A stretch of 64,000 nt of DNA from Halichondria panicea (Eukaryota > Porifera > Demospongiae > Suberitida > Halichondriidae). This document shows positions 1-64,000 of this stretch, one piece after another. How positions within the stretch are numbered: the first letter of the stretch is position 1; each line of letters begins with the position of its first letter. The translations under genes were made by a program, and so were the position numbers. The notes beneath the pieces are model-generated. The model was not told the DNA's origin, searched no databases, and was given only the letters and a program-made list of their open reading frames with translations. The stretch is from contig NC_087377.1 in the NCBI RefSeq assembly GCF_963675165.1, positions 9,441,122 to 9,505,121 of the forward strand, in the 5' to 3' direction.

Positions 1-1367
1 AATAGGGAAATTAGTCTGGTACTGACACAGGGTAGCATTGCAGTTGCCTGTGAGAACCACTGGTGGACCACCGATGGTTCGTACAGAGTAAGTAACTGCA
101 GGAGACAAACCAGGAGCAACCCCGACAGGACTCTGCATGTGCGGCATGGTAATAATTATACTGAAGAATGCTACCAAGTTAGAGAGATACTTACCACTGT
201 TGGGAACGTGACAGTGATAGAGTCGAGGCGGTCACCAGAATACACTGCCAGCACACTGACATCACCAGCAGGAGGGGGAGATGGTTCTATTGAGAAATGT
301 ATATGAGTCACATTGCCTATAGCTCTTACTCACCCATTAAGTTTAGCATTACAGGAGCGCTGAAGCTTCCAGTCTGACCACCACACAAGTCAGAGTTGGC
401 CCTGACCATAACTGAGCAGCTCTGTGGAGCAATCCAACCAGAGCATATTCCTGACGTGTTGGAACTGACTGAACAAGAGCCTCCACAGTCAGAGACGACA
501 TCATATGAGAAGGAGGTTCCACAGTTGCTGGTTGGCTCCGTCCAAGTTATAGAGAATGTGGACACACCAACCTCTGTCACTATCACATTAGTGGGGGGTG
601 GGGGTGAACCTGTGGGGGGTTAAAGGTCAGTAGACCGTTGTCACACTATGATGCTGCTTACCTGCTACTCGCAATGAATCAGTACCAATCAGAGTAGAGA
701 TATCTCTTGTACATACAACAGTTTGTCCATCCATGTTGACACTGATATTAACTGACAGTTGTGATGTGTAGCAAGTTCCTGCTCCACTAGTGTCCACTGA
801 AGTACCATTACCGATAATAGCTCCACTTGTACAATCTCCATTAGCAATCCCTCCAGAGTACAGAGAATGAAGTAATTGTATCAAATTGGTTGGGGGACAG
901 TCAAAGGCAGTTCCTAACCACACTGTAACAGCTCCACCGACCACAGTACATGTGTAGGTCTCCACATCACCAGGGCAGAAACACTGTCTTCCATTGGGAA
1001 GAGTGGGGGGGGACTAAGATGTCAGTGGCTCCATCACCTAGATTTACAGTGACAGTAGCTTGTATCACAGTATATGCCATGTTAGCACTTAAATAGGGTC
1101 CTATTACAGCAGAAACTATTCTACTTCTTCTTTGAAATAATGGGGGCCCATACGTTTTCGAATGCAGTACACAAAAAAGGAGTTTATTTGTTTTAAAATA
1201 CAATTCATGTTCTGTAAGTATTGCTGCGATAAACATCATAGGTATAGATGATCATGCAGATATAATTATGACGTACGAAACTTGAACACAAGTTAAAACA
1301 TGGAGTCAAGTCCAAGCTTACCTGACTTAAGCAGAGTCCCTAACAGTATTAAGCAGGTAACAACGAT
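1..1367 (-). CDS. Gene A: Ig/FN3-domain surface receptor, 5' part (runs off window)
   Basis: Spliced gene on the minus strand. Exons, in transcript order: 1367-1322 (hydrophobic signal-peptide core IVVTCLILLGTLLKS), 1058-662 (Ig-like domain, Cys signature CFCPGDVETYTC), 609-334 (FN3-like, NVIVTEVGVSTFSITWTEP), 286-195 (SPPPAGDVSVLAVYSGDRLD) and 132-1 (GVAPGLSPAVTYSVRTIGGP), which continues beyond the window. Each exon has GT-AG borders, and phases match (0-1, 1-1, 1-1, 1-0, 0). The tiny ATG exon was not found. The signal exon and Ig exon have the same layout and phase as in genes B and C, so this is a family member, probably a type I membrane receptor; membrane and tail lie outside the window. 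One flaw: the Ig exon is one base too long, and the reading frame changes at a run of eight C (about 1005-1012), so either an assembly error or a null allele. Ligand unknown. Confidence 0.72.
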
Positions 1368-1767
1368 CTGTGAATTGACAAGAGTGAGTCGAGTAGATCT
1401 CAAGCACTGACATTATTTAATACTTCTACCAGCTATAGATTGAGATACAAGGTTACTATTTATTGGCCAGGTACTGAGGTAGTAGTGGCCTTTACCTTTG
1501 CTCTCATTGCGACATTTAGATCTAACATAGGGCCAGGCAAAGTAAGTTACTGTACTGTACCAGCTAGTATAGTGTACTATACTACTACTGGACTGGACTT
1601 TGACCTGACTATTGCAACACCATTTACATTCCTTTCCCTCATAACAAAACCATGACAAATGATTGTAAACAATGATTATGAAACATAAACACATACCACA
1701 TGTACTTGTACTAGTACCTCGTAGCTACATTACAAAAACACCTATGACTGTTGTTTATAGGCTTAAA

Positions 1768-2076
1768 CCAAGAGTTCATTAGGAAGAGTACGCAACTCCA
1801 ATAGACTGTACACAAAAAGCATTCCTCCAATCTTACGTCACAGATACTGGCTGTAGTAACCGCAACTAGCAGGAAAGGCAATGAATAAAATTAGTAACTA
1901 TGTTATTCACTACTGGCAGTTGTAAATGGTGATAATTATCACAATCATCACTATGTTATTCATTGCAAGTTTGATTTCACAGTTTATACAATAGCATGTG
2001 GTTGTGACGTAAGATTGGAGAAACGCCCCCTTCGGTTTTTAAGTGGAGTTGCGTACTCTTCCTAATGAACTCTTGG
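1768..2076. mobile_element. MITE with 33-bp terminal inverted repeats
   Basis: Terminal inverted repeats at 1768-1800 and 2044-2076 start CCAAGAGTTCATTAGGAAGA and are almost perfect. The flanks carry a direct CTTAAA (1762-1767 and 2077-2082), which may be the target duplication. A second inner inverted repeat (CCAATCTTACGTCACA near 1828 and its complement near 1996) lies inside. No coding capacity. Confidence 0.75.
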
Positions 2077-3335
2077 CTTAAACGTATACGCCAAATTGCA
2101 AAAAACACAGGAAATGTTATTATAACAATGGAGAGGGTTGCTTAGAATATGAAGCAATGAATCTAAATTATGGTTATTATGCTGGCCAAAAAGGTGATAA
2201 CTAAGATTACTACGCAACCGATAGTGCCCCATGCAAGATACCCTAACAATAAAAGTGCACAAGACAGCAATCACAACAGCTAGTGGTATAATTATGAATA
2301 TCATAATAATTATTTTATGGCTTTTAATTCCCATTCACATTTCCTCCAGATTCATTCTAAGGATGACAAAATCTTCAAAATTTATGTGACAAAAAAAGGA
2401 TCAATGATTAAAGGTAAATGTGTCAGAGGGAAGTAGGCGATACTAATTCACACAGACGAAGTTGTAACTGCTTCTGACTACTACAAATTACATGTACCTT
2501 TGCAAAGGTACATGTAATTGGTGGTTCCTCATCTCTGATGTGACATGTGTAGCTCAAAGAAGCTGGAGTACAGCATTTTCGTGGTATGGCAAGATGTGTG
2601 GCACACTAGAATTGACTTAGGTAACATTCATGTAGACTGCTACAGCTGCTAGGATCAATGAAGTGCAAGTAAGTGTACTTACCTTCTGGGTCAACTGGAG
2701 GATTTTTCTGATACCGAGTAAGGTCATATATCTGATAGCACATGCATTGTCTTCTTAATTGAAGTTACTCAAGACGTTAGACAATTAATGCTTGAAGAAA
2801 GGGTCACATTTTTGCTGATTTGGCTGATTCGCAAAGATTTTTTAACCGCAAAATATTCTAGTAATACGGTATGTACTATAATTATACAGTAATAATTATA
2901 CTGAGTTGGATGACGTCCGTGTTGTTCCGTGTTGTACAGACTCGATCAACACGTAGGTACAATTCTAACAAATGAGTAACTCACCAGACTGCTGTATATA
3001 CCTAACCCTAAGGTGTAAAAGGAGCCAATAGATTGAGACACAAGAAATTGGGCTTGGAGCCAGCCATTTTTGAAAGATTACGTTACAGTTAACTTGAAAT
3101 TTTGGTGGCTTAAGTTTATTTTAAGTGACAACCAGAACTGGATATAATTATATGGTAGCAGAACGTTAGAGAGTACGAAAGCTAATCAGAAGTGATAATG
3201 CGAGCATGAGTGTGAGAATCACTGTTATAGCCCTAGGGCTCCAATAGAGTTGAGATTATCATGATTAGGTTATACAGTCCCTATTATAAGAGTGAATCAA
3301 CGGGAAAAAATTAATAAGTGAAAAGTTTAATTTAA
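2077..3335. other. Non-coding stretch
   Basis: AT-rich sequence with no supported gene. A minus-strand hydrophobic reading frame around 2230-2330 resembles a membrane helix (IIIPLAVVIAVLCTFIVRV), but it has no convincing splice borders and no neighbouring exon. MITE-like termini are seen near 2840-2880. Confidence 0.5.
2486..2519. repeat. Perfect 34-bp palindrome
   Basis: The half-site AATTACATGTACCTTTG is followed directly by its complement with no loop. It would form a 17-bp cruciform stem. Role unknown. Confidence 0.8.
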
Positions 3336-3339
3336 TAAG

Positions 3340-4180
3340 TTATAGTTATAACACGGGCACGAGGGATGTATGGAATATATTGCACTGAAGCACGAGGGCG
3401 CCAGCCCCGAGGGCTGAGTGCAATATATGCCATGCAGCCCGAGTGCACGTGTTATAACTAGTTTATATCCCGAGGGCATAGCAACATAACACTGTCCTAG
3501 TAACACAATATAAACAGCACAAAAAAAGACAGAGACAACTCTAGACACAGCTCCATCTCTTCTCTCTTCTAGACGCCAGTATCTGCAGCGTATAAGATTG
3601 GCATGACCGACGAATGGCTTGACACAAAATTGTTGGAGTTTCAACTGAAATCTGCAAAACAGCCCCACCCCACTTCTGGTGCTGCAAAACAGCCCCGCCC
3701 CACTTACTGCTGCAAAGAAACAGCCCCACCCCACTACTCAGTGAATACATGGTATTAGCTGCTGGTCTACGCTCGGCCTCATAACCAAGCCAAGAAAGCT
3801 CGCTTCTACACTGCTGCAAAACAGCTCATGCCCCAGCAAAAAGAGCCACTTCTAGTGCTACGGTGAAGCAGAATTGACATGCATCACGATGTCGAGGACT
3901 AGGTCGATCTAGGAACACAGAATCTTCCACAAAATGAATCTTGGACAATTTTAAAACCTGCATGGTTGCAAGAAGAAACTCCAGCAGTGCTGAACATTCA
4001 TTCCTGCATGGCTGGACATACTTTGATACTTGTTATTTCTCATGCGTATTAATTTAATTTTAATTTAATTGTCTGTCAATTGCCAGAGGGGCGTTTTGAG
4101 GTCAGTGCAATATGACTTTCAGCAGTGCAATATGCTTTATATTGCACTTGGCAACAACGTAGCAACGGGATATAAGCTGA
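3340..4180. repeat. Repetitive element remnant with TTATATCCCG ends
   Basis: The stretch is rich in GAGGGC/GCAATATA motifs. TTTATATCCCGAGGGCATAGCAAC near 3460 is partly mirrored by GTAGCAACGGGATATA near 4155. Inside are three near-copies of a GCAAAACAGCCCC(A/G)CCCCAC unit (3655-3735). It looks like an old DNA element; class not resolved. Confidence 0.35.
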
Positions 4181-4269
4181 CTTAACTAACACAAGTGGGC
4201 TAAAAGTGATGGTATAATTTATCTTAAGGAACTCGGCAAAATGACCCTGTAAGATAGCGAGATGGGGTG

Positions 4270-4302
4270 CCTAATCTTAATCACATGCTGATTAAGATTA
4301 GG
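4270..4302. repeat. Short perfect hairpin
   Basis: A 13-bp stem CCTAATCTTAATC pairs with GATTAAGATTAGG across a loop of 7 nt. It lies in non-coding sequence. Confidence 0.7.
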
Positions 4303-5937
4303 CCTCAGAAAAGAGAGGGTGTCGACTGTTTACCAAAAACATAGCTTCCACCAAAGGCCTGTGAGGCTGAAGCATTGTAGATGAGGCCTGCCCAGTGCAT
4401 GGTTGTATCTCAACCCATGTTATTAACATGATCAAGGACAATTAAATGACCGCGGTAAATCTGATCGTGATAATGTAGCGCAATCAATAGCCAATTAATT
4501 GTTGGCAAGTAACGAATGCCCCACTGTCTCAAGATAGAAATTGAAATCGTGGTGAAGATGCCACGTAAAAATTGTAAGACAAAGAGACCTCGTTGAGCTT
4601 TACTGGAGGCTTATATAATTATTGCAAATTATCGATGATCTGGCTTAAGAGTAAACAGACAACAATTTATACGTAGCTGATATAATACTATAAATTATTT
4701 TGTGACTGTGTAGCTGGAGTTTTGGATAGGGATTGGTGGATTATGCTCGAGATATTGCTATTCTTTTATGCTCAAGTTAACAGCCTATTATTCTTTTCAA
4801 ATTGCCTATTATTCCCACATTATTCCTCCAGACCCCGTGTCGTTGCACAAGTAACATCAAACTATTATAAATAATGCATGGCCACATGACTCTATCTCTA
4901 TAACACTATATAATATAGAATGCCAAGGAGATAAGTAGTCTGTATAGCCACCAGTATACTTCCGTCAGGCCTATAAACAATTCGTACTGACCTGTATTCA
5001 AAACCTGCCTATTATTCTTACCAGCATAATCTACCGTGGCCAAACCCTAGTTTTGGAGAATGCAGAACATGGATGTCCAGGCACTACTGGTAGTTTAGCA
5101 GGTAATTTTCGTGGGGTAAAAAATTCTACTTTGATGTAAGTCCTAATATTGAAAGTGAGCCTCACTACTTTCATCCATTGGGCTAAATTGTATTGTGTCC
5201 ATTGTCTTCACATGCGCACTTTATACACCACCATCTAGAATTTCTAACTCTTCTGAGCTATCGAGTTATCCTTGATATTAATAATTTAACACTATTCCCT
5301 TGCACACTGTTAAAACAGGGGCGTAAACAATTCAGGGAGGGTGTAAACAAAATTTAGCTCCCTCAAAATTACTGCAATACAGGGGGGTAAAGAAAAAATT
5401 TAGATGTCTCATAATACCCGCTTGTACCCTAAGTCTTATATTGAAGTGAATAATAATAGTGAGCACGGGGTGTAAATAATCTCACGTACTGCACGTGTAT
5501 ATACTGTTTTCTGACTCGTAAGTTTTCTAGTTCTGCATGGTCGGTGTCTTTTTCAGTTTGACTTGAAGAGAGTGCTTCCCTGTAGTCCGGAACATAATGA
5601 ATTACTTTTGCGGTGACATTGATTATAAGCTCTCAGTACAGCTCAGACTAGTATAGCAGCTAGTATAGCAGCTAGTATATCATACATCATCAGAAAATAC
5701 GGAGGGGGCGTATTTTTGGGCAGGTACGGTAATTTTATTGTAGGATACATGAATATACACTGTAAAAATTGATACGTGATTATCCCACAATTTATGAATT
5801 AATGGTTACTACACTGTAAAACTGGATTTCACACACTACGTATGTACTTATAACAACACAATTACAAGAACTGTACAGGGCAGATCGTTGAATATACAGA
5901 GGACTCTTGCTAATCTAATATAGAAAAACATTTGCAA
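4303..5937. other. Non-coding stretch with repeat fragments
   Basis: No gene supported. It holds a short tandem CAGCTAGTATAG motif (5640-5680) and several CCTATTATTC repeats (4785-5030). A segment at about 5220-5480 resembles 60455-60640, just upstream of the RLR-like pseudogene (shared AAACAATTCAGGGAGGGTGT). Confidence 0.5.
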
Positions 5938-6443
5938 TGTGAAAAATTGCTAGGATTGGCCAGGGGAACCACAAAAAAGCGTGGAAACAAGAAATCCGAC
6001 GAGAGCATAACTCCAATCCGTTACAACGTCAATCACATGTACTGGTAGTTTTCCATGTTTTCCCGGCCAATATAATATAAATACGCAATTTTTACTGGTG
6101 GGTGATGACCAATCCTTTTATTACATCCATTTTGGAATGTGCGGGCATATAATCATGATGATTTGTGATGAATTAATTGATGTTCCTAATACATGCAGTG
6201 TTGAGCACAGGTACACACAGTCCATATCCATGCGTAGTAACATGCACGGACCGTACTGGTGACCTGCATGCATGGAATGATGTGGTGGATGGAAGCTGGT
6301 AGATGGATCTGGAACACAGTCTATATACTATGTATTGTACATGTTCATGACGTTGTAACGGATTGGAGTTATGCTCTCGTCGGATTTCTTGTTTCCACGC
6401 TTTTTTGTGGTTCCCCTGGCCAATCCTAGCAATTTTTCACAAT
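5938..6443. mobile_element. MITE with about 105-bp inverted repeats
   Basis: Long terminal inverted repeats at 5938-6044 and 6337-6443 are nearly identical after complementing; they include ATTGCTAGGATTGGCCAGGG and CGGATTGGAGTTATGCTCTC. A related single arm lies at 29540-29680 in gene B, and a weaker one near 21720. The interior has no ORF of note. The superfamily is not identifiable. Confidence 0.8.
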
Positions 6444-7212
6444 TCCCTTTCTTTTTCAGTACAAGTGGAACGTCAAGAGGTAGTACAGCAGTTCAAGAAG
6501 AGAAGAGAGGACTAATCAGATATCTTCTAGAATATCTCTGGACTAGTAATGAATAATATTGCTTGAAATGTTGAATTTGTGAATCAGTATTAATTAATTA
6601 AATGACAGCCATTTTAAGAGCATGATATCTAGCCAGTGCATATAGCATGCTTGCCAGAGAAAGGGAGCTAGAGCTGAACAGTGTGAAGAAAAGCAACACC
6701 TCAGGCTCTGGAAAAGTCTGCATTCGAACTCATCACCCAGTGATTTTAGGCGCACCGTTTCTTAACCACGCCTATCTATTTTGGCCACAACGCAATTGCT
6801 GAGTCATTAAAGATGGCGGAATTGTCTAGGTAAGAGAAATAGAGACTGAGAGGTCATCTGCCTCGTGGAAGCAATCGCAAATCTGAAGAAGCGCTTTGTA
6901 ATCCAGGTTGTAGTCGTTTGGAAACCCTGTGCAGAATGTCCTGGAGAGGGCTGTACTTGGAGTAAATGCTGGGCAAGAAACTTACTTACTTACTCACTCA
7001 CTTACTTAGTCAGTCAGACAACGAGCGGTGAAACGTCGAAATAGTGCAATTTTTAAAATGACAATATTCATACATTTAATAAACTATCTGTCTATTCAGT
7101 TTCTTGATGTGGCCTTTCCCTGCAGAGATAGAACAGTTTGAACACGAGTCAAAATAAATGAAATATTGCTAAACACGGGCAAATCCACTGCCAATCCTAT
7201 GTAAAACCTACT
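6444..7212. other. Non-coding stretch
   Basis: No gene supported. It contains a degenerate ACTT tetranucleotide run (about 6980-7015). Confidence 0.5.
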
Positions 7213-7506
7213 GGTTTTACTAATACCGTAAATTGATGTAATTACAGCGCCAGAAAAAATTAATTCCACTTCTGAGCGGCACATCTTTAGAACACAAAAA
7301 ATTGCGTTCAGCCCAAGCTGGCGCCTAAATTATGGTGGCGCTTATGTTCTACAGCTAGTATAGCCTCAATCCCAGGCCGATCCGTCTCTAATTGAACACT
7401 AGGTCACCTCCTCGGCCTGGTATTGATTGTATCTGGGCGTGCATCTGGGCGTGACTTCGTTATTATTATTAAGTCCATGTGGTCAAATGAAAATTGAATA
7501 AAATTA

Positions 7507-7940
7507 ATGATGGCTTCTAAGTTTGTTCTTTGTAGGTTATGTTGCAGCACTGATGCCACACAAAACAGAAGATATAAACATTAATTTTGTTCAGCAGTAA
7601 GGCTCTCAAAGAAGATATTCCAGGGAGGCTCAGTCTTGCATTGGATCTGCCTGTTAGTGATTCAGATGGCCTGTCAAAGATTGTCTGTCTTTCTTGTATC
7701 AAGAAGATAGAGTCCATAGAGGCGTTCAGGCTCCTGGCCAGACATAGCTACCAGAAACAAGTGTCCAAAGAGCAGCTCCCTAGTAGTCCAGTAAGATCAG
7801 CCCCTAAGAAAAGGACTAAGGACACGAGTGGTTCCGACGCATCTTCTTTCACTGTGAGCTCGCGTCCATCAGCAAAGAGGAGTACCATCGGGGTTCGAGG
7901 AAAAAGGCTTACTTTTACTCCTGCACAAAGAAATTTTTAA
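7507..7940 (+). pseudogene. ZAD-like zinc-finger fragment (copy 1)
   Basis: Starts MMASKFVLCRLC and continues, after a stop (near 7585) and a change of frame, with ALKEDIPGRLSLALDLPVSD, DGLSKIVCLSCIKK and FRLLARHSY. The two CxxC pairs about 55 residues apart and the conserved DGLSK-VC-SC block resemble the zinc-finger-associated (ZAD) fold. The tail is basic and Ser-rich (RSAPKKRTKDTSG). It is carried inside the Mutator-like element, converging on the RecQ fragment. The in-frame stop makes this copy defective. The family call rests on cysteine spacing and motif memory. Confidence 0.5.
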
Positions 7941-8027
7941 TGTGATAGTGTTGTTGTAAATAAAATTATTTTTTTAGCTCACATTGATGGTCCACATAAT
8001 GCCAGTGCCTCGACATCATCTGCAATC

Positions 8028-8716
8028 GCTGTGGAGCTAGAGGGTAGGTCAGAAACTATCCAGTTTGCAGCCAACATTGGAGCACCAGGAGGGGCAAATG
8101 CTCTAAGCTCACCTAGGTGTGCATAGGCAGGACGAAAGTCAGAGCTCCTACAGAACATACATAATAATCACAACAGGAGTTATTAATAACTTACCACTTG
8201 TAAACACAGTGTGCTTCGTCCATAGCTATTGCCACTACCGGTAAAGAGGAATTGAGTGGAGGCTCTAGTAATAGCATCCTCAACGATAGTCTTCAACAAC
8301 AGCCTCTGGGGCAGTGAACAGCAGACGGTACTTTCAATCCGACACATCTTTGTTAGTGGCAACAAGACTTCTGTCGATTCCCTTATTACTACTGAGGATG
8401 GCAGCAGAAGCACCTCTAGTGTTCAGACTCCTGACCTGGTCAGTCATGAAAGACACAAGGGGAGAGATGACAAGAACTACACTTCTGGCGACAAGAGGCC
8501 CCTTAGTCCTACCAAGCTTGTAGTCCATCAAGAAGGGTAGCAATTGATAGCACAGAGACTTGCCATACCCAGTTGGGAACCACACAAAAACGTCCCTTCC
8601 TTCTGACAGGAGCTTGAGAGTACGGACCTGCTGTTGAGGATCAGTCCTTCTTGCTTCACACAAGACAGTGCATATGCTAATGCTTCTTGGATATCAAAAG
8701 ACGTTGAAATTGCCAT
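8028..8716 (-). pseudogene. RecQ-type helicase fragment (copy 1)
   Basis: From ATG at 8716: AISTSFDIQEALAYALSCVK, then a frame change, then the Walker A region GRDVFVWFPTGYGKSLCYQL, the motif Ia region VVLVISPLVSFMTDQVRSL, and APEAVVEDY. The DEAHC box (VAIAVDEAHCVYKW) is near the exon end. A second exon (about 8150-8028) reads SSDFRPAYAHLGELRAFAPP, matching the RecQ segment after motif II. It keeps an intron, so capture was at DNA level. Only the first helicase lobe is present, with frame breaks, so no active enzyme is expected. Confidence 0.7.
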
Positions 8717-8804
8717 AGTATAGTAGCTAGCTAGCTTTACGGAGCTATTTATGAGATTACAATTACTTTTACGGAGTAGGTGCTCATACATACACCATTA
8801 GTGT

Positions 8805-10373
8805 TAGTCTCATGAATCAGCCGCCGTTCTTTTGGAACCACCGTCTGAGCACTCTTGTCATCGTTTTATGTGCCAAGACGGAATTCCGTCTTGACCAATC
8901 AAATTGCAGAACTCCAGTCAGGTGATGAACTTGGAGGCAGCAAAGAACTGCACTTTGCTCAACGCATTTGGATAATCATTACGCATGCATTACGCATGGT
9001 AAATACTTCATACATAGAAGCTGCTACGAAGCATAAGCAAGGCAAGCAGGGGTCCTTGGTAGCCTCGATCCCAGGCCGAGTTTTCGCTTTTATAACGGTT
9101 AGGCGAACAACTGGGCCTGGTACTAGTTGTCTGCGCATGCGTCAAATTTTCATTGTATATTTGTGGTCGGCAAAAATATTTAATAAATCAATAATGGAAA
9201 TTTGTACACAGAAAATGCACAGAGTGAGTACACAAAAGATGCACATAGGGAGCTGCTTCACAAAGGCCTGGGGAGTTGCCAGTTGTGCTGCAGCACAATT
9301 ACAGTGACCCAGGGCAACTTCAGGATGATTGAATGCCTTCAAATTACGTTTCAAAAAGATTTAGCAGGCTGCTGGACTTCTCTGATTCTAGGCCCCAACT
9401 CGTAACTCATTGCTTGAGAAAACGTAGATTCTCTTGATGTCTCTGAGCTACCCAGCAACGCTCGAATGAGCAGGTCATACTCCAGTCCTGTGTCTGTGAG
9501 TATAGGACAATATTAAAAGAAACCAAAGACGGTTAAACCCTTACCTCAAACTGTCCAGTCTCGTCCGTTAGTATAGCCAAGAGGAGCACTGTTGGGATAG
9601 CTGGATATTAGCCATTGCTCCTGTACAGAGAAGTAGACATTTTAAATACGTGTAGATCTATACATATTAAATTTCTCGGTTATAGTGTCATTGTCGACGA
9701 GCTGATGATGGCAGCACCAAGTTCTCTAGCTCACACTCTTCACTTGATTCACCATATTAATGATGAAACTATAGTCTACCTACATTCTTGCCAAACATGA
9801 ACAAGACTTGATAGCATAGCCGGCCATAGGGCCCACACAAAAATATCTGACCTTAACAAGCTTGACAAAGCTTTATACCTCTTCCCTTGTTGTTCAGTCT
9901 TCAGAATAAGCTTCAGAGAAGAGAGAAGCTTCAGCTAAGAGCCATTCCAATCTATTCCAATAATGATAAAACGGGAACTGACTTCTAGTACACGATAGTA
10001 CACGAATATAAATGTCACGAAAGTGAACGAGAATATCCATTCGTCAGAATCTGACAAACGACTGACGCATGCGCAGACAACTAGTACCAGGCCCAGTTGT
10101 TCGCCTAACCGTTATAAAAGCGAAAACTCGGCCTGGGATCGAGGCTAGGGTCCTTGGGCACAGATTAGCACCACAGCAAAACACAAGTGGAGAGAGATGC
10201 CTTCGCTTGGCGATTTGTATAACAATTAGGAAATATGTGTGGGCGTAAGATCACGATTTAATTACATTCCATTGGTTTTGTGAGCAATCAACATTCCATT
10301 TTGAAATGACTTCATGACAAGAGTGGTGCTCAGACGGTGGTTCCAAAAGAACGGCGGCTGATTCATGAGACTA
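8805..10373. mobile_element. TIR element (TAGTCTCATGAATCAG ends) with perfect 9-bp TSD
   Basis: Inverted repeats TAGTCTCATGAATCAGCCGC...(complement) bound the element, with the exact 9-bp duplication CATTAGTGT at 8796-8804 and 10374-10382. It is inserted in the Mutator-like element and is itself opened by another insertion (9060-10147). An uninterrupted copy is at 39105-39571. It has no transposase. Confidence 0.85.
9060..10147. mobile_element. Nested TAGCCTCG-family element with 10-bp TSD
   Basis: About 100-bp inverted repeats run from TAGCCTCGATCCCAGGCCGA to the matching complement (GGCCTGGTACTAGTTGTCTG internal end). Direct GGGTCCTTGG flanks (9050-9059 and 10148-10157) are compared with the unbroken site in the sister copy near 39350, which confirms the insertion. 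Interior 9180-10030 has no recognisable gene. Confidence 0.8.
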
Positions 10374-10852
10374 CATTAGTGTTAAGTCGCTCAGGAATTC
10401 GCTCTTTTTTAGCGAATACCTGAGCGAGGTGGAGCCAATAAGAGCACGCCCAGATACACGCCCAGATACAATCAATACCAGGCCGAGGAGGCGACCTAGC
10501 GTTCAATTAGAGACGGATCGGCCTGGGATCGAGGCTACAGCTATAGTATAGAATTTGTAGAGAAAATGGGCGTGGTCTAGCTCAGTTTCACTTGCTAGCT
10601 GCATCGTTGAGAGCTGAGTGACTTGTGAATAACATTCAGTGACTGTAGCTATGGGTTAGACAACTGTTTAGAAGTGAAGGAAGTCAAAGATGCAGGATGA
10701 TTGTCTTGATGTCTCAAACAAGCCTTTTTATAAGCGCCAGAAAAAATAATTCCAGCAACGGTTGGTGCTTTTTTAGGACCTAAAAAATTATGCTGATGCT
10801 GACGTGGCGCTTAAATTATGGTGGCGCTGTAATTACATCAATTACAGTAGCA

Positions 10853-11689
10853 ACTTTCTATTAACCATTTTTGCTATGCAAGAGACGGAAACATGACAAA
10901 CTGCCTTCAGTGTGAGTTTTTTTATGTAGACTAGCCAGAGCAAAGCGAGGTTTGTAGAAACAGATTTGTGTTAATAATAGCTTAGCTTGCTCAGCACTAT
11001 TCTAAATCAGTTATAGGCCTCGTCCAACGGTCACTATGGAGTTTTGAGGCCCTTAGTAGCACCCTCGCTACGCTCGAGATGCTACAGCCTCGGGCCTTCG
11101 GGTCTCAAAACCCCATAGAGACCTTGGACTCAGCCTATAACTATTATTTATTAAGCAGCCCTGGTTTTGTCAGTCTTAGAGAATTATTCAGACCCTGCTC
11201 AATATAGAGCTCTAAAGGGGAGCAGAACTCTCAATCAGGGTTTCATTTAAGATAAATGTTTTGAGGGAAAGAACTTTGCACGCGATATATAGCGCGCCGC
11301 AAAATTGTGGTGGCCATGCCCACTTCGTTGACAAATTATATGCATTATAATAGTGCAGTATTGCAGTAGAGTCTACTTTTGTAGTTACAGGTTACAGGTT
11401 ACATGTACATAGTCGGGTTAATAATTATTGTGAAAATATTTAGCTCTGTAAAAGTCTCATGTATACATAGCAAATTGATGGTGTCATTATTCCACAAAAT
11501 GTTGGGGGGGGGGGGGGGTTCACCCCCTACCCCTACTAGATGAAACTCTGTCCACTAAAAGTAAGAATGAACTACTAATTACGGTCATGCTTTGTATGAT
11601 TGTACAAATAAAGGATTATGTAGGTGCAATTGAGCTACTCTTATAGAGCCAGACAAGGCCAAACGTTGTGTACTATTACGTTGTGTTGA
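10853..11689. other. Non-coding stretch with palindromic repeat
   Basis: No gene supported. An imperfect inverted repeat spans 11018-11145 (ATAGGCCTCGTCCAACGGTC against its partial complement), probably a MITE remnant. A G homopolymer of about 14 lies near 11505-11518. Confidence 0.5.
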
Positions 11690-12876
11690 CTCAACCTTCC
11701 TTGATGCACTCAGCAAGAAGTTCCATCTGCTCCTGGAATTCCACCCAATGGCTGTCCTCTCCACATCAGTTGTTGACATGGCAAATTTTGATCTTAAGAG
11801 GAAGGACGGGATGTAAGTCATGCACAGACATTTACATTTTGCATAGTGTATATAATATACAAAGGACCAATCACTAACAGCCAAGCAGCTGATTACGAAG
11901 CCCGTGTTTCGACAGCAGTACCTCAGCTGTATTCAATGCTTGCCTGATCCCTTCAAAATGAATGTACTTTAGGACGTTTTGGATGAGGGTCTGAGCTTGA
12001 GCAAGCTGAAGGACAAGGCTTCAGCATACTGCTCCATCAAGGAAGTGAAGAAAGCATTTTGCCGGTAATATAATTATTATGTCAATGAATTATTATCAGA
12101 CCAGCTAATATAAGTTAAGTTTGCTTAATTCTCTGTATGATTATATAGGATCACCAGTACAACGCGGAGTGAGGCTACACGCCGATTTCCTGAACATATA
12201 CGTTATCAGATTGAACACCTGGACTCCTTTTCCAAACTTGTAAAGGGGAAAAATACTTTTGGCCTTCACAGCCTGCTGCGAAGGTGCTCTCCAAGCAGAG
12301 CAAAACAAAGACGAAAAGTGTCTCGATGTCTTCACAAAGCACGTCTCTTTGAAGGAGATTACTGGAATGTGTAGGACATCTGTTTGAAGTACAAGACGTA
12401 TATTACGGGTCTACTCTTTTCATTGCCCACATTCCAATGGTGAATTATATACATAGCACTGTTAGAATTGTTATAATGCTTGCAGGAATGGTCTATAAAG
12501 AACCTTGTGTTCACGTGCAAACAAGTCAACACCATCCCAGAGAAGACCATGCCAATGTACAATATTGTGCTTATTGGCAATCTTGAGCAACAACCATTGC
12601 TTACTGTCATGCTGAGTGAGCTCTATGACCGTGTCAGTGCATGTGTGCTATTGGCATACCCAACACCCCATCACCAAGAGTAAGCAGATGCACATCACTC
12701 CTGCACTTGCGCAGTAATTTGTATTTATTAAAACTGTATTCTTTTCCGTAGGATTTTCCAAAGCACTGGGGTCTGTTGTGGTCGGCCATTACTCAATTAA
12801 TGGGAGTTTGTTGAACAAGCACTTCAACCGGCAAGGAGGACAAACAAACCTCTTCAATGCCGACAAGAACGACTAA
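11690..12876 (+). pseudogene. Unrecognised multi-exon gene or gene remnant
   Basis: Successive coding-like blocks on plus, separated by GT-AG-like introns: FLDALSKKFHLLLEFHPMAV (ending near 11812), DVLDEGLSLSKLKDKASAYC (11972-12069), a basic block TTRSEATRRFPEHIRYQIEH...(12150-12370), EWSIKNLVFTCKQVNTIPEK...(12485-12680) and SVVVGHYSINGSLLNKHFNR...(12751-12876, ending in a stop). Frames do not join cleanly between the first two blocks. I do not recognise the family; no catalytic motif, signal peptide or membrane segment is visible. It could be a decayed host gene or an open frame of an unknown element. Confidence 0.4.
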
Positions 12877-12913
12877 TCTACAAATGAGCCAAGTCAAGTC
12901 CCTCTTAGACTGG

Positions 12914-13310
12914 TACTGTATATCTTCTAATTTATCGGACACTTCTAATTACCCCGGACACTCTTTTGGGCAATTTTTGCTGTTCTAATACAACGGATAC
13001 TCCAGTGCTTTAATATTACATTCGTTCTAAATATCCGGACAATATACCTTGAAAAGTTGAGTTACATTCATAGACGGCAAGTAAGACTTAGAGTGCTGCA
13101 GTTAGATAGCTTTGAGTAGCTTTAGATAGCTAGTGCAACTATTCAGTCGCACACTGTTCTATTAAACTTAGCTAGCTCGCATGCAGCTGCATACTTGTTC
13201 TAATTATTCCGGACACTTCGCATGCTCTATAAAAATCTGTTCCAATTATACCCAGACAATTTCCAAAATAATTATTTTTTGCTGTCCGATAAATTAAAAG
13301 ATATACGGTA
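12914..13310. mobile_element. MITE, TACCGTATATCTTCTAATTT family (copy 1)
   Basis: Ends TACTGTATATCTTCTAATTT and the complement at 13291-13310. The interior carries repeated TCCGGACA motifs. It is an inverted copy of 14077-14435. Confidence 0.75.
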
Positions 13311-13529
13311 TGTTATTAATTCAACAACATGTCACGTACATTCATAGCTGGCCATAACAATAATTATTGTGCTTTTTTTTATCTGAGCATAATTATCATA
13401 CTACGTGTGTAAAACACCACAAGTCGTGTACATCTCAGTAGCTCTACAAGGACTAACCACTGAAGTACATATATACAATGTATATACACCGTTAATTATA
13501 ACCGTGAGTTTTGAGTGTGGTTATATAAG

Positions 13530-13735
13530 CGTCTATAACTTCATTTTTCGTGGGGTAAAATATTCGTTATTTTCGTGGGCAAACTGACCTACACAAAATT
13601 TTTCCCAACAAAAACATAGGCGTGGCTTACGCATGGGCAATGCAGTCAAACGATATTTTACTCACGAAAATCACCGTGTTCGACATGAACGAATTTTTTA
13701 CCCCATAAAAATTACCCGCTATACGGTACCTGGCT
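13530..13735. mobile_element. MITE with TTTTCGTGGGGTAAAA ends
   Basis: TTTTTCGTGGGGTAAAATAT near 13541 faces ATTTTTTACCCCATAAAAAT near 13690, giving an imperfect inverted-repeat element ending at a TATACGGTA terminus. Similar half-elements lie near 5105, 21135 and 63936. Confidence 0.5.
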
Positions 13736-13798
13736 TTGTAGTGTACAACTATGCACTTTCCATATAATAATGATCATAGCCACTTATGAAACGTGATA

Positions 13799-14066
13799 CA
13801 GTAGAACCTCGATTATCCGGCTTGGCAGTTTTCTTGTTATCAGATCAGAAAATGGGCGTGTCCCTCAAACGCGCATGCGCGTTGCAGCTGTTACCATGGA
13901 TACATGCCTGCTTATCTTCTGCGCATGCGCATACAACCATGTGGCACTGCTGTTTATCAATAAAGTGGGTGGATCAAGGCGTGGTTTATCTATTTGATTA
14001 TCCGGCATATTCACTTATCCGGCCTGCTTCTGGAACCAAGGTGTCCGGATAATCGAGGTTCTACTG
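13799..14066. mobile_element. Tigger/pogo-type MITE with TA duplication
   Basis: Termini CAGTAGAACCTCGATTATCC and its complement, flanked by TA on both sides. Such ends are typical of non-autonomous pogo/Tigger elements of the Tc1-mariner superfamily. An inverted, interrupted relative is at 41489-46620. Confidence 0.85.
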
Positions 14067-14076
14067 TACTTTCTCT

Positions 14077-14435
14077 TACCGTATATCTTCTAATTTATCG
14101 GACAGCAAAAAATAATTATTTTGGAAATTGTCCGGGTATAATTGGAACAGATTTTTATAGAGCATGCAAAGTGTCCGGAATAATTATAACAGTGTCCGAC
14201 TGAATAGTTGCACTAGCTATCTAAAACTAGCTACTCAAAGCTATCTACCTGCAGCACTCTAAGTCTTACTTGCCGTCTAGTACGTGAATGTAACTCAACT
14301 TTTAAAGGTATTGTCCGGATATTTAGTAATATTAAAGCACTGGAGTGGTGTCCGTTGTATTAGAACAACGAAAATTGCCCAAAAAAGTGTTCGGGGTAAT
14401 TAGAAGTGTCTGATAAAATTAGAAGATATACGGTA
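14077..14435. mobile_element. MITE, TACCGTATATCTTCTAATTT family (copy 2, inverted)
   Basis: Starts TACCGTATATCTTCTAATTT and ends with the complement. The interior matches 12914-13310 in reverse orientation, so the two copies could pair as a long hairpin. Confidence 0.75.
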
Positions 14436-16614
14436 TGTGCACTCCTGTAATAAGCCCATGTGTACTAAATGGGATCACCATACATTGATAATTAATAACA
14501 CTATATACATGCAGTCATGTATATGAATACTCCCTTCCTATAGAAGCCTAGATCCCAGGACTTGCAAAGCTGAAAATTGGAAAGACAAATGACTTATTTA
14601 TCATAAAATATCCAGCGCTATAAGTTCATTCATGCATGCCCACACATGAATGGCAGTAGCCACATCCAATATGGCTTTCACTTTCTTGTTGTTGCTGTTT
14701 AATTGCATCTCATGGTTTCTGTTTTGGGCCTAATATACGCATGCACTTCGTTGTGTTGTTGATGTAACATTTTGTGTTCACGGTACATGCACAATACACC
14801 TAAATTTTAGAAGCACATACATGGCTGTACATGAAAGCAACAAGTGCTCCTAAATTTAGGAGCACATGCACTCTGTATAATTATTGCTTCTAGTATTAAT
14901 TTGCGAACATCTACATGCACTTATTTAGGTAACTGTGCAGTTCCTGCTCTGACAACAAAGAGAGACGTCGTGGTCATCAAGAAAGACCTAATGCAGGTTA
15001 GGGTTGACCTAATGGAAAAACTCACATGCTCTAAACATCTAGACTAAAGAGTACTGAAAACGTTGCCTAACATAATTATAAGTGTATTATTTAACTCCTA
15101 ACTTTAGTATCATTGTTGTCAGCAAATACTCTTTCATCAAACTGAGCAATATCTTCTTGATTACATAATGGTGAAACAGTGATAAGGAAATTTGAATGGG
15201 ATCAATTTAGCATACGATTAATAAATTCAACGATTTAGGATAAGTATGCCTTGGAGTAACTACGGTAGCGGAGGATATATGGGGTGCATATCCTTCTCTT
15301 GGGTGTGGCATATCTGAGTTATACCACGTGATCACAGTACTATAAAAGGAACCTCCCTAGCAACAATTCAATCCGCAAAAAGAGTAAAACTATGCTGGAT
15401 TTTGCAGCCATCAAAGAGCTAGTTGAGCAACATGTTGACTCCTACAGATGCTCAAGAGCTTCCTTGGTCCAAGCGTTGACCATTCGACGTCCCTCACTGG
15501 AGTTGCAAGCTCTTCTTGGATAAAATGTGTCTAAACCACGCCCATGGATCTTGTTGGAGAGCAGCTTCCGTGTTTCTGCCGTCGCTTTGAGTCATAGTAC
15601 CGTCAAGCATGGCTCTTTTCTCTTTGCTTACTTTCTTGAACAAATGGCTTGAAAACTGTGCATGCCTGAGGCTGTATGATTATTTATCCTACAGTTGTTG
15701 ACCAATGAGTGGTGACGTAGGTGTGGTATAAATTATAGAAAATTTCCTTTCGAGAGACTTGAAACTTTTAAAAGATAGTGTTTATATGCATAATTTTTAT
15801 GGTTTATATTATCTTTGGGCATTACCAGATAGCGCGAAATTTTTAATAGACTTAATTTTTGTAGAATTGCCTCTCTTTGAATAAATTTTGTGCTATACGG
15901 TATGTCAATGCACGTTGCATACACCGTTAGCTATGTTTGTGGAAAAGTTTTCATGACGACTAACTTTCAAAAACAGCGAAAATTATCAACAATGTTGTGC
16001 TATACGATATTGAGATAGTAGTGTGGGGCAAATGTTAAAAAATGAAAATGACAGCGAGAAATCATCAGGCACATTTTTGGGTGAGATCTAGAATTATAAA
16101 ATATTCTGACATAATGGGCACCTTTATGAGAGTAACATACAGGCAGGTTTTGGAAACACAAGTCAGTACTATCCTATACGGCCAAATTATTATCTTAATT
16201 CCATATCTTACGATGGTACACAACCTGGCTGCTAATGCGACCATGCATGCATATATAATCTCCCCACGACAATTAAATTTTAACACCTCTTTAACTATGG
16301 TCGTACAGATTGCAGTAGATGATTGCGATCTATAGGTAATGCGTCATATCCTACGCGAGGATATTACTATCTTTTGGCAGTACCGGTCTAAGCGGATGTC
16401 ACGTGCCCATTTATCTCTGTCATGCTAGAGGTTGGGGTCACGTGACTGCGGTTAGGTTTTGGGGGAGTACTGAGAGAGGGGCCCCTGCGATTAGCATTAA
16501 GCACGTAAGTGTTGGGGGCCCTCATTCAGCCCCAAGGAATAGAAATAGGTAGTGTACTCCCCAAAACTAGGAAAATACCTGGGTACGACACCGAAAAGGG
16601 GGGTTACAATGGCG
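14436..16614. other. Non-coding stretch
   Basis: Mostly AT-rich with no supported gene. Repeated TATACGGTA/TACGATATTG termini near 15895 and 16000 suggest MITE debris. One short ORF is listed separately. Confidence 0.5.
15392..15523 (+). CDS. Small ORF, 43 codons, unknown
   Basis: Opens MLDFAAIKELVEQHVDSYRC and closes LELQALLG-stop. The composition is amphipathic and looks more protein-like than its surroundings, and it lies about 100 bp downstream of a short GC-rich stretch. It may be an exon of a lost gene or chance. No family recognised. Confidence 0.18.
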   Translation: MLDFAAIKELVEQHVDSYRCSRASLVQALTIRRPSLELQALLG

Positions 16615-16863
16615 GGTCCTGTTAGGGAACACATGTATATATATAGACTGCATACTGAGTAATAATCCCTGTTGAGGGGTAGCCATGTCGAGGCGCAGGT
16701 CCTGTTAAGGGAACACATGTAGGCTGCATACTGAGCATTGAGTAATAATCCCCATTGAGGGGTATGCCATGTCGAGGCGCGGGTCCTGTTAAGGGAACAC
16801 ATGTAGGCTGCATACTGAGCATTGAGTAATAATCCCTGTTGAGGGGTAGCCATGTCGAGGCAG
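16615..16863. repeat. Three tandem 82-84 bp units
   Basis: Units begin GGTCCTGTTA at 16615, 16698 and 16782. Each contains GGGAACACATGTA, GCATACTGAG and TTGAGGGGTA(T)GCCATGTCGA. Units 2 and 3 are nearly identical; unit 1 is more divergent. Confidence 0.88.
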
Positions 16864-17599
16864 AATGTGGGTATGCGTATTTTAGGTTGCCGATATGGCT
16901 CAACACCCGGAGGTGGAATTATTTATCTACAATAAAATATATAGCTTACACACAAACCGTCTATACATAAACCGTCATAACAAATAATGGAAGTCGTGTA
17001 TATACAAAATATAAGTGCACGAAGTTGTGAAGAGTCGGCAAATGTGGGAAGAACATACCGGCAGTACGGACTGAGTCGACGGGGAGAATCGCATGGTATT
17101 CACGGGGAGAAGATTGTTGTACTGCTAGCATGCCATGGAGTGTGGGTGTAACGCTGGCAAGGCTGGGCTGTTTGTTTCGGAGACTAGCACCCAGACCAGT
17201 ATAGTCTTGCACTGATGTGTATAGAGGGCCAGCAGTCGACGGTCATGATTGTGACTCTAATGGACAATTGAGGGGGTACACTGCATGGTCGCCCGGACGT
17301 TCAGCCAAAGCGTGGTCAGAATAACTATTAGTATTAGCAGCAGGTTCGTGCGACCGGTGGTGAAACCTGAGGGAAAGCACCCGAGATCCAGAGGATTGCC
17401 CTGTAGTGGGCTGAGAATAGTGCATGCTACAGTGCAAATCAGTAGAAAATGTTGACCCTTTGTGATCCAACTATATACTTGCGTCCTGGCAAGGATCGTG
17501 TGGTAATAATGCGGATTCTATTGTTGCGAATTGATCAACCCTCGTGATACTCGCAAAACATTTCCTATCTGCCACTGGCATACTGTTGATTATTGTTGC
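16864..17599. other. Non-coding flank of GC-rich satellite
   Basis: No gene supported. Base composition shifts here from AT-rich to GC-rich. Confidence 0.45.
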
Positions 17600-20150
17600 T
17601 GGCAGGATGTGGCCGTGAGTCCTAACCGAGACTGCTAAACACTTGTAGTAATAATAATAATAATCATAAGCTGTGTGACCAGAGCTACGCCTGAAACCGT
17701 CAGGTTGATTGTAGGTAGTGCGGCCTGGGTGGGCTCTGTGGAGATTCAGAAGAATGAGGTGCTTATAAGCGAGTCTGCCTCCATTGTGTGGCAGGGTTAG
17801 TATGAGAGGCGGCGCTGCCGATGAACGCATGCGTTTTGAGTGGGAGAGCTATTATTGTTGCTGGCGGGGGTGTGGCCTGGGGTCGTGCTGATCTATGCGC
17901 AGGCCGAGGCGGGGCTCTGCGGAGATTTACGACAAGCAGTAATACAGGCAATGACTTTACTGACTGCGATGGTGCTAAGCAGGTATAACTAATGAGCACT
18001 GTGCTTCTGACTCTGCGCAATGAGCCGCCACGAGCGGGGCTGGCTGTCAGGTTGATTGGTTGATTGTAAGTGCATGTCTTCGCAGGGGACTGGGACTGGT
18101 GGGCAAAGAATGTTTGAGTTTACATGTACCGCGGTGCCGGCTGTAGAAAACACTTGCCGCAGAGCAGGTGCTTCGGATGGCGTGTGGGAGAGGGGCTGTG
18201 TGGGATTTCAACTGGGCGGTCAGGTTGACTGTAAGTGCGCCTCGGAGCGGGAGTTCATGCCTTCTGACGTGGGCAGGGGCATGAGTTTACATGTACCGCG
18301 GTCTGACTAGCGACTGAGATCGAAGAAATGAGTATGATGTGGGTCAAAGTATGATTCTGTGCTGTTAGCGGAGCCTTGAGTGGGCTCTGAGTTCTGCGCC
18401 CTGGGCGGGGCTCTCAACATTTGTGAGGGTTGAGTTTGCGGTGCCTGTAGAAAATACTTCACAGGGCACCTGTAAGCAGCGGCCTGTGGACCCCCCTAGC
18501 GGAGAACCTGTTGATGGCTGGTATGAAATGAAAAGCTGTGAGAGAGGCCTTAGGTGGGGCTCTGCGGGTTAACAGACAAGTTTTAATTAATGTAAAGTAT
18601 GATTCTGTGCTGAGATTGGTCTACTGTAGAGGGCTCGGCAGTCTAACTAGTGCAGAGGCCAGGCTAGTATAAACATTGTTGTGACTGACTGGGCGAGCGG
18701 TCCGTGAAAGAGGGGGCTCTGCGGATGGGTGCTGAGTAACAGTCTGGCGCTGGGTTTAATTAATGAATACAAAATATGACTAGGTGGGCAGGCCTGGCCC
18801 GCTTCTACTGCGCCCACTGAGATTGAAAAAGGCGGTGTGGGTGGGCAATTCCTGGGCGGGGCTATGTGGCCTGAGTTCGAGAAACTGAGATAGAGAATAC
18901 CCAGCTTAAAAGCAACTTTGGGCTGTGTGGCCTGAGCTAAGCTTTAATTAACGCCAAGTATAATATTATGTGTAGCCTGAACGATAGTACGTATGGGCCT
19001 GAGCAACACAGATATTAAAAAACACATGGTGTGGGTAGCATGTAGACAGAAACAATATGGTGTAGACTGTGATAATCAGAAGGGTGTTGGGTTTTTGTCC
19101 AAAATACCCAGCCCAAGATCCAACGTGAGATTAGAACAAGGCACTGTAGAGTTCAGCGTCGGGGTAACTCAAGGTCGGGCCGGCGTGGTTGTCCAAGCTG
19201 TGTGTATAGGGCGAGCCCCGGGTGGGGCTTCCAACGGTGCATAGGCGAGCCATGGGGTTGGAAATGTTGTCCGACTCAATAGCCAGCGTGAGATTGAAGC
19301 TAATACGGTGGGTCTGGTAATCAACTCGGGGCACTGAAATCTAACCTCAATACCAATCAAGGACGGCCTGAGCAACGTGGGTGGGTGGGGCCGTTGAAGT
19401 AGTGAATAGTGTGGGGGCGGGGTTGCCCAAGCTATGTGTATAGACAAACCGGCTTCCAACAGCGGGCGAGCCATGCTGCAGCTGTGTCTTACCCGAATTT
19501 AGCACAGAAAACTGTTTGGTGAGGAGGTTGCCCAGGCTGTGTGTGGGCGAGCCCTGGGTGGGGCTTCCAACAGCTGTGTGGATGGGCTGCATCGCGTGGG
19601 TGGGAGGCTGCTGTGTGGGTAGGTTGCATCCCTGTGCAGCTAGCAGCTGTGTCTTACCCAACTGTTTGGTGAGGGGGTTGTGTGTGGGCGAGCCCACTGT
19701 GTGGGTAGGCTGCATCCCTGTGCAGCGTGGGTGGGTGGGGCTACGTTGAAGTGAGGTTGCCCAAGCTGTGTCTTACCCGAATTAGCACAGAAAAACTGTT
19801 TGGTGAGGGGGTTGCCCAGGTTGTGTGTGGGCGAGCCCTGGGCGGGGCTTCCAACAGCTGTGTGGGTGGGCTGCATCCCTGTGCAGCGGGTGGGTGGGGC
19901 TACATTGAAATGAGGTTGCCCAAGCTGTGCCAGCTGTGTCTTACCCGAATTAGTACAGAAAACCTGTTTGGTGAGGCGGTTGCCCAGGTTGTGTGTGGGC
20001 GAGCCCTGGGCGGGGCTTCCAACAGCTGTGTGCATTCTACGTTGGGGTTGCCCTTTTCTTGCAGCTGTTTCTTACCCACAGAAAAACCTTTTTGGTGCCC
20101 AGGCTGTGTGGGCAAGCCCTGGGCATCAATCTGGCACAGGTTTTGTGCTT
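17600..20150. repeat. GC-rich degenerate satellite, unit about 165-175 bp
   Basis: Recurring motifs at roughly 170-bp steps: CAGGTTGATTGTA at about 17700, 18050 and 18220; TTTACATGTACCGCGGT at about 18118 and 18285; AAGTATGATTCTGTGCT at 18350 and 18596. The right half is higher-identity: GGCGAGCCCTGGG(T/C)GGGGCTTCC near 19547, 19830 and 19999, with TGTCTTACCCGAATTAG between units. Open frames here are repeat translations rather than genes. GC content is visibly above the flanks. Confidence 0.75.
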
Positions 20151-22274
20151 TAAATTTTTGTCAGTTGCAGAAAATATGACTGGAGGTGTAAGGCCTGATT
20201 ATCGGCTTATATAGTAAGAAACAGAACTGGGATAGAAAGCTCCAGGTCAGTGCCACAGTGTTTTACTAACTCATTCATATGCCCCTCCCTCCCCACATAC
20301 ACAGTCATACTATTAGATCTTCATCGTACTATCAGTATGCTGGAAGAAATTTATGAAGCTGAAGAAGGAAGAGTTGATTGACTATTTTGGGCTACATATT
20401 AAAAAACGAAATGAAAGACTTTGTTACATGCAAAAGACCTGTACGGTTGTATAGCACCAGCTCTACCTCATGCAGTAGCAGCAGTTAGCAGTTCATTATG
20501 CAGCTTATTATGGCAGTTTATATGACTTGTGAAATGTTGATAATTTATTAAAATTTGGTATTAATAAAATGTCGTACAGAACATGTTACAGAGAATATTG
20601 ATAATGGCTACAGTACTATCAGTCTATCTATGTTATCTAGTTCTTGTGCATACAAGCCCAGAGCTTGTATCAAATGTGAGAATGGACATGAACACAAGCA
20701 GTATTGTCTAAGTATTAAAGTGTTGTTTCTGAGCTTCTCTCTTTCTTGTTGACTTTGAGAATCCCTCTCAGTATTTAACATGAGGCAGATTCTTGGGATG
20801 TCAACTTGCATCTGTCATCAATGACTTCTTTCAGAGTTAATAATGACTTGTTCTCTCTGTTATTTTTATTGCCATAGTTTGGAGGCAACAAAAGTAGAGG
20901 CAAAGTGATGCATTCCAATGACGTAGCGTGTCACGGATAGCTTCAAATTTTCTACCGTTGCCAATCCTTCCCTTCCTATATCTTTGGTTTAACTACATTA
21001 AACTACATCCAAATACTAAAAATCCTAAAAGCAAACTGTATAAATAATTGAAACAGTACATGCACATGCATGCATGACTGTGCAAAATGAGTTTCATTAT
21101 AATTATTGAGGCTATACTGTATAATTATAGTGGGTAATTTTCGTTGGTGTAAATTTATTGTATGAACTTCTGAATTAAATTCATACAGCTCAGGATAGTG
21201 ACGTTGAATCTATTGCGGTAGATTAATTTTGTGGTTTGAATTCATAATTATGATGCTACAATACTACCATACGAAAATAACCAGCGGTATAGAAATTATG
21301 TTGTAATTTGGGAAACCACACCCATAAATGTCACTTCCGGCTGTATTATGTGTACAAAATTTGAAATCAACTGCTTGAATTGAAGAAAAGCGAGTTGATA
21401 TACAATTCTGAGTGAAGTTTTGTAAAGTTCTGATGTAGGTTATAATACATACTCATGAAAGTTATACGTGGAAAAGGCCCGGCCAGAATAGTGAGGGCTC
21501 CAGGTGGGTATATAATTATTATTATAATTGTAAGTTATGTTATTAAAGTAGCTGATTCTATGGTGCACTTGTACAGCTTTGTGTGTGTTTACTGCATGTG
21601 TGCACTAGCTCATTATTCAATGATAAATGTTGGGTTGCAGGTGTAAGTTGTTCACAAAAGTGCATACTTAAATTGTTGTGATGAAACTTACTACTTAGTA
21701 GACTATAGTGTACTAGCTGTACATGTTCATGACGTTGTTAACAAATTAAAGTTATGCTCTCTCGTCATTAATTTTAGTGAGGATGACTATAATTAGGTCC
21801 TAGCCATTAATTTTTGCTCAACATAGTTAGGCTTGAGCAATTAATTAAGCAACTTGGGGAGTAATTTCACCACAATCGTAATTTATTTGTTTTAAAAGTA
21901 CGCAGGAGTCATAAAAACTATTCACTCGATCAACTTTCAGTCAGCGATAAGAATTTAGGGACTACGAATTGTATACAAGTTTGCTTGAAGTTTGAAAGGA
22001 ATTTGGGCCAAAATGAAGAGAAATTTAGAGCCTAAAGATAATTATTGTACCTGCATGCTGTCAATAAGTATTTTCTTAACTTACTTTATAACAATAATCA
22101 TATCACTTGAAAAGCCTACATAGCTGTGCAAATAATTTATACTGTAGACACTAGGCAGATGATCGATACTAAAGTTTCAGTTTTCAGTGTTTTGGAATTT
22201 GTGTAAGCATTGGATTGACTGTACATGTTTTGATTTCTTTACAAGCGTTTTTCACTTTAGCAGAATGATAGGTA
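20151..22274. other. Non-coding stretch
   Basis: AT-rich with no supported gene. Fragments resembling other MITEs occur near 21130-21290 (TTTTCG ends) and 21718-21775 (right end of the 5938-6443 family). Confidence 0.5.
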
Positions 22275-22573
22275 CCATAAGACCTCGATTTAAGGCGACC
22301 CTCCAAATATGCGACACCCAGGAGCTTCAGCAATTTTCTGAGCTCTAAAAGTAGCGACAACTGCGTTGATAATTATTTTTTAATGTCGCGTTCTAAATAG
22401 AGGTAAATGTAGCCACTCCCTAGCCCACTGGAAAATCAGTGTTTTTAAGTGGCCTGAAATCGAGGCAAGTAGACTCTGTAAAGTTACCTCCAATTAATTT
22501 TTCAACCTCCAAAAGATGCGACCTCTGGCTTTGTAATTATTAAAAAGTGTCGCTTTAAATCGAGATCTTACGG
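22275..22573. mobile_element. MITE with TA flanks (CCATAAGACCTCGATTTAAG)
   Basis: Ends CCATAAGACCTCGATTTAAG and AAATCGAGATCTTACGG in inverted orientation, flanked by TA. The interior repeats CTCCAAATATGCGACACC-like units. A relative lies just upstream of gene B (32276-32590). Confidence 0.7.
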
Positions 22574-22867
22574 TATGCACATCAATCTATCTGGAAAGTA
22601 CTGAGATAGTGATGTGGAGGGAATGTTGAACAAATTAAACTGACAGGGACAAAATCTGAAATCTGTCTCATGCACTGAAACAGTATATCTCACCTCTGAA
22701 TTAACAAAAATCTCACCTCAATCCTCATAATTATCTCCATTGCATGGCTCTGCATGGCTAGGTTTTTCCTTTTTACCATGATCACGACGAAAGCTGGTTA
22801 GGTTGTTTTTTTCCTCCCATGATCAACCTGAGCCAGTATCAGTGTGTACATGCATGTAAAGTTGCAT

Positions 22868-23751
22868 ATGGTGAGCCTTTTGTTTCAAAATGGCGATACA
22901 AAACACCATGTGTTGGTGTCCCAAAAATCAACTCGATTTGTTTTATCAACTCGACTTTATCTGGTAGGGATGGACTCGATTTTATCCATTTCATCTGGTA
23001 AGGATCGACTCGATGTGTTTTATCAACTCGATTTCTTCTGATGGAGAGGATCGACTCGATTCCAGGCCGCTAGGGGAAAAGGCGAGTTTCGAGGGCGGCT
23101 TGATATCGAGGCTATCTATCCGTACTCTTGCAACAAAGGCGCTAGCGCTAGGCTCAGACAAGGCACTGAGACTCTTGAGGCCACAGGCAGGCCTACAGCA
23201 GGTCAGAGTAGATGACCTTCCAGGCACGCCTGCAGAAGGTCACAGCAGCTTACTTGTGCTGGATCACAGTAAATTAAATCACTAAATGCTTGTCTACTTG
23301 ACTCTTGAGTTCATGAAACATAGCAAGTAGCTGCTGTGTGATCTCAAGCTCAGAAGGTCCCCATCTGAGCTACTCTGAGCTGTTGTAGGCGTGCCTGTGG
23401 CCTCAAGAGTCTCAGTGCCTTGTCTGAGCCTAGCGCCTTCGTTGCACATCAGAGTACAGCGCCTACAGCCATATCAGGCCACCCTCGATACTTGCCTTTT
23501 CCCCCAGCCACCTGGAATCTAGTCGCTCCTTACCAGAAGAGTCGCTAAATCGAGTTGATAAAACACATTGAGTCGATCCTTACCAGATGAAGTAGATAAA
23601 ATCGAGTTGTTAAAACACATAGAGTCGATCCCTACCAGATGAAGTTGATAAAATCGAGTTGATATAACACATCGAGTCGATTTATCCTTCCAGTTTGGGA
23701 CACCAACACATGGTATTTTGTATCGCCATTTTGAAACAAAAGGCTCACCAT
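22868..23751. mobile_element. TIR element with exact 8-bp TSD and TCGACTCGAT repeats
   Basis: Inverted repeats start ATGGTGAGCCTTTTGTTTCA (about 60 bp). AGTTGCAT is duplicated at 22860-22867 and 23752-23759. Sub-terminal arrays of TCGACTCGAT/TTTTATCAACTCGAT occur on both sides. Inside is a second large inverted repeat (GCGCTAGGCTCAGACAAGGC against its complement near 23430). An 8-bp duplication suggests hAT-like mobilisation; no transposase is seen. A lone end is at 51780-51922. Confidence 0.8.
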
Positions 23752-23759
23752 AGTTGCAT

Positions 23760-26700
23760 ACAGGTGAATTAATTACCATAATTATACTACATGTACTCCA
23801 TATAAATTATAGTGTACATACTGAAGTGCATGCTGGTGCTCAATTGGAGCATCTAGCAATGTGGCTCTTTACCATTTACAATATCTGAATACAATAATTT
23901 GACTTTTGACTTTGAATGATCTTTACCTAATAATAATATGTGGTAGATTATAACCCAACCCAACCCAGCATGCCATGATTCACAAAAGTTGACACTCCAT
24001 AAAATTTGACGCCTACAATCATCTACTCTGCATGAAGGTATATACAAAAAGACTCGTACTAGTGATGAGAGGTTACAAAGGAGGGTTAGGAGTGACTAGT
24101 GATGAGAGGTTATAAAGGAGGTTGGAGGTGACTGTGCTCACGCGTGTTATTAATTATAGTTAATTTCAGGTGTCAGCATATCGTGCCTATTATAAAATCA
24201 TACAAATGTGCAAACTAGCTACACTACAAAACCTAACATTTAAGTCTAGCAATACAGAGTACTTTTTTTGTTTGTCAATGTTCTGTTAAGAGATGTTGCT
24301 GTGCTCCACGTTGGAATACTCCACTGGATGTTCCACTGGATATCCCCCGGGTTGTTGGGGTGCCTGTTTACCACTCCCTGGCTTTGGGGGTTCGCTGCTC
24401 AGATCAATCTCGACATAGGTCAGCTAAAGTGGTGAATGTGTGTGTGTGCATAGGCAATAGTTTATACAACTGCATAAACAACATTAGCAAATCCATTAAC
24501 CCAACTATTGCATGTGAAAGTCTAGAAATTGGATACCAGCTATGCATAACTATAGCTATTTCAAGCGTGGTCATTTACTATAGTATAAACTAAAGTTTAA
24601 TGGTAGCTGTATTGTTATAATGTCATGCAGAATGAATGTTATTATGATCAGACATAATAACAGAAATTTGTTTACCATACAATGGACATCTGCTAAGCAA
24701 ACTTGAATGTTAGCTTTCAGTAAAGAAATAAACATAAGGCCACACTAAATCACTTGTGTTTGTTTACCCCGCATATACCTAGCTACTTTTTATGGTAGGG
24801 ATCACCAGGCTTAACAATTAAGAATAATCATCTCATGACGGCATGTAGAATACACCTGGCATGAGAAACAAGTGATCTATAGTTTGTGTGGCCTAGGCAT
24901 AATTATAGACGGTCAGTCTATAATTAGTCTATAAATAAAAATTATTACTCTGTTTAGGCAAAATTAATGTTTTCATAGCTGTAGGTACGTGATCACCCAA
25001 CAGATTAAGAAAAGGAAAGGGATTGAAAACGACAGCAGATAACGGGCCAAACGTATATGTATATAGACTTCACGCTTGTGGTTAGAAGTCCTTTGGTCTC
25101 AATCCGCGTTTCGCTTTTTAATGTGGTGTCTGTAATGGTGTCTGTAAAAGCGTTTAACTCAGCTGCTCAAAAACTCTGCTATAAGAGACGACCATTCATG
25201 CAGGCATGCGGGTATTTTTTATAAACAGTCTTTACCAGTGCGTTGTGTTGTTATTGGGGGAAATTTCGAGGTAAGCTGCCTCTTACATATGTTTTTGTCT
25301 TGATTTCATGTAATTTTCTACTTTTAACAGCCATGCTATTAACCTTAACCGTTCATGCATCAAGAAGCTTTCATTAGCACTAAATCTATTTTCCTACTTA
25401 TCAGACATGAACTGGTAATAATTATATACTTTAGTTGGATTAGGATTGGCTTGCAGAAAAGGCTCCCTCTGGATCTCACCCAAGACACAAGACACAGTAA
25501 TTTTGTTTTTTGGGAGTTTTGCCCTGATTTGCATACAAAGGTCCTCCCCTCCATAACTGTCTATACAGCATCTCAAACAACACTACTCGCCCTCACAAAC
25601 ACTACTGTATCGTACTTGTTAGTCTTACAACTTCTACTATTTTCTTTGTGCCTAGAACACAGCCTCGATTAAACCACGGGGAAACACGGATTGTACTACG
25701 AGGTAGCCTCATTTCCAATATGATCACCCTGAGGAAGCTGGTTCACAACAGCTGGGTGTAGGGGGGTCATGCGAACTTGAAGGTCTGGGGATAGTGAAAC
25801 ACACTAATGAATCACTGTACATTCTGTGGGCAGCAGTTAACAGTGCTAATCATAGAAATACGCGGCCTTGTCTAAATTTAGAATATGCTTGCCACAAATG
25901 GTGCAATCTGATTGGTCACTGAGAGGTTCATTCAGGGACGGAGCCAGAATTTATAGAAGGGTGCTCTCAAGGTCGACAGGCACATAGTGCCTTGAAATCC
26001 CTGGCGTGCAGCGCCAACAAATTTTGGACCGGAAGCCACACCTCCGGATTTATTGGTAATAGGGTAAAAGGGGGTATAATGATTGAGACATCTAAATGTT
26101 TCTGACCCCCTGTCTTGAGGGAGCTACATGTAAATAGCCTGTTCACTAACTACTATGGTCAATAGGATTTGCGCGTAAGCTTTTAGTGTTCAAAGTGGTT
26201 CGGGTATTACGAGACACCATTGCAATTTAACACTAATTGGCTAGTCTAGAACTTTTTTGTATTAAAATATTATTATATAGTTTATTCAAAACACTTGAGT
26301 TATTCCTGTTTTAACAGCTGTCTAGTAAATTTGTACTACAAAACATTATTTTGGTACCCACTCACTTAATACAATTAAATTCTGTGCTTATACTAACTAT
26401 TGCAGTATCTCGTCAAAACAAGCCACCTAGAGAGGTACACAACATGAATACACTTACACTGGACTACTGAGTTTAAAACTATCATTGCTACCTGCTACAT
26501 TAAGACAGGAGCCAAGAAACAAGGGAAGTGCACTGTAACAACTCAAAATTTGTGATCAGGCCTTTGGGTCAGAGACTTTGAACTCAACCTAAACAACTAA
26601 AAATACATCATAATATAAAGTACATTTGCAACACTGACATACACTGTACGTATATGATTGTAACTGGATATGTACTATGGATGGCATGCAGTACACGTTG

Positions 26701-28940
26701 TTGATACAAGTTAAAGTGCTTAGGTAACTGATGACCCATGATTAACAATTGCACAATTCATAACATAAAAACTAGTACAGGCACATAATTTTACCTAAAG
26801 TGGGTGTGTATCAAGTTAAGGCATCCTACAGTGGTCTATACACATGGTGTCCAACAGTTGGCAAGTGAACACTAATAGTCATGCACCTTTTAGTATTTAA
26901 AGTGTGTTAGATCATGCATTGTGTTAGATCATGCATAGTTATGAGTTTGATGATTCAATGCATGGCTCTATACGCTAACTTTCACTATCTATAGTACCGA
27001 AAAACAGAAAGTATAAATATCACTTTCTTCTGAAATTAAGATCAGATCGAGGCTAGTTATGACAACTGCAATTCACAGTGCATATACACTATCAAGGAAA
27101 CGCTCAATCGTGTTTTCTTAAATCTACTCCTAAATACACAAATATATTGGGGTGGATCTACATATGTACAAATAAAGCTGTTTACATGACAACAAACAGC
27201 AAAACGGAGGCATTCTCGGTAACAAGGCCAAGCTGGACAAACAAACTCAAATACCCTCCAACCTAATGCAACAAGAGAGCTGCAGACAACACAATATCAG
27301 CAATCAATACAGTACAATCTACATGCAATGAATAGAGGAACTCTCTGACAGCCAAACTAAGACTACGGCAACACAAAAGTGCTATAATCTGACTAAAATG
27401 TCTTACTATTGCTAACGTGATATTCAAAAACACTACCTCCAATTAACTAAGGCAATAGATACACACTCACACACAAGAATGGAATTTATATATACAATTG
27501 CATGGCAGGTGAGTAAGCACATAATTGTATGACAATAAGTTAATTGTATTAAGGTCTGCTTGGGCAATTCACTCAATGGTAATCACATGTACAATTACTC
27601 AATTCACACAATTCACAGTGGTGTTGCTAAACAAGAAAACAGCTGCATTCAATAGCAGGAAAGTGAAAGTGATTCTAGTAAAACTGTTAGTGATATTGAA
27701 TCCCCTCAGGATCCACAAAAACGAAAACACAAATTAACATTAGAGGTCAAGACAAAAACCAGTCATTAGATTGATAATTCAGTGAAAGTGGCAAGTGCAT
27801 AATGCATAGGGAAGAGTTGTACTGATTATTCAGAACCAGTTATAATTATATAGTTATATCACACTGGCTAGGAAGTCTGTGCTGCATGTGCTGATATGTT
27901 TTCCCAGCCCACAGGCAATCACAAATAATAAGCTGATTGAATAAAAACTACCAAATATTTACCACTTTCCTGCAAAGCTTCCCTTCCTTCCTAAACACAA
28001 CATGCACATTGAATGTGGGAGAAAAGATAAGGTCACCGATAATATGCGTACATGAATACTGTTACATGCCAATACACAGCAATGTGTTTAGTAAGGCTTC
28101 TGCTGATGGTGCTTGATTATAGAGGAACAGTTCATGCTGCTGTACAACACAGCTGGCTCAACGTACACCACACATAGCACTCACTAGTATAATATTATAT
28201 TTGAATTCTTAAGTTTTACACTAATTATACACCTCATCCCATAAGTTGACACCAGAGGAGGTCCGACATGCGTGCACGAATGACTTCAAGTTTAGTGCAT
28301 TGATGTCATTGCGGTCACGTGATAACGTCCACGCCAAATACTGACTAAACAGAGAAAACTACTCTATCCAATTTTGCTACACAATACAAAGGATACAGGA
28401 AACTCATTAGATCGATCAATTCTGTGAAAATGGAAGTAGCACAATGCATGGGGAGAGTTGGAAAGAGTTGTATGACAGGGAATTACCTACTAGGAACCAA
28501 GCAGTTCCTATAATTATACCACAATGACTATAAATGGCTGGGCATGACATTTTTCCGCAAACAGGCAGTCACATGCATATAATTATTATAACCTAAATGA
28601 AGCCTTGCATTGTGAAGGAAGAGCCAATTTCGCTGAGTACTATAGCCAGCATGCATGTGACTGCCTCTGGTAACATTCAGACAATATTCGATCTGTTGCA
28701 ACTAGATGGGGCGTGGCTACGTTGCAACACCATACTTCTGCACGCAAAAAAACGGTACGGTATAAAAATAGTATCATGATAGCGAAATATTTCTAAAACG
28801 GTACGCTGGTTAACATACTACGCACGTACTACGTACACTTTTTACTGACCATAAATGACATACAATGTACACTACATAAAATAGTACTAGACAAGACCTC
28901 TTCCACTCACCCCCTCGCTGGCTGGTGGAACCACGTCCGG
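23760..28940. other. Gene-poor AT-rich region
   Basis: No coding sequence supported over about 5 kb. Contents: a two-unit 37-bp tandem repeat at 24058-24130 (ACTAGTGATGAGAGGTTA); a GGATCTCACCCAAGACACAA segment at 25470 also present near 59755; and a diverged direct duplication of about 200 bp, 27755-27950 against 28405-28600. The last lies just 3' of gene B and could belong to its 3' flank. Confidence 0.5.
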
Positions 28941-28946
28941 CTCTCC

Positions 28947-31900
28947 TTATTTCTTGGAGGACCTCTTGGGCTTGTCCACGACAGTATAGATGACTCCAGA
29001 GGCAGTGGTCTCATGCTCAATTGTGTTGGGATCCTGGACAAAACAGTAGTGCAATAAAAAGCAGTCAGAGTAATATCAAAAGTTCATCCACTCCTGGTAA
29101 TTCATACCCAAGGCAGTATTCTCAAATGGTTTATCAAACAACCCTGTAATTGACTTATACCTGGAGTTTAAACTTGCAGTGAGTGCATGTACTTTACACA
29201 TACCTGATACAGAGCTTCTGGTGGAGTTGGCTTTGGTTTCTTGTTCTTCTTGCCCTTTCTATCGACCATGGCGTACTGGTCCTCAGTGCCTGGGGCTGAC
29301 TGGTGCTCAATGGATTTGGGGTCAGCATACAGGGAGTCAGCGGGAGGTAGGGGAGATGAGGTGCTTTCACTGTAGCAATCAAAGAACATTAATACATTCT
29401 GGTATAGGATAGGGTTAGAAGTACCGGCCAGAGCGGAACCCCAATATGCCACAACTCTTTAAACAGACATACACAGCTCACGTTAGTTTTTCAGCATTTC
29501 TTGGCTTTAACTTGCGATCCGAATCTAAAGCATAATTATAATCAAAACTAAAAAACATTTGCAATGTGAACGTTGCTAGGATTGCCAGGAAAAGAAAAGC
29601 GCGAAAAAGCGAAGAAACAAGAAATTCGGCGAGTGCATAACTCCAATCCGTTACAACTTCATTCACATGTACTGTTTCAATTTTTTGTTCGTTTTGTGCT
29701 TTTCCTGGCCAATCCTTCAGTAATTTTTATCATAATATAATTATAGTGAATTTTTTGCAAGATGTTTTACACACACAACTGCACTGTCAATCTTATGTAC
29801 AACCTACTGGTTGTACTAATTAAGTTGTGACTTACAGGGAAATTGCACAAGGAAAAGAACTAAACACAAGCAAAATGTTGTAATTGCAGATTATTATATG
29901 AAAGCATAATTATTTTACTACTCAAAAACGCAGCTCCTTTTACCTTGTTTGCAGTAACAAATGTAGAAGAGTATCCCAACACCGAAACAGAACAAGAACC
30001 CAAGGAGAACCACAGTCAAAATTGCCCAAAATTTCTCTGTAATGAAATTGAAATAGAAATCTTTCATCAATTCACTTACTTTCTGCGAGTCCGTTGAGAA
30101 GAGAGGTCAAGTATCGAGCTGTCAGCAATCCACAGACAATCCCAATTGCACAAGCCAGTGCCAGTATTACAAGAATGATCACCACAATCAGCCAAACAGA
30201 AACTGAAACAACTCAATCGTTATTATGACTACACGTTCATGCAAAGACAGCAACTTTGTAGTATAATAATTTATGTATACGCGTGACTTACATGTGCATG
30301 ATCTCAATCCAGTTGGTTCCCAAGTTCCATCAATGCAAGTGATTTGAGGCGAACCAATCAAATCATAGATAACCGAGGTACAGCTCAGAGTAGCAGTTGT
30401 GAGATGAGACACGTTACCGTTAGTTACATCTCCATTCAGCTGCATGGACAATCCACTGGCCATAAATAAAGAGAGGGCACTCATAGGGCATGCGTTAAAG
30501 TTGACATTGCTCTGAGTATCAACTATGGTTCCATCATACACGAGATTTGCGCGATAGCACAGATTAGTGGATGACGTGACAGGTACACAAGTCGACTGTG
30601 ACGTCAGTTGTACATTGGAGGTGCTGAAATCTGATGGACGCAAGTCTCGACATACACCAGATCCTTGTTCAAACTGGATGCTAAAGTCTTCATTTCGCTC
30701 AGAGGCACAGTTTTGACCAAGAGAGAATGTGAGGCAATTCATATTTTGTAGCGTACTGTCATCAATTACAAGCGCTCGAACTATACGATACAGTACAGGT
30801 ATAATGTAACAAAGCTCTCATCACAACAAATGGCATTTAGATCTTACCCATAATTTCAGCAGATACTTCACTGCTTGAATTTGCCGCATTCATGACAGTT
30901 ACAGTGAAAGTATACACATCATTCTCCACTGTGTTTGCGAGATGGTACATGTAGGATGAATCAGGAACAAACTCTGCATTCCCACTACGGCCACCAGCTG
31001 AAGTGAAAGTTATGTTTGGTGTATCAATTAGGGGCGGAGTCAACTGAACTGCTGAGTCACTGCTTCTCTGAACCTGTAATGTATGAATAATTATAATTAT
31101 ACAAGAGATCATTCACTTACTCCCTCCATCACACTCCATGATCCACTGATAGGTAGTGATGAATTGGAACAGTCAACGAATCCAGTCAACTGAGTCAGTA
31201 CAGGGGCTGAAAAATTAGCAATTGTATAATTATACAAACTCTGCATGGTGTTACTCACTTGTTATGTTGAAAATCACAGGAAAATCAATGCTACTACTGT
31301 TCAACACTCCTGGACACACAGCACTGGTAGCCACCACTCTGACTGTGTGAGACTCGGTGTAGCTTAATCCAGTCATAGTGATGCTGTTGTCAGTTACTTT
31401 CACTGAGCCACTGCCTTCAACCACACTGCCAAAAAATGTCACCCCTGTACCAAATGTCCCGTTACTGCTGACCAAAAGTGTGAATTGTCCAGTAGACTCA
31501 TCAACCACTGAGTATTCCATTTGATCAACAGTTGGAGTGGAAGGACCTGTATTATATACTATAGTTAAAGGCAAATAAGAAATTAATCGTATACACTGTG
31601 TTGATAACAGATTGCATGTACACGCAATTAGAGTGCTTGTACATGCATGCACGTGTGCAAGCAGCCACCTCACCTATATTAATTTGAATAGTCAAGTTCC
31701 TAACTTGAAGGTCGGGTGTACTAGACGCTCCAGCAAAACAAGTCACTACAGCACCATCCAGCGACTCAGTGATTAATAATTCAATAGTGGACCTCCTTGT
31801 TTGCTCAGTGCGTGAGCTGATCATACTAACAGTGAATGATCCACATAAACCTTCGCTATTTGGGGAGGCTGTGTGAGTGATAACAGTATCGCAGTCCATT

Positions 31901-32248
31901 GGTAGAGGAGGAGTGACCCTCCAACGAGTCAGGTCGACCCCATCATGAGAACAGGTGAGGCTGACGGTAGTGTTTGGACACACTTGGAGGAACTGATCAG
32001 TCACATTGCCACCACCGCTACTGACTTCTAAACTGCTTGCAGCCTCTAATTGTCACAAGTATTAACACAAGATTAATTAACTCCAGCATATTTATAGCTT
32101 GGTGATATAATATACTTACTACTGTACTATACTTACCTGTGCCTTTTTGATGAAGGCCTAACAGCAGGGCCAAGAAAACCTGCAAAACGAGCAAAGTCTT
32201 TGAAATGTAAAGTTTATGTAAACTTACATATACAGAGACAGAGCTCAT
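28947..32248 (-). CDS. Gene B: Ig/FN3/CCP-like receptor with two TM exons and four-tyrosine tail
   Basis: Twelve exons, all GT-AG with matching phases: 32248-32228, 32179-32137, 32045-31674, 31546-31259, 31206-31121, 31073-30848, 30780-30292, 30202-30080, 30036-29944, 29524-29482, 29369-29204, 29033-28947; 678 aa. Order: signal peptide (1-21, FLALLLGL), Ig-like (22-145, Cys44 and Cys53 in CPNTTVSLTC), FN3-like (146-241 and 242-345), Cys-rich region then CCP-like half (346-508, GSPQITCIDGTWEPTG), TM1 (about 510-535, WLIVVIILVILALACAIGIV), TM2 (about 553-577, WAILTVVLLGFLFCFGVGIL), tail 578-678. The tail has Y609, Y627 (QYAMV), Y649 and Y666 (VIYTVV, ITIM consensus) in a duplicated LYxDPxxIEH module, plus a Lys-rich patch. 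A predicted cell-surface immune-type receptor; ligand unknown. With both TM exons the tail would face outside, so isoforms are likely. Head-to-head with gene C. Confidence 0.85.
29540..29720. mobile_element. Single-arm relative of the 5938-6443 MITE, in a gene B intron
   Basis: AAAACATTTGCAATGTGAAC and GCATAACTCCAATCCGTTAC match the left arm of the 5938 element with about 80-90% identity by eye. It lies in the intron between the exons ending at 29944 and starting at 29524. Confidence 0.6.
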
Positions 32249-32275
32249 TCTCTTTCACTCACTGAGTTTCAGCAG

Positions 32276-32590
32276 ATTGACGCTCCAAATATGCGACACC
32301 CTCTCTTTTCCAATATTCTGACCTCTAAAAATAGCGACTGCAGCGTTCACAATTATTTTTTTATGTCGCGTCCTAAATAGAGGTCAAACCACAGCCTCGA
32401 TTCCAGGCCGCAAGAAACAATGTAATTTAAGCGGCCTATAATCGAGGACAGTAGAATCACCTCCAATTAGATGCGACCCTCTAAATATGCGACACCAGGA
32501 CTTCAACATAATTTTTCCAGGACTTCAACATAATTTTTCAACCTCCAAAGAAACGACCTCTGGCTTTGAAAGTGTCGCTATAAGCACTAC
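32276..32590. mobile_element. MITE (GCTCCAAATATGCGACACC family) upstream of gene B
   Basis: It shares CTCCAAATATGCGACACC and TATGTCGCGT(C/T)CTAAATAGAG with 22275-22573, and carries a CCTCGATTCCAGGCCGCAAG segment inside. It begins within 30 bp of the gene B start codon region, where identity with gene C stops, so it separates B from the ancestral upstream sequence. Confidence 0.6.
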
Positions 32591-33283
32591 TATCTATGCT
32601 TTATGTACGGTACATACAAAAATATACTATTCAGCCAAGTCAAAAGCCTGCAAGCGATTTTAGCACTCCATACTCTACTAGAGTAATTTACCAATGACCG
32701 GACACTAGCGGTTTTCGTACACTCTATCTCGATCTCGTGACCATCAAGATTCTACAGTGATTGTAGGGTATGTAAATGTAGCTACTGTATGTGCCTTGCT
32801 GCACAACCAACTATCAAGTCTCAATCGTGCTTGCTCTAGACATGCCAGCTCAAAATAAACGACATTCGGAACACACCATGATCGTACAACTCTAGCTGTC
32901 TTCGGACGGGGCTTTTTGTATAGCGCTAGCTAGGGCTTATCTAAGCTACTATGTATGGATAGAAAGACCAGGCCTTGGGCTGCAAGCACAAACAAAATCC
33001 AGCTCTCAACTCCTTCTAGTTTTGTCAAAAAAGCTGATACAAAATGCTAGGTATGCTTTTTACATTGCGGACACGTCCTCCTATCGAATGCCATTTTCCT
33101 GTCATGCGCAGTTTATACCACATGGCAAGGAGAGAGCAAGGAGTCGCCATTTAGTTTACAGTACAGATCAGCAACCATTTAATTACAGATCAGCATCTGT
33201 AAGTTAAATTACATTTTCAGCCATTTCTCTAACTGTTAATTGTGTGTTAATTGTTTGCAGGTGTGGAATGTATCCACTGTTAG

Positions 33284-36200
33284 AATAGGATCATAAGATC
33301 TTCAAAATCTGCTCATGTGGGCTCTCCCCAACCATCACAGCCTGTGAGGCCAGAAAAATATAAGAAATGGACCCAAGAACGGCTGAAGTTAGCATACGAT
33401 GCTGTTTTGAATGAAGAGTTAATAAGTATTCGCGAGGCAGCTGATGCGTTTGATGTTCCCAAGTCTACTCTTCATGACAGAGTATCCGGCAGAGTTCCGT
33501 TTGGTAAACTTAGTGGTTCTGTAAGATATTTGTCCGATGCGGAGGAAATGAATTTAATAAAGTTTATTAAACAGTCTGCCAAAATTGGTGCAGCTAAATC
33601 TAAGGCTGATGTCATTTCTATAGTACAGCGAGTGGTTGATGCAAAAGACATGAAAGTTAAAGTCACCAGTGGATGGTGGGAGTCCTTTAAAAGACGGCAT
33701 AAAAACGAAGTGTCTCTGCGTAAGGCTGAGCCGATCTCCTATGCCAGACTTGTTGCCAATAATCCGGATATTATCAATAATTACTTTGATTATTTGGAAG
33801 ATACTCTGCAGGAAAATGACCTTTTGGACAAGCCATGCCAAATTTTCAACTTTGATGAATCGGGATTTGCTTTGTCTCCTGCACCACCCAAAGTAGTGGC
33901 TGTGAAAGGTGCCAAGCATCCGTACACTGTCAACTCAGGGACAAACGCTCAGATCACAGTCTTGAGTTGTTGCTCGGCCGGTGGTACTAATATCCCTCCT
34001 CTGATTGTTTTGGCTACAAAAACTCTAAACCCTAAAATGGCAATTGGAGAGGTCCCTGGCACTGTATATAGCTCTTCTGATAATGGATGGATGACAACAG
34101 GGATATTGGACGAGTGGTTTGCCCAACACTTTTTGTTATATGCTCCTCCGGTTCGCCCTCTGCTTTTGCTCATGGATGGCCATTCTTCTCATTTTGGTCC
34201 TGCCTTTATTGAAACAGCTGTAGCCAATGACGTGATAGTGTTTTGTCTCCCTCCCAATACAACTCACTTTCTGCAACCACTGGATAATGGTCCATTTGGC
34301 CCACTATATAAAGAGGTACTGGAGGCAAGAATGCCATTCATTCTGCAACAGTAATCCAGGGAGAGTGGTAACGAAGCTACAATTCAACCAGCTTTTCAGC
34401 AGGGCATGGAGCCAGGGAATGACTATGCAGAACATTGCTGCAGGATTTCAACACGCTGGTGTCTATCCGTTCCGACGTCCAGAGGAAGAAGATTCCTCTA
34501 TACAGCGTTCCTCCTTAGCCAACAGTACCAACATTAGGTACCTGCCTTTTCATACTCCAAAACAGCGCAGAAGAATTAGACCATCTCATACTATTGTCAC
34601 TGGTAAGAAATCTATATAGTGTAGCATTGCATTTACTGTGTCCTCTTAGTTGGCGAGGGCAGACGTGGTCGTACCACTGCCAGAGGAGGACTCCAGTCAG
34701 ATGATGAGTGTAAGAATATCTGAGTGTGTGTGTGTAGCATTGTATTCACTGTGTCTCCTTGTACACTAGTTGGCGAGGGCAGACGTGGTCGTACCACTGC
34801 CAGAGGAGGACTCCAGTCAGATGATGAGTGTAAGAATATCTGAGTGTGTGTGTGTGTAGCATTGTATTCACTGTGTCTCCTTGTACACTAGTTGGCGAGG
34901 GCAGGCGTGGTCGTACCACTGCCAGAGGAGGACTCCAGCCAGATGATGAGAGTAAGAAATCTCTTGAGTGTTTATGTTTAGCAAGTTTTTTAATGCATGT
35001 ACTCTTCGTTTGTTAGCTATTGAACCGTTGCACATCAGTAATCAAGCTACTACTCAGGATTGTGTTGGTTAGTATATGTGGTAATATTGGTTTGTGAGTA
35101 TTCAGCTCTAGCGCATGTCTAGAATTACTGCATGTAATTTTTTTATTCATGCACACAGCTATACAAATGAAGAAATCTCGAGTTTGTTTAAATGCTCCGC
35201 GTTCTATAATCTTAAAAATTCTAGGGAATAGCTCATCAAGCTACAAGCCGCCCTCTGTAAAGAAGACTCTTCAGCTTAAAGATGTGCTTGTGACAGGTTC
35301 TGCTCGGAGAAAAGAATTGAAGGAAAAGCAGGTGATAAAAGATGCAAAAGCCAAAAAAAGCAGAAAAAGATGAGCTTAAGAAGCAGAAGTTATTGAAGAC
35401 CACAATTTCAGCTAGTCAAGCCAGTAAGTGTGTATGTTGCATGCTTCTTACATTCATCGTTATAATATATGTACAGTTACACTTAAAAAAGCTATACTTG
35501 ATATTTCATAACAATTTTAAAGGTACAATAATCTCGTTTTGATTGTCACTTACACATGCAATGTAACCTATACGTAGGTTCCCAACCATCTCAACCCAAA
35601 GGTTCCAAACCCAAGAAGGCAACTAAGAAAGGTACTAGTCTAATGTACAGTATACTAACAAATAATTATGCATGGGAGCAGTACGTTTTCTTCCCCTCAG
35701 CAGCTGCAGATGTAATACAGACATGTAGGTCACATTCAGTCAAAATTTAGGGGGTATACCTGTAACTTACGATGATTGATAGATAGCCACAGTTCGTAAC
35801 GCTCATCACGGTCACAGATATCATACCCTTCTTCGAATCTGATTTCAAACTTCTTACTTTCTTGCTCCGTGAATTTTTCATTAGACAACAATACTTGACC
35901 ATAAGGTATTTATAGAGAGAAAACACTTACCACAAGAATCAACACCAGGCTGAGTACGACTAGACCTACATGTTTGGTCAATGACACCTTTGCGGGCACC
36001 ACCTAAAATGACAAAACTTGGTTGTAGTTACATGTGCATAGTACACCAGTAATGGTGCATGTGTTAATATTATACACTATACTGTTCATTGTTATAATTA
36101 TGTGCATGCTGCCATTATACCTAATTCTACAGATCTAGATGCTACGTCACAAGAGCGAGACAAATGTAAGTTGTCGCAACTTCCAATAATTCCATGCATA

Positions 36201-36739
36201 CGTACCTATACGTAGGTTCCCAACCATCTCAACCCAAAGGTTCCAAACCCAAGAAGGCAACTAAGAGAGGTGCCGGTGGTACGTACGTGTACGTAGAGCT
36301 ATGCATATAGCTATGTTTATTGATATACGTGTATATGCAAAATGCATATATTATGTAAGCAGTGGGCTCTATTAGAAGTCATGGTGTATATCACATTCAT
36401 GCAAGCAGATTATTATAATAGTGTTTTAAATCTTTGCCTTTCCACTGGCACAGATGCTGCAGTACCGAAAGGCTCTGTTGGGAATCCAGATGCTGCAGTA
36501 CCGAAAGGCTCTGTTGGGAATCGTAAGTTGCTCATTAATTTTGTGTTTAACAAGTAAACTGTTTCTGTTTCTGTATGCACATTGATAACCATCTTCTACA
36601 TTTTGTTTCCTAGTCCTCAGTCAAGGAAATGGGTGAAGTGCGATTCCTGTAACGAATGGTACCACTGTTTGTGTGCGAAAATTAGCAGCAAAACAGCAGA
36701 GACAAAGTCATATGTTTTCAATTGTGTTTTATGCAAGTG
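33284..36739 (+). pseudogene. Tigger-type DDE transposase with PHD-like C-terminus, frame-broken
   Basis: The main exon 33284-34353 shows a psq-type HTH (LISIREAADAFDVPKSTLHD), a CENP-B-type HTH (SGWWESFKRRH) and the DDE core: NFDESGF, LLLMDGHSSHF and PPNTTHFLQPLDNGPFG. It is preceded by an acceptor; the ATG exon is not fixed (a possible upstream exon ends at 33197). At 34353 a stop follows and the frame shifts, and the protein-like frame goes on with FNQLFSRAWSQGMTMQNIAA to 34600. Downstream small exons follow: three GEGRRGRTTARGGLQ(S/P)DDE repeats, Lys-rich exons (35150-35420; SQPSQPKGSKPKKATK twice), DAAVPKGSVGN twice, and a final half PHD finger (WVKCDSCNEWYHC...C..C, stop at 36739). Cut-and-paste transposition in the nucleus; this copy probably inactive. 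Confidence 0.75.
34651..34952 (+). repeat. Triplicated 60-nt exon with its intron (period about 119 bp)
   Basis: TTGGCGAGGGCAGACGTGGT starts at about 34651, 34770 and 34891. Each unit has an AG acceptor before it and a GT(A/G)AGA donor about 60 nt later, with an intron containing a TG microsatellite. Sixty nt keeps frame, so each unit adds a 20-residue Arg/Gly-rich, acidic-ended repeat to the transposase tail. Confidence 0.85.
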
Positions 36740-37154
36740 ATGATTGAGTTTTTTGTTTGTTTGATGAGAAATTTGTTGTATATTAAAGCTAAAAAGCTGG
36801 TGAAACTCCGTAATTTCCAAGTGTATAGTTGATAATGGGCGTGTCCGCAATGTAAAAAGCATACCTAGTGTTTTGTATCAAATTTTTTGACAAAAGTAGA
36901 AGAGGTTGAGAGCTGAATTTTGTTTGTGCTTGCAGCCCAAGGCCTGGCCTTTCTATCCATACATAGTAGCTTAGATAAGTCCTAGCTAGCGCTATATAAA
37001 AAGCCCCGTCCGAAGACAGCTAGAGTTGTACGATCATGGTGTGTTCCGAATGTCGTTTATTTTGAGCTGGCATGTCTAGAGCAAGCACGATTGAGACTTG
37101 ATAGTTGGTTGTGCAGCAGAGCACATACAGTAGCTACATTTTCATACCCTACAA

Positions 37155-37701
37155 CAGGGCCGTAGCCACCAACTTTAGAGTGGTCAGGTTGTTATGAAAT
37201 GGAACAAATCGGCACGCTATGCGAGCCAAATTTTTTTGTCACGCCCATTTCCGGTATCGTTGGTAACGCCCCTTCTCTACTGGCTATCTGCTGTACTAGA
37301 TTCTGTTCAGCTTTAAAGCTTAGCCCTAACACAAATGTTACAGAACACAACATCTTGATTCTTATCATGATGGAGAAACAGCAAAGTTGTAATGGCAAGA
37401 CCACAGAACTGGTTTGGACTTTCCAAATGATCGCTTGGGGAACAAAAAATGGTTAGCTGGATGGTGAGCTTGGTCTGGAAGACTTGGAAGGGATTCTCTC
37501 TCGCCATAGCAATGATAGCATGTAGACTAATAGTCTTGATCACTTATAGTTCTAGCATGCTTGCATGTTTTGCACTGCAGAAGAAGTTCACTGCATTTTT
37601 TGTCAATTATGTGTTTACTGTAGTGACGACCATTGCCTATTAACTTCGAAAAAGTGGTCCGGTTGAAACCTGACTAACCGGACTGGTGGCTACGGCCCTG
37701 G
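37155..37701. mobile_element. MITE with CAGGGCCGTAGCCACCA ends, nested in Tigger TIR
   Basis: Perfect 17-bp terminal inverted repeats CAGGGCCGTAGCCACCA. It interrupts the right Tigger repeat between CATACCCTACAA and TTACAATCACTG, whose uninterrupted version is in the left repeat near 32755-32770. The target duplication is unclear (TACAA is repeated). Confidence 0.8.
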
Positions 37702-38026
37702 TTACAATCACTGTAGAATCTTGATGGTCATGAGATAGAGTGTACGAAAACCGCTAGTGTCCGATCATTGGTAAATTACTCTAGTATAATTAGAGTAAGT
37801 AACCTATCTTCGCCAGATACCTATAATCGGCGGCTATTGCTCGAAGCACAAGACGATTTTGCACAAAACTAACTACATGGACCTACAGATGGGTAAGAAA
37901 GTAACAGCTCCCAAAAATTTGGAAAGAATAACTCGCTTGCGGACGGAGTGGTGGTCATGAGAATTGAGCTGCCGAATTGATCAATTGTCGTCTGTGAGAC
38001 ATTTATCTCCGTCTTTGCACGCTTAT

Positions 38027-38745
38027 TATTATTATTATTATTATTATGTGAACTTTACAGCTATGCACAAAAGAAAGTAAGTGAAAATTATTGGGTGAGA
38101 GGAAATAGCTGACAGACTTACTCCAACATTGGAGCAGCTGATGTATATTATATAATCTATAGAGTGATAAGTATAGTTAACAGAGGATCCTATATATGAC
38201 ATTTAGAGCATGGGCAAACCATATGAAATGAACATAAGTTATTTGTGTCAAAGTTTTCTAGAAAATCTGACACTAAAAAGTCCGAAGTCTTTTTCTTGAT
38301 TGTTCCTAGAGATGAATCTAGATTTATTAAATTCGACGGCAATTTATTCCATACTTTTGCAATTCTAATGAAGTAGAAGTGTCTTGAATAGTTATTTCTA
38401 GCAAATTTAATTTGAAGGGAATGGCCTGAGCAGCCTGCCCTGGTTTTGGATGAAGTGAAAGATACTAGTTCTCTTATATCGTCCGACTGCTGCTGCATAC
38501 ATTTCACAATAAACATGATATCTTGCAGTTCAAACCATCTCATGAGGGGCAATAACTTTAATTTGCAGAGTCTTGCTTTGTAGTCTGATACATAATCATT
38601 AAGGATATATTTTGTGGCTCTGCGTTGCACTTTTTCTAGTGACTTGATATCCTTTATTAATTTAGGTCTCCACAACTGCGAGCAATATGTTAAGTGAGTT
38701 CTGACAAGAGACAGATATAATTGTTTCTGTTTCAATTAGTTGAAT
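38027..38745 (-). mobile_element. 5'-truncated non-LTR retrotransposon (LINE) 3' end
   Basis: A minus-strand frame 38735-38190 reads LYLSLVRTHLTYCSQLWRPK, LEKVQRRATKYILNDY and RHFYFIRIAKVWNKLP, which is the region C-terminal to reverse transcriptase in CR1/L2/Jockey-like LINEs. The element ends at an (ATT)n tract at 38027-38046, the expected 3' tail in this orientation. It has no RT core or endonuclease, so it is a truncated insertion in the palindrome arm. Confidence 0.85.
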
Positions 38746-38847
38746 AGTTTGTTGGAATGATCCTTCTAATAAGATTATTAAGTACTGAAACTACCAGCAC
38801 TAAACAACTCTAACTAGTGAGCACTACTTGCAGGCAAAGCAGCGTTA

Positions 38848-39104
38848 GCTGCAGATCGAGCCCCACCCAGCTAGGCATGACAAATATTTTGCAAAAAATA
38901 ATGCTGATTCAGCAACAATTGTGCACAGTCAGCAATAATTAAAGGGATTAGCCTCGATTCCAGGCCGCACTGAAGATTATGTGCATAATAATTATTATTG
39001 CTGAATCAGCATTATTTTTTGCAAAATATTCGTCATGCCTAGCTGGGTGGGGCTTAGCCTCGACTCCAGCCCCTTGAATAGTGGGGCTCGATCTGCAGCT
39101 AACG
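38848..39104. repeat. Palindrome centre of the B/C inverted duplication
   Basis: CGTTAGCTGCAGATCGAGCC at 38848 faces GGGGCTCGATCTGCAGCTAA at 39085. The inner arms include ACCCAGCTAGGCATGAC and AATGCTGATTCAGCAA with their complements. The spacer (about 38940-39000) has a CCTCGATTCCAGGCCGC motif. Confidence 0.8.
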
Positions 39105-39571
39105 TAGTCTCATGAATCAGCCGCCGTTCTTTTGGAACCACCGTCTGAGCACTCTTGTCATCGTTTTATGTGCCAAGACGGAATTCCGTCTTGACCAATC
39201 AAATTGCAGAAGTCCAGTCAGGTGATGAACTTGGAGGCAGCAAAGAACTGCACTTTGCTCAACGCATTTGGATAATCATTACGCATGCATTACGCATGGT
39301 AAACACTTCATACATAGAAGCTGCTACGAAGCATAAGCAAGGCAAGCAGGGGTCCTTGGGCACAGATTTAGCACCACAGCAAAACACAAGTAGAGAGAGA
39401 TGCCTTCGCTTGGCAATTTGTATAACAATTAGGAAATATGTGTGGGCGTAAGATCACGAATTTAATTACATTCCATTGGTTTTGTGAGCAATCAACATTC
39501 CATTTTGAAATGACTTCATGACAAGAGTGCTCAGACGGTTCCAAAAGAACGGCGGCTGATTCATGAGACTA
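39105..39571. mobile_element. TAGTCTC-ended MITE, second copy, 9-bp TSD
   Basis: About 50-bp inverted repeats TAGTCTCATGAATCAGCCGC. It matches 8805-9059 plus 10148-10373, i.e. the version without the nested insertion. It is flanked by CAGCTAACG on both sides (39096-39104 and 39572-39580). Confidence 0.88.
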
Positions 39572-39580
39572 CAGCTAACG

Positions 39581-40383
39581 TAGCCTCGGTCCCAGGCCGA
39601 TTTTTTTTTAATAGAACGAAGTTGAAAAACACGGCCTGGTATTGATTGTATCTGGGCGTGGCAGGAACAGGAAACAAAAGCAGAGATTCTTTACATTTTG
39701 TTTCCTGCTTTTTTTCTGTAATACTAAAGGTGTACGTAGAGGCATTTTACTCCCGTAAAAGTTACAGTAATTTAGCTCCGTGTCATGTTCTCAATTTATA
39801 GCTAGCTAGCTATGGCATGCAACACATTGTCTTGTTTGAAGCAAGATGGCCTCACTCTCATGGCAGAACAGGCCCAGGCTCTCAAGCTCCTGTTTGAGGG
39901 AAGGGACGTGTTTATCTGGTTCCCAACAGGGTATGGCAAGTCTCTCTGCTATATCAGTTGCTACCCTTTTTAATGGACTACAAGCTAGGTAGGACCAAGG
40001 CTCCTCCTGTTGACAAAAGTGTTGTTCTTGTTAATTGTCTCTCCCCTTGTATCTCTCATCATGAGACTCATGATTGACCAGATCAGGAGTCTAAACAATA
40101 GAGGTGTTTCTGCTGCCATCCTCAGTAGCAATAAAGGAATCGACAAAGATTTGGTTGCCACTGCCAAAGAAGTGTCTTCTGGGAAGTATTTCCTGCTGTA
40201 TACTGCCCCAGAGGCTGTTGTTGAAGACCACTGTTGGAGGATTCATTTTTTGTTGTACCACAAGTCAATTTGTTTTTATGTATTAAAAAACCACGCCCAG
40301 ATCACGCCCAAATACAATCAATACCAGGCCTAGTAGGCGACCTAGCGTTCAATTGGAGACGGATCGGCCTGGGGTCGAGGCTA
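39581..40383. mobile_element. Mutator-like element, copy 3, with RecQ fragment
   Basis: Starts TAGCCTCGGTCCCAGGCCGA and ends with CTGGGGTCGAGGCTA. It is flanked by CAGCTAACG (39572-39580 and 40384-40392). It is shorter and more diverged than copies 1 and 2, with the RecQ fragment in plus orientation and no ZAD ORF. Confidence 0.82.
39812..40270 (+). pseudogene. RecQ-type helicase fragment (copy 3)
   Basis: From ATG 39812: NTLSCLKQDGLTLMAEQAQA, then LLFEGRDVFIWFPTGYGKSL (Walker A), a frame change near 39950, then LIVSPLVSLIMRLMIDQIRS (motif Ia) and LLYTAPEAVVED. The DEAH box is missing. The N-terminal stretch is less broken than in the other copies, so this one shows the ancestral reading frame best. 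Confidence 0.65.
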
Positions 40384-40850
40384 CAGCTAACGCTGCTTTG
40401 CCTGCAAATAGTGCTCACTAGTTAGAGTTGTGCCAAGAAGTATTGTTTAGTGCTGGTAGTTTCAGTACTTAGTAAGCGTGCAAAGACGGAGATAAATGTC
40501 TCACTGACGATAATTGATCAATTCGGCAGCTCACTTCTCATGACCACCACTCCGTCCGCAAGCGAGTTATTCTTTCCAAATTTTTGGGAGCTGTTACTTT
40601 CTTACTCATCTGTAGGTCCATGTAGTTAGTTTTGTGCAAAATCCTCTTGTGCTTTGAGCAATAGCCGCCGATTATAGGTATCTGGCGAAGATTGGTTACT
40701 TACTCTATAGTAAAATAATGATGCCAGAAGCAATGAGCGATTTTAAGCGTATTCATGAGATTATTTATTACTTGCTATACTGGGTAGATCTACATGTACA
40801 AGAGATCAATTGCAATCGTCAATCTGCTGAAACTCAGTGAGTGAAAGAGA

Positions 40851-43800
40851 ATGAGCTCTGTCTCTGTATATGTAAGTTTACATAAACTTTACATTTCAAA
40901 GACTTTGCTCGTTTTGCAGGTTTTCTTGGCCCTGCTGTTAGGCCTTCATCAAAAAGGCACAGGTAAGTATAGTACAGTAGTAAGTATATTATATCACCAA
41001 GCTATAAATATGCTGGAGTTAATTAATCTTGTGTTAATATTTGTGACAATTAGAGGCTGCAAGCAGTTTAGAAGTCAGTAGCGGTGGTGGCAATGTGACT
41101 GATCAGTTCCTCCAAGTGTGTCCAAACACTATCGTCAGCCTCACCTGTTCTCATGATGGGGTCGACCTGACTCGTTGGAGGGTCACTCCTCCTCTACCAA
41201 TGGACTGCGATACTGTTATTACTCGCACAGCCTCCCCAAATAGCGAAGGTTTATGTGGATCATTCACTATTAGTATGATCAGCTCACGCACCGAGCAAAC
41301 AAGGAGGTCTACTATTGAATTATTAATCACTGAGTCGCTGGATGGTGCTGTAGTGACTTGTTTTGCTGGAGCGTCTAGTACACCCAACCTTCAAGTTAGG
41401 AACTTGACTATTCAAATTAATATAGGTGAGGTGTACGTAAATGCATGCACATGCACTTTATTAAATTACATTTGCATGTACAATATATAGAACCTCGATT
41501 ATCCTGACAGATTAACCTGACACCTTAAGCTCCGTTTACACGAGGCCTTTAATCCGGTATCATAAAATTTTAGGCCCCCCATGAGATTGGGCCCCCCCCG
41601 GGCCTAGAATTTTAACATTTTAGGCCCCCTCTTAAAATTTTTGGCCCCCCATTAACAGCACAACAGCGGTAATATTATGTGACAGTGCATTCTCAAAATA
41701 CACCAATACAGTCTTCTATGGTCTTCACAGTCTATGCAGTGCCAGTTACTGAATGCAGCTCTCCTCACACACACACATTTCATGCATGTACAGTAGTATA
41801 TACCACTGGTCTCACAGCCATCACACTGCACCATGTCATTCTATGAATCAGGCCTCATGCAGCACGAAGCACATAGGTGCCAACTGTCCCGAATTGATCA
41901 GGACTGTCCAAGATTACCCTTGTTCTGAAAGGAAACTGCTATTGTGATTCCACCATGATACAACAGTTTCTCTCTTGACTTCTATCTGTGATTCCACATT
42001 ACTTGAGAGCTGAGCCAGTGATGCTATTGGGGCATCCCCACAACAATTTACATCTTCTATGTATAGGAAAACATGGAGGAAGATATGAATTGTTGTCTTT
42101 GCACTGAAATTGTGTGTTTTATACTTTTTTGTCCTGAAATTTGGCTGAGAAAGTAAGCACGAAGTTGCAAATAATTATGGCGATAGCTACACTGTTAAAA
42201 ATGGTGTGTTAATTAACACGCATTTAGTGTGCTCGTTGCACTGTTTAAGTTTAACACACTGAGATGTGTTGATCAACACACACTCTGGAGTGTGTTAATC
42301 AACACTGGTGGTAGTGTGCTCACATGACATGCATATAAGTGTTTACATAGCATGCACTGTATAGGTAATGTGCTCACATGACATGCATATAAGTGTTACA
42401 AGTACATCACATTGTCATAGCAACAAGAGACATTGCATTGATACAGCATACTTCAAATTAAATGATTAACAGTGAACGAAGTAAAACATCCTATGACTAA
42501 TCTATCTAAGAAAGTGTACAAAATAGTTACATCGTTTGGTACCCTCTGCATGTTTGATTTCTGCTCCCTCGCAAAGATTTGACAACATTAACAGCGCTCC
42601 ACCTATAATAGAAAATTATTATTCCTGAATAACAGAATTAATTTCTCACCTAAACAGCAGCGTTACAATCAGCTTCAGAGTGATTGACGTCCAACTTTAT
42701 GACGGACCTTTTTTCTATGTACATAAAACAAGACATGGCTGTAATTAATTAATCACTAGTTCATTCTTACCTTTTGTGCTGATGACTTGATACTTCTGCT
42801 CTCCTTTAGAGCAAAGAACAGCACGGTGTGAAGGGACTTAACTTGACAAAAACCTCATAATTATATTATCTATAGAAGATTAACATCTTTACAATTTAAA
42901 AACTCACCTAAACAGTAGCATCACAACAGCTTTAGAGTGGCTGGAAATTGACCTTCAACTTAATGCCCGTTTGTTTCTACATGAGCACAGTTATTTACCA
43001 TAATTGCAATTAATAAGTTCACTCTTACTTTATGACTTGAAAACTTCTCTTCCCCTTGAACTCTGAATGCATAGAACAGTACGGGTCTAAAGACTTCTCA
43101 AAGGATCAGGACTAGACTTGGTAGTGGACTTGATCAAAAAGAAAAGCAGCTGCTCTGAAGATTGCTACGGCAACTGCACTGCTGCGCATGCGCATTCTAT
43201 AATTAGTTTATCTGTTCTATAATTAGATAGCAGGAAAATTGATCATGTGATCCAGAGCCAGTGGCCACATGGTACAAGATGAGACAGAGAATGCAGCAGT
43301 AGTCTTTCCAGGCTGCTCTGAGAGCCAAGAGAACAGCAGGATATACTAAAGATAAGTTAAAAAGTTGATATATTCAGTATGCAAATTCTCTCAAGCCCCC
43401 ATTGTCAATTTTATACACTGGACCAAGCTATATATAATATTATATGAACTGATTTTCTCTTAGCTGGCTCCCATTTGTTATAGCAGCATTGAAATGTAGT
43501 ATTATTACACCACTGTACTCATACTCATATAATTCTCTGTGCAGGTGCAGCTGGCTGTGGTTTACTCACAAGATTAACTGCTATAGTAACTTGAAACCTT
43601 TAATATGTTTTTGTTTAATGGTTATCCATAAAAGTTTGTTGCGTAGATATTTGTTGTTATCGATTATAAGTTTTATAATTGTGACATAATCTCTGGGCTG
43701 TTTTGCCTGTACAGTGGTGTAAAAAGCATAGTGTGTATGAATTACAGTTGGGCCTAGGGTATCAGTGTGTTCCTTTACGTGAAGTGTGTGTGTTACGTTA

Positions 43801-46800
43801 CACACTACTCAGTTGGTGTGTTCTGTTAACCCACTTCGTGTGTTAGTGAACACTGGGGTGCTCATTAACACACACTGACATTCACCAATAAAATTTAGTG
43901 TGTTGATTAACACCCCGTTTTTAACAGTGTATACAACAACATCGATTGTCTTACAGGCAGATCCAACATTGCAGAGCTGCATCAAAGCTCTTATAGGTAA
44001 AGCGCATGAGTAACTTGAAAGGTAAATCTTCCTTCACTTTGATAGAATAATAATGCAAACATTTTTGCTACTTTGATACAGAGTCTTTGCATGCATGCAG
44101 TCTCTTTGATGCTTTGTCAACTAATAGAGCTAACCTTACCATATTATTATATCTCTTTGACTTCGTTCTATCGTGCAGAAAAGGATAGCAGAAGAGGGGG
44201 GCCTAGAATGTTAACAGTTTGGACCCCCTGGGGGGCCTAAACTGTTAACATTCTAGGCCCGGGGGGCCCAAAATTTTAAAATTCTAGGCCCGGGGGGGCC
44301 TAAACATGGGGGGGCCCAAAATTTTATGACACCGGGTTGGAATCCGGATTAAACCTAACCGCGTTCGTGTAAAAGGCCCTTATCCGGTTCTAATCCGGAT
44401 TAGCCAACCCACCTTTGGAGGTGGTTCAGATTGTGTCAGAAGCGGTTTAGCTGTGAGTTAGCCTCGATCCCAGGCCGATCTGTCTCTAATTGAACGCTAG
44501 GTCGCCTCCTCGGCCTGGTATTGATTGTATCTGGGCGTGACTTCGTTATTATTATTAAGTCCATGTGGTCAAATGAAAATTGAATAAAATTAATGATGGC
44601 TTCTAAGTTTGTTCTTTGTAGGTTATGTTACAGCACTGATGCCATACAAAACAGAAGATATAAACATTTGTTCAGCAGTAAGGCTCTCAAAGAAGATATT
44701 CCAGGGAGGCTCAGTCTTGCATTGGATCTGCCTGTTAGTGATTCAGATGGCCTGTCAAAGATTGTCTGTCTTTCAAGAAGATAGAGTCCATAGAGGTGTT
44801 CAGGCTCCTGGCCAGACGTAGCTACCAGAAACAAGTGTCCAAAGAGCAGCTCCCTAGTAGTCCAGTAAGATCAGCCCCTAAGAAAAGGACTAAGGACACG
44901 AGTGGTTCCGATGCATCTCCTTTCACTGTGAGCTCGCGTCCATCAGCAAAGAGGAGTACCATCGGGGTTTGAGGAAAAAGGCTTGCTTTTACTCCTGCAC
45001 AAAGTAGGAAATTTTTAATGTGACAGTGTTGTAAATAAAATTATTTTTTTAGCTCACATTGATGGTCCACATAATGCCAGTGCCTCGACATAATCTGCAA
45101 TCGCTGTGGAGCTAGAGGGTAGGTCAGAAACTATCCAGTTTGCAGCCAACATTGGAGCACCAGGAGGGGCAAATGCTCTAAGCTCACCTAGGTGTGCATA
45201 GGCAGGACGAAAGTCAGAGCTCCTACAGAACATACATAATAATCACAACGGGAGTTATTAATAACTTGCCACTTGTAAACACAGTGTGCTTCGTCCACAG
45301 CTATTGCCACTAAAGAGGAATTGAGTGGAGGCTCTAGTAATAGCATCCTCCAACGATAGTCTTCAACAACAGCCTCTGGGGCAGTGAACAGCAGACGGTA
45401 CTTTCCATCCGACACATCTTTGTTAGTGGCAACAAGACTTCTGTCGATTCCCTTATTTAATACTACTGAGGATGGCAGCAGAAACACCTCTAGTGTTTAG
45501 ACTCCTGACCTGGTCAATCATGAGAGACACAAGGGGAGAGATGACAAGAACGGACATCCACAAGAACTACACTTCTGGCGACAAGAGGACCCTTAGTCCT
45601 ACCAAGCTTGTAGTCCATCAAGAAGGGTAGCAATTGATAGCACAGAGACTTGCCATACCCAGTTGGGAACCACACAAAAACGTCCCTTCCTTCTGACAGG
45701 AGCTTGAGAGCACGGACCTGCTTTCCTTGAGGATCAGTCCTTCTTGCTTCACACAAGACAGAGCATATGCTAATGCTTCTTGGATATCAAAAGACGTTGA
45801 AATTGCCATAGTATAGTAGCTAGCTAGCTTTACGGAGCTATTCATGAGATTACAATTATTTTTACGGAGTAGGTGCTCATACATACACCATTAGTGTTAA
45901 GTCGCTCAGGAATTCGCTCTTTTTTAGCGAATACCTGAGCGAGGTGGAGCCAATAAGAGCACGCTCAGATACACGCCCAGATACAATCAATACCAGGCCG
46001 AGGAGGCGACCTAGCGTTCAATTAGAGACGGATCGGCCTGGGATCGAGGCTAGCTGTGAGTAAGCACAAATGGCTAATTCTGAGGTGTTGTACATGTTCG
46101 TGGGTGTTTCTAGAGTAAGCCTGTAGCTTCCTATCAGTCCAATGTTTACGCAAATGAAATTAATGGTCATTTTACTATGCCCACTACTCAGAAAAATCTG
46201 ACCCGGATTCGACCCGGATTAGGTGTCGTGTAAACGGGGCTTTAGTTCCAGCTGAGGCAGGCCGGATAATCGAATGGATAAACTATGTCTTGATCCACTC
46301 AAATGGGCATCTGCGCATGCGATAACATGCCTGTGTCTATGGTAATAGCTGTTAAGTGTGCATGCATGTGAGTTATCAACATAGGTGTAAATGTATTTGC
46401 CTTTAACTACAGTATACCGGCCATTTGGTTTGGCACAGATTGCTAGCTAGATGTTTACTACACAAAAAACTTACCCTGAAATGCGGCCACTCGCTATTCT
46501 GTATACCAGTTTTGGCTGCCCTAAACTAGGTTTTAATGTACGTTTAATATGGCTGTTTTGGGTGAAATTAGATTACACGGAAATAGAGAGCATAAATTCA
46601 TGCTTCATTATCCAGACAGAACCGCCAAATTAGTCATTATGTGGATACGGTATATATAAAGCTGACTGCATGTGTATTTGCATTCCAGACGTAACTGCTC
46701 AACGGTTGACTGCATGTGTATTTGCATTCCAGACGTAACTGCTCAACGGTTGCATGCAACGAAAACTATAAGCTTTTCTAGTCATGTTCTCTTGGATTTT

Positions 46801-48661
46801 GAGTGATTCGTGGATTTGCAAACTAACTTTGTTCTCCAGTTATTTACTTACAGTGAGTTGCAGTTCGCACAGTTTCTATTCACCTTATGAGTTAGCCTTG
46901 CACTCAAGCACTAGCTTTTTGTTAGCTACAAGAGTCAGAAAAGAGCTACAAAGCTGCTGCCAGAGCTATTATGAACTTTAACCTATTGCGGATACACCCT
47001 TCTTGAGATCCTGAGACAGAATACAATTTCATGCATGGGCAATAATACAATATCCTTTTGTCTCACTACTGTCACAGGCCCTCCTTCCACTCCAACTATT
47101 GACGGTATGGAGTATTCAGTGGTCGACTCACCTACCGGACAATTCAGATTCTTGGCAAGCAGTAGCGGAACATTTAGGACAGGGGTCATTATTTCTGCCA
47201 GTGTAGTCGGAGGCAGTGGCTCAGTGGTTGTTACTGACAACAATATTATTGTGATTGGACTGAGCTACACCGGGTCTCACACAGTCAGTATTGTGGCTAC
47301 CAGTGCTGTGTGTCCAGGAGTGCTGAACAGCAGCGTCACTGTTGTTTCTGTGGTGTTTAACATAAGAAGTGAGTAGAACACCAGACTGAGAGTTTGTATT
47401 CTTTACAGTAGCTAATTTTCAGCCCCTGTACTGACTCAACCCACTGGATCCGTTGACTGTTCTAATCCATCGCTGCCAATCAGTGGATCATGGAGTGTGG
47501 TGGAAGGCGTAAGGGAATGATCTCTTACAGTACATGACTGTCCAATTATGGATGTATACACATCACTCACAGGTTCAGAGCAGCAATAACTCGGCAGTTC
47601 AGTTAGCTCCTCCCCCAATTGGTACACCAACCATAACCTTTACTTCTTCAGCAAGGGGTCTCAGTGGCAGTGCAGTCTTTGTTCCTGATTCATCCTACCA
47701 GCTCACAGACACAGTGGAGAATGATGTGTTCACTTTCACTGTGACTGTGACTAATGCGGCTGGATCAAGCAGTGAAATGTCTGCTGCAGTTGAGGGTAAG
47801 CTTTTTATTTCTTCTTTTGCTGTGATGAAAACCTCTTTGATGCCCATCTTGCATACAAGCACTGTATTATTATATAGTTACCCCGTTCATCGTTGATGAG
47901 AGTACGCTGGAAACAATGAATTGCCTCACATTCTCTCTCAGTCAAAACTGTGCCTCTGAGCAGAGTGGAAACTTTGTCATCAAGTTTGAACAAAGAAATG
48001 GTGTTTGTCGAGACTTGGTTCTATCAGATTTCAGCACATCCACCATACAACTGATGCCTCAGTCGGCTTGCGCATACGTGGCTTCATCCACTAACCTGTG
48101 TTATCGTGCAACTCTGATGTATAATGGAATAATAACTGACACTCAGACTAATCTCAACTTTGCTGCGTGTCCTATAAGTGTTCTTAATTCTTTCCTGGCA
48201 GATGGTGTTTCCTACCAGCTTGACGGAGAAGTCACTAGCGGCAACGTGTCTCACCGTACAACTGCTACTTTAAGCTGTACTGAAACTTTTGCTTCAGTAT
48301 CTGGAGCAGCTGTGGTGACATGTGTTGACGGTCAGTGGAACAACATGGGCATACAGTGGTGTTCTAGATCATGTGCAGGTAAACATTACAATGTCATATT
48401 AATTTAATTATGTGCTTTTCAGAAACTACTGCCATATCTGTAATCGTGACTTTCCTGCTGACCCTGGCTCTAGGAATCTCCATTGGTGTCCTCTTTGTGT
48501 TAGCAGTGAACAAGTACAGGAAGTCTGAGAAGGTGACTCTGCAAACTGAAACTGAAATGGGACAACCACCAGTCGCAATATACGAGGACCTGGATGTCGT
48601 TAAACCTGACCCTCGTACTCAGGGAAACCTTGCTTATGGACATGTACATGCAGTTAGTTAG
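40851..48661 (+). CDS. Gene C: Ig/FN3/CCP-like receptor with single TM and YED...YGHV tail
   Basis: Eight exons, GT-AG and in phase: 40851-40871, 40920-40962, 41054-41425, 47078-47368, 47423-47508, 47573-47795, 47878-48378, 48423-48661; 591 aa. Order: signal peptide (VFLALLLGLHQKGT), Ig-like (22-145, CPNTIVSLTC), FN3-like (146-242 and 243-345), Cys-rich plus CCP-like half (346-512, VTCVDGQWNNMG), one TM (about 516-541, TFLLTLALGISIGVLFVLAV) and a 50-residue tail with Y566 (IYEDL) and Y584 (LAYGHV, fits the ITIM pattern L-x-Y-x-x-V). Topology is type I. Exons 1-3 and their introns are almost identical to gene B, later ectodomain exons about 65-75% by eye, and TM/tail are unrelated. Intron 3 (5.65 kb) is filled with nested mobile elements, so splicing across it needs proof. 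Probably a cell-surface recognition receptor. Confidence 0.83.
41561..44328. mobile_element. TIR element with CATAAAATTTTAGGCCCCCC ends, third shell
   Basis: CATAAAATTTTAGGCCCCCC at 41561 faces GGGCCCAAAATTTTATG at 44328, with G/C-run-rich sub-terminal repeats (GGGCCTAGAATTTTAAC and similar) on both sides. No gene inside apart from the inner element. Confidence 0.65.
42189..43930. mobile_element. TIR element with ACACTGTTAAAAA ends, innermost
   Basis: ACACTGTTAAAAATGGTGTG at the left faces CACCCCGTTTTTAACAGTGT at the right. Sub-terminal GTGTGTTAATTAACAC-like repeats occur on both sides. The 1.7 kb interior has no transposase-like frame, so it is a non-autonomous element of unknown class. Confidence 0.75.
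44593..45018 (+). pseudogene. ZAD-like zinc-finger fragment (copy 2)
   Basis: MMASKFVLCRLCYSTDAIQN runs without the early stop seen in copy 1, through DIPGRLSLALDLPVSDSDGL and SKIVCLS. A short deletion then removes the second CxxC and shifts the frame. Copies 1 and 2 are therefore broken at different places, showing the ancestral ORF was longer. Confidence 0.5.
45108..45809 (-). pseudogene. RecQ-type helicase fragment (copy 2)
   Basis: Same order as copy 1: ISTSFDIQEALAYALSCVKQ, frame change, GRDVFVWFPTGYGKSLCYQL, SSNKGIDRSLVATNKDVSDG, APEAVVEDYRWRMLL and VAIAVDEAHCVYKW. The second exon carries FRPAYAHLGELRAF. A short insertion interrupts the motif Ia region near 45550. Confidence 0.68.
46663..46750. 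repeat. Exact 44-bp tandem duplication
   Basis: TGACTGCATGTGTATTTGCA...AACGGT occurs twice head-to-tail, at 46663 and 46707, in intron 3 of gene C. The identity suggests a recent slip. Confidence 0.9.
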
Positions 48662-48730
48662 TTTCGAATAAAACAGTGAGTCACCGTCAGTATGTTAAAA
48701 TTTAAATATCGTTTTTAGTCATAGGACCAG

Positions 48731-49709
48731 TGTAGTAATGTGCATAGTGTTTACTTTTAGTTGTGTTAATTAACTCATGTCCTGTGGTTAACTTTATTTC
48801 CTGTATTGTACTTTTCTGTTATTGTGGTTTCTGTTCGTTAGTAGGTTCTTTCTGTATAGTTGTTCTTTGTTCCCTTTGTGCCTAGCTATAGGGGCCCGCT
48901 CCAGGTGGCTCTTTGTGTATGGGAGCCTCTGCTCCACTGCCTTTTGTCTTGTACATACTTATACCTTTGTTCTTGTACATTTTATCAGTTGTTGAATACG
49001 ATTTCACTAAACTCAAATGTCTGCATGAACCTGCGACATAACAATTGGCGACGAGGATTACAACGGCAACCAAACCAAGTACTACCCCATGGCTCATCTC
49101 TCAATCGGCACTATTGGCTCCTTCCAACCCAGCACGGAGGATTGGAAAGCGTATATAGAGCGACTTCAACTCTTTTTTTGTCGCTAACGGCATTGATGAC
49201 GCAGACATACGTCGTGCAACTCTCCTCACTGTGTGCGGACCGTCAACGTATGGACTCGTCCGTGATCTACTTGCTCCCGCAGCTCCTACCGAAAAAACAT
49301 TCGAAGAACTTGTTGTTCTGGTTCAGGAACACCAGCAGCCTACACCCTCACCCATCGTCGAGAGGTACACCTTCTTTACAAGAGTACAACACTCAGGAGA
49401 AACGATCAATGACTATGTGGCCCAGCTCCGCAAGATTGCTAAACACTGCCAGTTTGGCAAAACCCTCAACGACATGCTCCGAGACCGCATTGTTTGTGGA
49501 TGTCGAGACAAGAAGCTCCAGTACAAGCTTTTGGCTGACCCTGCACTCACCTTTGACAGCGCTCTGGCTGTTGCAAAGGCATCTGAACTAGCTGATCGTG
49601 GCACCAGAAATCTCTCTGGACAGGACGCGTCTGTAAACCGTCTATTGGACAACCGTCGACGCAAGCCTCCACCCCCTCGGGAGAAACCTCCCTCAATTGG
49701 CCCAACCAA
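48731..49709 (+). mobile_element. Ty3-type LTR retrotransposon, 5' end only
   Basis: A putative LTR 48731-49043 (TGTAGTAATG...ATAACA) is followed by TTGGCGACGAGGAT, a primer-binding-site-like motif, and a gag-like frame. It begins only 70 bp after the gene C stop. No pol or second LTR is in the window; the element is cut by the insertion at 49710. Confidence 0.65.
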
Positions 49710-49719
49710 GAGTTTATGA
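49089..49719 (+). pseudogene. Retrotransposon gag fragment with homopolymer frame break
   Basis: Starts MAHLSIGTIGSFQPSTEDWK. At a run of seven T (about 49167-49173) the frame changes, and the gag-like frame continues to 49719 with FTRVQHSGETINDYVAQLRK, DMLRDRIVCGCRDKKLQYKL and a Pro/Arg-rich end. The pattern fits the capsid-like gag region of Ty3/gypsy elements. No zinc knuckle is reached before the frame runs into the next inserted element. Confidence 0.75.
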
Positions 49720-49796
49720 TAGAGAGAGAGTATCGAACGTAGGCATACTGTACATCAGATGTATGCGGAGAGTAACGTGACTTCCTGTATCTGTCA

Positions 49797-49937
49797 CAAG
49801 CTTGGAATTTGCACACTGACCAATCCAAGCGTGGGTGATGTAATCTATCAACCCATCCAAGTGTGGGTGATGTAATCTACTTTCTTGATAGATTACATCA
49901 CCCACACTGGATTGGTCAGTGTGCAAATTCCAAGCTT
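49797..49937. repeat. Long hairpin
   Basis: CAAGCTTGGAATTTGCACAC at 49797 pairs with GTGTGCAAATTCCAAGCTTG ending at 49937, and GTGGGTGATGTAATCTATCA pairs with its complement nearer the loop. The TGGGTGATGTAATCTA motif is duplicated on the left arm. Confidence 0.85.
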
Positions 49938-50039
49938 GTGTATGGCGCGCCATGTGTTTCAATAACAATGTCTGCATATACATAGGCATGTCCTGGTGTG
50001 AATATACCGACATAGCATGCACATGCAATGATCGCCTTA

Positions 50040-50405
50040 TGCAGTGATCATGTCTGCACATGCAACCATTAGTCTCTGCACATGCAGTGATCATGTCTGC
50101 ACATGCAACCATTAGTCTATGCACATGCAGTGATCATGTCTGCACATGCAACCATTAGTCTCTGCACATGCAGTGATCATGTCTGCCATGCAACCATTAA
50201 TCTCTGCACATGCAGTGATCATGTCTGCACATGCAACCATTAGTCTATGCACATGCAGTGATCATGTCTGCACATGCAACCATTAGTCTCTGCACATGCA
50301 GTGATCATGTCTGCACATGCAACCATTAGTCTCTGCACATGCAGTGATCATGTCTGCACATGCAACCATTAGTCTCTGCGTGTGCAGTGATCATGTCTGC
50401 ACATG
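50040..50405. repeat. Minisatellite, 43-bp unit, about 8.5 copies
   Basis: The unit starts ACCATTAGTCTCTGCACATG and continues CAGTGATCATGTCTGCACAT. Starts at 50065, 50108, 50151, 50193 and 50236, then regular steps; one unit is 42 bp. Inverted copies of the same unit lie at about 50585-50705, so the region can fold back. Confidence 0.92.
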
Positions 50406-50891
50406 CAAAATGTGTTCCAGCCGAGTACTTCAATGGCAGATTCGTCTTCATCCATGTCCATATCATCTATTATATCTATCATTAATTTTTAATACATCTT
50501 TGATACACGTGCTTTAAATAGAGCTGCGCATCAGGTCAAAGTATATGTTTCTCAATGGGACTCAGGTACACCTGTACTGTACTGCATGTGCAGAGATTAA
50601 TGGTTGCATGTGCAGACATGATCACTGCATGTGCAGACATGATCACTGCACACGCAGAGACTAATGGTTGCATGTGCAGACATGATCACTGCATAAGGCG
50701 ATCATTGCACGTGCATGCTATGTCGGTATATTCACACCAGGACACGCCTATGTATATGCAGACATTGGTATTGAAACACACGGCGCGCCATACTTGTGAC
50801 AGATACAGGAAGTCATGTTACTCTCCGCATACATCTGATGTACAGTATGCCTACGTTCGATACTCTCTCTCTATCATAAACTCTTGGCCCA

Positions 50892-51491
50892 ACCAAGGGC
50901 GTATACAGAGAAGAGGGCATGCAACTCGCCCAATTCTCAGAATCATCCGACTTCGTATTGAGCTATTTTTAGAACTGCCCACAGAACGCCCACGCGTAAT
51001 CTTTGACCGCACAAGGTAAATCAAAGTCTTTTTTATATCTGTGCTAGCTAGCTAGCTCGATTGCAGCATAGTAAAACTAGTTCTCAGCAGCAGTATGGCT
51101 CGTACTAGCAGTGTCAAAGGCAAACCATCCAACAGTTGCAACTCCAACCTAGGTACAATAAACCTGTCTTCCTGAGTCTCTGGTGCTTCTTAACAATGCG
51201 CCCAGCACTTAACTTCCCGCTCGAAGGGGTTGTCTTGGACCTGGCTGGACTAGGACTGGTCATGACACTTCTCTAAAATAATACTCCACTGTTAGCTAGC
51301 TAGCTAGCAAAGGCTAGGCAGCTCTGATGTACACGCCCATAATTATAACTCCGTAAACAACACCGCCCACTTGTTGACGTCCGTATACTGGATTCTATTT
51401 TTAGCATATCCGGTCTCTGATACGAAGTCAGATGAGTACGTTGGGTACATAGTGAGTTGCATGCCCTCTTCTCTGTATACGCCCTTGGTTT
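50892..51491. mobile_element. TIR element with AACCAAGGGCGTATACAG ends
   Basis: AACCAAGGGCGTATACAGAG at 50892 faces CTCTGTATACGCCCTTGGTT at 51490, followed inward by AAGAGGGCATGCAACTC on both sides. It abuts the previous element directly. No coding sequence. Confidence 0.75.
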
Positions 51492-51779
51492 GGCTAAAGT
51501 GCTGGATCGGAAACCCTCACCTCCACCGGAAATGACCAGGTGATATAGGTGAAGGTTAGGGGAATTCCCCTAAAACCGGCCCAACACAGATCACGTCTCC
51601 ATAAGGCATGCCTCGTTAAAGGCAAGCCCCGTAAAGACGGAGAGGGTGGGTGGGATGAAATCGACAGCAGTGATCGAGCCTGATCATGAAGACACGAGGT
51701 AGAAATATGATCTGCGCATGTGCAAGCGGGTGCGGTCCTCCTTATTAACTTGGTCTAACTATCATTAAACCATACATAA
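51492..51779. other. Unassigned GC-richer segment
   Basis: The sequence CTCACCTCCACCGGAAATGA...GGTGGGTGGGATGAAATCG has a composition unlike its AT-rich flanks and no long ORF. It could be the continuation of the interrupted retroelement or a structured RNA-derived repeat; not identified. Confidence 0.25.
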
Positions 51780-51922
51780 AATCGAGTCGATAAAACACAT
51801 CGAGTCGATCCCTACCAGATGAAGTCGATAATCGATTTGATAAAACGCATCGAGTCAATTTTATCCTGACACCAACACATGGTATTTTGTATCGCCATTT
51901 TGAAACAAAAGGCTCACCATAT
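51780..51922. mobile_element. Solo end of the ATGGTGAGCC (8-bp TSD) element
   Basis: It matches the right end of 22868-23751: ATCGAGTCGATAAAACACAT repeats followed by CACCAACACATGGTATTTTG and AAACAAAAGGCTCACCAT. The left end is absent, so this is a truncated copy. Confidence 0.8.
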
Positions 51923-52969
51923 ATTATAGCCCCCCATGCATGCTGTATATACAACAATTTTTGGATGGACAAACCAATGTATATCTTCATGAAAAGAAGA
52001 AGAGATAACATTTGTGTAAGCGACGAGGAACATTTGTCCCTGTATTGACGGCACCATCTAGATCCTAGAATGCTCTAACTGACCTTAATTGGGCCTAAAC
52101 TCTTTCAGATTTAAAGCCACATAATACAACAATAGATGCATGTAATAAGTCTTTCTTCTCAGTGACTTTATATAGATAAGCTAACTTTATGAAATAATTA
52201 GTAAAATTATGCACTTCCGCTTATAATTAATTGAAAACAAAATCTTCTTTGTTGCTTCCTAGATCCTTAAGGTCCTGGTATATATAAGCAGCCACAAAAC
52301 ACAACAATGATACCATAATTATACAATTGAATAGATGCAAATCATTTTAGACAGAGTATTTTATACACTTTTTCCTCTTCTATACTTCCGCTTCTATACT
52401 TTTGAGCGAAAGCAAATCATGGCGAGAGGCACTAGCACAGCGCCAGCTTGAACACTATAGTTTTATTCAGTGATTCACTTAAACAGATGTATACATGTTG
52501 CTAAATTATTAACTCTATCAGAATTCAAAGTTGCTTATACATGTAGCTAGAAAATGAATGCACATCATGTAAATGAAGCTACTTCAGTTATGAAGTTCAG
52601 TAAACAATTTATTCATACGCAGCATTCCTACATGAGTGAGGGGGGAGGGTATCCCCCCTCACTCATGTAGGGGAATATTTCCCTCTCGTAGAAATTTGTA
52701 TTCAGGTACCAGTTGTATGACTGAGTATATGCAAGGCAACCCCAGGATTCACGTATATATAGGACCACCTAATTTTCCAGGCATGCCCCTGGCTTTCCAT
52801 AGCTTGCGCGCCATGCTGATGTTACATACTAGCAGATTATCGAAATAACAGTCGACCTTTTTTTAGCAAAATTTCTCCCCTCTACTGTATGACACCACCC
52901 TGGCAGTAGTCTGTTTAATGGCATCAGGCTCTTTATAATTATATCACAGATGATGGTTTCGTCAGTTTG
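51923..52969. other. Non-coding stretch
   Basis: AT-rich with no supported gene except the hairpin listed at 52627. Two diverged, similar segments near 52130-52240 and 52290-52400 (ACAACAATAGATGCATGTAA-like) suggest an old duplication. Confidence 0.45.
52627..52671. repeat. Perfect 19-bp stem, 7-nt loop hairpin
   Basis: CCTACATGAGTGAGGGGGG, loop AGGGTAT, then CCCCCCTCACTCATGTAGG. It is the strongest short hairpin in the window. It lies downstream (3') of pseudogene F. Confidence 0.9.
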
Positions 52970-54126
52970 CAGAGTTATACCTTCTCAGACCTCCTAGATC
53001 CTGTACTTGTTCACTGCCAGCACAATGAGGGCATGCACCAATGGAGACTACAAGAACCAGGGTCAACAGGAAAGTCAGGACAAATGTGAGGGCAACAGCA
53101 GCTCCAGTTAAGAAAGCTTCAGTTGAGAAAGATGTTCAGTTGAGAAAGATGTCACTGTAAACAAAGCAAACACAGTTATAACTATAAATAAGTACGACAT
53201 TCATGGATGCATTAATAATTATCGATAATTAATCATGCGCATTATAATTATACAAGTTGTATGCAAACAAACAGAATTTGCGCTTGCTATTGCACGAGTG
53301 AATTGTGCATCGGGCATACTTTAATACAGTTGAATGTTGGCTAAAAATTAATATGCATTTGCTCTAAGTTGATGTAAAGAGTAGAACAAACAGACCATAA
53401 TAAGTAATCAAGCGAGCGATGCATGTGCTTACAATGTGAATGATCCTGCATGTCTCACTCACTGGAATGGACACATCCACACTGGTGTTAGTCCGCAGGA
53501 CAATCCTGATAGAATATAGGAGTACTCCGCACCTGCAATTAGTCCATGTATATTGTGAAGATAGCAGTAAGTCATCAGTGATTGGTGCAGAATCAGCAGG
53601 GATGAGGGTGGAGATGATAATGAGTTTACTGTGAGGGAAACTGACCTCAGGTATAGCATTAGAGCGATGTTTAACACATTGTATAAGCACATGCATCGCT
53701 CTGCTTGATTACTGTTTGTTTTACTCCTTACATCAACTTAGAGCAGATGTACAAGACACTCCCCTATAGTCATAGAGGTAGGTGGTCTGTTCCAACCAAT
53801 AGAGTACGTAGTTTGTGATGCGATCAGTGTTAGTCATTTGATCTCATTGCAAAACTGTCCTCTCTGCATGAGTTGTAAATATGCACATTAGAAACACATA
53901 CATTATTTTACTCCTGAACAGAGAAACGAACAGTGAAAGAGGCATAGGGTATGAAGTTGCATACCCAAGAGATCAGCAGTGAAATTGAAGAGTGTACTAT
54001 AGTTTCTCCAGGAACGTGACAACACACCCCATATGCACTGTCACCATAATTATTGAATGGCATCAAGTAGATAAGATCTACTCTAGCAACACACTGAAAC
54101 TTAATTGCTGGTCTTGCTCCAAGCAC
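52970..54126 (-). pseudogene. Pseudogene F: decayed FN3/TM receptor
   Basis: Three remnants on minus. 54126-53908 is an FN3-like exon with VDLIYLMPFNNYGDSAYGVC and FIPYASFTVRFSVQE, comparable with the 55896-56098 exon of gene E. 53690-53460 is a second FN3-like exon, frame-broken, with LIIISTLIPADSAPITDDLL next to SSQYT, matching the QIITSLTPNDTAP...YQYT exon of gene E. 53128-52970 is a TM exon, VALTFVLTFLLTLVLVVSIG, close to gene C exon 8 but shifted after SIG, with stops in the juxtamembrane part. Signal peptide, Ig and tail were not found. It lies head-to-head with gene E. No product expected. Confidence 0.65.
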
Positions 54127-54401
54127 CTAAAATAGAGCATCACCATGGAAGTGCAGTAGAATAAAAAATGAATTTTGATGTCAAAATTACATCCTGGTCT
54201 GACTCCATTGATTCTATAGTAGAGGAAGATCTAAGCCTACATGCAGTTACAGTACACAGTACAGTGTTTTACAGAGTGGATTACTTTATTATTCTGCCAT
54301 AGCACCAGGCCCTGGTCCATGCAGGGATGATTAATTAAAAAGAGGGTAAGGATTGTAGCTGCTGTAGAATCTAGTTTTTTACCTTTTATTGTGTTTTTTA
54401 G

Positions 54402-57400
54402 ATTCTTCTGGTGGTTTTGTTCTTGTATCTTTGTTACCCAAGTGGAGCAGGTAAGCTAGATGTACATTAATTATATCTCTATAAGACATGATTTGATTGA
54501 GCCATGGCTTTGTATGTGTATTTGGCAGTACCCTTTCTTCTAGATCGTATAATTATATACGATGGAAAACAGTATGCACTACACAATCACAATCAGCTGT
54601 GATGAGCAATTATCGTTTGCAGATGCTGTTGGAAACTTGACATCCACTCCTGCATGAGTCCACCAATGGAGTATTGACAGCATGCCCAGGAGATCGTATC
54701 TCTATCACATGCACTCATAATGTTACTGCTGGCACTGGTCTTACTCATTGGGAGCTTCCTGGTGTTTCACTTTGTCTTGTTGTTCATGATGGATCTGCTG
54801 CTCCTAACTGTGCTCCATTCACGATCACAATGATCAGTGACAACTCTGGTCTTACAGTGAGCTCTACGGTTGAGATGACAGTTACTGACAGGGCACTGGA
54901 TGGTGAAAAGGTTGAGTGTAGAGCTGGTGCAAGTGTTACTAATTCTCTTTTAGTTGGATCTGTTAATATCAGTGTTCTCAGTAAGTTTATATGTGTTATT
55001 GTTGGCCAGGTAATACTGTTTTTGCAAACACAAGTACAGCTATTCCCACTCCAAGCATCACCCTGGTGGAGCAAACGTCTCAGTACATGGCAAATGTGAG
55101 CTTGTTGGTGAACAACACTCAGTGTGCTGCTACCTATGTGGTCAATGCTACTCAAGATGATAACAGTGGGTCAGTGAGTGGTGGGTCAAGCTCTACCACA
55201 CTTGTGATAGTCAATGGTCTGGATTTGTGTTGCTATAACTATAGCTTTGTAGGGTACGTCATCACGGCTGGTGGAAGTGTGGGAGATATGAGTGCACCAT
55301 GCACCTTTCAGCTTCACGGCAAACCTCTCAGGTATGTATAACCTCAATGTATGCATGTTTACACTATATCTCTGTTTAGGACTAAATGGCGGTGCTAACG
55401 TGATTACCAACTCAGAGAGGACAGTTTTGCAATGGGATCAAATGCCTAACACTGGATATCCTGATTGCATCACAAGCTACTCTATTGGTTGGAACGGAAC
55501 GACTTATAACACATCTGATACAGCTATCTCTGTGACTAGAGAACTACTGAGTGCCTCAGGGTTTCCTTTCTGTACGACCATCCATCACTGTGACACCAGT
55601 GACTCCAATGGGACTGTTAGCTGGGAGAGACTCTATATACTGCAGATGTCAGCTTAATCTCACCAGGTATAAATAAACAAATGTATAACATTATTTTTGT
55701 ATTACATTATTTCACAGATTTCGTGACACCTAATATTTCTGGTTTATACCTTTTGAATAACATCAGCAGCATGATCGTGGAAATTAATGGGACAAACGTA
55801 AAACTATCAACATCACGATCAAAAGATTCTCTGGGATGGTTCAAGTACGTAATTTCATAAAAGTGGAATAAATGTTACCCTTCATTTTTCTTCAGGGAAT
55901 ATCTCAGATTGTTAACCCCATGCACTCATATGATTGGGTACAGCCGGGCCGGCATGGCTTGTACACCTAACACAGTGTTCACTGATGACTCATTTGAAGT
56001 CACTCTTCCTGTCGATGCTGAGTTTGGAGAATCATTTACAATGTGCGTTCAACTGACCTTTGGGGACTGTATGGAAATGGCATCGAGAGATTTCACAAGT
56101 AAGTCTATCATTCTAACTCACATTTTAACTTGATGCGCATGTTGTGTTTCCACCCCAGTTCCCAGTCAAAACATCACTACACAGAATGGAGGAATAGTGT
56201 CGGGTACTAGCTTCACTGCCACCACAAACCTACCATTAACTGAGTATCAACCAGACCAGCTACAAATCATCACTTCTCTTACCCCCAATGACACTGCACC
56301 AGTTGTAGCCGACTTCCCTGCTAGCTACCAGTACACTGTGATGATCTCGGGTCTCATGCCTGGTACAAGTTACACCTACACAGTTCGTGTTGTGCGTCGC
56401 AATGACATGACAGATGTAGTGGACACTTTTGTGGCTGATTTCTTAATTGCAGCTCTCCGTAAGTTGACGAGTGGCTAATCTTGAGTAGAATTCCTAAATC
56501 AGTGAAACTAAATTATAGTTCTCAAGGCTATTATATACTTTAATAATTACTTCTCAGGCAGGCAAACAGAAAACTGTAATCATGACATTAAAACCAATTC
56601 CGCTTTAATTGATTCCACTTATTATTCTTACAGCAACAACAATGGCCCCAACTCAACCTCCAACGACGTCTCCCATCAGTGAGCAAACAACCTCATCACC
56701 AGGGACGCCTTCAGCACAGGGATGTACCGGAGGTTGCATTTCTGGAATCATCGTTGGTTTTCTGTTTGTTCTAATAGTTTTGGTCATCATTGTCATTGTT
56801 ATGTGCTACTGCAGCAAGACGAGGAGTAAGTGATTTTTCTCACTTAAAATGATGTTGGGTTAAATGACATAATTATTTTAGGAGAAATGAAGGTGTTATG
56901 GCATCAAATGGAACTACAAAGTACTAAAGTAAAACTGAAGTAAGTCGCATGCTATTAATTATTATGTGCATCAAAATTAAAAGTTGTGTTCTGAACAGTA
57001 CTTATTAGGGTTTCTTGTGAGGACACTTGGCTTTTTGATTGAAAGAAGTCAACTCATAAAATGTGTTGACTTGTTTACGTGCTTGTTGACATGATGTTAC
57101 CTTTTGTCTGCCCCTTGTCTTATGCATGAGTATATAGAATGTTTATTGGGCATGGTATATACATGTGCAAATACGTACACAAATCAACTGTGCTGTCCGT
57201 AATCGTGCACATTCTATACTTTGTTACACTACACCCCTGAATTGTATTAGACTGTGATAATTGTATTGTCAGAGAAATAGCAATATTACGTAACTATACA
57301 AATACGTTCAATATTTGTGCTGTATAAGTATACGTAATATTTACATCTGTGTTTACACTCCCTACACATGCAGTACCAACGATGAGGAGATGGATCCCAT

Positions 57401-58221
57401 GACCAACAGACCTGAATCCACTCCCACTTCTGGGACTATCGAGGTGAGTGACTTATATACCGTATATAGCGGGTGATATATATTTTGCGGTTTTCGCTGA
57501 GCCTGTAGCATGAACATTTATACCCACGAATATTAAGATTGCATGCATGCGCTAAAAGGTTGCTAGTCCCTGAATTGAAATCCTTTCTAACGGTTTTTCC
57601 GAGAAAATATATCCCCGCTTATATATATGCGGTATCTGTATAATTATAGACAAGTTTCTCAAGTTTTACTTAAAAAATGTAGACATAATTATAGAACTTG
57701 CACAGTCCACAGTACTTTAATAGTTGTGCGGTACAATTATTGACTAATATAATTGCATGTAAGAACCGGATCTTCAAGGTGAATGAGTTATCTCCATAGA
57801 CTCATGCATTTCAGAGTCTGCATGAATAATTATAATACCGAGTTTTCGTAAACTTAATAGTAATTGAACATCTATAGACTATACTTTAATATTGTATTGT
57901 TTAAATATCCATGTAATCGTTTGTCGGTATTATAGGAACACAAAATTAATATAATCCATGTCCCAATCCTTATATACGAATCACCCAAAAACCTTGATGC
58001 TGCTCAGTCTCTAAGATTTTGTAATTTTTACTTCCATGCATCAATTGGGTCCAGTATACGAAGATCCTGATGCCTTTAAAGTAGACCCCCACACTCAAGA
58101 CAATCTTGCCTATGGTCATGTTCAACAGTCAGCTCAATTGAAGGGACCGATATACGAGGACATTAAACCAGACCCCCACACCCAGGGGAACCTCGCTTAT
58201 GGACATGTGCAATTGAATTAA
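54402..58221 (+). CDS. Gene E: Ig/FN3 receptor with Thr/Pro stalk, TM and duplicated YED...YGHV tail (frame-broken)
   Basis: Exons seen: 54402-54450 (ILLVVLFLYLCYPSG, signal core), 54623-54980 (Ig-like, TACPGDRISITC), 55040-55331 (FN3-like), 55380-55666 (FN3-like), 55718-55844, 55896-56098, 56159-56458 (FN3-like, MISGLMPGTSYTYTVRVVRR), 56634-56825 (Thr/Pro stalk, then TM IIVGFLFVLIVLVIIVIVMC), 56882-56939, 57374-57443, and a last coding part ending at 58221. The tail has VYED...LAYGHV and IYED...LAYGHV, with Y-Y spacings 18 and 15. The ATG exon and the acceptor of the last exon are unresolved. Phase bookkeeping shows one extra base in exon 54623-54980 (near 54655), one at the 55331 border and two in exon 55380-55666 (GAGAG near 55625). 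So it is either a recent pseudogene or carries base errors; 55718 onwards is clean to 57443. Type I receptor by architecture. Confidence 0.65.
57462..57640. mobile_element. MITE with ACCGTATATAGCGGG ends in a gene E intron
   Basis: ACCGTATATAGCGGGTGATA faces CCCCGCTTATATATATGCGGT in inverted orientation. It lies between the exon ending at 57443 and the tail exon. Confidence 0.65.
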
Positions 58222-60609
58222 TTTAAAACAGTGAGTCTCATTATTGTCCATTATTGTCATTTACTTCAGATGATTTTTATCACACATTTTTTAGCAGTCT
58301 GTACAATTCATGCATTCTCACTTAAAGTTTGGTGCTTGAATGAAGAGCTCAATGTCACCATAATTATTGAAACAATCCACTACGAGTTTGATTGTTAGTA
58401 TTGTATACCATAATAATAATAATATTACAGTCAAAACTACTGTATCATGTTCAGGAAAACAATTATTATAATATTATATACACTAACATGCATGCAAGTA
58501 AATCATAAACCAAGTGGCTATTTGTCCGGTAACCGGACTTCACTATATTTGTCTGGCATCCCACATCGTGCATGCGCATGACCTTTGAACTGGCCACTTA
58601 GACACATAGGTACACACAATACAACTAGATACAGTGGAACCCCTCTAACAGACACTTTTGGGAAACAATGTAATGCTGGTGGCCATTACTCAGAAGTGAC
58701 CTTTGTTGAGGGGTTGCTATACACAAACTGTTCATTTGGGATCTGGGTGCCTGAGTGGCCGTTATATCGCAGTTGGCCTTTCTTCAAGAGTGGCCATTAG
58801 GAGGGATTCACTGCGTGTATAGACACAAGCAATTAAGATACCTAGACTCTAGTAATTATTTTGTGAGATAATTAGGACACGTATGATGACTCATTGATAA
58901 ATCTGATGGTATATTAGTTGTTTAATTTGGGTCTTGGGCGTAGCTATAATATATACTATGTCAATATGATGCATGTGCCTTAGCTTATAAATTTTCTTAG
59001 GTGTACATAGTTTTATTGGACTCAAATTTCTGAATTGCAGCCCCCATTCTAACGGCATTAAATAGCAGGACAGGCTGTGCAATACTATAGCTAGCTGGCT
59101 TTCCCTGAATATATATTTTCCATTGAAAGCAATTAAGATCGTATATTAATTATGTCATGCTGAGGTTATAATTATGCTGAAAGCTAACATTCAAATTAAT
59201 TCGCTTAGCAAATGTATGAAACTTGCAAGCTTTTATAGCTATGTGTTTTCGTCAATAACAGACGCTATACTGGCCACATAATTATGTATGAAATATCTGT
59301 GGCTATACTATATACATGTACAGTAGACTCTCGCTAACTAATCCAGCTCTCTGAATTAATTAGTCACCTCGATACAGTGGAACCTCTGAATAAAGGACAG
59401 TTTGGCATGTCCTCTTTTCGGAGGTTGTCCTTTGGTGGGAGGTCCATTCAAAGTAGTTTGGGTCAGCAGTACTGGCCATGCAGTATACAGAATAGCGAGT
59501 TTTGTGCAGTACCAAACCAAATGGCTGGTATATCAAGGTAGCCGTACTTCGAAGAGCTGAAATAGCCATAAAGATAATAATGCAAAAACAAAAATAGGAG
59601 AGTATGCGCACTGAAGTAACAAAAAGTTCGAAAACAAGATTATGGGTTGGTATAGTCTTGCATGCTCAACTAGATGGGGGTGGGTGGGGCACGATCTTTA
59701 ACAGTTGGGTCCAGCACTAGGGTTGGGTCGAAAACAGCAAAAACTCCTCCTCTGGATCTCACCCAAGACACAAGACAAAGTTATTTCACATATACACGCT
59801 CTGAAGGCGGACCTATAGCTGCTGTGTTATGTCCTAAGAAAACTCTAACCAGTGTAACATGATATATTTTCGTTTACAAAGGGGCCGAACTTTTGTGTAA
59901 TCTTGCTGACACTACATGTATCTATCACTTTCACTATCATACAATTATAATCATAGTACTAGATCTAGTGCTCTACTTTTGTGTGTCTTATTGAAAAGTT
60001 CATGTCAGTATCTTTGGTTCAGACTGGAGAATCTGGGGCTATACTTTTATTGTGTCATGCAATCATGCATATCACCATGCCGCACTCTATTGACTATCGT
60101 CTAGAATCTTATTGACTATTAATTCAATGCCTAATGGCCCTATATAAACCTTTAATTAATGGACCCGCAATGTTGATTGTGCCTATTCATCCCTGATGTG
60201 CATAGGTATAGCTACACTAACATATACACAACTGCATTTGATTGTACACACAATGATTTTTTTGTCATTACATCGCTTTTACATGATTGTTGGTGTATAG
60301 CTATAGATCATATCGTACATGAATTCATTTGCTAATAATTATGTACAGTGTTTATATGGAGGAGTGAATCTATACTTCAGCTAAAATCATATTGCGCATC
60401 ATGCATGTAATCTGTGGGAAGTTAATTCAGTTATGAAATGTTCAGTAAACTATTTCTCCATCTACTCTTCTGAGCTAGAGTTATCCTAATAATTTAACAC
60501 TCTGCCTTTGCACTGTTATATAAAATAGGGACATAAACAATTCAGGGAGGGTGTAAACAAAACCCTAGCTTCTACATGTATACGGAGTAAATCTGCATGG
60601 CGCATGGGG
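58222..60609. other. Intergenic region with MITE ends
   Basis: No gene supported. CAGTGGAACCCCTCTAACAG (58632) with its partial complement near 58800, and CAGTGGAACCTCTGAATAAA (59376), look like pogo-type MITE termini. CAGTAGACTCTCGCTAACTA is at 59322. The segment 60455-60640 resembles 5220-5480. Confidence 0.5.
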
Positions 60610-63579
60610 TGACTAATCCCACGTACCACTCAACACACCACATCTGTCGATGTTCCACTGATTCCCATGTGCATTGACCCTCCCCCTGAAGTAACACAAA
60701 TGGTCCCCCAAACAGCTGTTTCAAATCCACCTGAATACATATCTGCTAGCTCAGTTGATTATTCCTCTAGCATATGGAATGTGAAGCTCTTAGCTGTGAG
60801 CCAATCCCTACTGGTTATCAACTAAAACTCCCAGAAGGATATGAGATTCAAGACTATCAACAGGAGCTTGCTGAGCCTGGGATTAGGGGTGAGAATTACC
60901 TCTTTGTAGCTCCAACTGGTAGCGGGAAAACACTTGTAACAGCTATTATTATTGCGGAGCACTGAAAAGGTACAAGCATCGGGTGATATCGCTAAAGTGG
61001 TTTTCATCACAATGTGCAAGTCTACAATCGTATGTCCAAGGGGCTCAGGTAGAATCCATTGTGGGGGACAGTATCGGCACAATAAAGGATGCACTTATCC
61101 AATGTGAAATTGTGGTTTGTACGACCAGGAAATTTCTCGATAAGCTAAATCACGACATGGTCAGATTAGCTTTACCGTCATGCAGAAGCTCAAGCCGACA
61201 AAACCGAAATTACCCTAGTCGTAATGGATGAGTGTCACCATGCATGGAAGTCATCTTTACAAGCACAGCTTATGTTCCACTACATTCGTTGCAAGCTCGA
61301 AGATCCTTCAGCACAGCTGCCGCAAATTGTTGGTCTTACAGCTTTACCTTGTGCAGGTGATAATCCAAACTTGGACACGACAAAAACAATTCTGCCTCAA
61401 CTGGAATAGTCACTGTTCAACAGAATGCAGCCGATTTGGAACAGAACCAACACTTGGCCTAAAAATTGTTTCGAATCGAAGTCAAAGTGAAACATTTGTG
61501 TGCTTGATCAAAGAAGAAATGGTTAAACTTAGGTAACATACACCTTTAAAGACTTCATCTCCCAAATGGTCTCAGAAATACGAAACTGTCGCTTGTGAAG
61601 CCAAGCAGCCACTAGAACTTATAGCAATAATCCAATGTTCAGGGATAAGATTTCTACCCTCAGACTACTGGTTTGCTATTGCCAAGCTCTGAAAATCTAT
61701 ATGGACTTAAGACAAGAAGATGCCATCAAGGTTCTAGAAGATTTCAAGGACCTACCCGATGAGGACCACAATTCAACAAATCATGTGCAAACATTTAAGA
61801 TAGGCTGGTCTCCACACCCTCACATCTCAACTGAAAACACTCCAGCCTGTAGAGAATCCACTCCTACAAAGAGCTAAAGAATGCATCAATAAGCAATTTC
61901 AAAACAACCCGAAATCACGTGGAGTATTCTTTGTACATCATGCTTATGCTGTTTGCGAATGGCTGCGGAGCCTCCAATATAATTTTTTGAAGCCAATAGT
62001 CATTACAGGACAGGGTAGCATTTAGCCTCGATTCCAGGCCGCAAAGAGAAAGGCGGCCTGGTATACTTTGTATGCGCATGCGCGAAATAATTGACAACAA
62101 TTTCATCATACAAATTGTAAAAAACGGACAAAGTTACAAAAAGGAAGAATACGTATGGCAATGTGACCACAATGGCAGCTTCAGAGACACTAGAATAATT
62201 ATGCTGCAGCAGTGTTGCTTCTTCTAGCTCTGTTTATCAAAGAGACAGTTCAAGAAGGCCTCCCAGACAGTATAGAGCTGCCAGCTAGGAAGAGTGGTTA
62301 ACTCTTTAATACATCAGTAGATCTTGAGTGAACATTAAACTTCCTGAGTGTCGAGTTAAACCCTAGTAATCATTAGCTTCTTTATCTTCATGCAGCAATG
62401 ACTTCCTGTCAAACATAAAGGCAAGATTTAGTAGCAGAAGACTTGGCTGGTCCATATTACCACAGCCTCATCAGGGGACCCACAGGAACACATCATGCCT
62501 TTCCTATAACATCTGTAGCCTTACAGTGTAGGGTGTCGTTAAGTAGAGACTTGGCTTGAAGCAATAAAGGGCGTAAGAACTCAGTCATCTTTGCACAATA
62601 CTTCTATGTAACAGACTGTAACTTCAGAATACAAATAGTATACGGTTTATTTTACTGACAGTATCCACAAATACATGCACGGATTACCCCCTTTTTGGGG
62701 TAATGTATGCGCATGCGCATACAAAGTATACCAGGCCGCCTTTCTCTTCGCGGCCTGGAATCGAGGCTATAGGTAGCAATGGAATGACACATGCAAGCTG
62801 ATCAACACGTTGCCATGGAAAATTTCTTGAGTGGAGATAGCAACATCTTAGTGGCAACTTCAGTTGCTGAAGGACTAGACGTTCCTGCGTGAAATATATT
62901 GTCATCCGATTTCAACATATCTCTAATGAAATTGCTACAGCCCAAATTCAGGGGCGAGCTCGGGCCAAAGAAAGTGAGCTGTCAAGTGATTCATCAATGC
63001 ATGAACATGAAGGAAATTCAGAATTCAGAGCGCCTCGAGCTTGTCAACAAAACAATTGGTTCCCAAAAGGCAAAATATACTCCATGAGAAGCTAAGAAAG
63101 CAACAGACACTCGTAATACGCCAAATGAAAACTTTTACGTCAGCAACGTCTGCAAAGTTGATCTGGTGATAGGGAACGAATCAAGTTGCGGTGCAGGAAG
63201 TGAAAAACAATAGCTTGCTTTGGTTCAGACATATATACAGCTGAAGGCTCATTCATCACACCACGTTGTTCCAGGTGAAGAAATAAAAGATAAACTGGTT
63301 AAGAAGCCACATCACAAGCCTGGCAAACTTGATGAATCTGTGATCAAGATCTACTGCAAAGCTTGTGATGCTGACTGGGGAATAATGTGCATTTGGCCAG
63401 TAGAAGGGTTTGTGTTTCCAGTCTTGAAATGTAAAGCTTTGTGTTCCAAAATGGAACCACAGGTCACAGTAGCTTGTTCCCTATTGCACAATGGTCCAAA
63501 GCCCCATTTGAGCCATTGCCACTTGACGTATGGATTGCTGAACATTTTCCGAGCCCCGATTCCGACACTGACTTTCTGA
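60610..63579 (+). pseudogene. RIG-I-like receptor (RLR-type) helicase pseudogene
   Basis: Blocks in RLR order, in different frames. Linker IDPPPEVTQMVPQTAVSNPP (60675-60770). Hel1 with [12 protein letters not shown] and Walker [16 protein letters not shown] (about 60900), GAQVESIVGDSIGTIKDAL, DECH box VVMDECHHAWKS (61219), and GLTALPCAG. The helical insert includes YCQALKIYMDLRQEDAIKVL (61670). Hel2 includes RGVFFVHHAYAVCEWL (61920), LVATSVAEGLDVPA (62853) and QIQGRARAKE (motif VI, 62945). The C-terminal regulatory domain reads KIYCKACDADWGI and FVFPVLKCKAL (63340-63440), stop near 63579. DECH, the QxxGRxRA motif and the CxxC/WGI domain together point to an RLR rather than Dicer. At least six frame breaks and a MITE in Hel2 make it non-functional. 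No CARD seen upstream. Confidence 0.85.
62023..62771. mobile_element. TAGCCTCGATTCC-family MITE inserted in the RLR helicase exon
   Basis: About 60-bp inverted repeats TAGCCTCGATTCCAGGCCGC, GGCGGCCTGGTATACTTTGT and complement. Near-duplicated GGTAGCATT/GGTAGCAAT flanks it. The coding frame before (VITGQGS) and after (SNGMTHA) abuts the duplication, so the insertion is in an exon between helicase motifs IV and V. No cargo gene. Confidence 0.82.
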
Positions 63580-64000
63580 TTTAATACGTAGGCATTTAAC
63601 AGTTGCTATAGTGACAGACGATTAGTGTCTCGATCCTTTTGTTTAATAACTAGAATTTGCCTGAGTCAAGAAAATAAATCGTATTAGTGGTAGACTCTAA
63701 TATTGCACAGTTTGTGTGTTTTGTATATACATGTAATGAGATCCTTTTGTGTTCTGGGAATGGGAATGTGATATGCCGGGAAATTCCCTGGTGTTTATTC
63801 CATTAATTGGCACTGCACACACTGGAAAAAATATTGGAGTGTGTTGGGAGTATTATTATTTTTATTTTTATTTTTATTTGTTTAGACTCTATAATTTGTG
63901 TGTACATGTACCCGGGAATGTTCACTACCGTATAGCGTGAAATTTTTGAGGGGCTTAATTTTTGCGGATTTCATGGGTTAGCAATCCTACACGAAAATTA
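63580..64000. other. Non-coding end of window with a partial MITE
   Basis: No gene supported. TACCGTATAGCGTGAAATTT at 63927 followed by TTTTTGCGGATTTCATGGGT matches one arm of the TATACGGTA/CACGAAA MITE group. The partner arm would lie beyond the window. Confidence 0.5.

Follow-up and report, generated by a model that had tools for sequence, protein, structure and literature searches.

Putative surface receptors with exchangeable tails and paired tyrosine modules, clustered on one chromosome of the demosponge Halichondria panicea

The window, which is the whole analysed stretch of 64,000 nucleotides of Halichondria panicea (contig NC_087377.1, positions 9,441,122 to 9,505,121), shows the putative receptor genes A, B, C and E, with the following features.

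326-1013, minus strand: gene A, ectodomain exons of type III, with the tail beyond the window
28947-32248, minus strand: gene B, 678 aa in a 12-exon model
31674-32045, minus strand: gene B exon 3, V-like Ig domain (matches of profile A1 and identity to the first exons of gene C)
30080-30202, minus strand: gene B exon 8, membrane segment TM1 by hydropathy, phase 1-1
29944-30036, minus strand: gene B exon 9, second membrane segment TM2, phase 1-1, frame intact when skipped
29204-29369, minus strand: gene B tail exon 1 in the spliced model, Y609 and Y627 (SLYADPKSIEH...DQYAMV) and Y649
28947-29033, minus strand: gene B tail exon 2 in the spliced model, DPNTIEH...VIYTVV with Y666
40851-48661, plus strand: gene C, 591 aa in an 8-exon model with GT-AG introns
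40851-41425, plus strand: gene C signal peptide and V-like Ig domain in the 8-exon model
48423-48661, plus strand: gene C exon 8, TM and a single A module with Y566/Y584 (module at 48578-48646)
54400-58221, plus strand: gene E with an ectodomain of type II, probably damaged (frameshifted Ig exon and changed tail-exon acceptor)
58048-58125, plus strand: gene E module 1, YEDPDAFKVDPHTQDNLAYGHV, spacing 18
58144-58212, plus strand: gene E module 2, YEDIKPDPHTQGNLAYGHV, spacing 15

Gene B shows a signal peptide, a V-like Ig domain, two FN3-like domains, a domain X with a sushi-like end, TM1, TM2, a juxtamembrane exon and a class B tail (LYxDPxxIEH), with domain names taken from weak profile matches. 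Gene C, read from its sequence, shows a signal peptide, one predicted TM and a tail, as in a type I single-pass layout; in the 8-exon model, an intron of 5.65 kb separates the Ig exon from the next exon, and after it are located two FN3-like domains, an X/sushi region, the TM and a class A tail (LAYGHV). The two-tyrosine modules that the earlier note had described in the tails of B, C and E are confirmed by spliced models and by genome-wide module matches: Y609/Y627 and Y649/Y666 match exactly in the 12-exon model of gene B, Y566/Y584 is found in the 591-aa spliced model of gene C, and the two YED...LAYGHV copies of gene E, with spacings of 18 and 15, are both in one frame. Such tails are not limited to these three receptors: the exons of gene A lead on to a two-module A tail (L023, from G000:C1:9438081) that lies beyond the window at a distance of about 3 kb. 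Genes B and C of the window share 98.7% DNA identity over 617 bp in the first exons and then 75.9% over 1207 bp, a comparison that rests on blastn matches, as the pair alignment with the joined D+C stretch misplaced the first exons.

Domain identity is based on Pfam and PDB sequence searches. The best PDB matches of Ig profile A1 are mainly V domains of antibody light chains and TCR, with E values from 0.053 to 2.4 and none individually significant, and Pfam Ig models gave no match to gene B; C32, W42 and C103 of the Ig domain are invariant across 11 sequences, a V-type domain being marked by cysteines in strands B and F and a Trp in strand C. A Pfam Sushi profile matches the gene C protein, in a query with six wrong residues at one splice joint, away from the match. 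Distant relatives of domain X are found on C3, and in the one locus read (L055) the downstream open frame, by reading, shows no tyrosine modules of this kind. Two membrane segments are present in gene B and in seven relatives (L022, L026, L028, L042, L043, L045 and L048), and omission of gene B exon 8 (TM1) creates a stop. If both segments were used in the gene B subgroup, the tail would face outward. Charge was tried as a topology guide and discarded as uninformative, with 17 basic and 13 acidic residues after TM2. The receptors are most likely type I.

In gene E, the Ig exon contains a 4-bp insertion relative to L005, the one alignable paralogue, and the splice acceptor of the tail exon is CAA, the acceptor being CAG in five of five aligned paralogues. 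A pseudogene or an assembly error at this locus may explain these differences. Other damaged-looking copies are L026 and L028, which have a stop in X, and L030, which has a disrupted tail. The window also contains transposon and repeat debris.

When the 131.5 Mb genome was searched for tails of classes A, B and T, 219 of the 220 matches fell on chromosome C1, which represents 13.8% of the genome. The genome also contains silicatein-like genes, which indicate a demosponge with a siliceous skeleton. The A and B modules noticed in the window recur elsewhere, with 47 matches to the class A query and 23 to the class B query, all on C1, and these 70 matches are confined to 8.607-10.882 Mb. The third class, T (YEEV..NEAYGPL), shows 149 matches on C1 among the 150 listed, of which 146 have no internal stop, and tail matches of the three classes together span 8.6-14.9 Mb of C1. 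A degenerate DNA pattern for LAYGHV gave 25 matches, all on C1, and the reversed control pattern gave three. This stretch of several million bases thus appears to be packed with about 200 receptor tails carrying paired tyrosine motifs.

The module has the form Y-x-[DE]...Y-x-x-[VL], with the tyrosines 14-20 residues apart, and there are one or two modules per tail. Both tyrosines of B module 1 are kept in 12/12 B loci, module 2 is recovered in 11 of the 12 (absent in L048), and the second tyrosine of module 2 is kept in eight of these 11 copies. Because tail loci were collected through their resemblance to the modules, conserved copies are favoured. The start of B module 1 is YADP in 10 loci and YADL in two. 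For class A, 55 modules were counted after three of 58 rows were dropped: L002 carries half a module, module 1 of L030 is out of frame, and L035 is without the first tyrosine.

The ITIM consensus is [SIVL]xYxx[IVL] and the ITAM consensus is Yxx[IL]-x6-12-Yxx[IL]. The fit to the ITIM pattern reported in the earlier note holds for most second sites of class A (45/55), but not for T (0/8) or B module 1 (0/12), and for only 2/11 of B module 2. Since the ITIM fit is mostly limited to A, classes A and T are better captured by an NxAYG core. No A module fits the strict ITAM pattern (0/55), and 18/55 fit a relaxed version with V allowed and a gap of 6-12. A spacing beyond that of the classical ITAM stands for most modules, which show 17-18 (as in the eight T modules read), but not for the 15-residue modules, such as the second of gene E (YEDI-x11-YGHV). 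The sponge modules resemble ITIM, ITAM and hemITAM motifs in their paired tyrosines and the hydrophobic +3 residue at the second site, and the A second site is mostly ITIM-fitting; they differ in that T and most B sites do not have the hydrophobic residue at -2, in that most modules show a spacing longer than in ITAM, and in that A and T have N-x-A preceding the second tyrosine. The view of two unrelated module classes must be amended, as there is a third class, T, akin to A in motif (both have YEE and NxAYG); between A and B modules, hhalign gave a probability of 4.6% (P 0.0027), and 426/5000 was obtained in a permutation in which the B part was limited to ungapped B rows.

Some of these residues would also suit sorting signals, whose consensus sequences are Yxx-hydrophobic and NxxY and whose readers are AP-2 or PTB adaptors; the tyrosines would then serve trafficking instead of forming phospho-docking pairs. 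YEDL, YEDI, YGHV and YGPL match Yxx-hydrophobic, and N occupies position -3 relative to the second tyrosine in all full A modules (55/55) and all T modules (8/8). However, the +3 residue of the first A site is P, and not hydrophobic, in 22/55 modules, the first tyrosine of B module 1, being mostly YADP, mostly fits neither signal, and sorting needs neither acidic residues after the first tyrosine nor a near-fixed spacing. Trafficking tails are accordingly judged improbable.

The ectodomains were divided into four types (I-IV), and each type is found with both A and B tails. Type I shows eight A and four B tails, type II nine and five, type III eight and two, and type IV one of each, in a typing of 51 loci, 13 of which (all with A tails) stay unassigned; some assignments are at 27-40% identity, and the ectodomain was taken from genomic, not transcript-based, exons lying within about 4 kb upstream of the tail. 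In three independent pairs with different tails, an identity of 92-97% stops near the tail: L016/L041 (94.0% DNA identity over 2724 bp), L024/L044 (91.7% over 2191 bp) and L030/L047 (97.2% over 1580 bp). Ectodomains and tails thus appear to have been exchanged between genes, near-identical ectodomains carrying A or B tails, and a single cluster here joins closely similar ectodomains to distinct tails, the anatomy that defines paired receptors. This sharing of ectodomains by differing tails, a point absent from the earlier note, is in our view the strongest argument for its immune-type reading.

The tails show dN/dS values of 0.25-0.36 and the N-terminal V-like Ig exons 0.58-0.68, with the remaining ectodomain exons intermediate; the contrast between tail and ectodomain is not uniform, as several ectodomain exons (0.36-0.54) overlap the B-tail range. 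Copies that contained stops or reached less than 75% of the query length were excluded from this exon analysis, in which the A_tailC set contains 17 named loci; the analysis along the tail used 34. Along the A tails, dN/dS minima are located at both tyrosine motifs, and B tails range from 0.26 to 0.56 along the exon with no clear minimum at the tyrosines. No exon shows a dN/dS above 1 when pooled per exon, and there is hence no sign of diversifying selection at that level. Purifying selection appears to hold the tails, and the N-terminal Ig exons seem to evolve faster. The recurrence of the modules in many genes is thus borne out by the match census, and dN/dS adds that they are under selection. 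A repeat-driven expansion of mostly decaying duplicates with little present function would agree with the broken copies (E, L026, L028 and L030) and the transposon and repeat debris of the window, but is very improbable given a pooled dN/dS below 1 in the tested tail and ectodomain exons (copies with stops omitted) and the T matches free of internal stops (146 among the 150 listed).

Tandem-SH2 kinases or phosphatases had been suggested as a common signalling partner, and plausible candidates are encoded in the genome: an SH2-SH2-PTP gene (L049, SHP-like), an SH2-SH2-kinase gene (L050, Syk-like) and an SH2-ankyrin-SH2-kinase gene (L051, Shark-like). An SH2-PH adaptor-like gene (two SH2 matches, one of them read) adjoins A-tail genes. 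Among the spliced query proteins used for these SH2 genes, the fourth has two of 172 residues, at exon joints, that do not occur in the genomic data. An SH3-SH2 gene at C1:10.83 Mb (L054), presumably Abl-like, was seen and not counted as part of the receptor system. A receptor PTP gene with many sushi domains is located inside the cluster region; it was considered as a third, catalytic tail and rejected, as its ectodomain appears to consist of many sushi domains and matches a receptor exon only once, weakly and over a short length (E 0.009).

The preferred reading, with a probability of roughly 60%, is a demosponge supercluster of surface receptors with exchangeable tails, whose bivalent tyrosine modules signal as in paired receptors. 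The outer domains would contact a self, non-self or microbial ligand, Src-type kinases would then phosphorylate both module tyrosines, and the phosphorylated pair would dock tandem-SH2 proteins, namely the SHP-like phosphatase or the Syk-like or Shark-like kinase. Differing tails on one ectodomain could give different or opposing outputs, like those of paired receptors. The A tail, most copies of which have an ITIM-like second site, might be the inhibitory class, a guess and a weak step of the scheme. The receptors could alternatively be lineage-specific cell-adhesion molecules whose modules tune adhesion or the cytoskeleton through Src-type kinases, with no role in self/non-self recognition. 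Adhesion proteins often contain FN3 and sushi domains. The many-sushi receptor PTP in the same region agrees with an adhesive role, as does a review in which sponge Ig proteins figure chiefly as adhesion molecules (PMC11999971); about 200 clustered tails and tail swaps on near-identical ectodomains nevertheless exceed what is usual in adhesion families, and a purely adhesive role is considered rather unlikely. A self/non-self receptor system is most likely what the cluster represents. The immune-type receptor system proposed in the earlier note agrees with the clustering of the genes, with their V-like Ig domain and with the anatomy of paired receptors, and its function stays a candidate reading.

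Vertebrate paired receptors (KIR, LILR, PIR, SIRP, Siglec and FcR-like) are likewise clustered and show near-identical ectodomains with different signalling tails, but there is no evident sequence relation to the sponge genes, and opposing outputs of the sponge tails are only proposed. According to a review, allorecognition receptors of Hydractinia and Botryllus bear ITIM/ITAM-type motifs (PMC12065747). Compared by description, the Alr family of the Hydractinia allorecognition complex shares with the sponge cluster the grouping of Ig-superfamily receptors and the tyrosine motifs in the tail, but the sponge ectodomains combine Ig, FN3-like and sushi-like domains, and there are bivalent Y..Y modules, three tail classes and about 200 tails. 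The fester co-receptors (FcoR) of Botryllus, according to that review, show a V-type Ig and sushi ectodomain, a TM and a tail with ITIM, hemITAM or core YxxI/L/V motifs, and their oligomorphic loci can swap motifs through splicing (PMC12065747). By these descriptions, the sponge receptors resemble them in the V-type Ig and sushi ectodomain, the TM and the tyrosine-motif tail; they differ in that the sponge tails vary between genes with matching ectodomains, in that classes A and T use pairs of the NxAYG type, and in being located on one chromosome. Demosponges have other expanded recognition families, such as NLR, SRCR and Ig-TIR receptors and the aggregation factor, to which the present cluster is similar in its expansion, and the available sections of these accounts mention neither tyrosine-module tails nor ectodomain/tail exchange (PMC12909245, PMC8242945, PMC6208332). 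The review on allorecognition describes candidate allorecognition proteins as not conserved among sponges, cnidarians and ascidians, and tyrosine-motif signalling as common to cnidarian, ascidian and mammalian systems (PMC12065747).

A wider reading, tentative and clearly below even odds, is that the 6 Mb region is a sponge histocompatibility or immune complex, in which shared ectodomains carry exchangeable tails and tandem-SH2 proteins of the SHP, Syk and Shark types act as the readers, and that one of the earliest animal branches already used paired activating/inhibitory recognition or evolved it independently. How sponges discriminate self from non-self is a long-standing question. The cluster supplies concrete genes, exons and peptides for grafting and phospho-binding work and, if the reading is true, a mapped cluster in which the tyrosine modules are conserved, tails have been exchanged and signalling partners are encoded would bring the tyrosine-motif signalling pattern to sponges.

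Receptor genes B and C of the window were rebuilt exon by exon:

32248 to 28947, minus strand: receptor gene B, 12 exons, 678 residues
40851 to 48661, plus strand: receptor gene C, 8 exons, 591 residues

The two-tyrosine tail modules that the earlier note had claimed for receptors B, C and E are found in these models: tyrosines 609, 627, 649 and 666 of gene B are where it placed them, gene C contains tyrosines 566 and 584, and a single open frame in E holds both module copies. E appears damaged, with a 4-bp insertion and an altered acceptor; its sequence would allow a possible in-frame path that leads from the membrane exon beyond the damage. Gene A, at the left edge, runs beyond the window toward a tail with two modules of the LAYGHV type (A tail; locus L023). 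In gene C, an intron of 5.65 kb separates the Ig exon from the following exon, and a helicase-like copy at 45 kb sits within this long intron.

Further copies of the modules, a search for which had been proposed, are numerous: across the genome (131.5 Mb), 47 matches are obtained with the A module query and 23 with the query for the LYxDPxxIEH-type tail (B tail), all of them on contig C1, which holds the window, between 8.607 and 10.882 Mb. From these and from DNA pattern matches 48 stretches were chosen and fetched, and the locus set contains 39 A-tail and 12 B-tail loci, window genes included. The 39 A loci show 58 A-module rows, of which 55 are full modules. With the Ig exon of gene B as query, two more regions of C1 (11.29-11.40 Mb and 12.84-12.98 Mb) prove to hold arrays. 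A third tail class (T) is present in seven stretches: four come from those arrays, two from elsewhere on C1 and one from C7. Its motif is YEEV...NEAYGPL or NQAYGPL in seven of eight modules, the remaining one ending in NEAYRPI, and its spacing is 17-18 in all eight. The T query gives at least 150 scored matches, a lower bound because 150 of 273 first-look candidates were scored; 149 of these are on C1 (11.249-14.928 Mb) and one is on C7. By reading of the rows, 148 of the 150 cover both tyrosines and 146 show no internal stop. From the positions of the A, B and T matches on C1, the tail-bearing region therefore spans some 6.3 Mb, or roughly 5% of the genome. T loci L057-L060 show 31-46% identity to the Ig exon of E and to some of its remaining ectodomain exons.

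Exon searches divide the ectodomains of the 51 A and B loci into four types, and all four occur with A and with B tails. Type I contains eight A and four B loci, type II nine A and five B, type III eight A and two B, and type IV one of each; 13 A loci are unassigned. The type III assignments of the A loci L001, L003, L004, L036 and L037 are weak (27-37% identity), and the type given to L010 relies on a single exon at 40% identity. Three pairs of an A-tail and a B-tail locus are independent of such low-identity matches: L016 and L041 (94.0% identity over 2724 bp; L018 and L041, 92.1% over 1892 bp), L024 and L044 (91.7% over 2191 bp; L024 and L038, 91.5% over 2199 bp), and L030 and L047 (97.2% over 1580 bp and 97.6% over 531 bp). 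In windowed alignments, identity in the first two pairs drops to background about 0.25 kb or less ahead of the membrane exon, and in L030/L047 a few dozen bases inside the first tail exon. The L030 tail is a hybrid, with a B-module start, an A-module continuation and a frame disruption; it is apparently disrupted, and we read it as a trace of tail exchange. In the window, gene B (B tail) and gene C (A tail) share 98.7% identity over 617 bp containing the signal peptide and Ig exons, followed by 1207 bp at 75.9%; their membrane and tail exons differ. Near-identical ectodomain DNA joined to different tails, in the three pairs and in genes B and C, shows at the sequence level that tails have been exchanged between receptor genes.

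Spacing in the 55 full A modules is 18 in 30 modules, 15 in 16, 14 in five, 17 in three and 20 in one. All 55 second sites have N at -3 and 51 have A at -1; these counts lean upward, since similarity to the motif was what identified the loci. The proposed fit to the ITIM pattern holds for the second site of 45 of the 55 A modules but not for T modules, which retain N-x-A-Y without the hydrophobic residue at -2. The first B module shows D at -2 and a spacing of 18, each in 11 of 12 cases, and the second B module retains its second tyrosine in eight of 11.

Pooled dN/dS of the N-terminal Ig exons is 0.68, 0.62 and 0.58 in types I, II and III, respectively. The remaining ectodomain exons show 0.36-0.54, the C-type membrane exon 0.48, and the tails 0.25 and 0.33 (two A sets) and 0.36 and 0.27 (two B sets); only against the Ig exons is the contrast thus clear. 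Within the A tail, the two tyrosine motifs have pN/pS values of 0.20-0.26 and the spacer 0.40-0.77, and one short window directly ahead of the first tyrosine has 1.37. The first B tail exon shows 0.26-0.56, with no clear minimum. At the start of the type I Ig exon, windows rise to 1.1-1.2 on a small number of changes, and positive selection is not claimed.

Gene B and seven relatives show two membrane segments (TM1 and TM2). Modelled without TM1, gene B runs into a stop; without TM2, it keeps frame and encodes a single-pass receptor. If both were used, its tail would face outward. In the B-tail loci L038, L041, L044 and L047, one membrane segment is prominent ahead of the tail. L039 and L040 have an additional frame of equal hydrophobicity, which we judge to be a GT-repeat.

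Sushi and fn3 Pfam signals in the A and B receptors, from five query proteins of which some had faulty stretches, are under the curated cut-off; two T receptors exceed it, L061 with sushi and L062 with fn3. For an Ig profile of 11 sequences, the PDB matches are mostly V domains of antibodies and TCRs (best E 0.053), and a profile of the ectodomain domain with a sushi-like end (X) weakly matches sushi domains of complement factor H. Outside C1, the type III Ig exon and the X domain have distant relatives on C8 (0.83-0.92 Mb) and C3 (2.34-2.82 Mb); in the only one read, L055 on C3, the downstream frame has no tyrosine modules. By Pfam on joined exon pieces, the genome encodes an SH2-SH2-PTP gene, an SH2-SH2-kinase gene (kinase domain read in part) and an SH2-ankyrin-SH2-kinase gene, which by their architectures we take to be SHP-like, Syk-like and Shark-like, respectively. 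These are candidate partners, although being encoded does not show use. An SH2-PH adaptor-like gene, presumably DAPP1-like (L052, C1:8613183, 8.613 Mb), and a second SH2 match (C1:8635968, 8.636 Mb) each adjoin an A-tail receptor gene, the two receptors being L001 and L004, which are mutually similar. A receptor-type tyrosine phosphatase (L053 with L056), with many sushi domains by reading, lies inside the receptor cluster at C1:8.932-8.944 Mb. A large expansion of protein-tyrosine phosphatase domains, possibly receptor phosphatases, occupies C4 at about 0.04-7.6 Mb and includes most PF00102 matches among those listed.

The window also contains the following features:

7578-7940, plus strand: frame that matches the zinc-finger-associated domain zf-AD slightly under the cut-off
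8334-8797, minus strand: helicase-like frame, DEAD match at 8334-8693 only
39985-40333, plus strand: similar helicase-like frame
45188-45890, minus strand: similar helicase-like frame
33284-34354, plus strand: long open frame containing the domains HTH_psq and DDE_1, which we take to be a pogo/Tigger-like transposase
16612-16861: tandem array, 84-base units
34647-34971: tandem array, 122-base units
50039-50408: tandem array, 43-base units

A further frame, present at both 8849 and 39149, accompanies the helicase-like frames, and together they are probably a dispersed mobile element. The region at 16-20 kb shows high GC and strong GC skew. Elsewhere in the genome, a silicatein motif pattern gives three matches within 11 kb (C2, 656.9-667.9 kb) and the control pattern none; two of the three places were fetched, and joined exon pieces from one score 223.8 bits against PDB silicatein alpha versus 140.3 for the next best, a cathepsin L. 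The DNA therefore very likely comes from a siliceous demosponge.

Tyrosine-module receptor clusters in sponges were not found among the titles and abstract openings listed from the literature searched, mainly open full text, and may still be published. ITIM/ITAM-type motifs are described for the Alr genes of Hydractinia and the fester co-receptors of Botryllus (PMC12065747), Alr genes number 41 (PMC11999971), and sponge repertoire papers cover NLR, SRCR and Ig-TIR genes (PMC12909245, PMC8242945, PMC6208332). The earlier note was right in its observation and went in the right direction in its interpretation, but the system is larger than it claimed. Membership in Alr, FcoR, KIR or, taken whole, the ITIM/ITAM classes is not claimed; by mechanism we group the system with clustered tyrosine-tailed recognition receptors, and its strongest mark is the pairing of ectodomains with exchanged tails.
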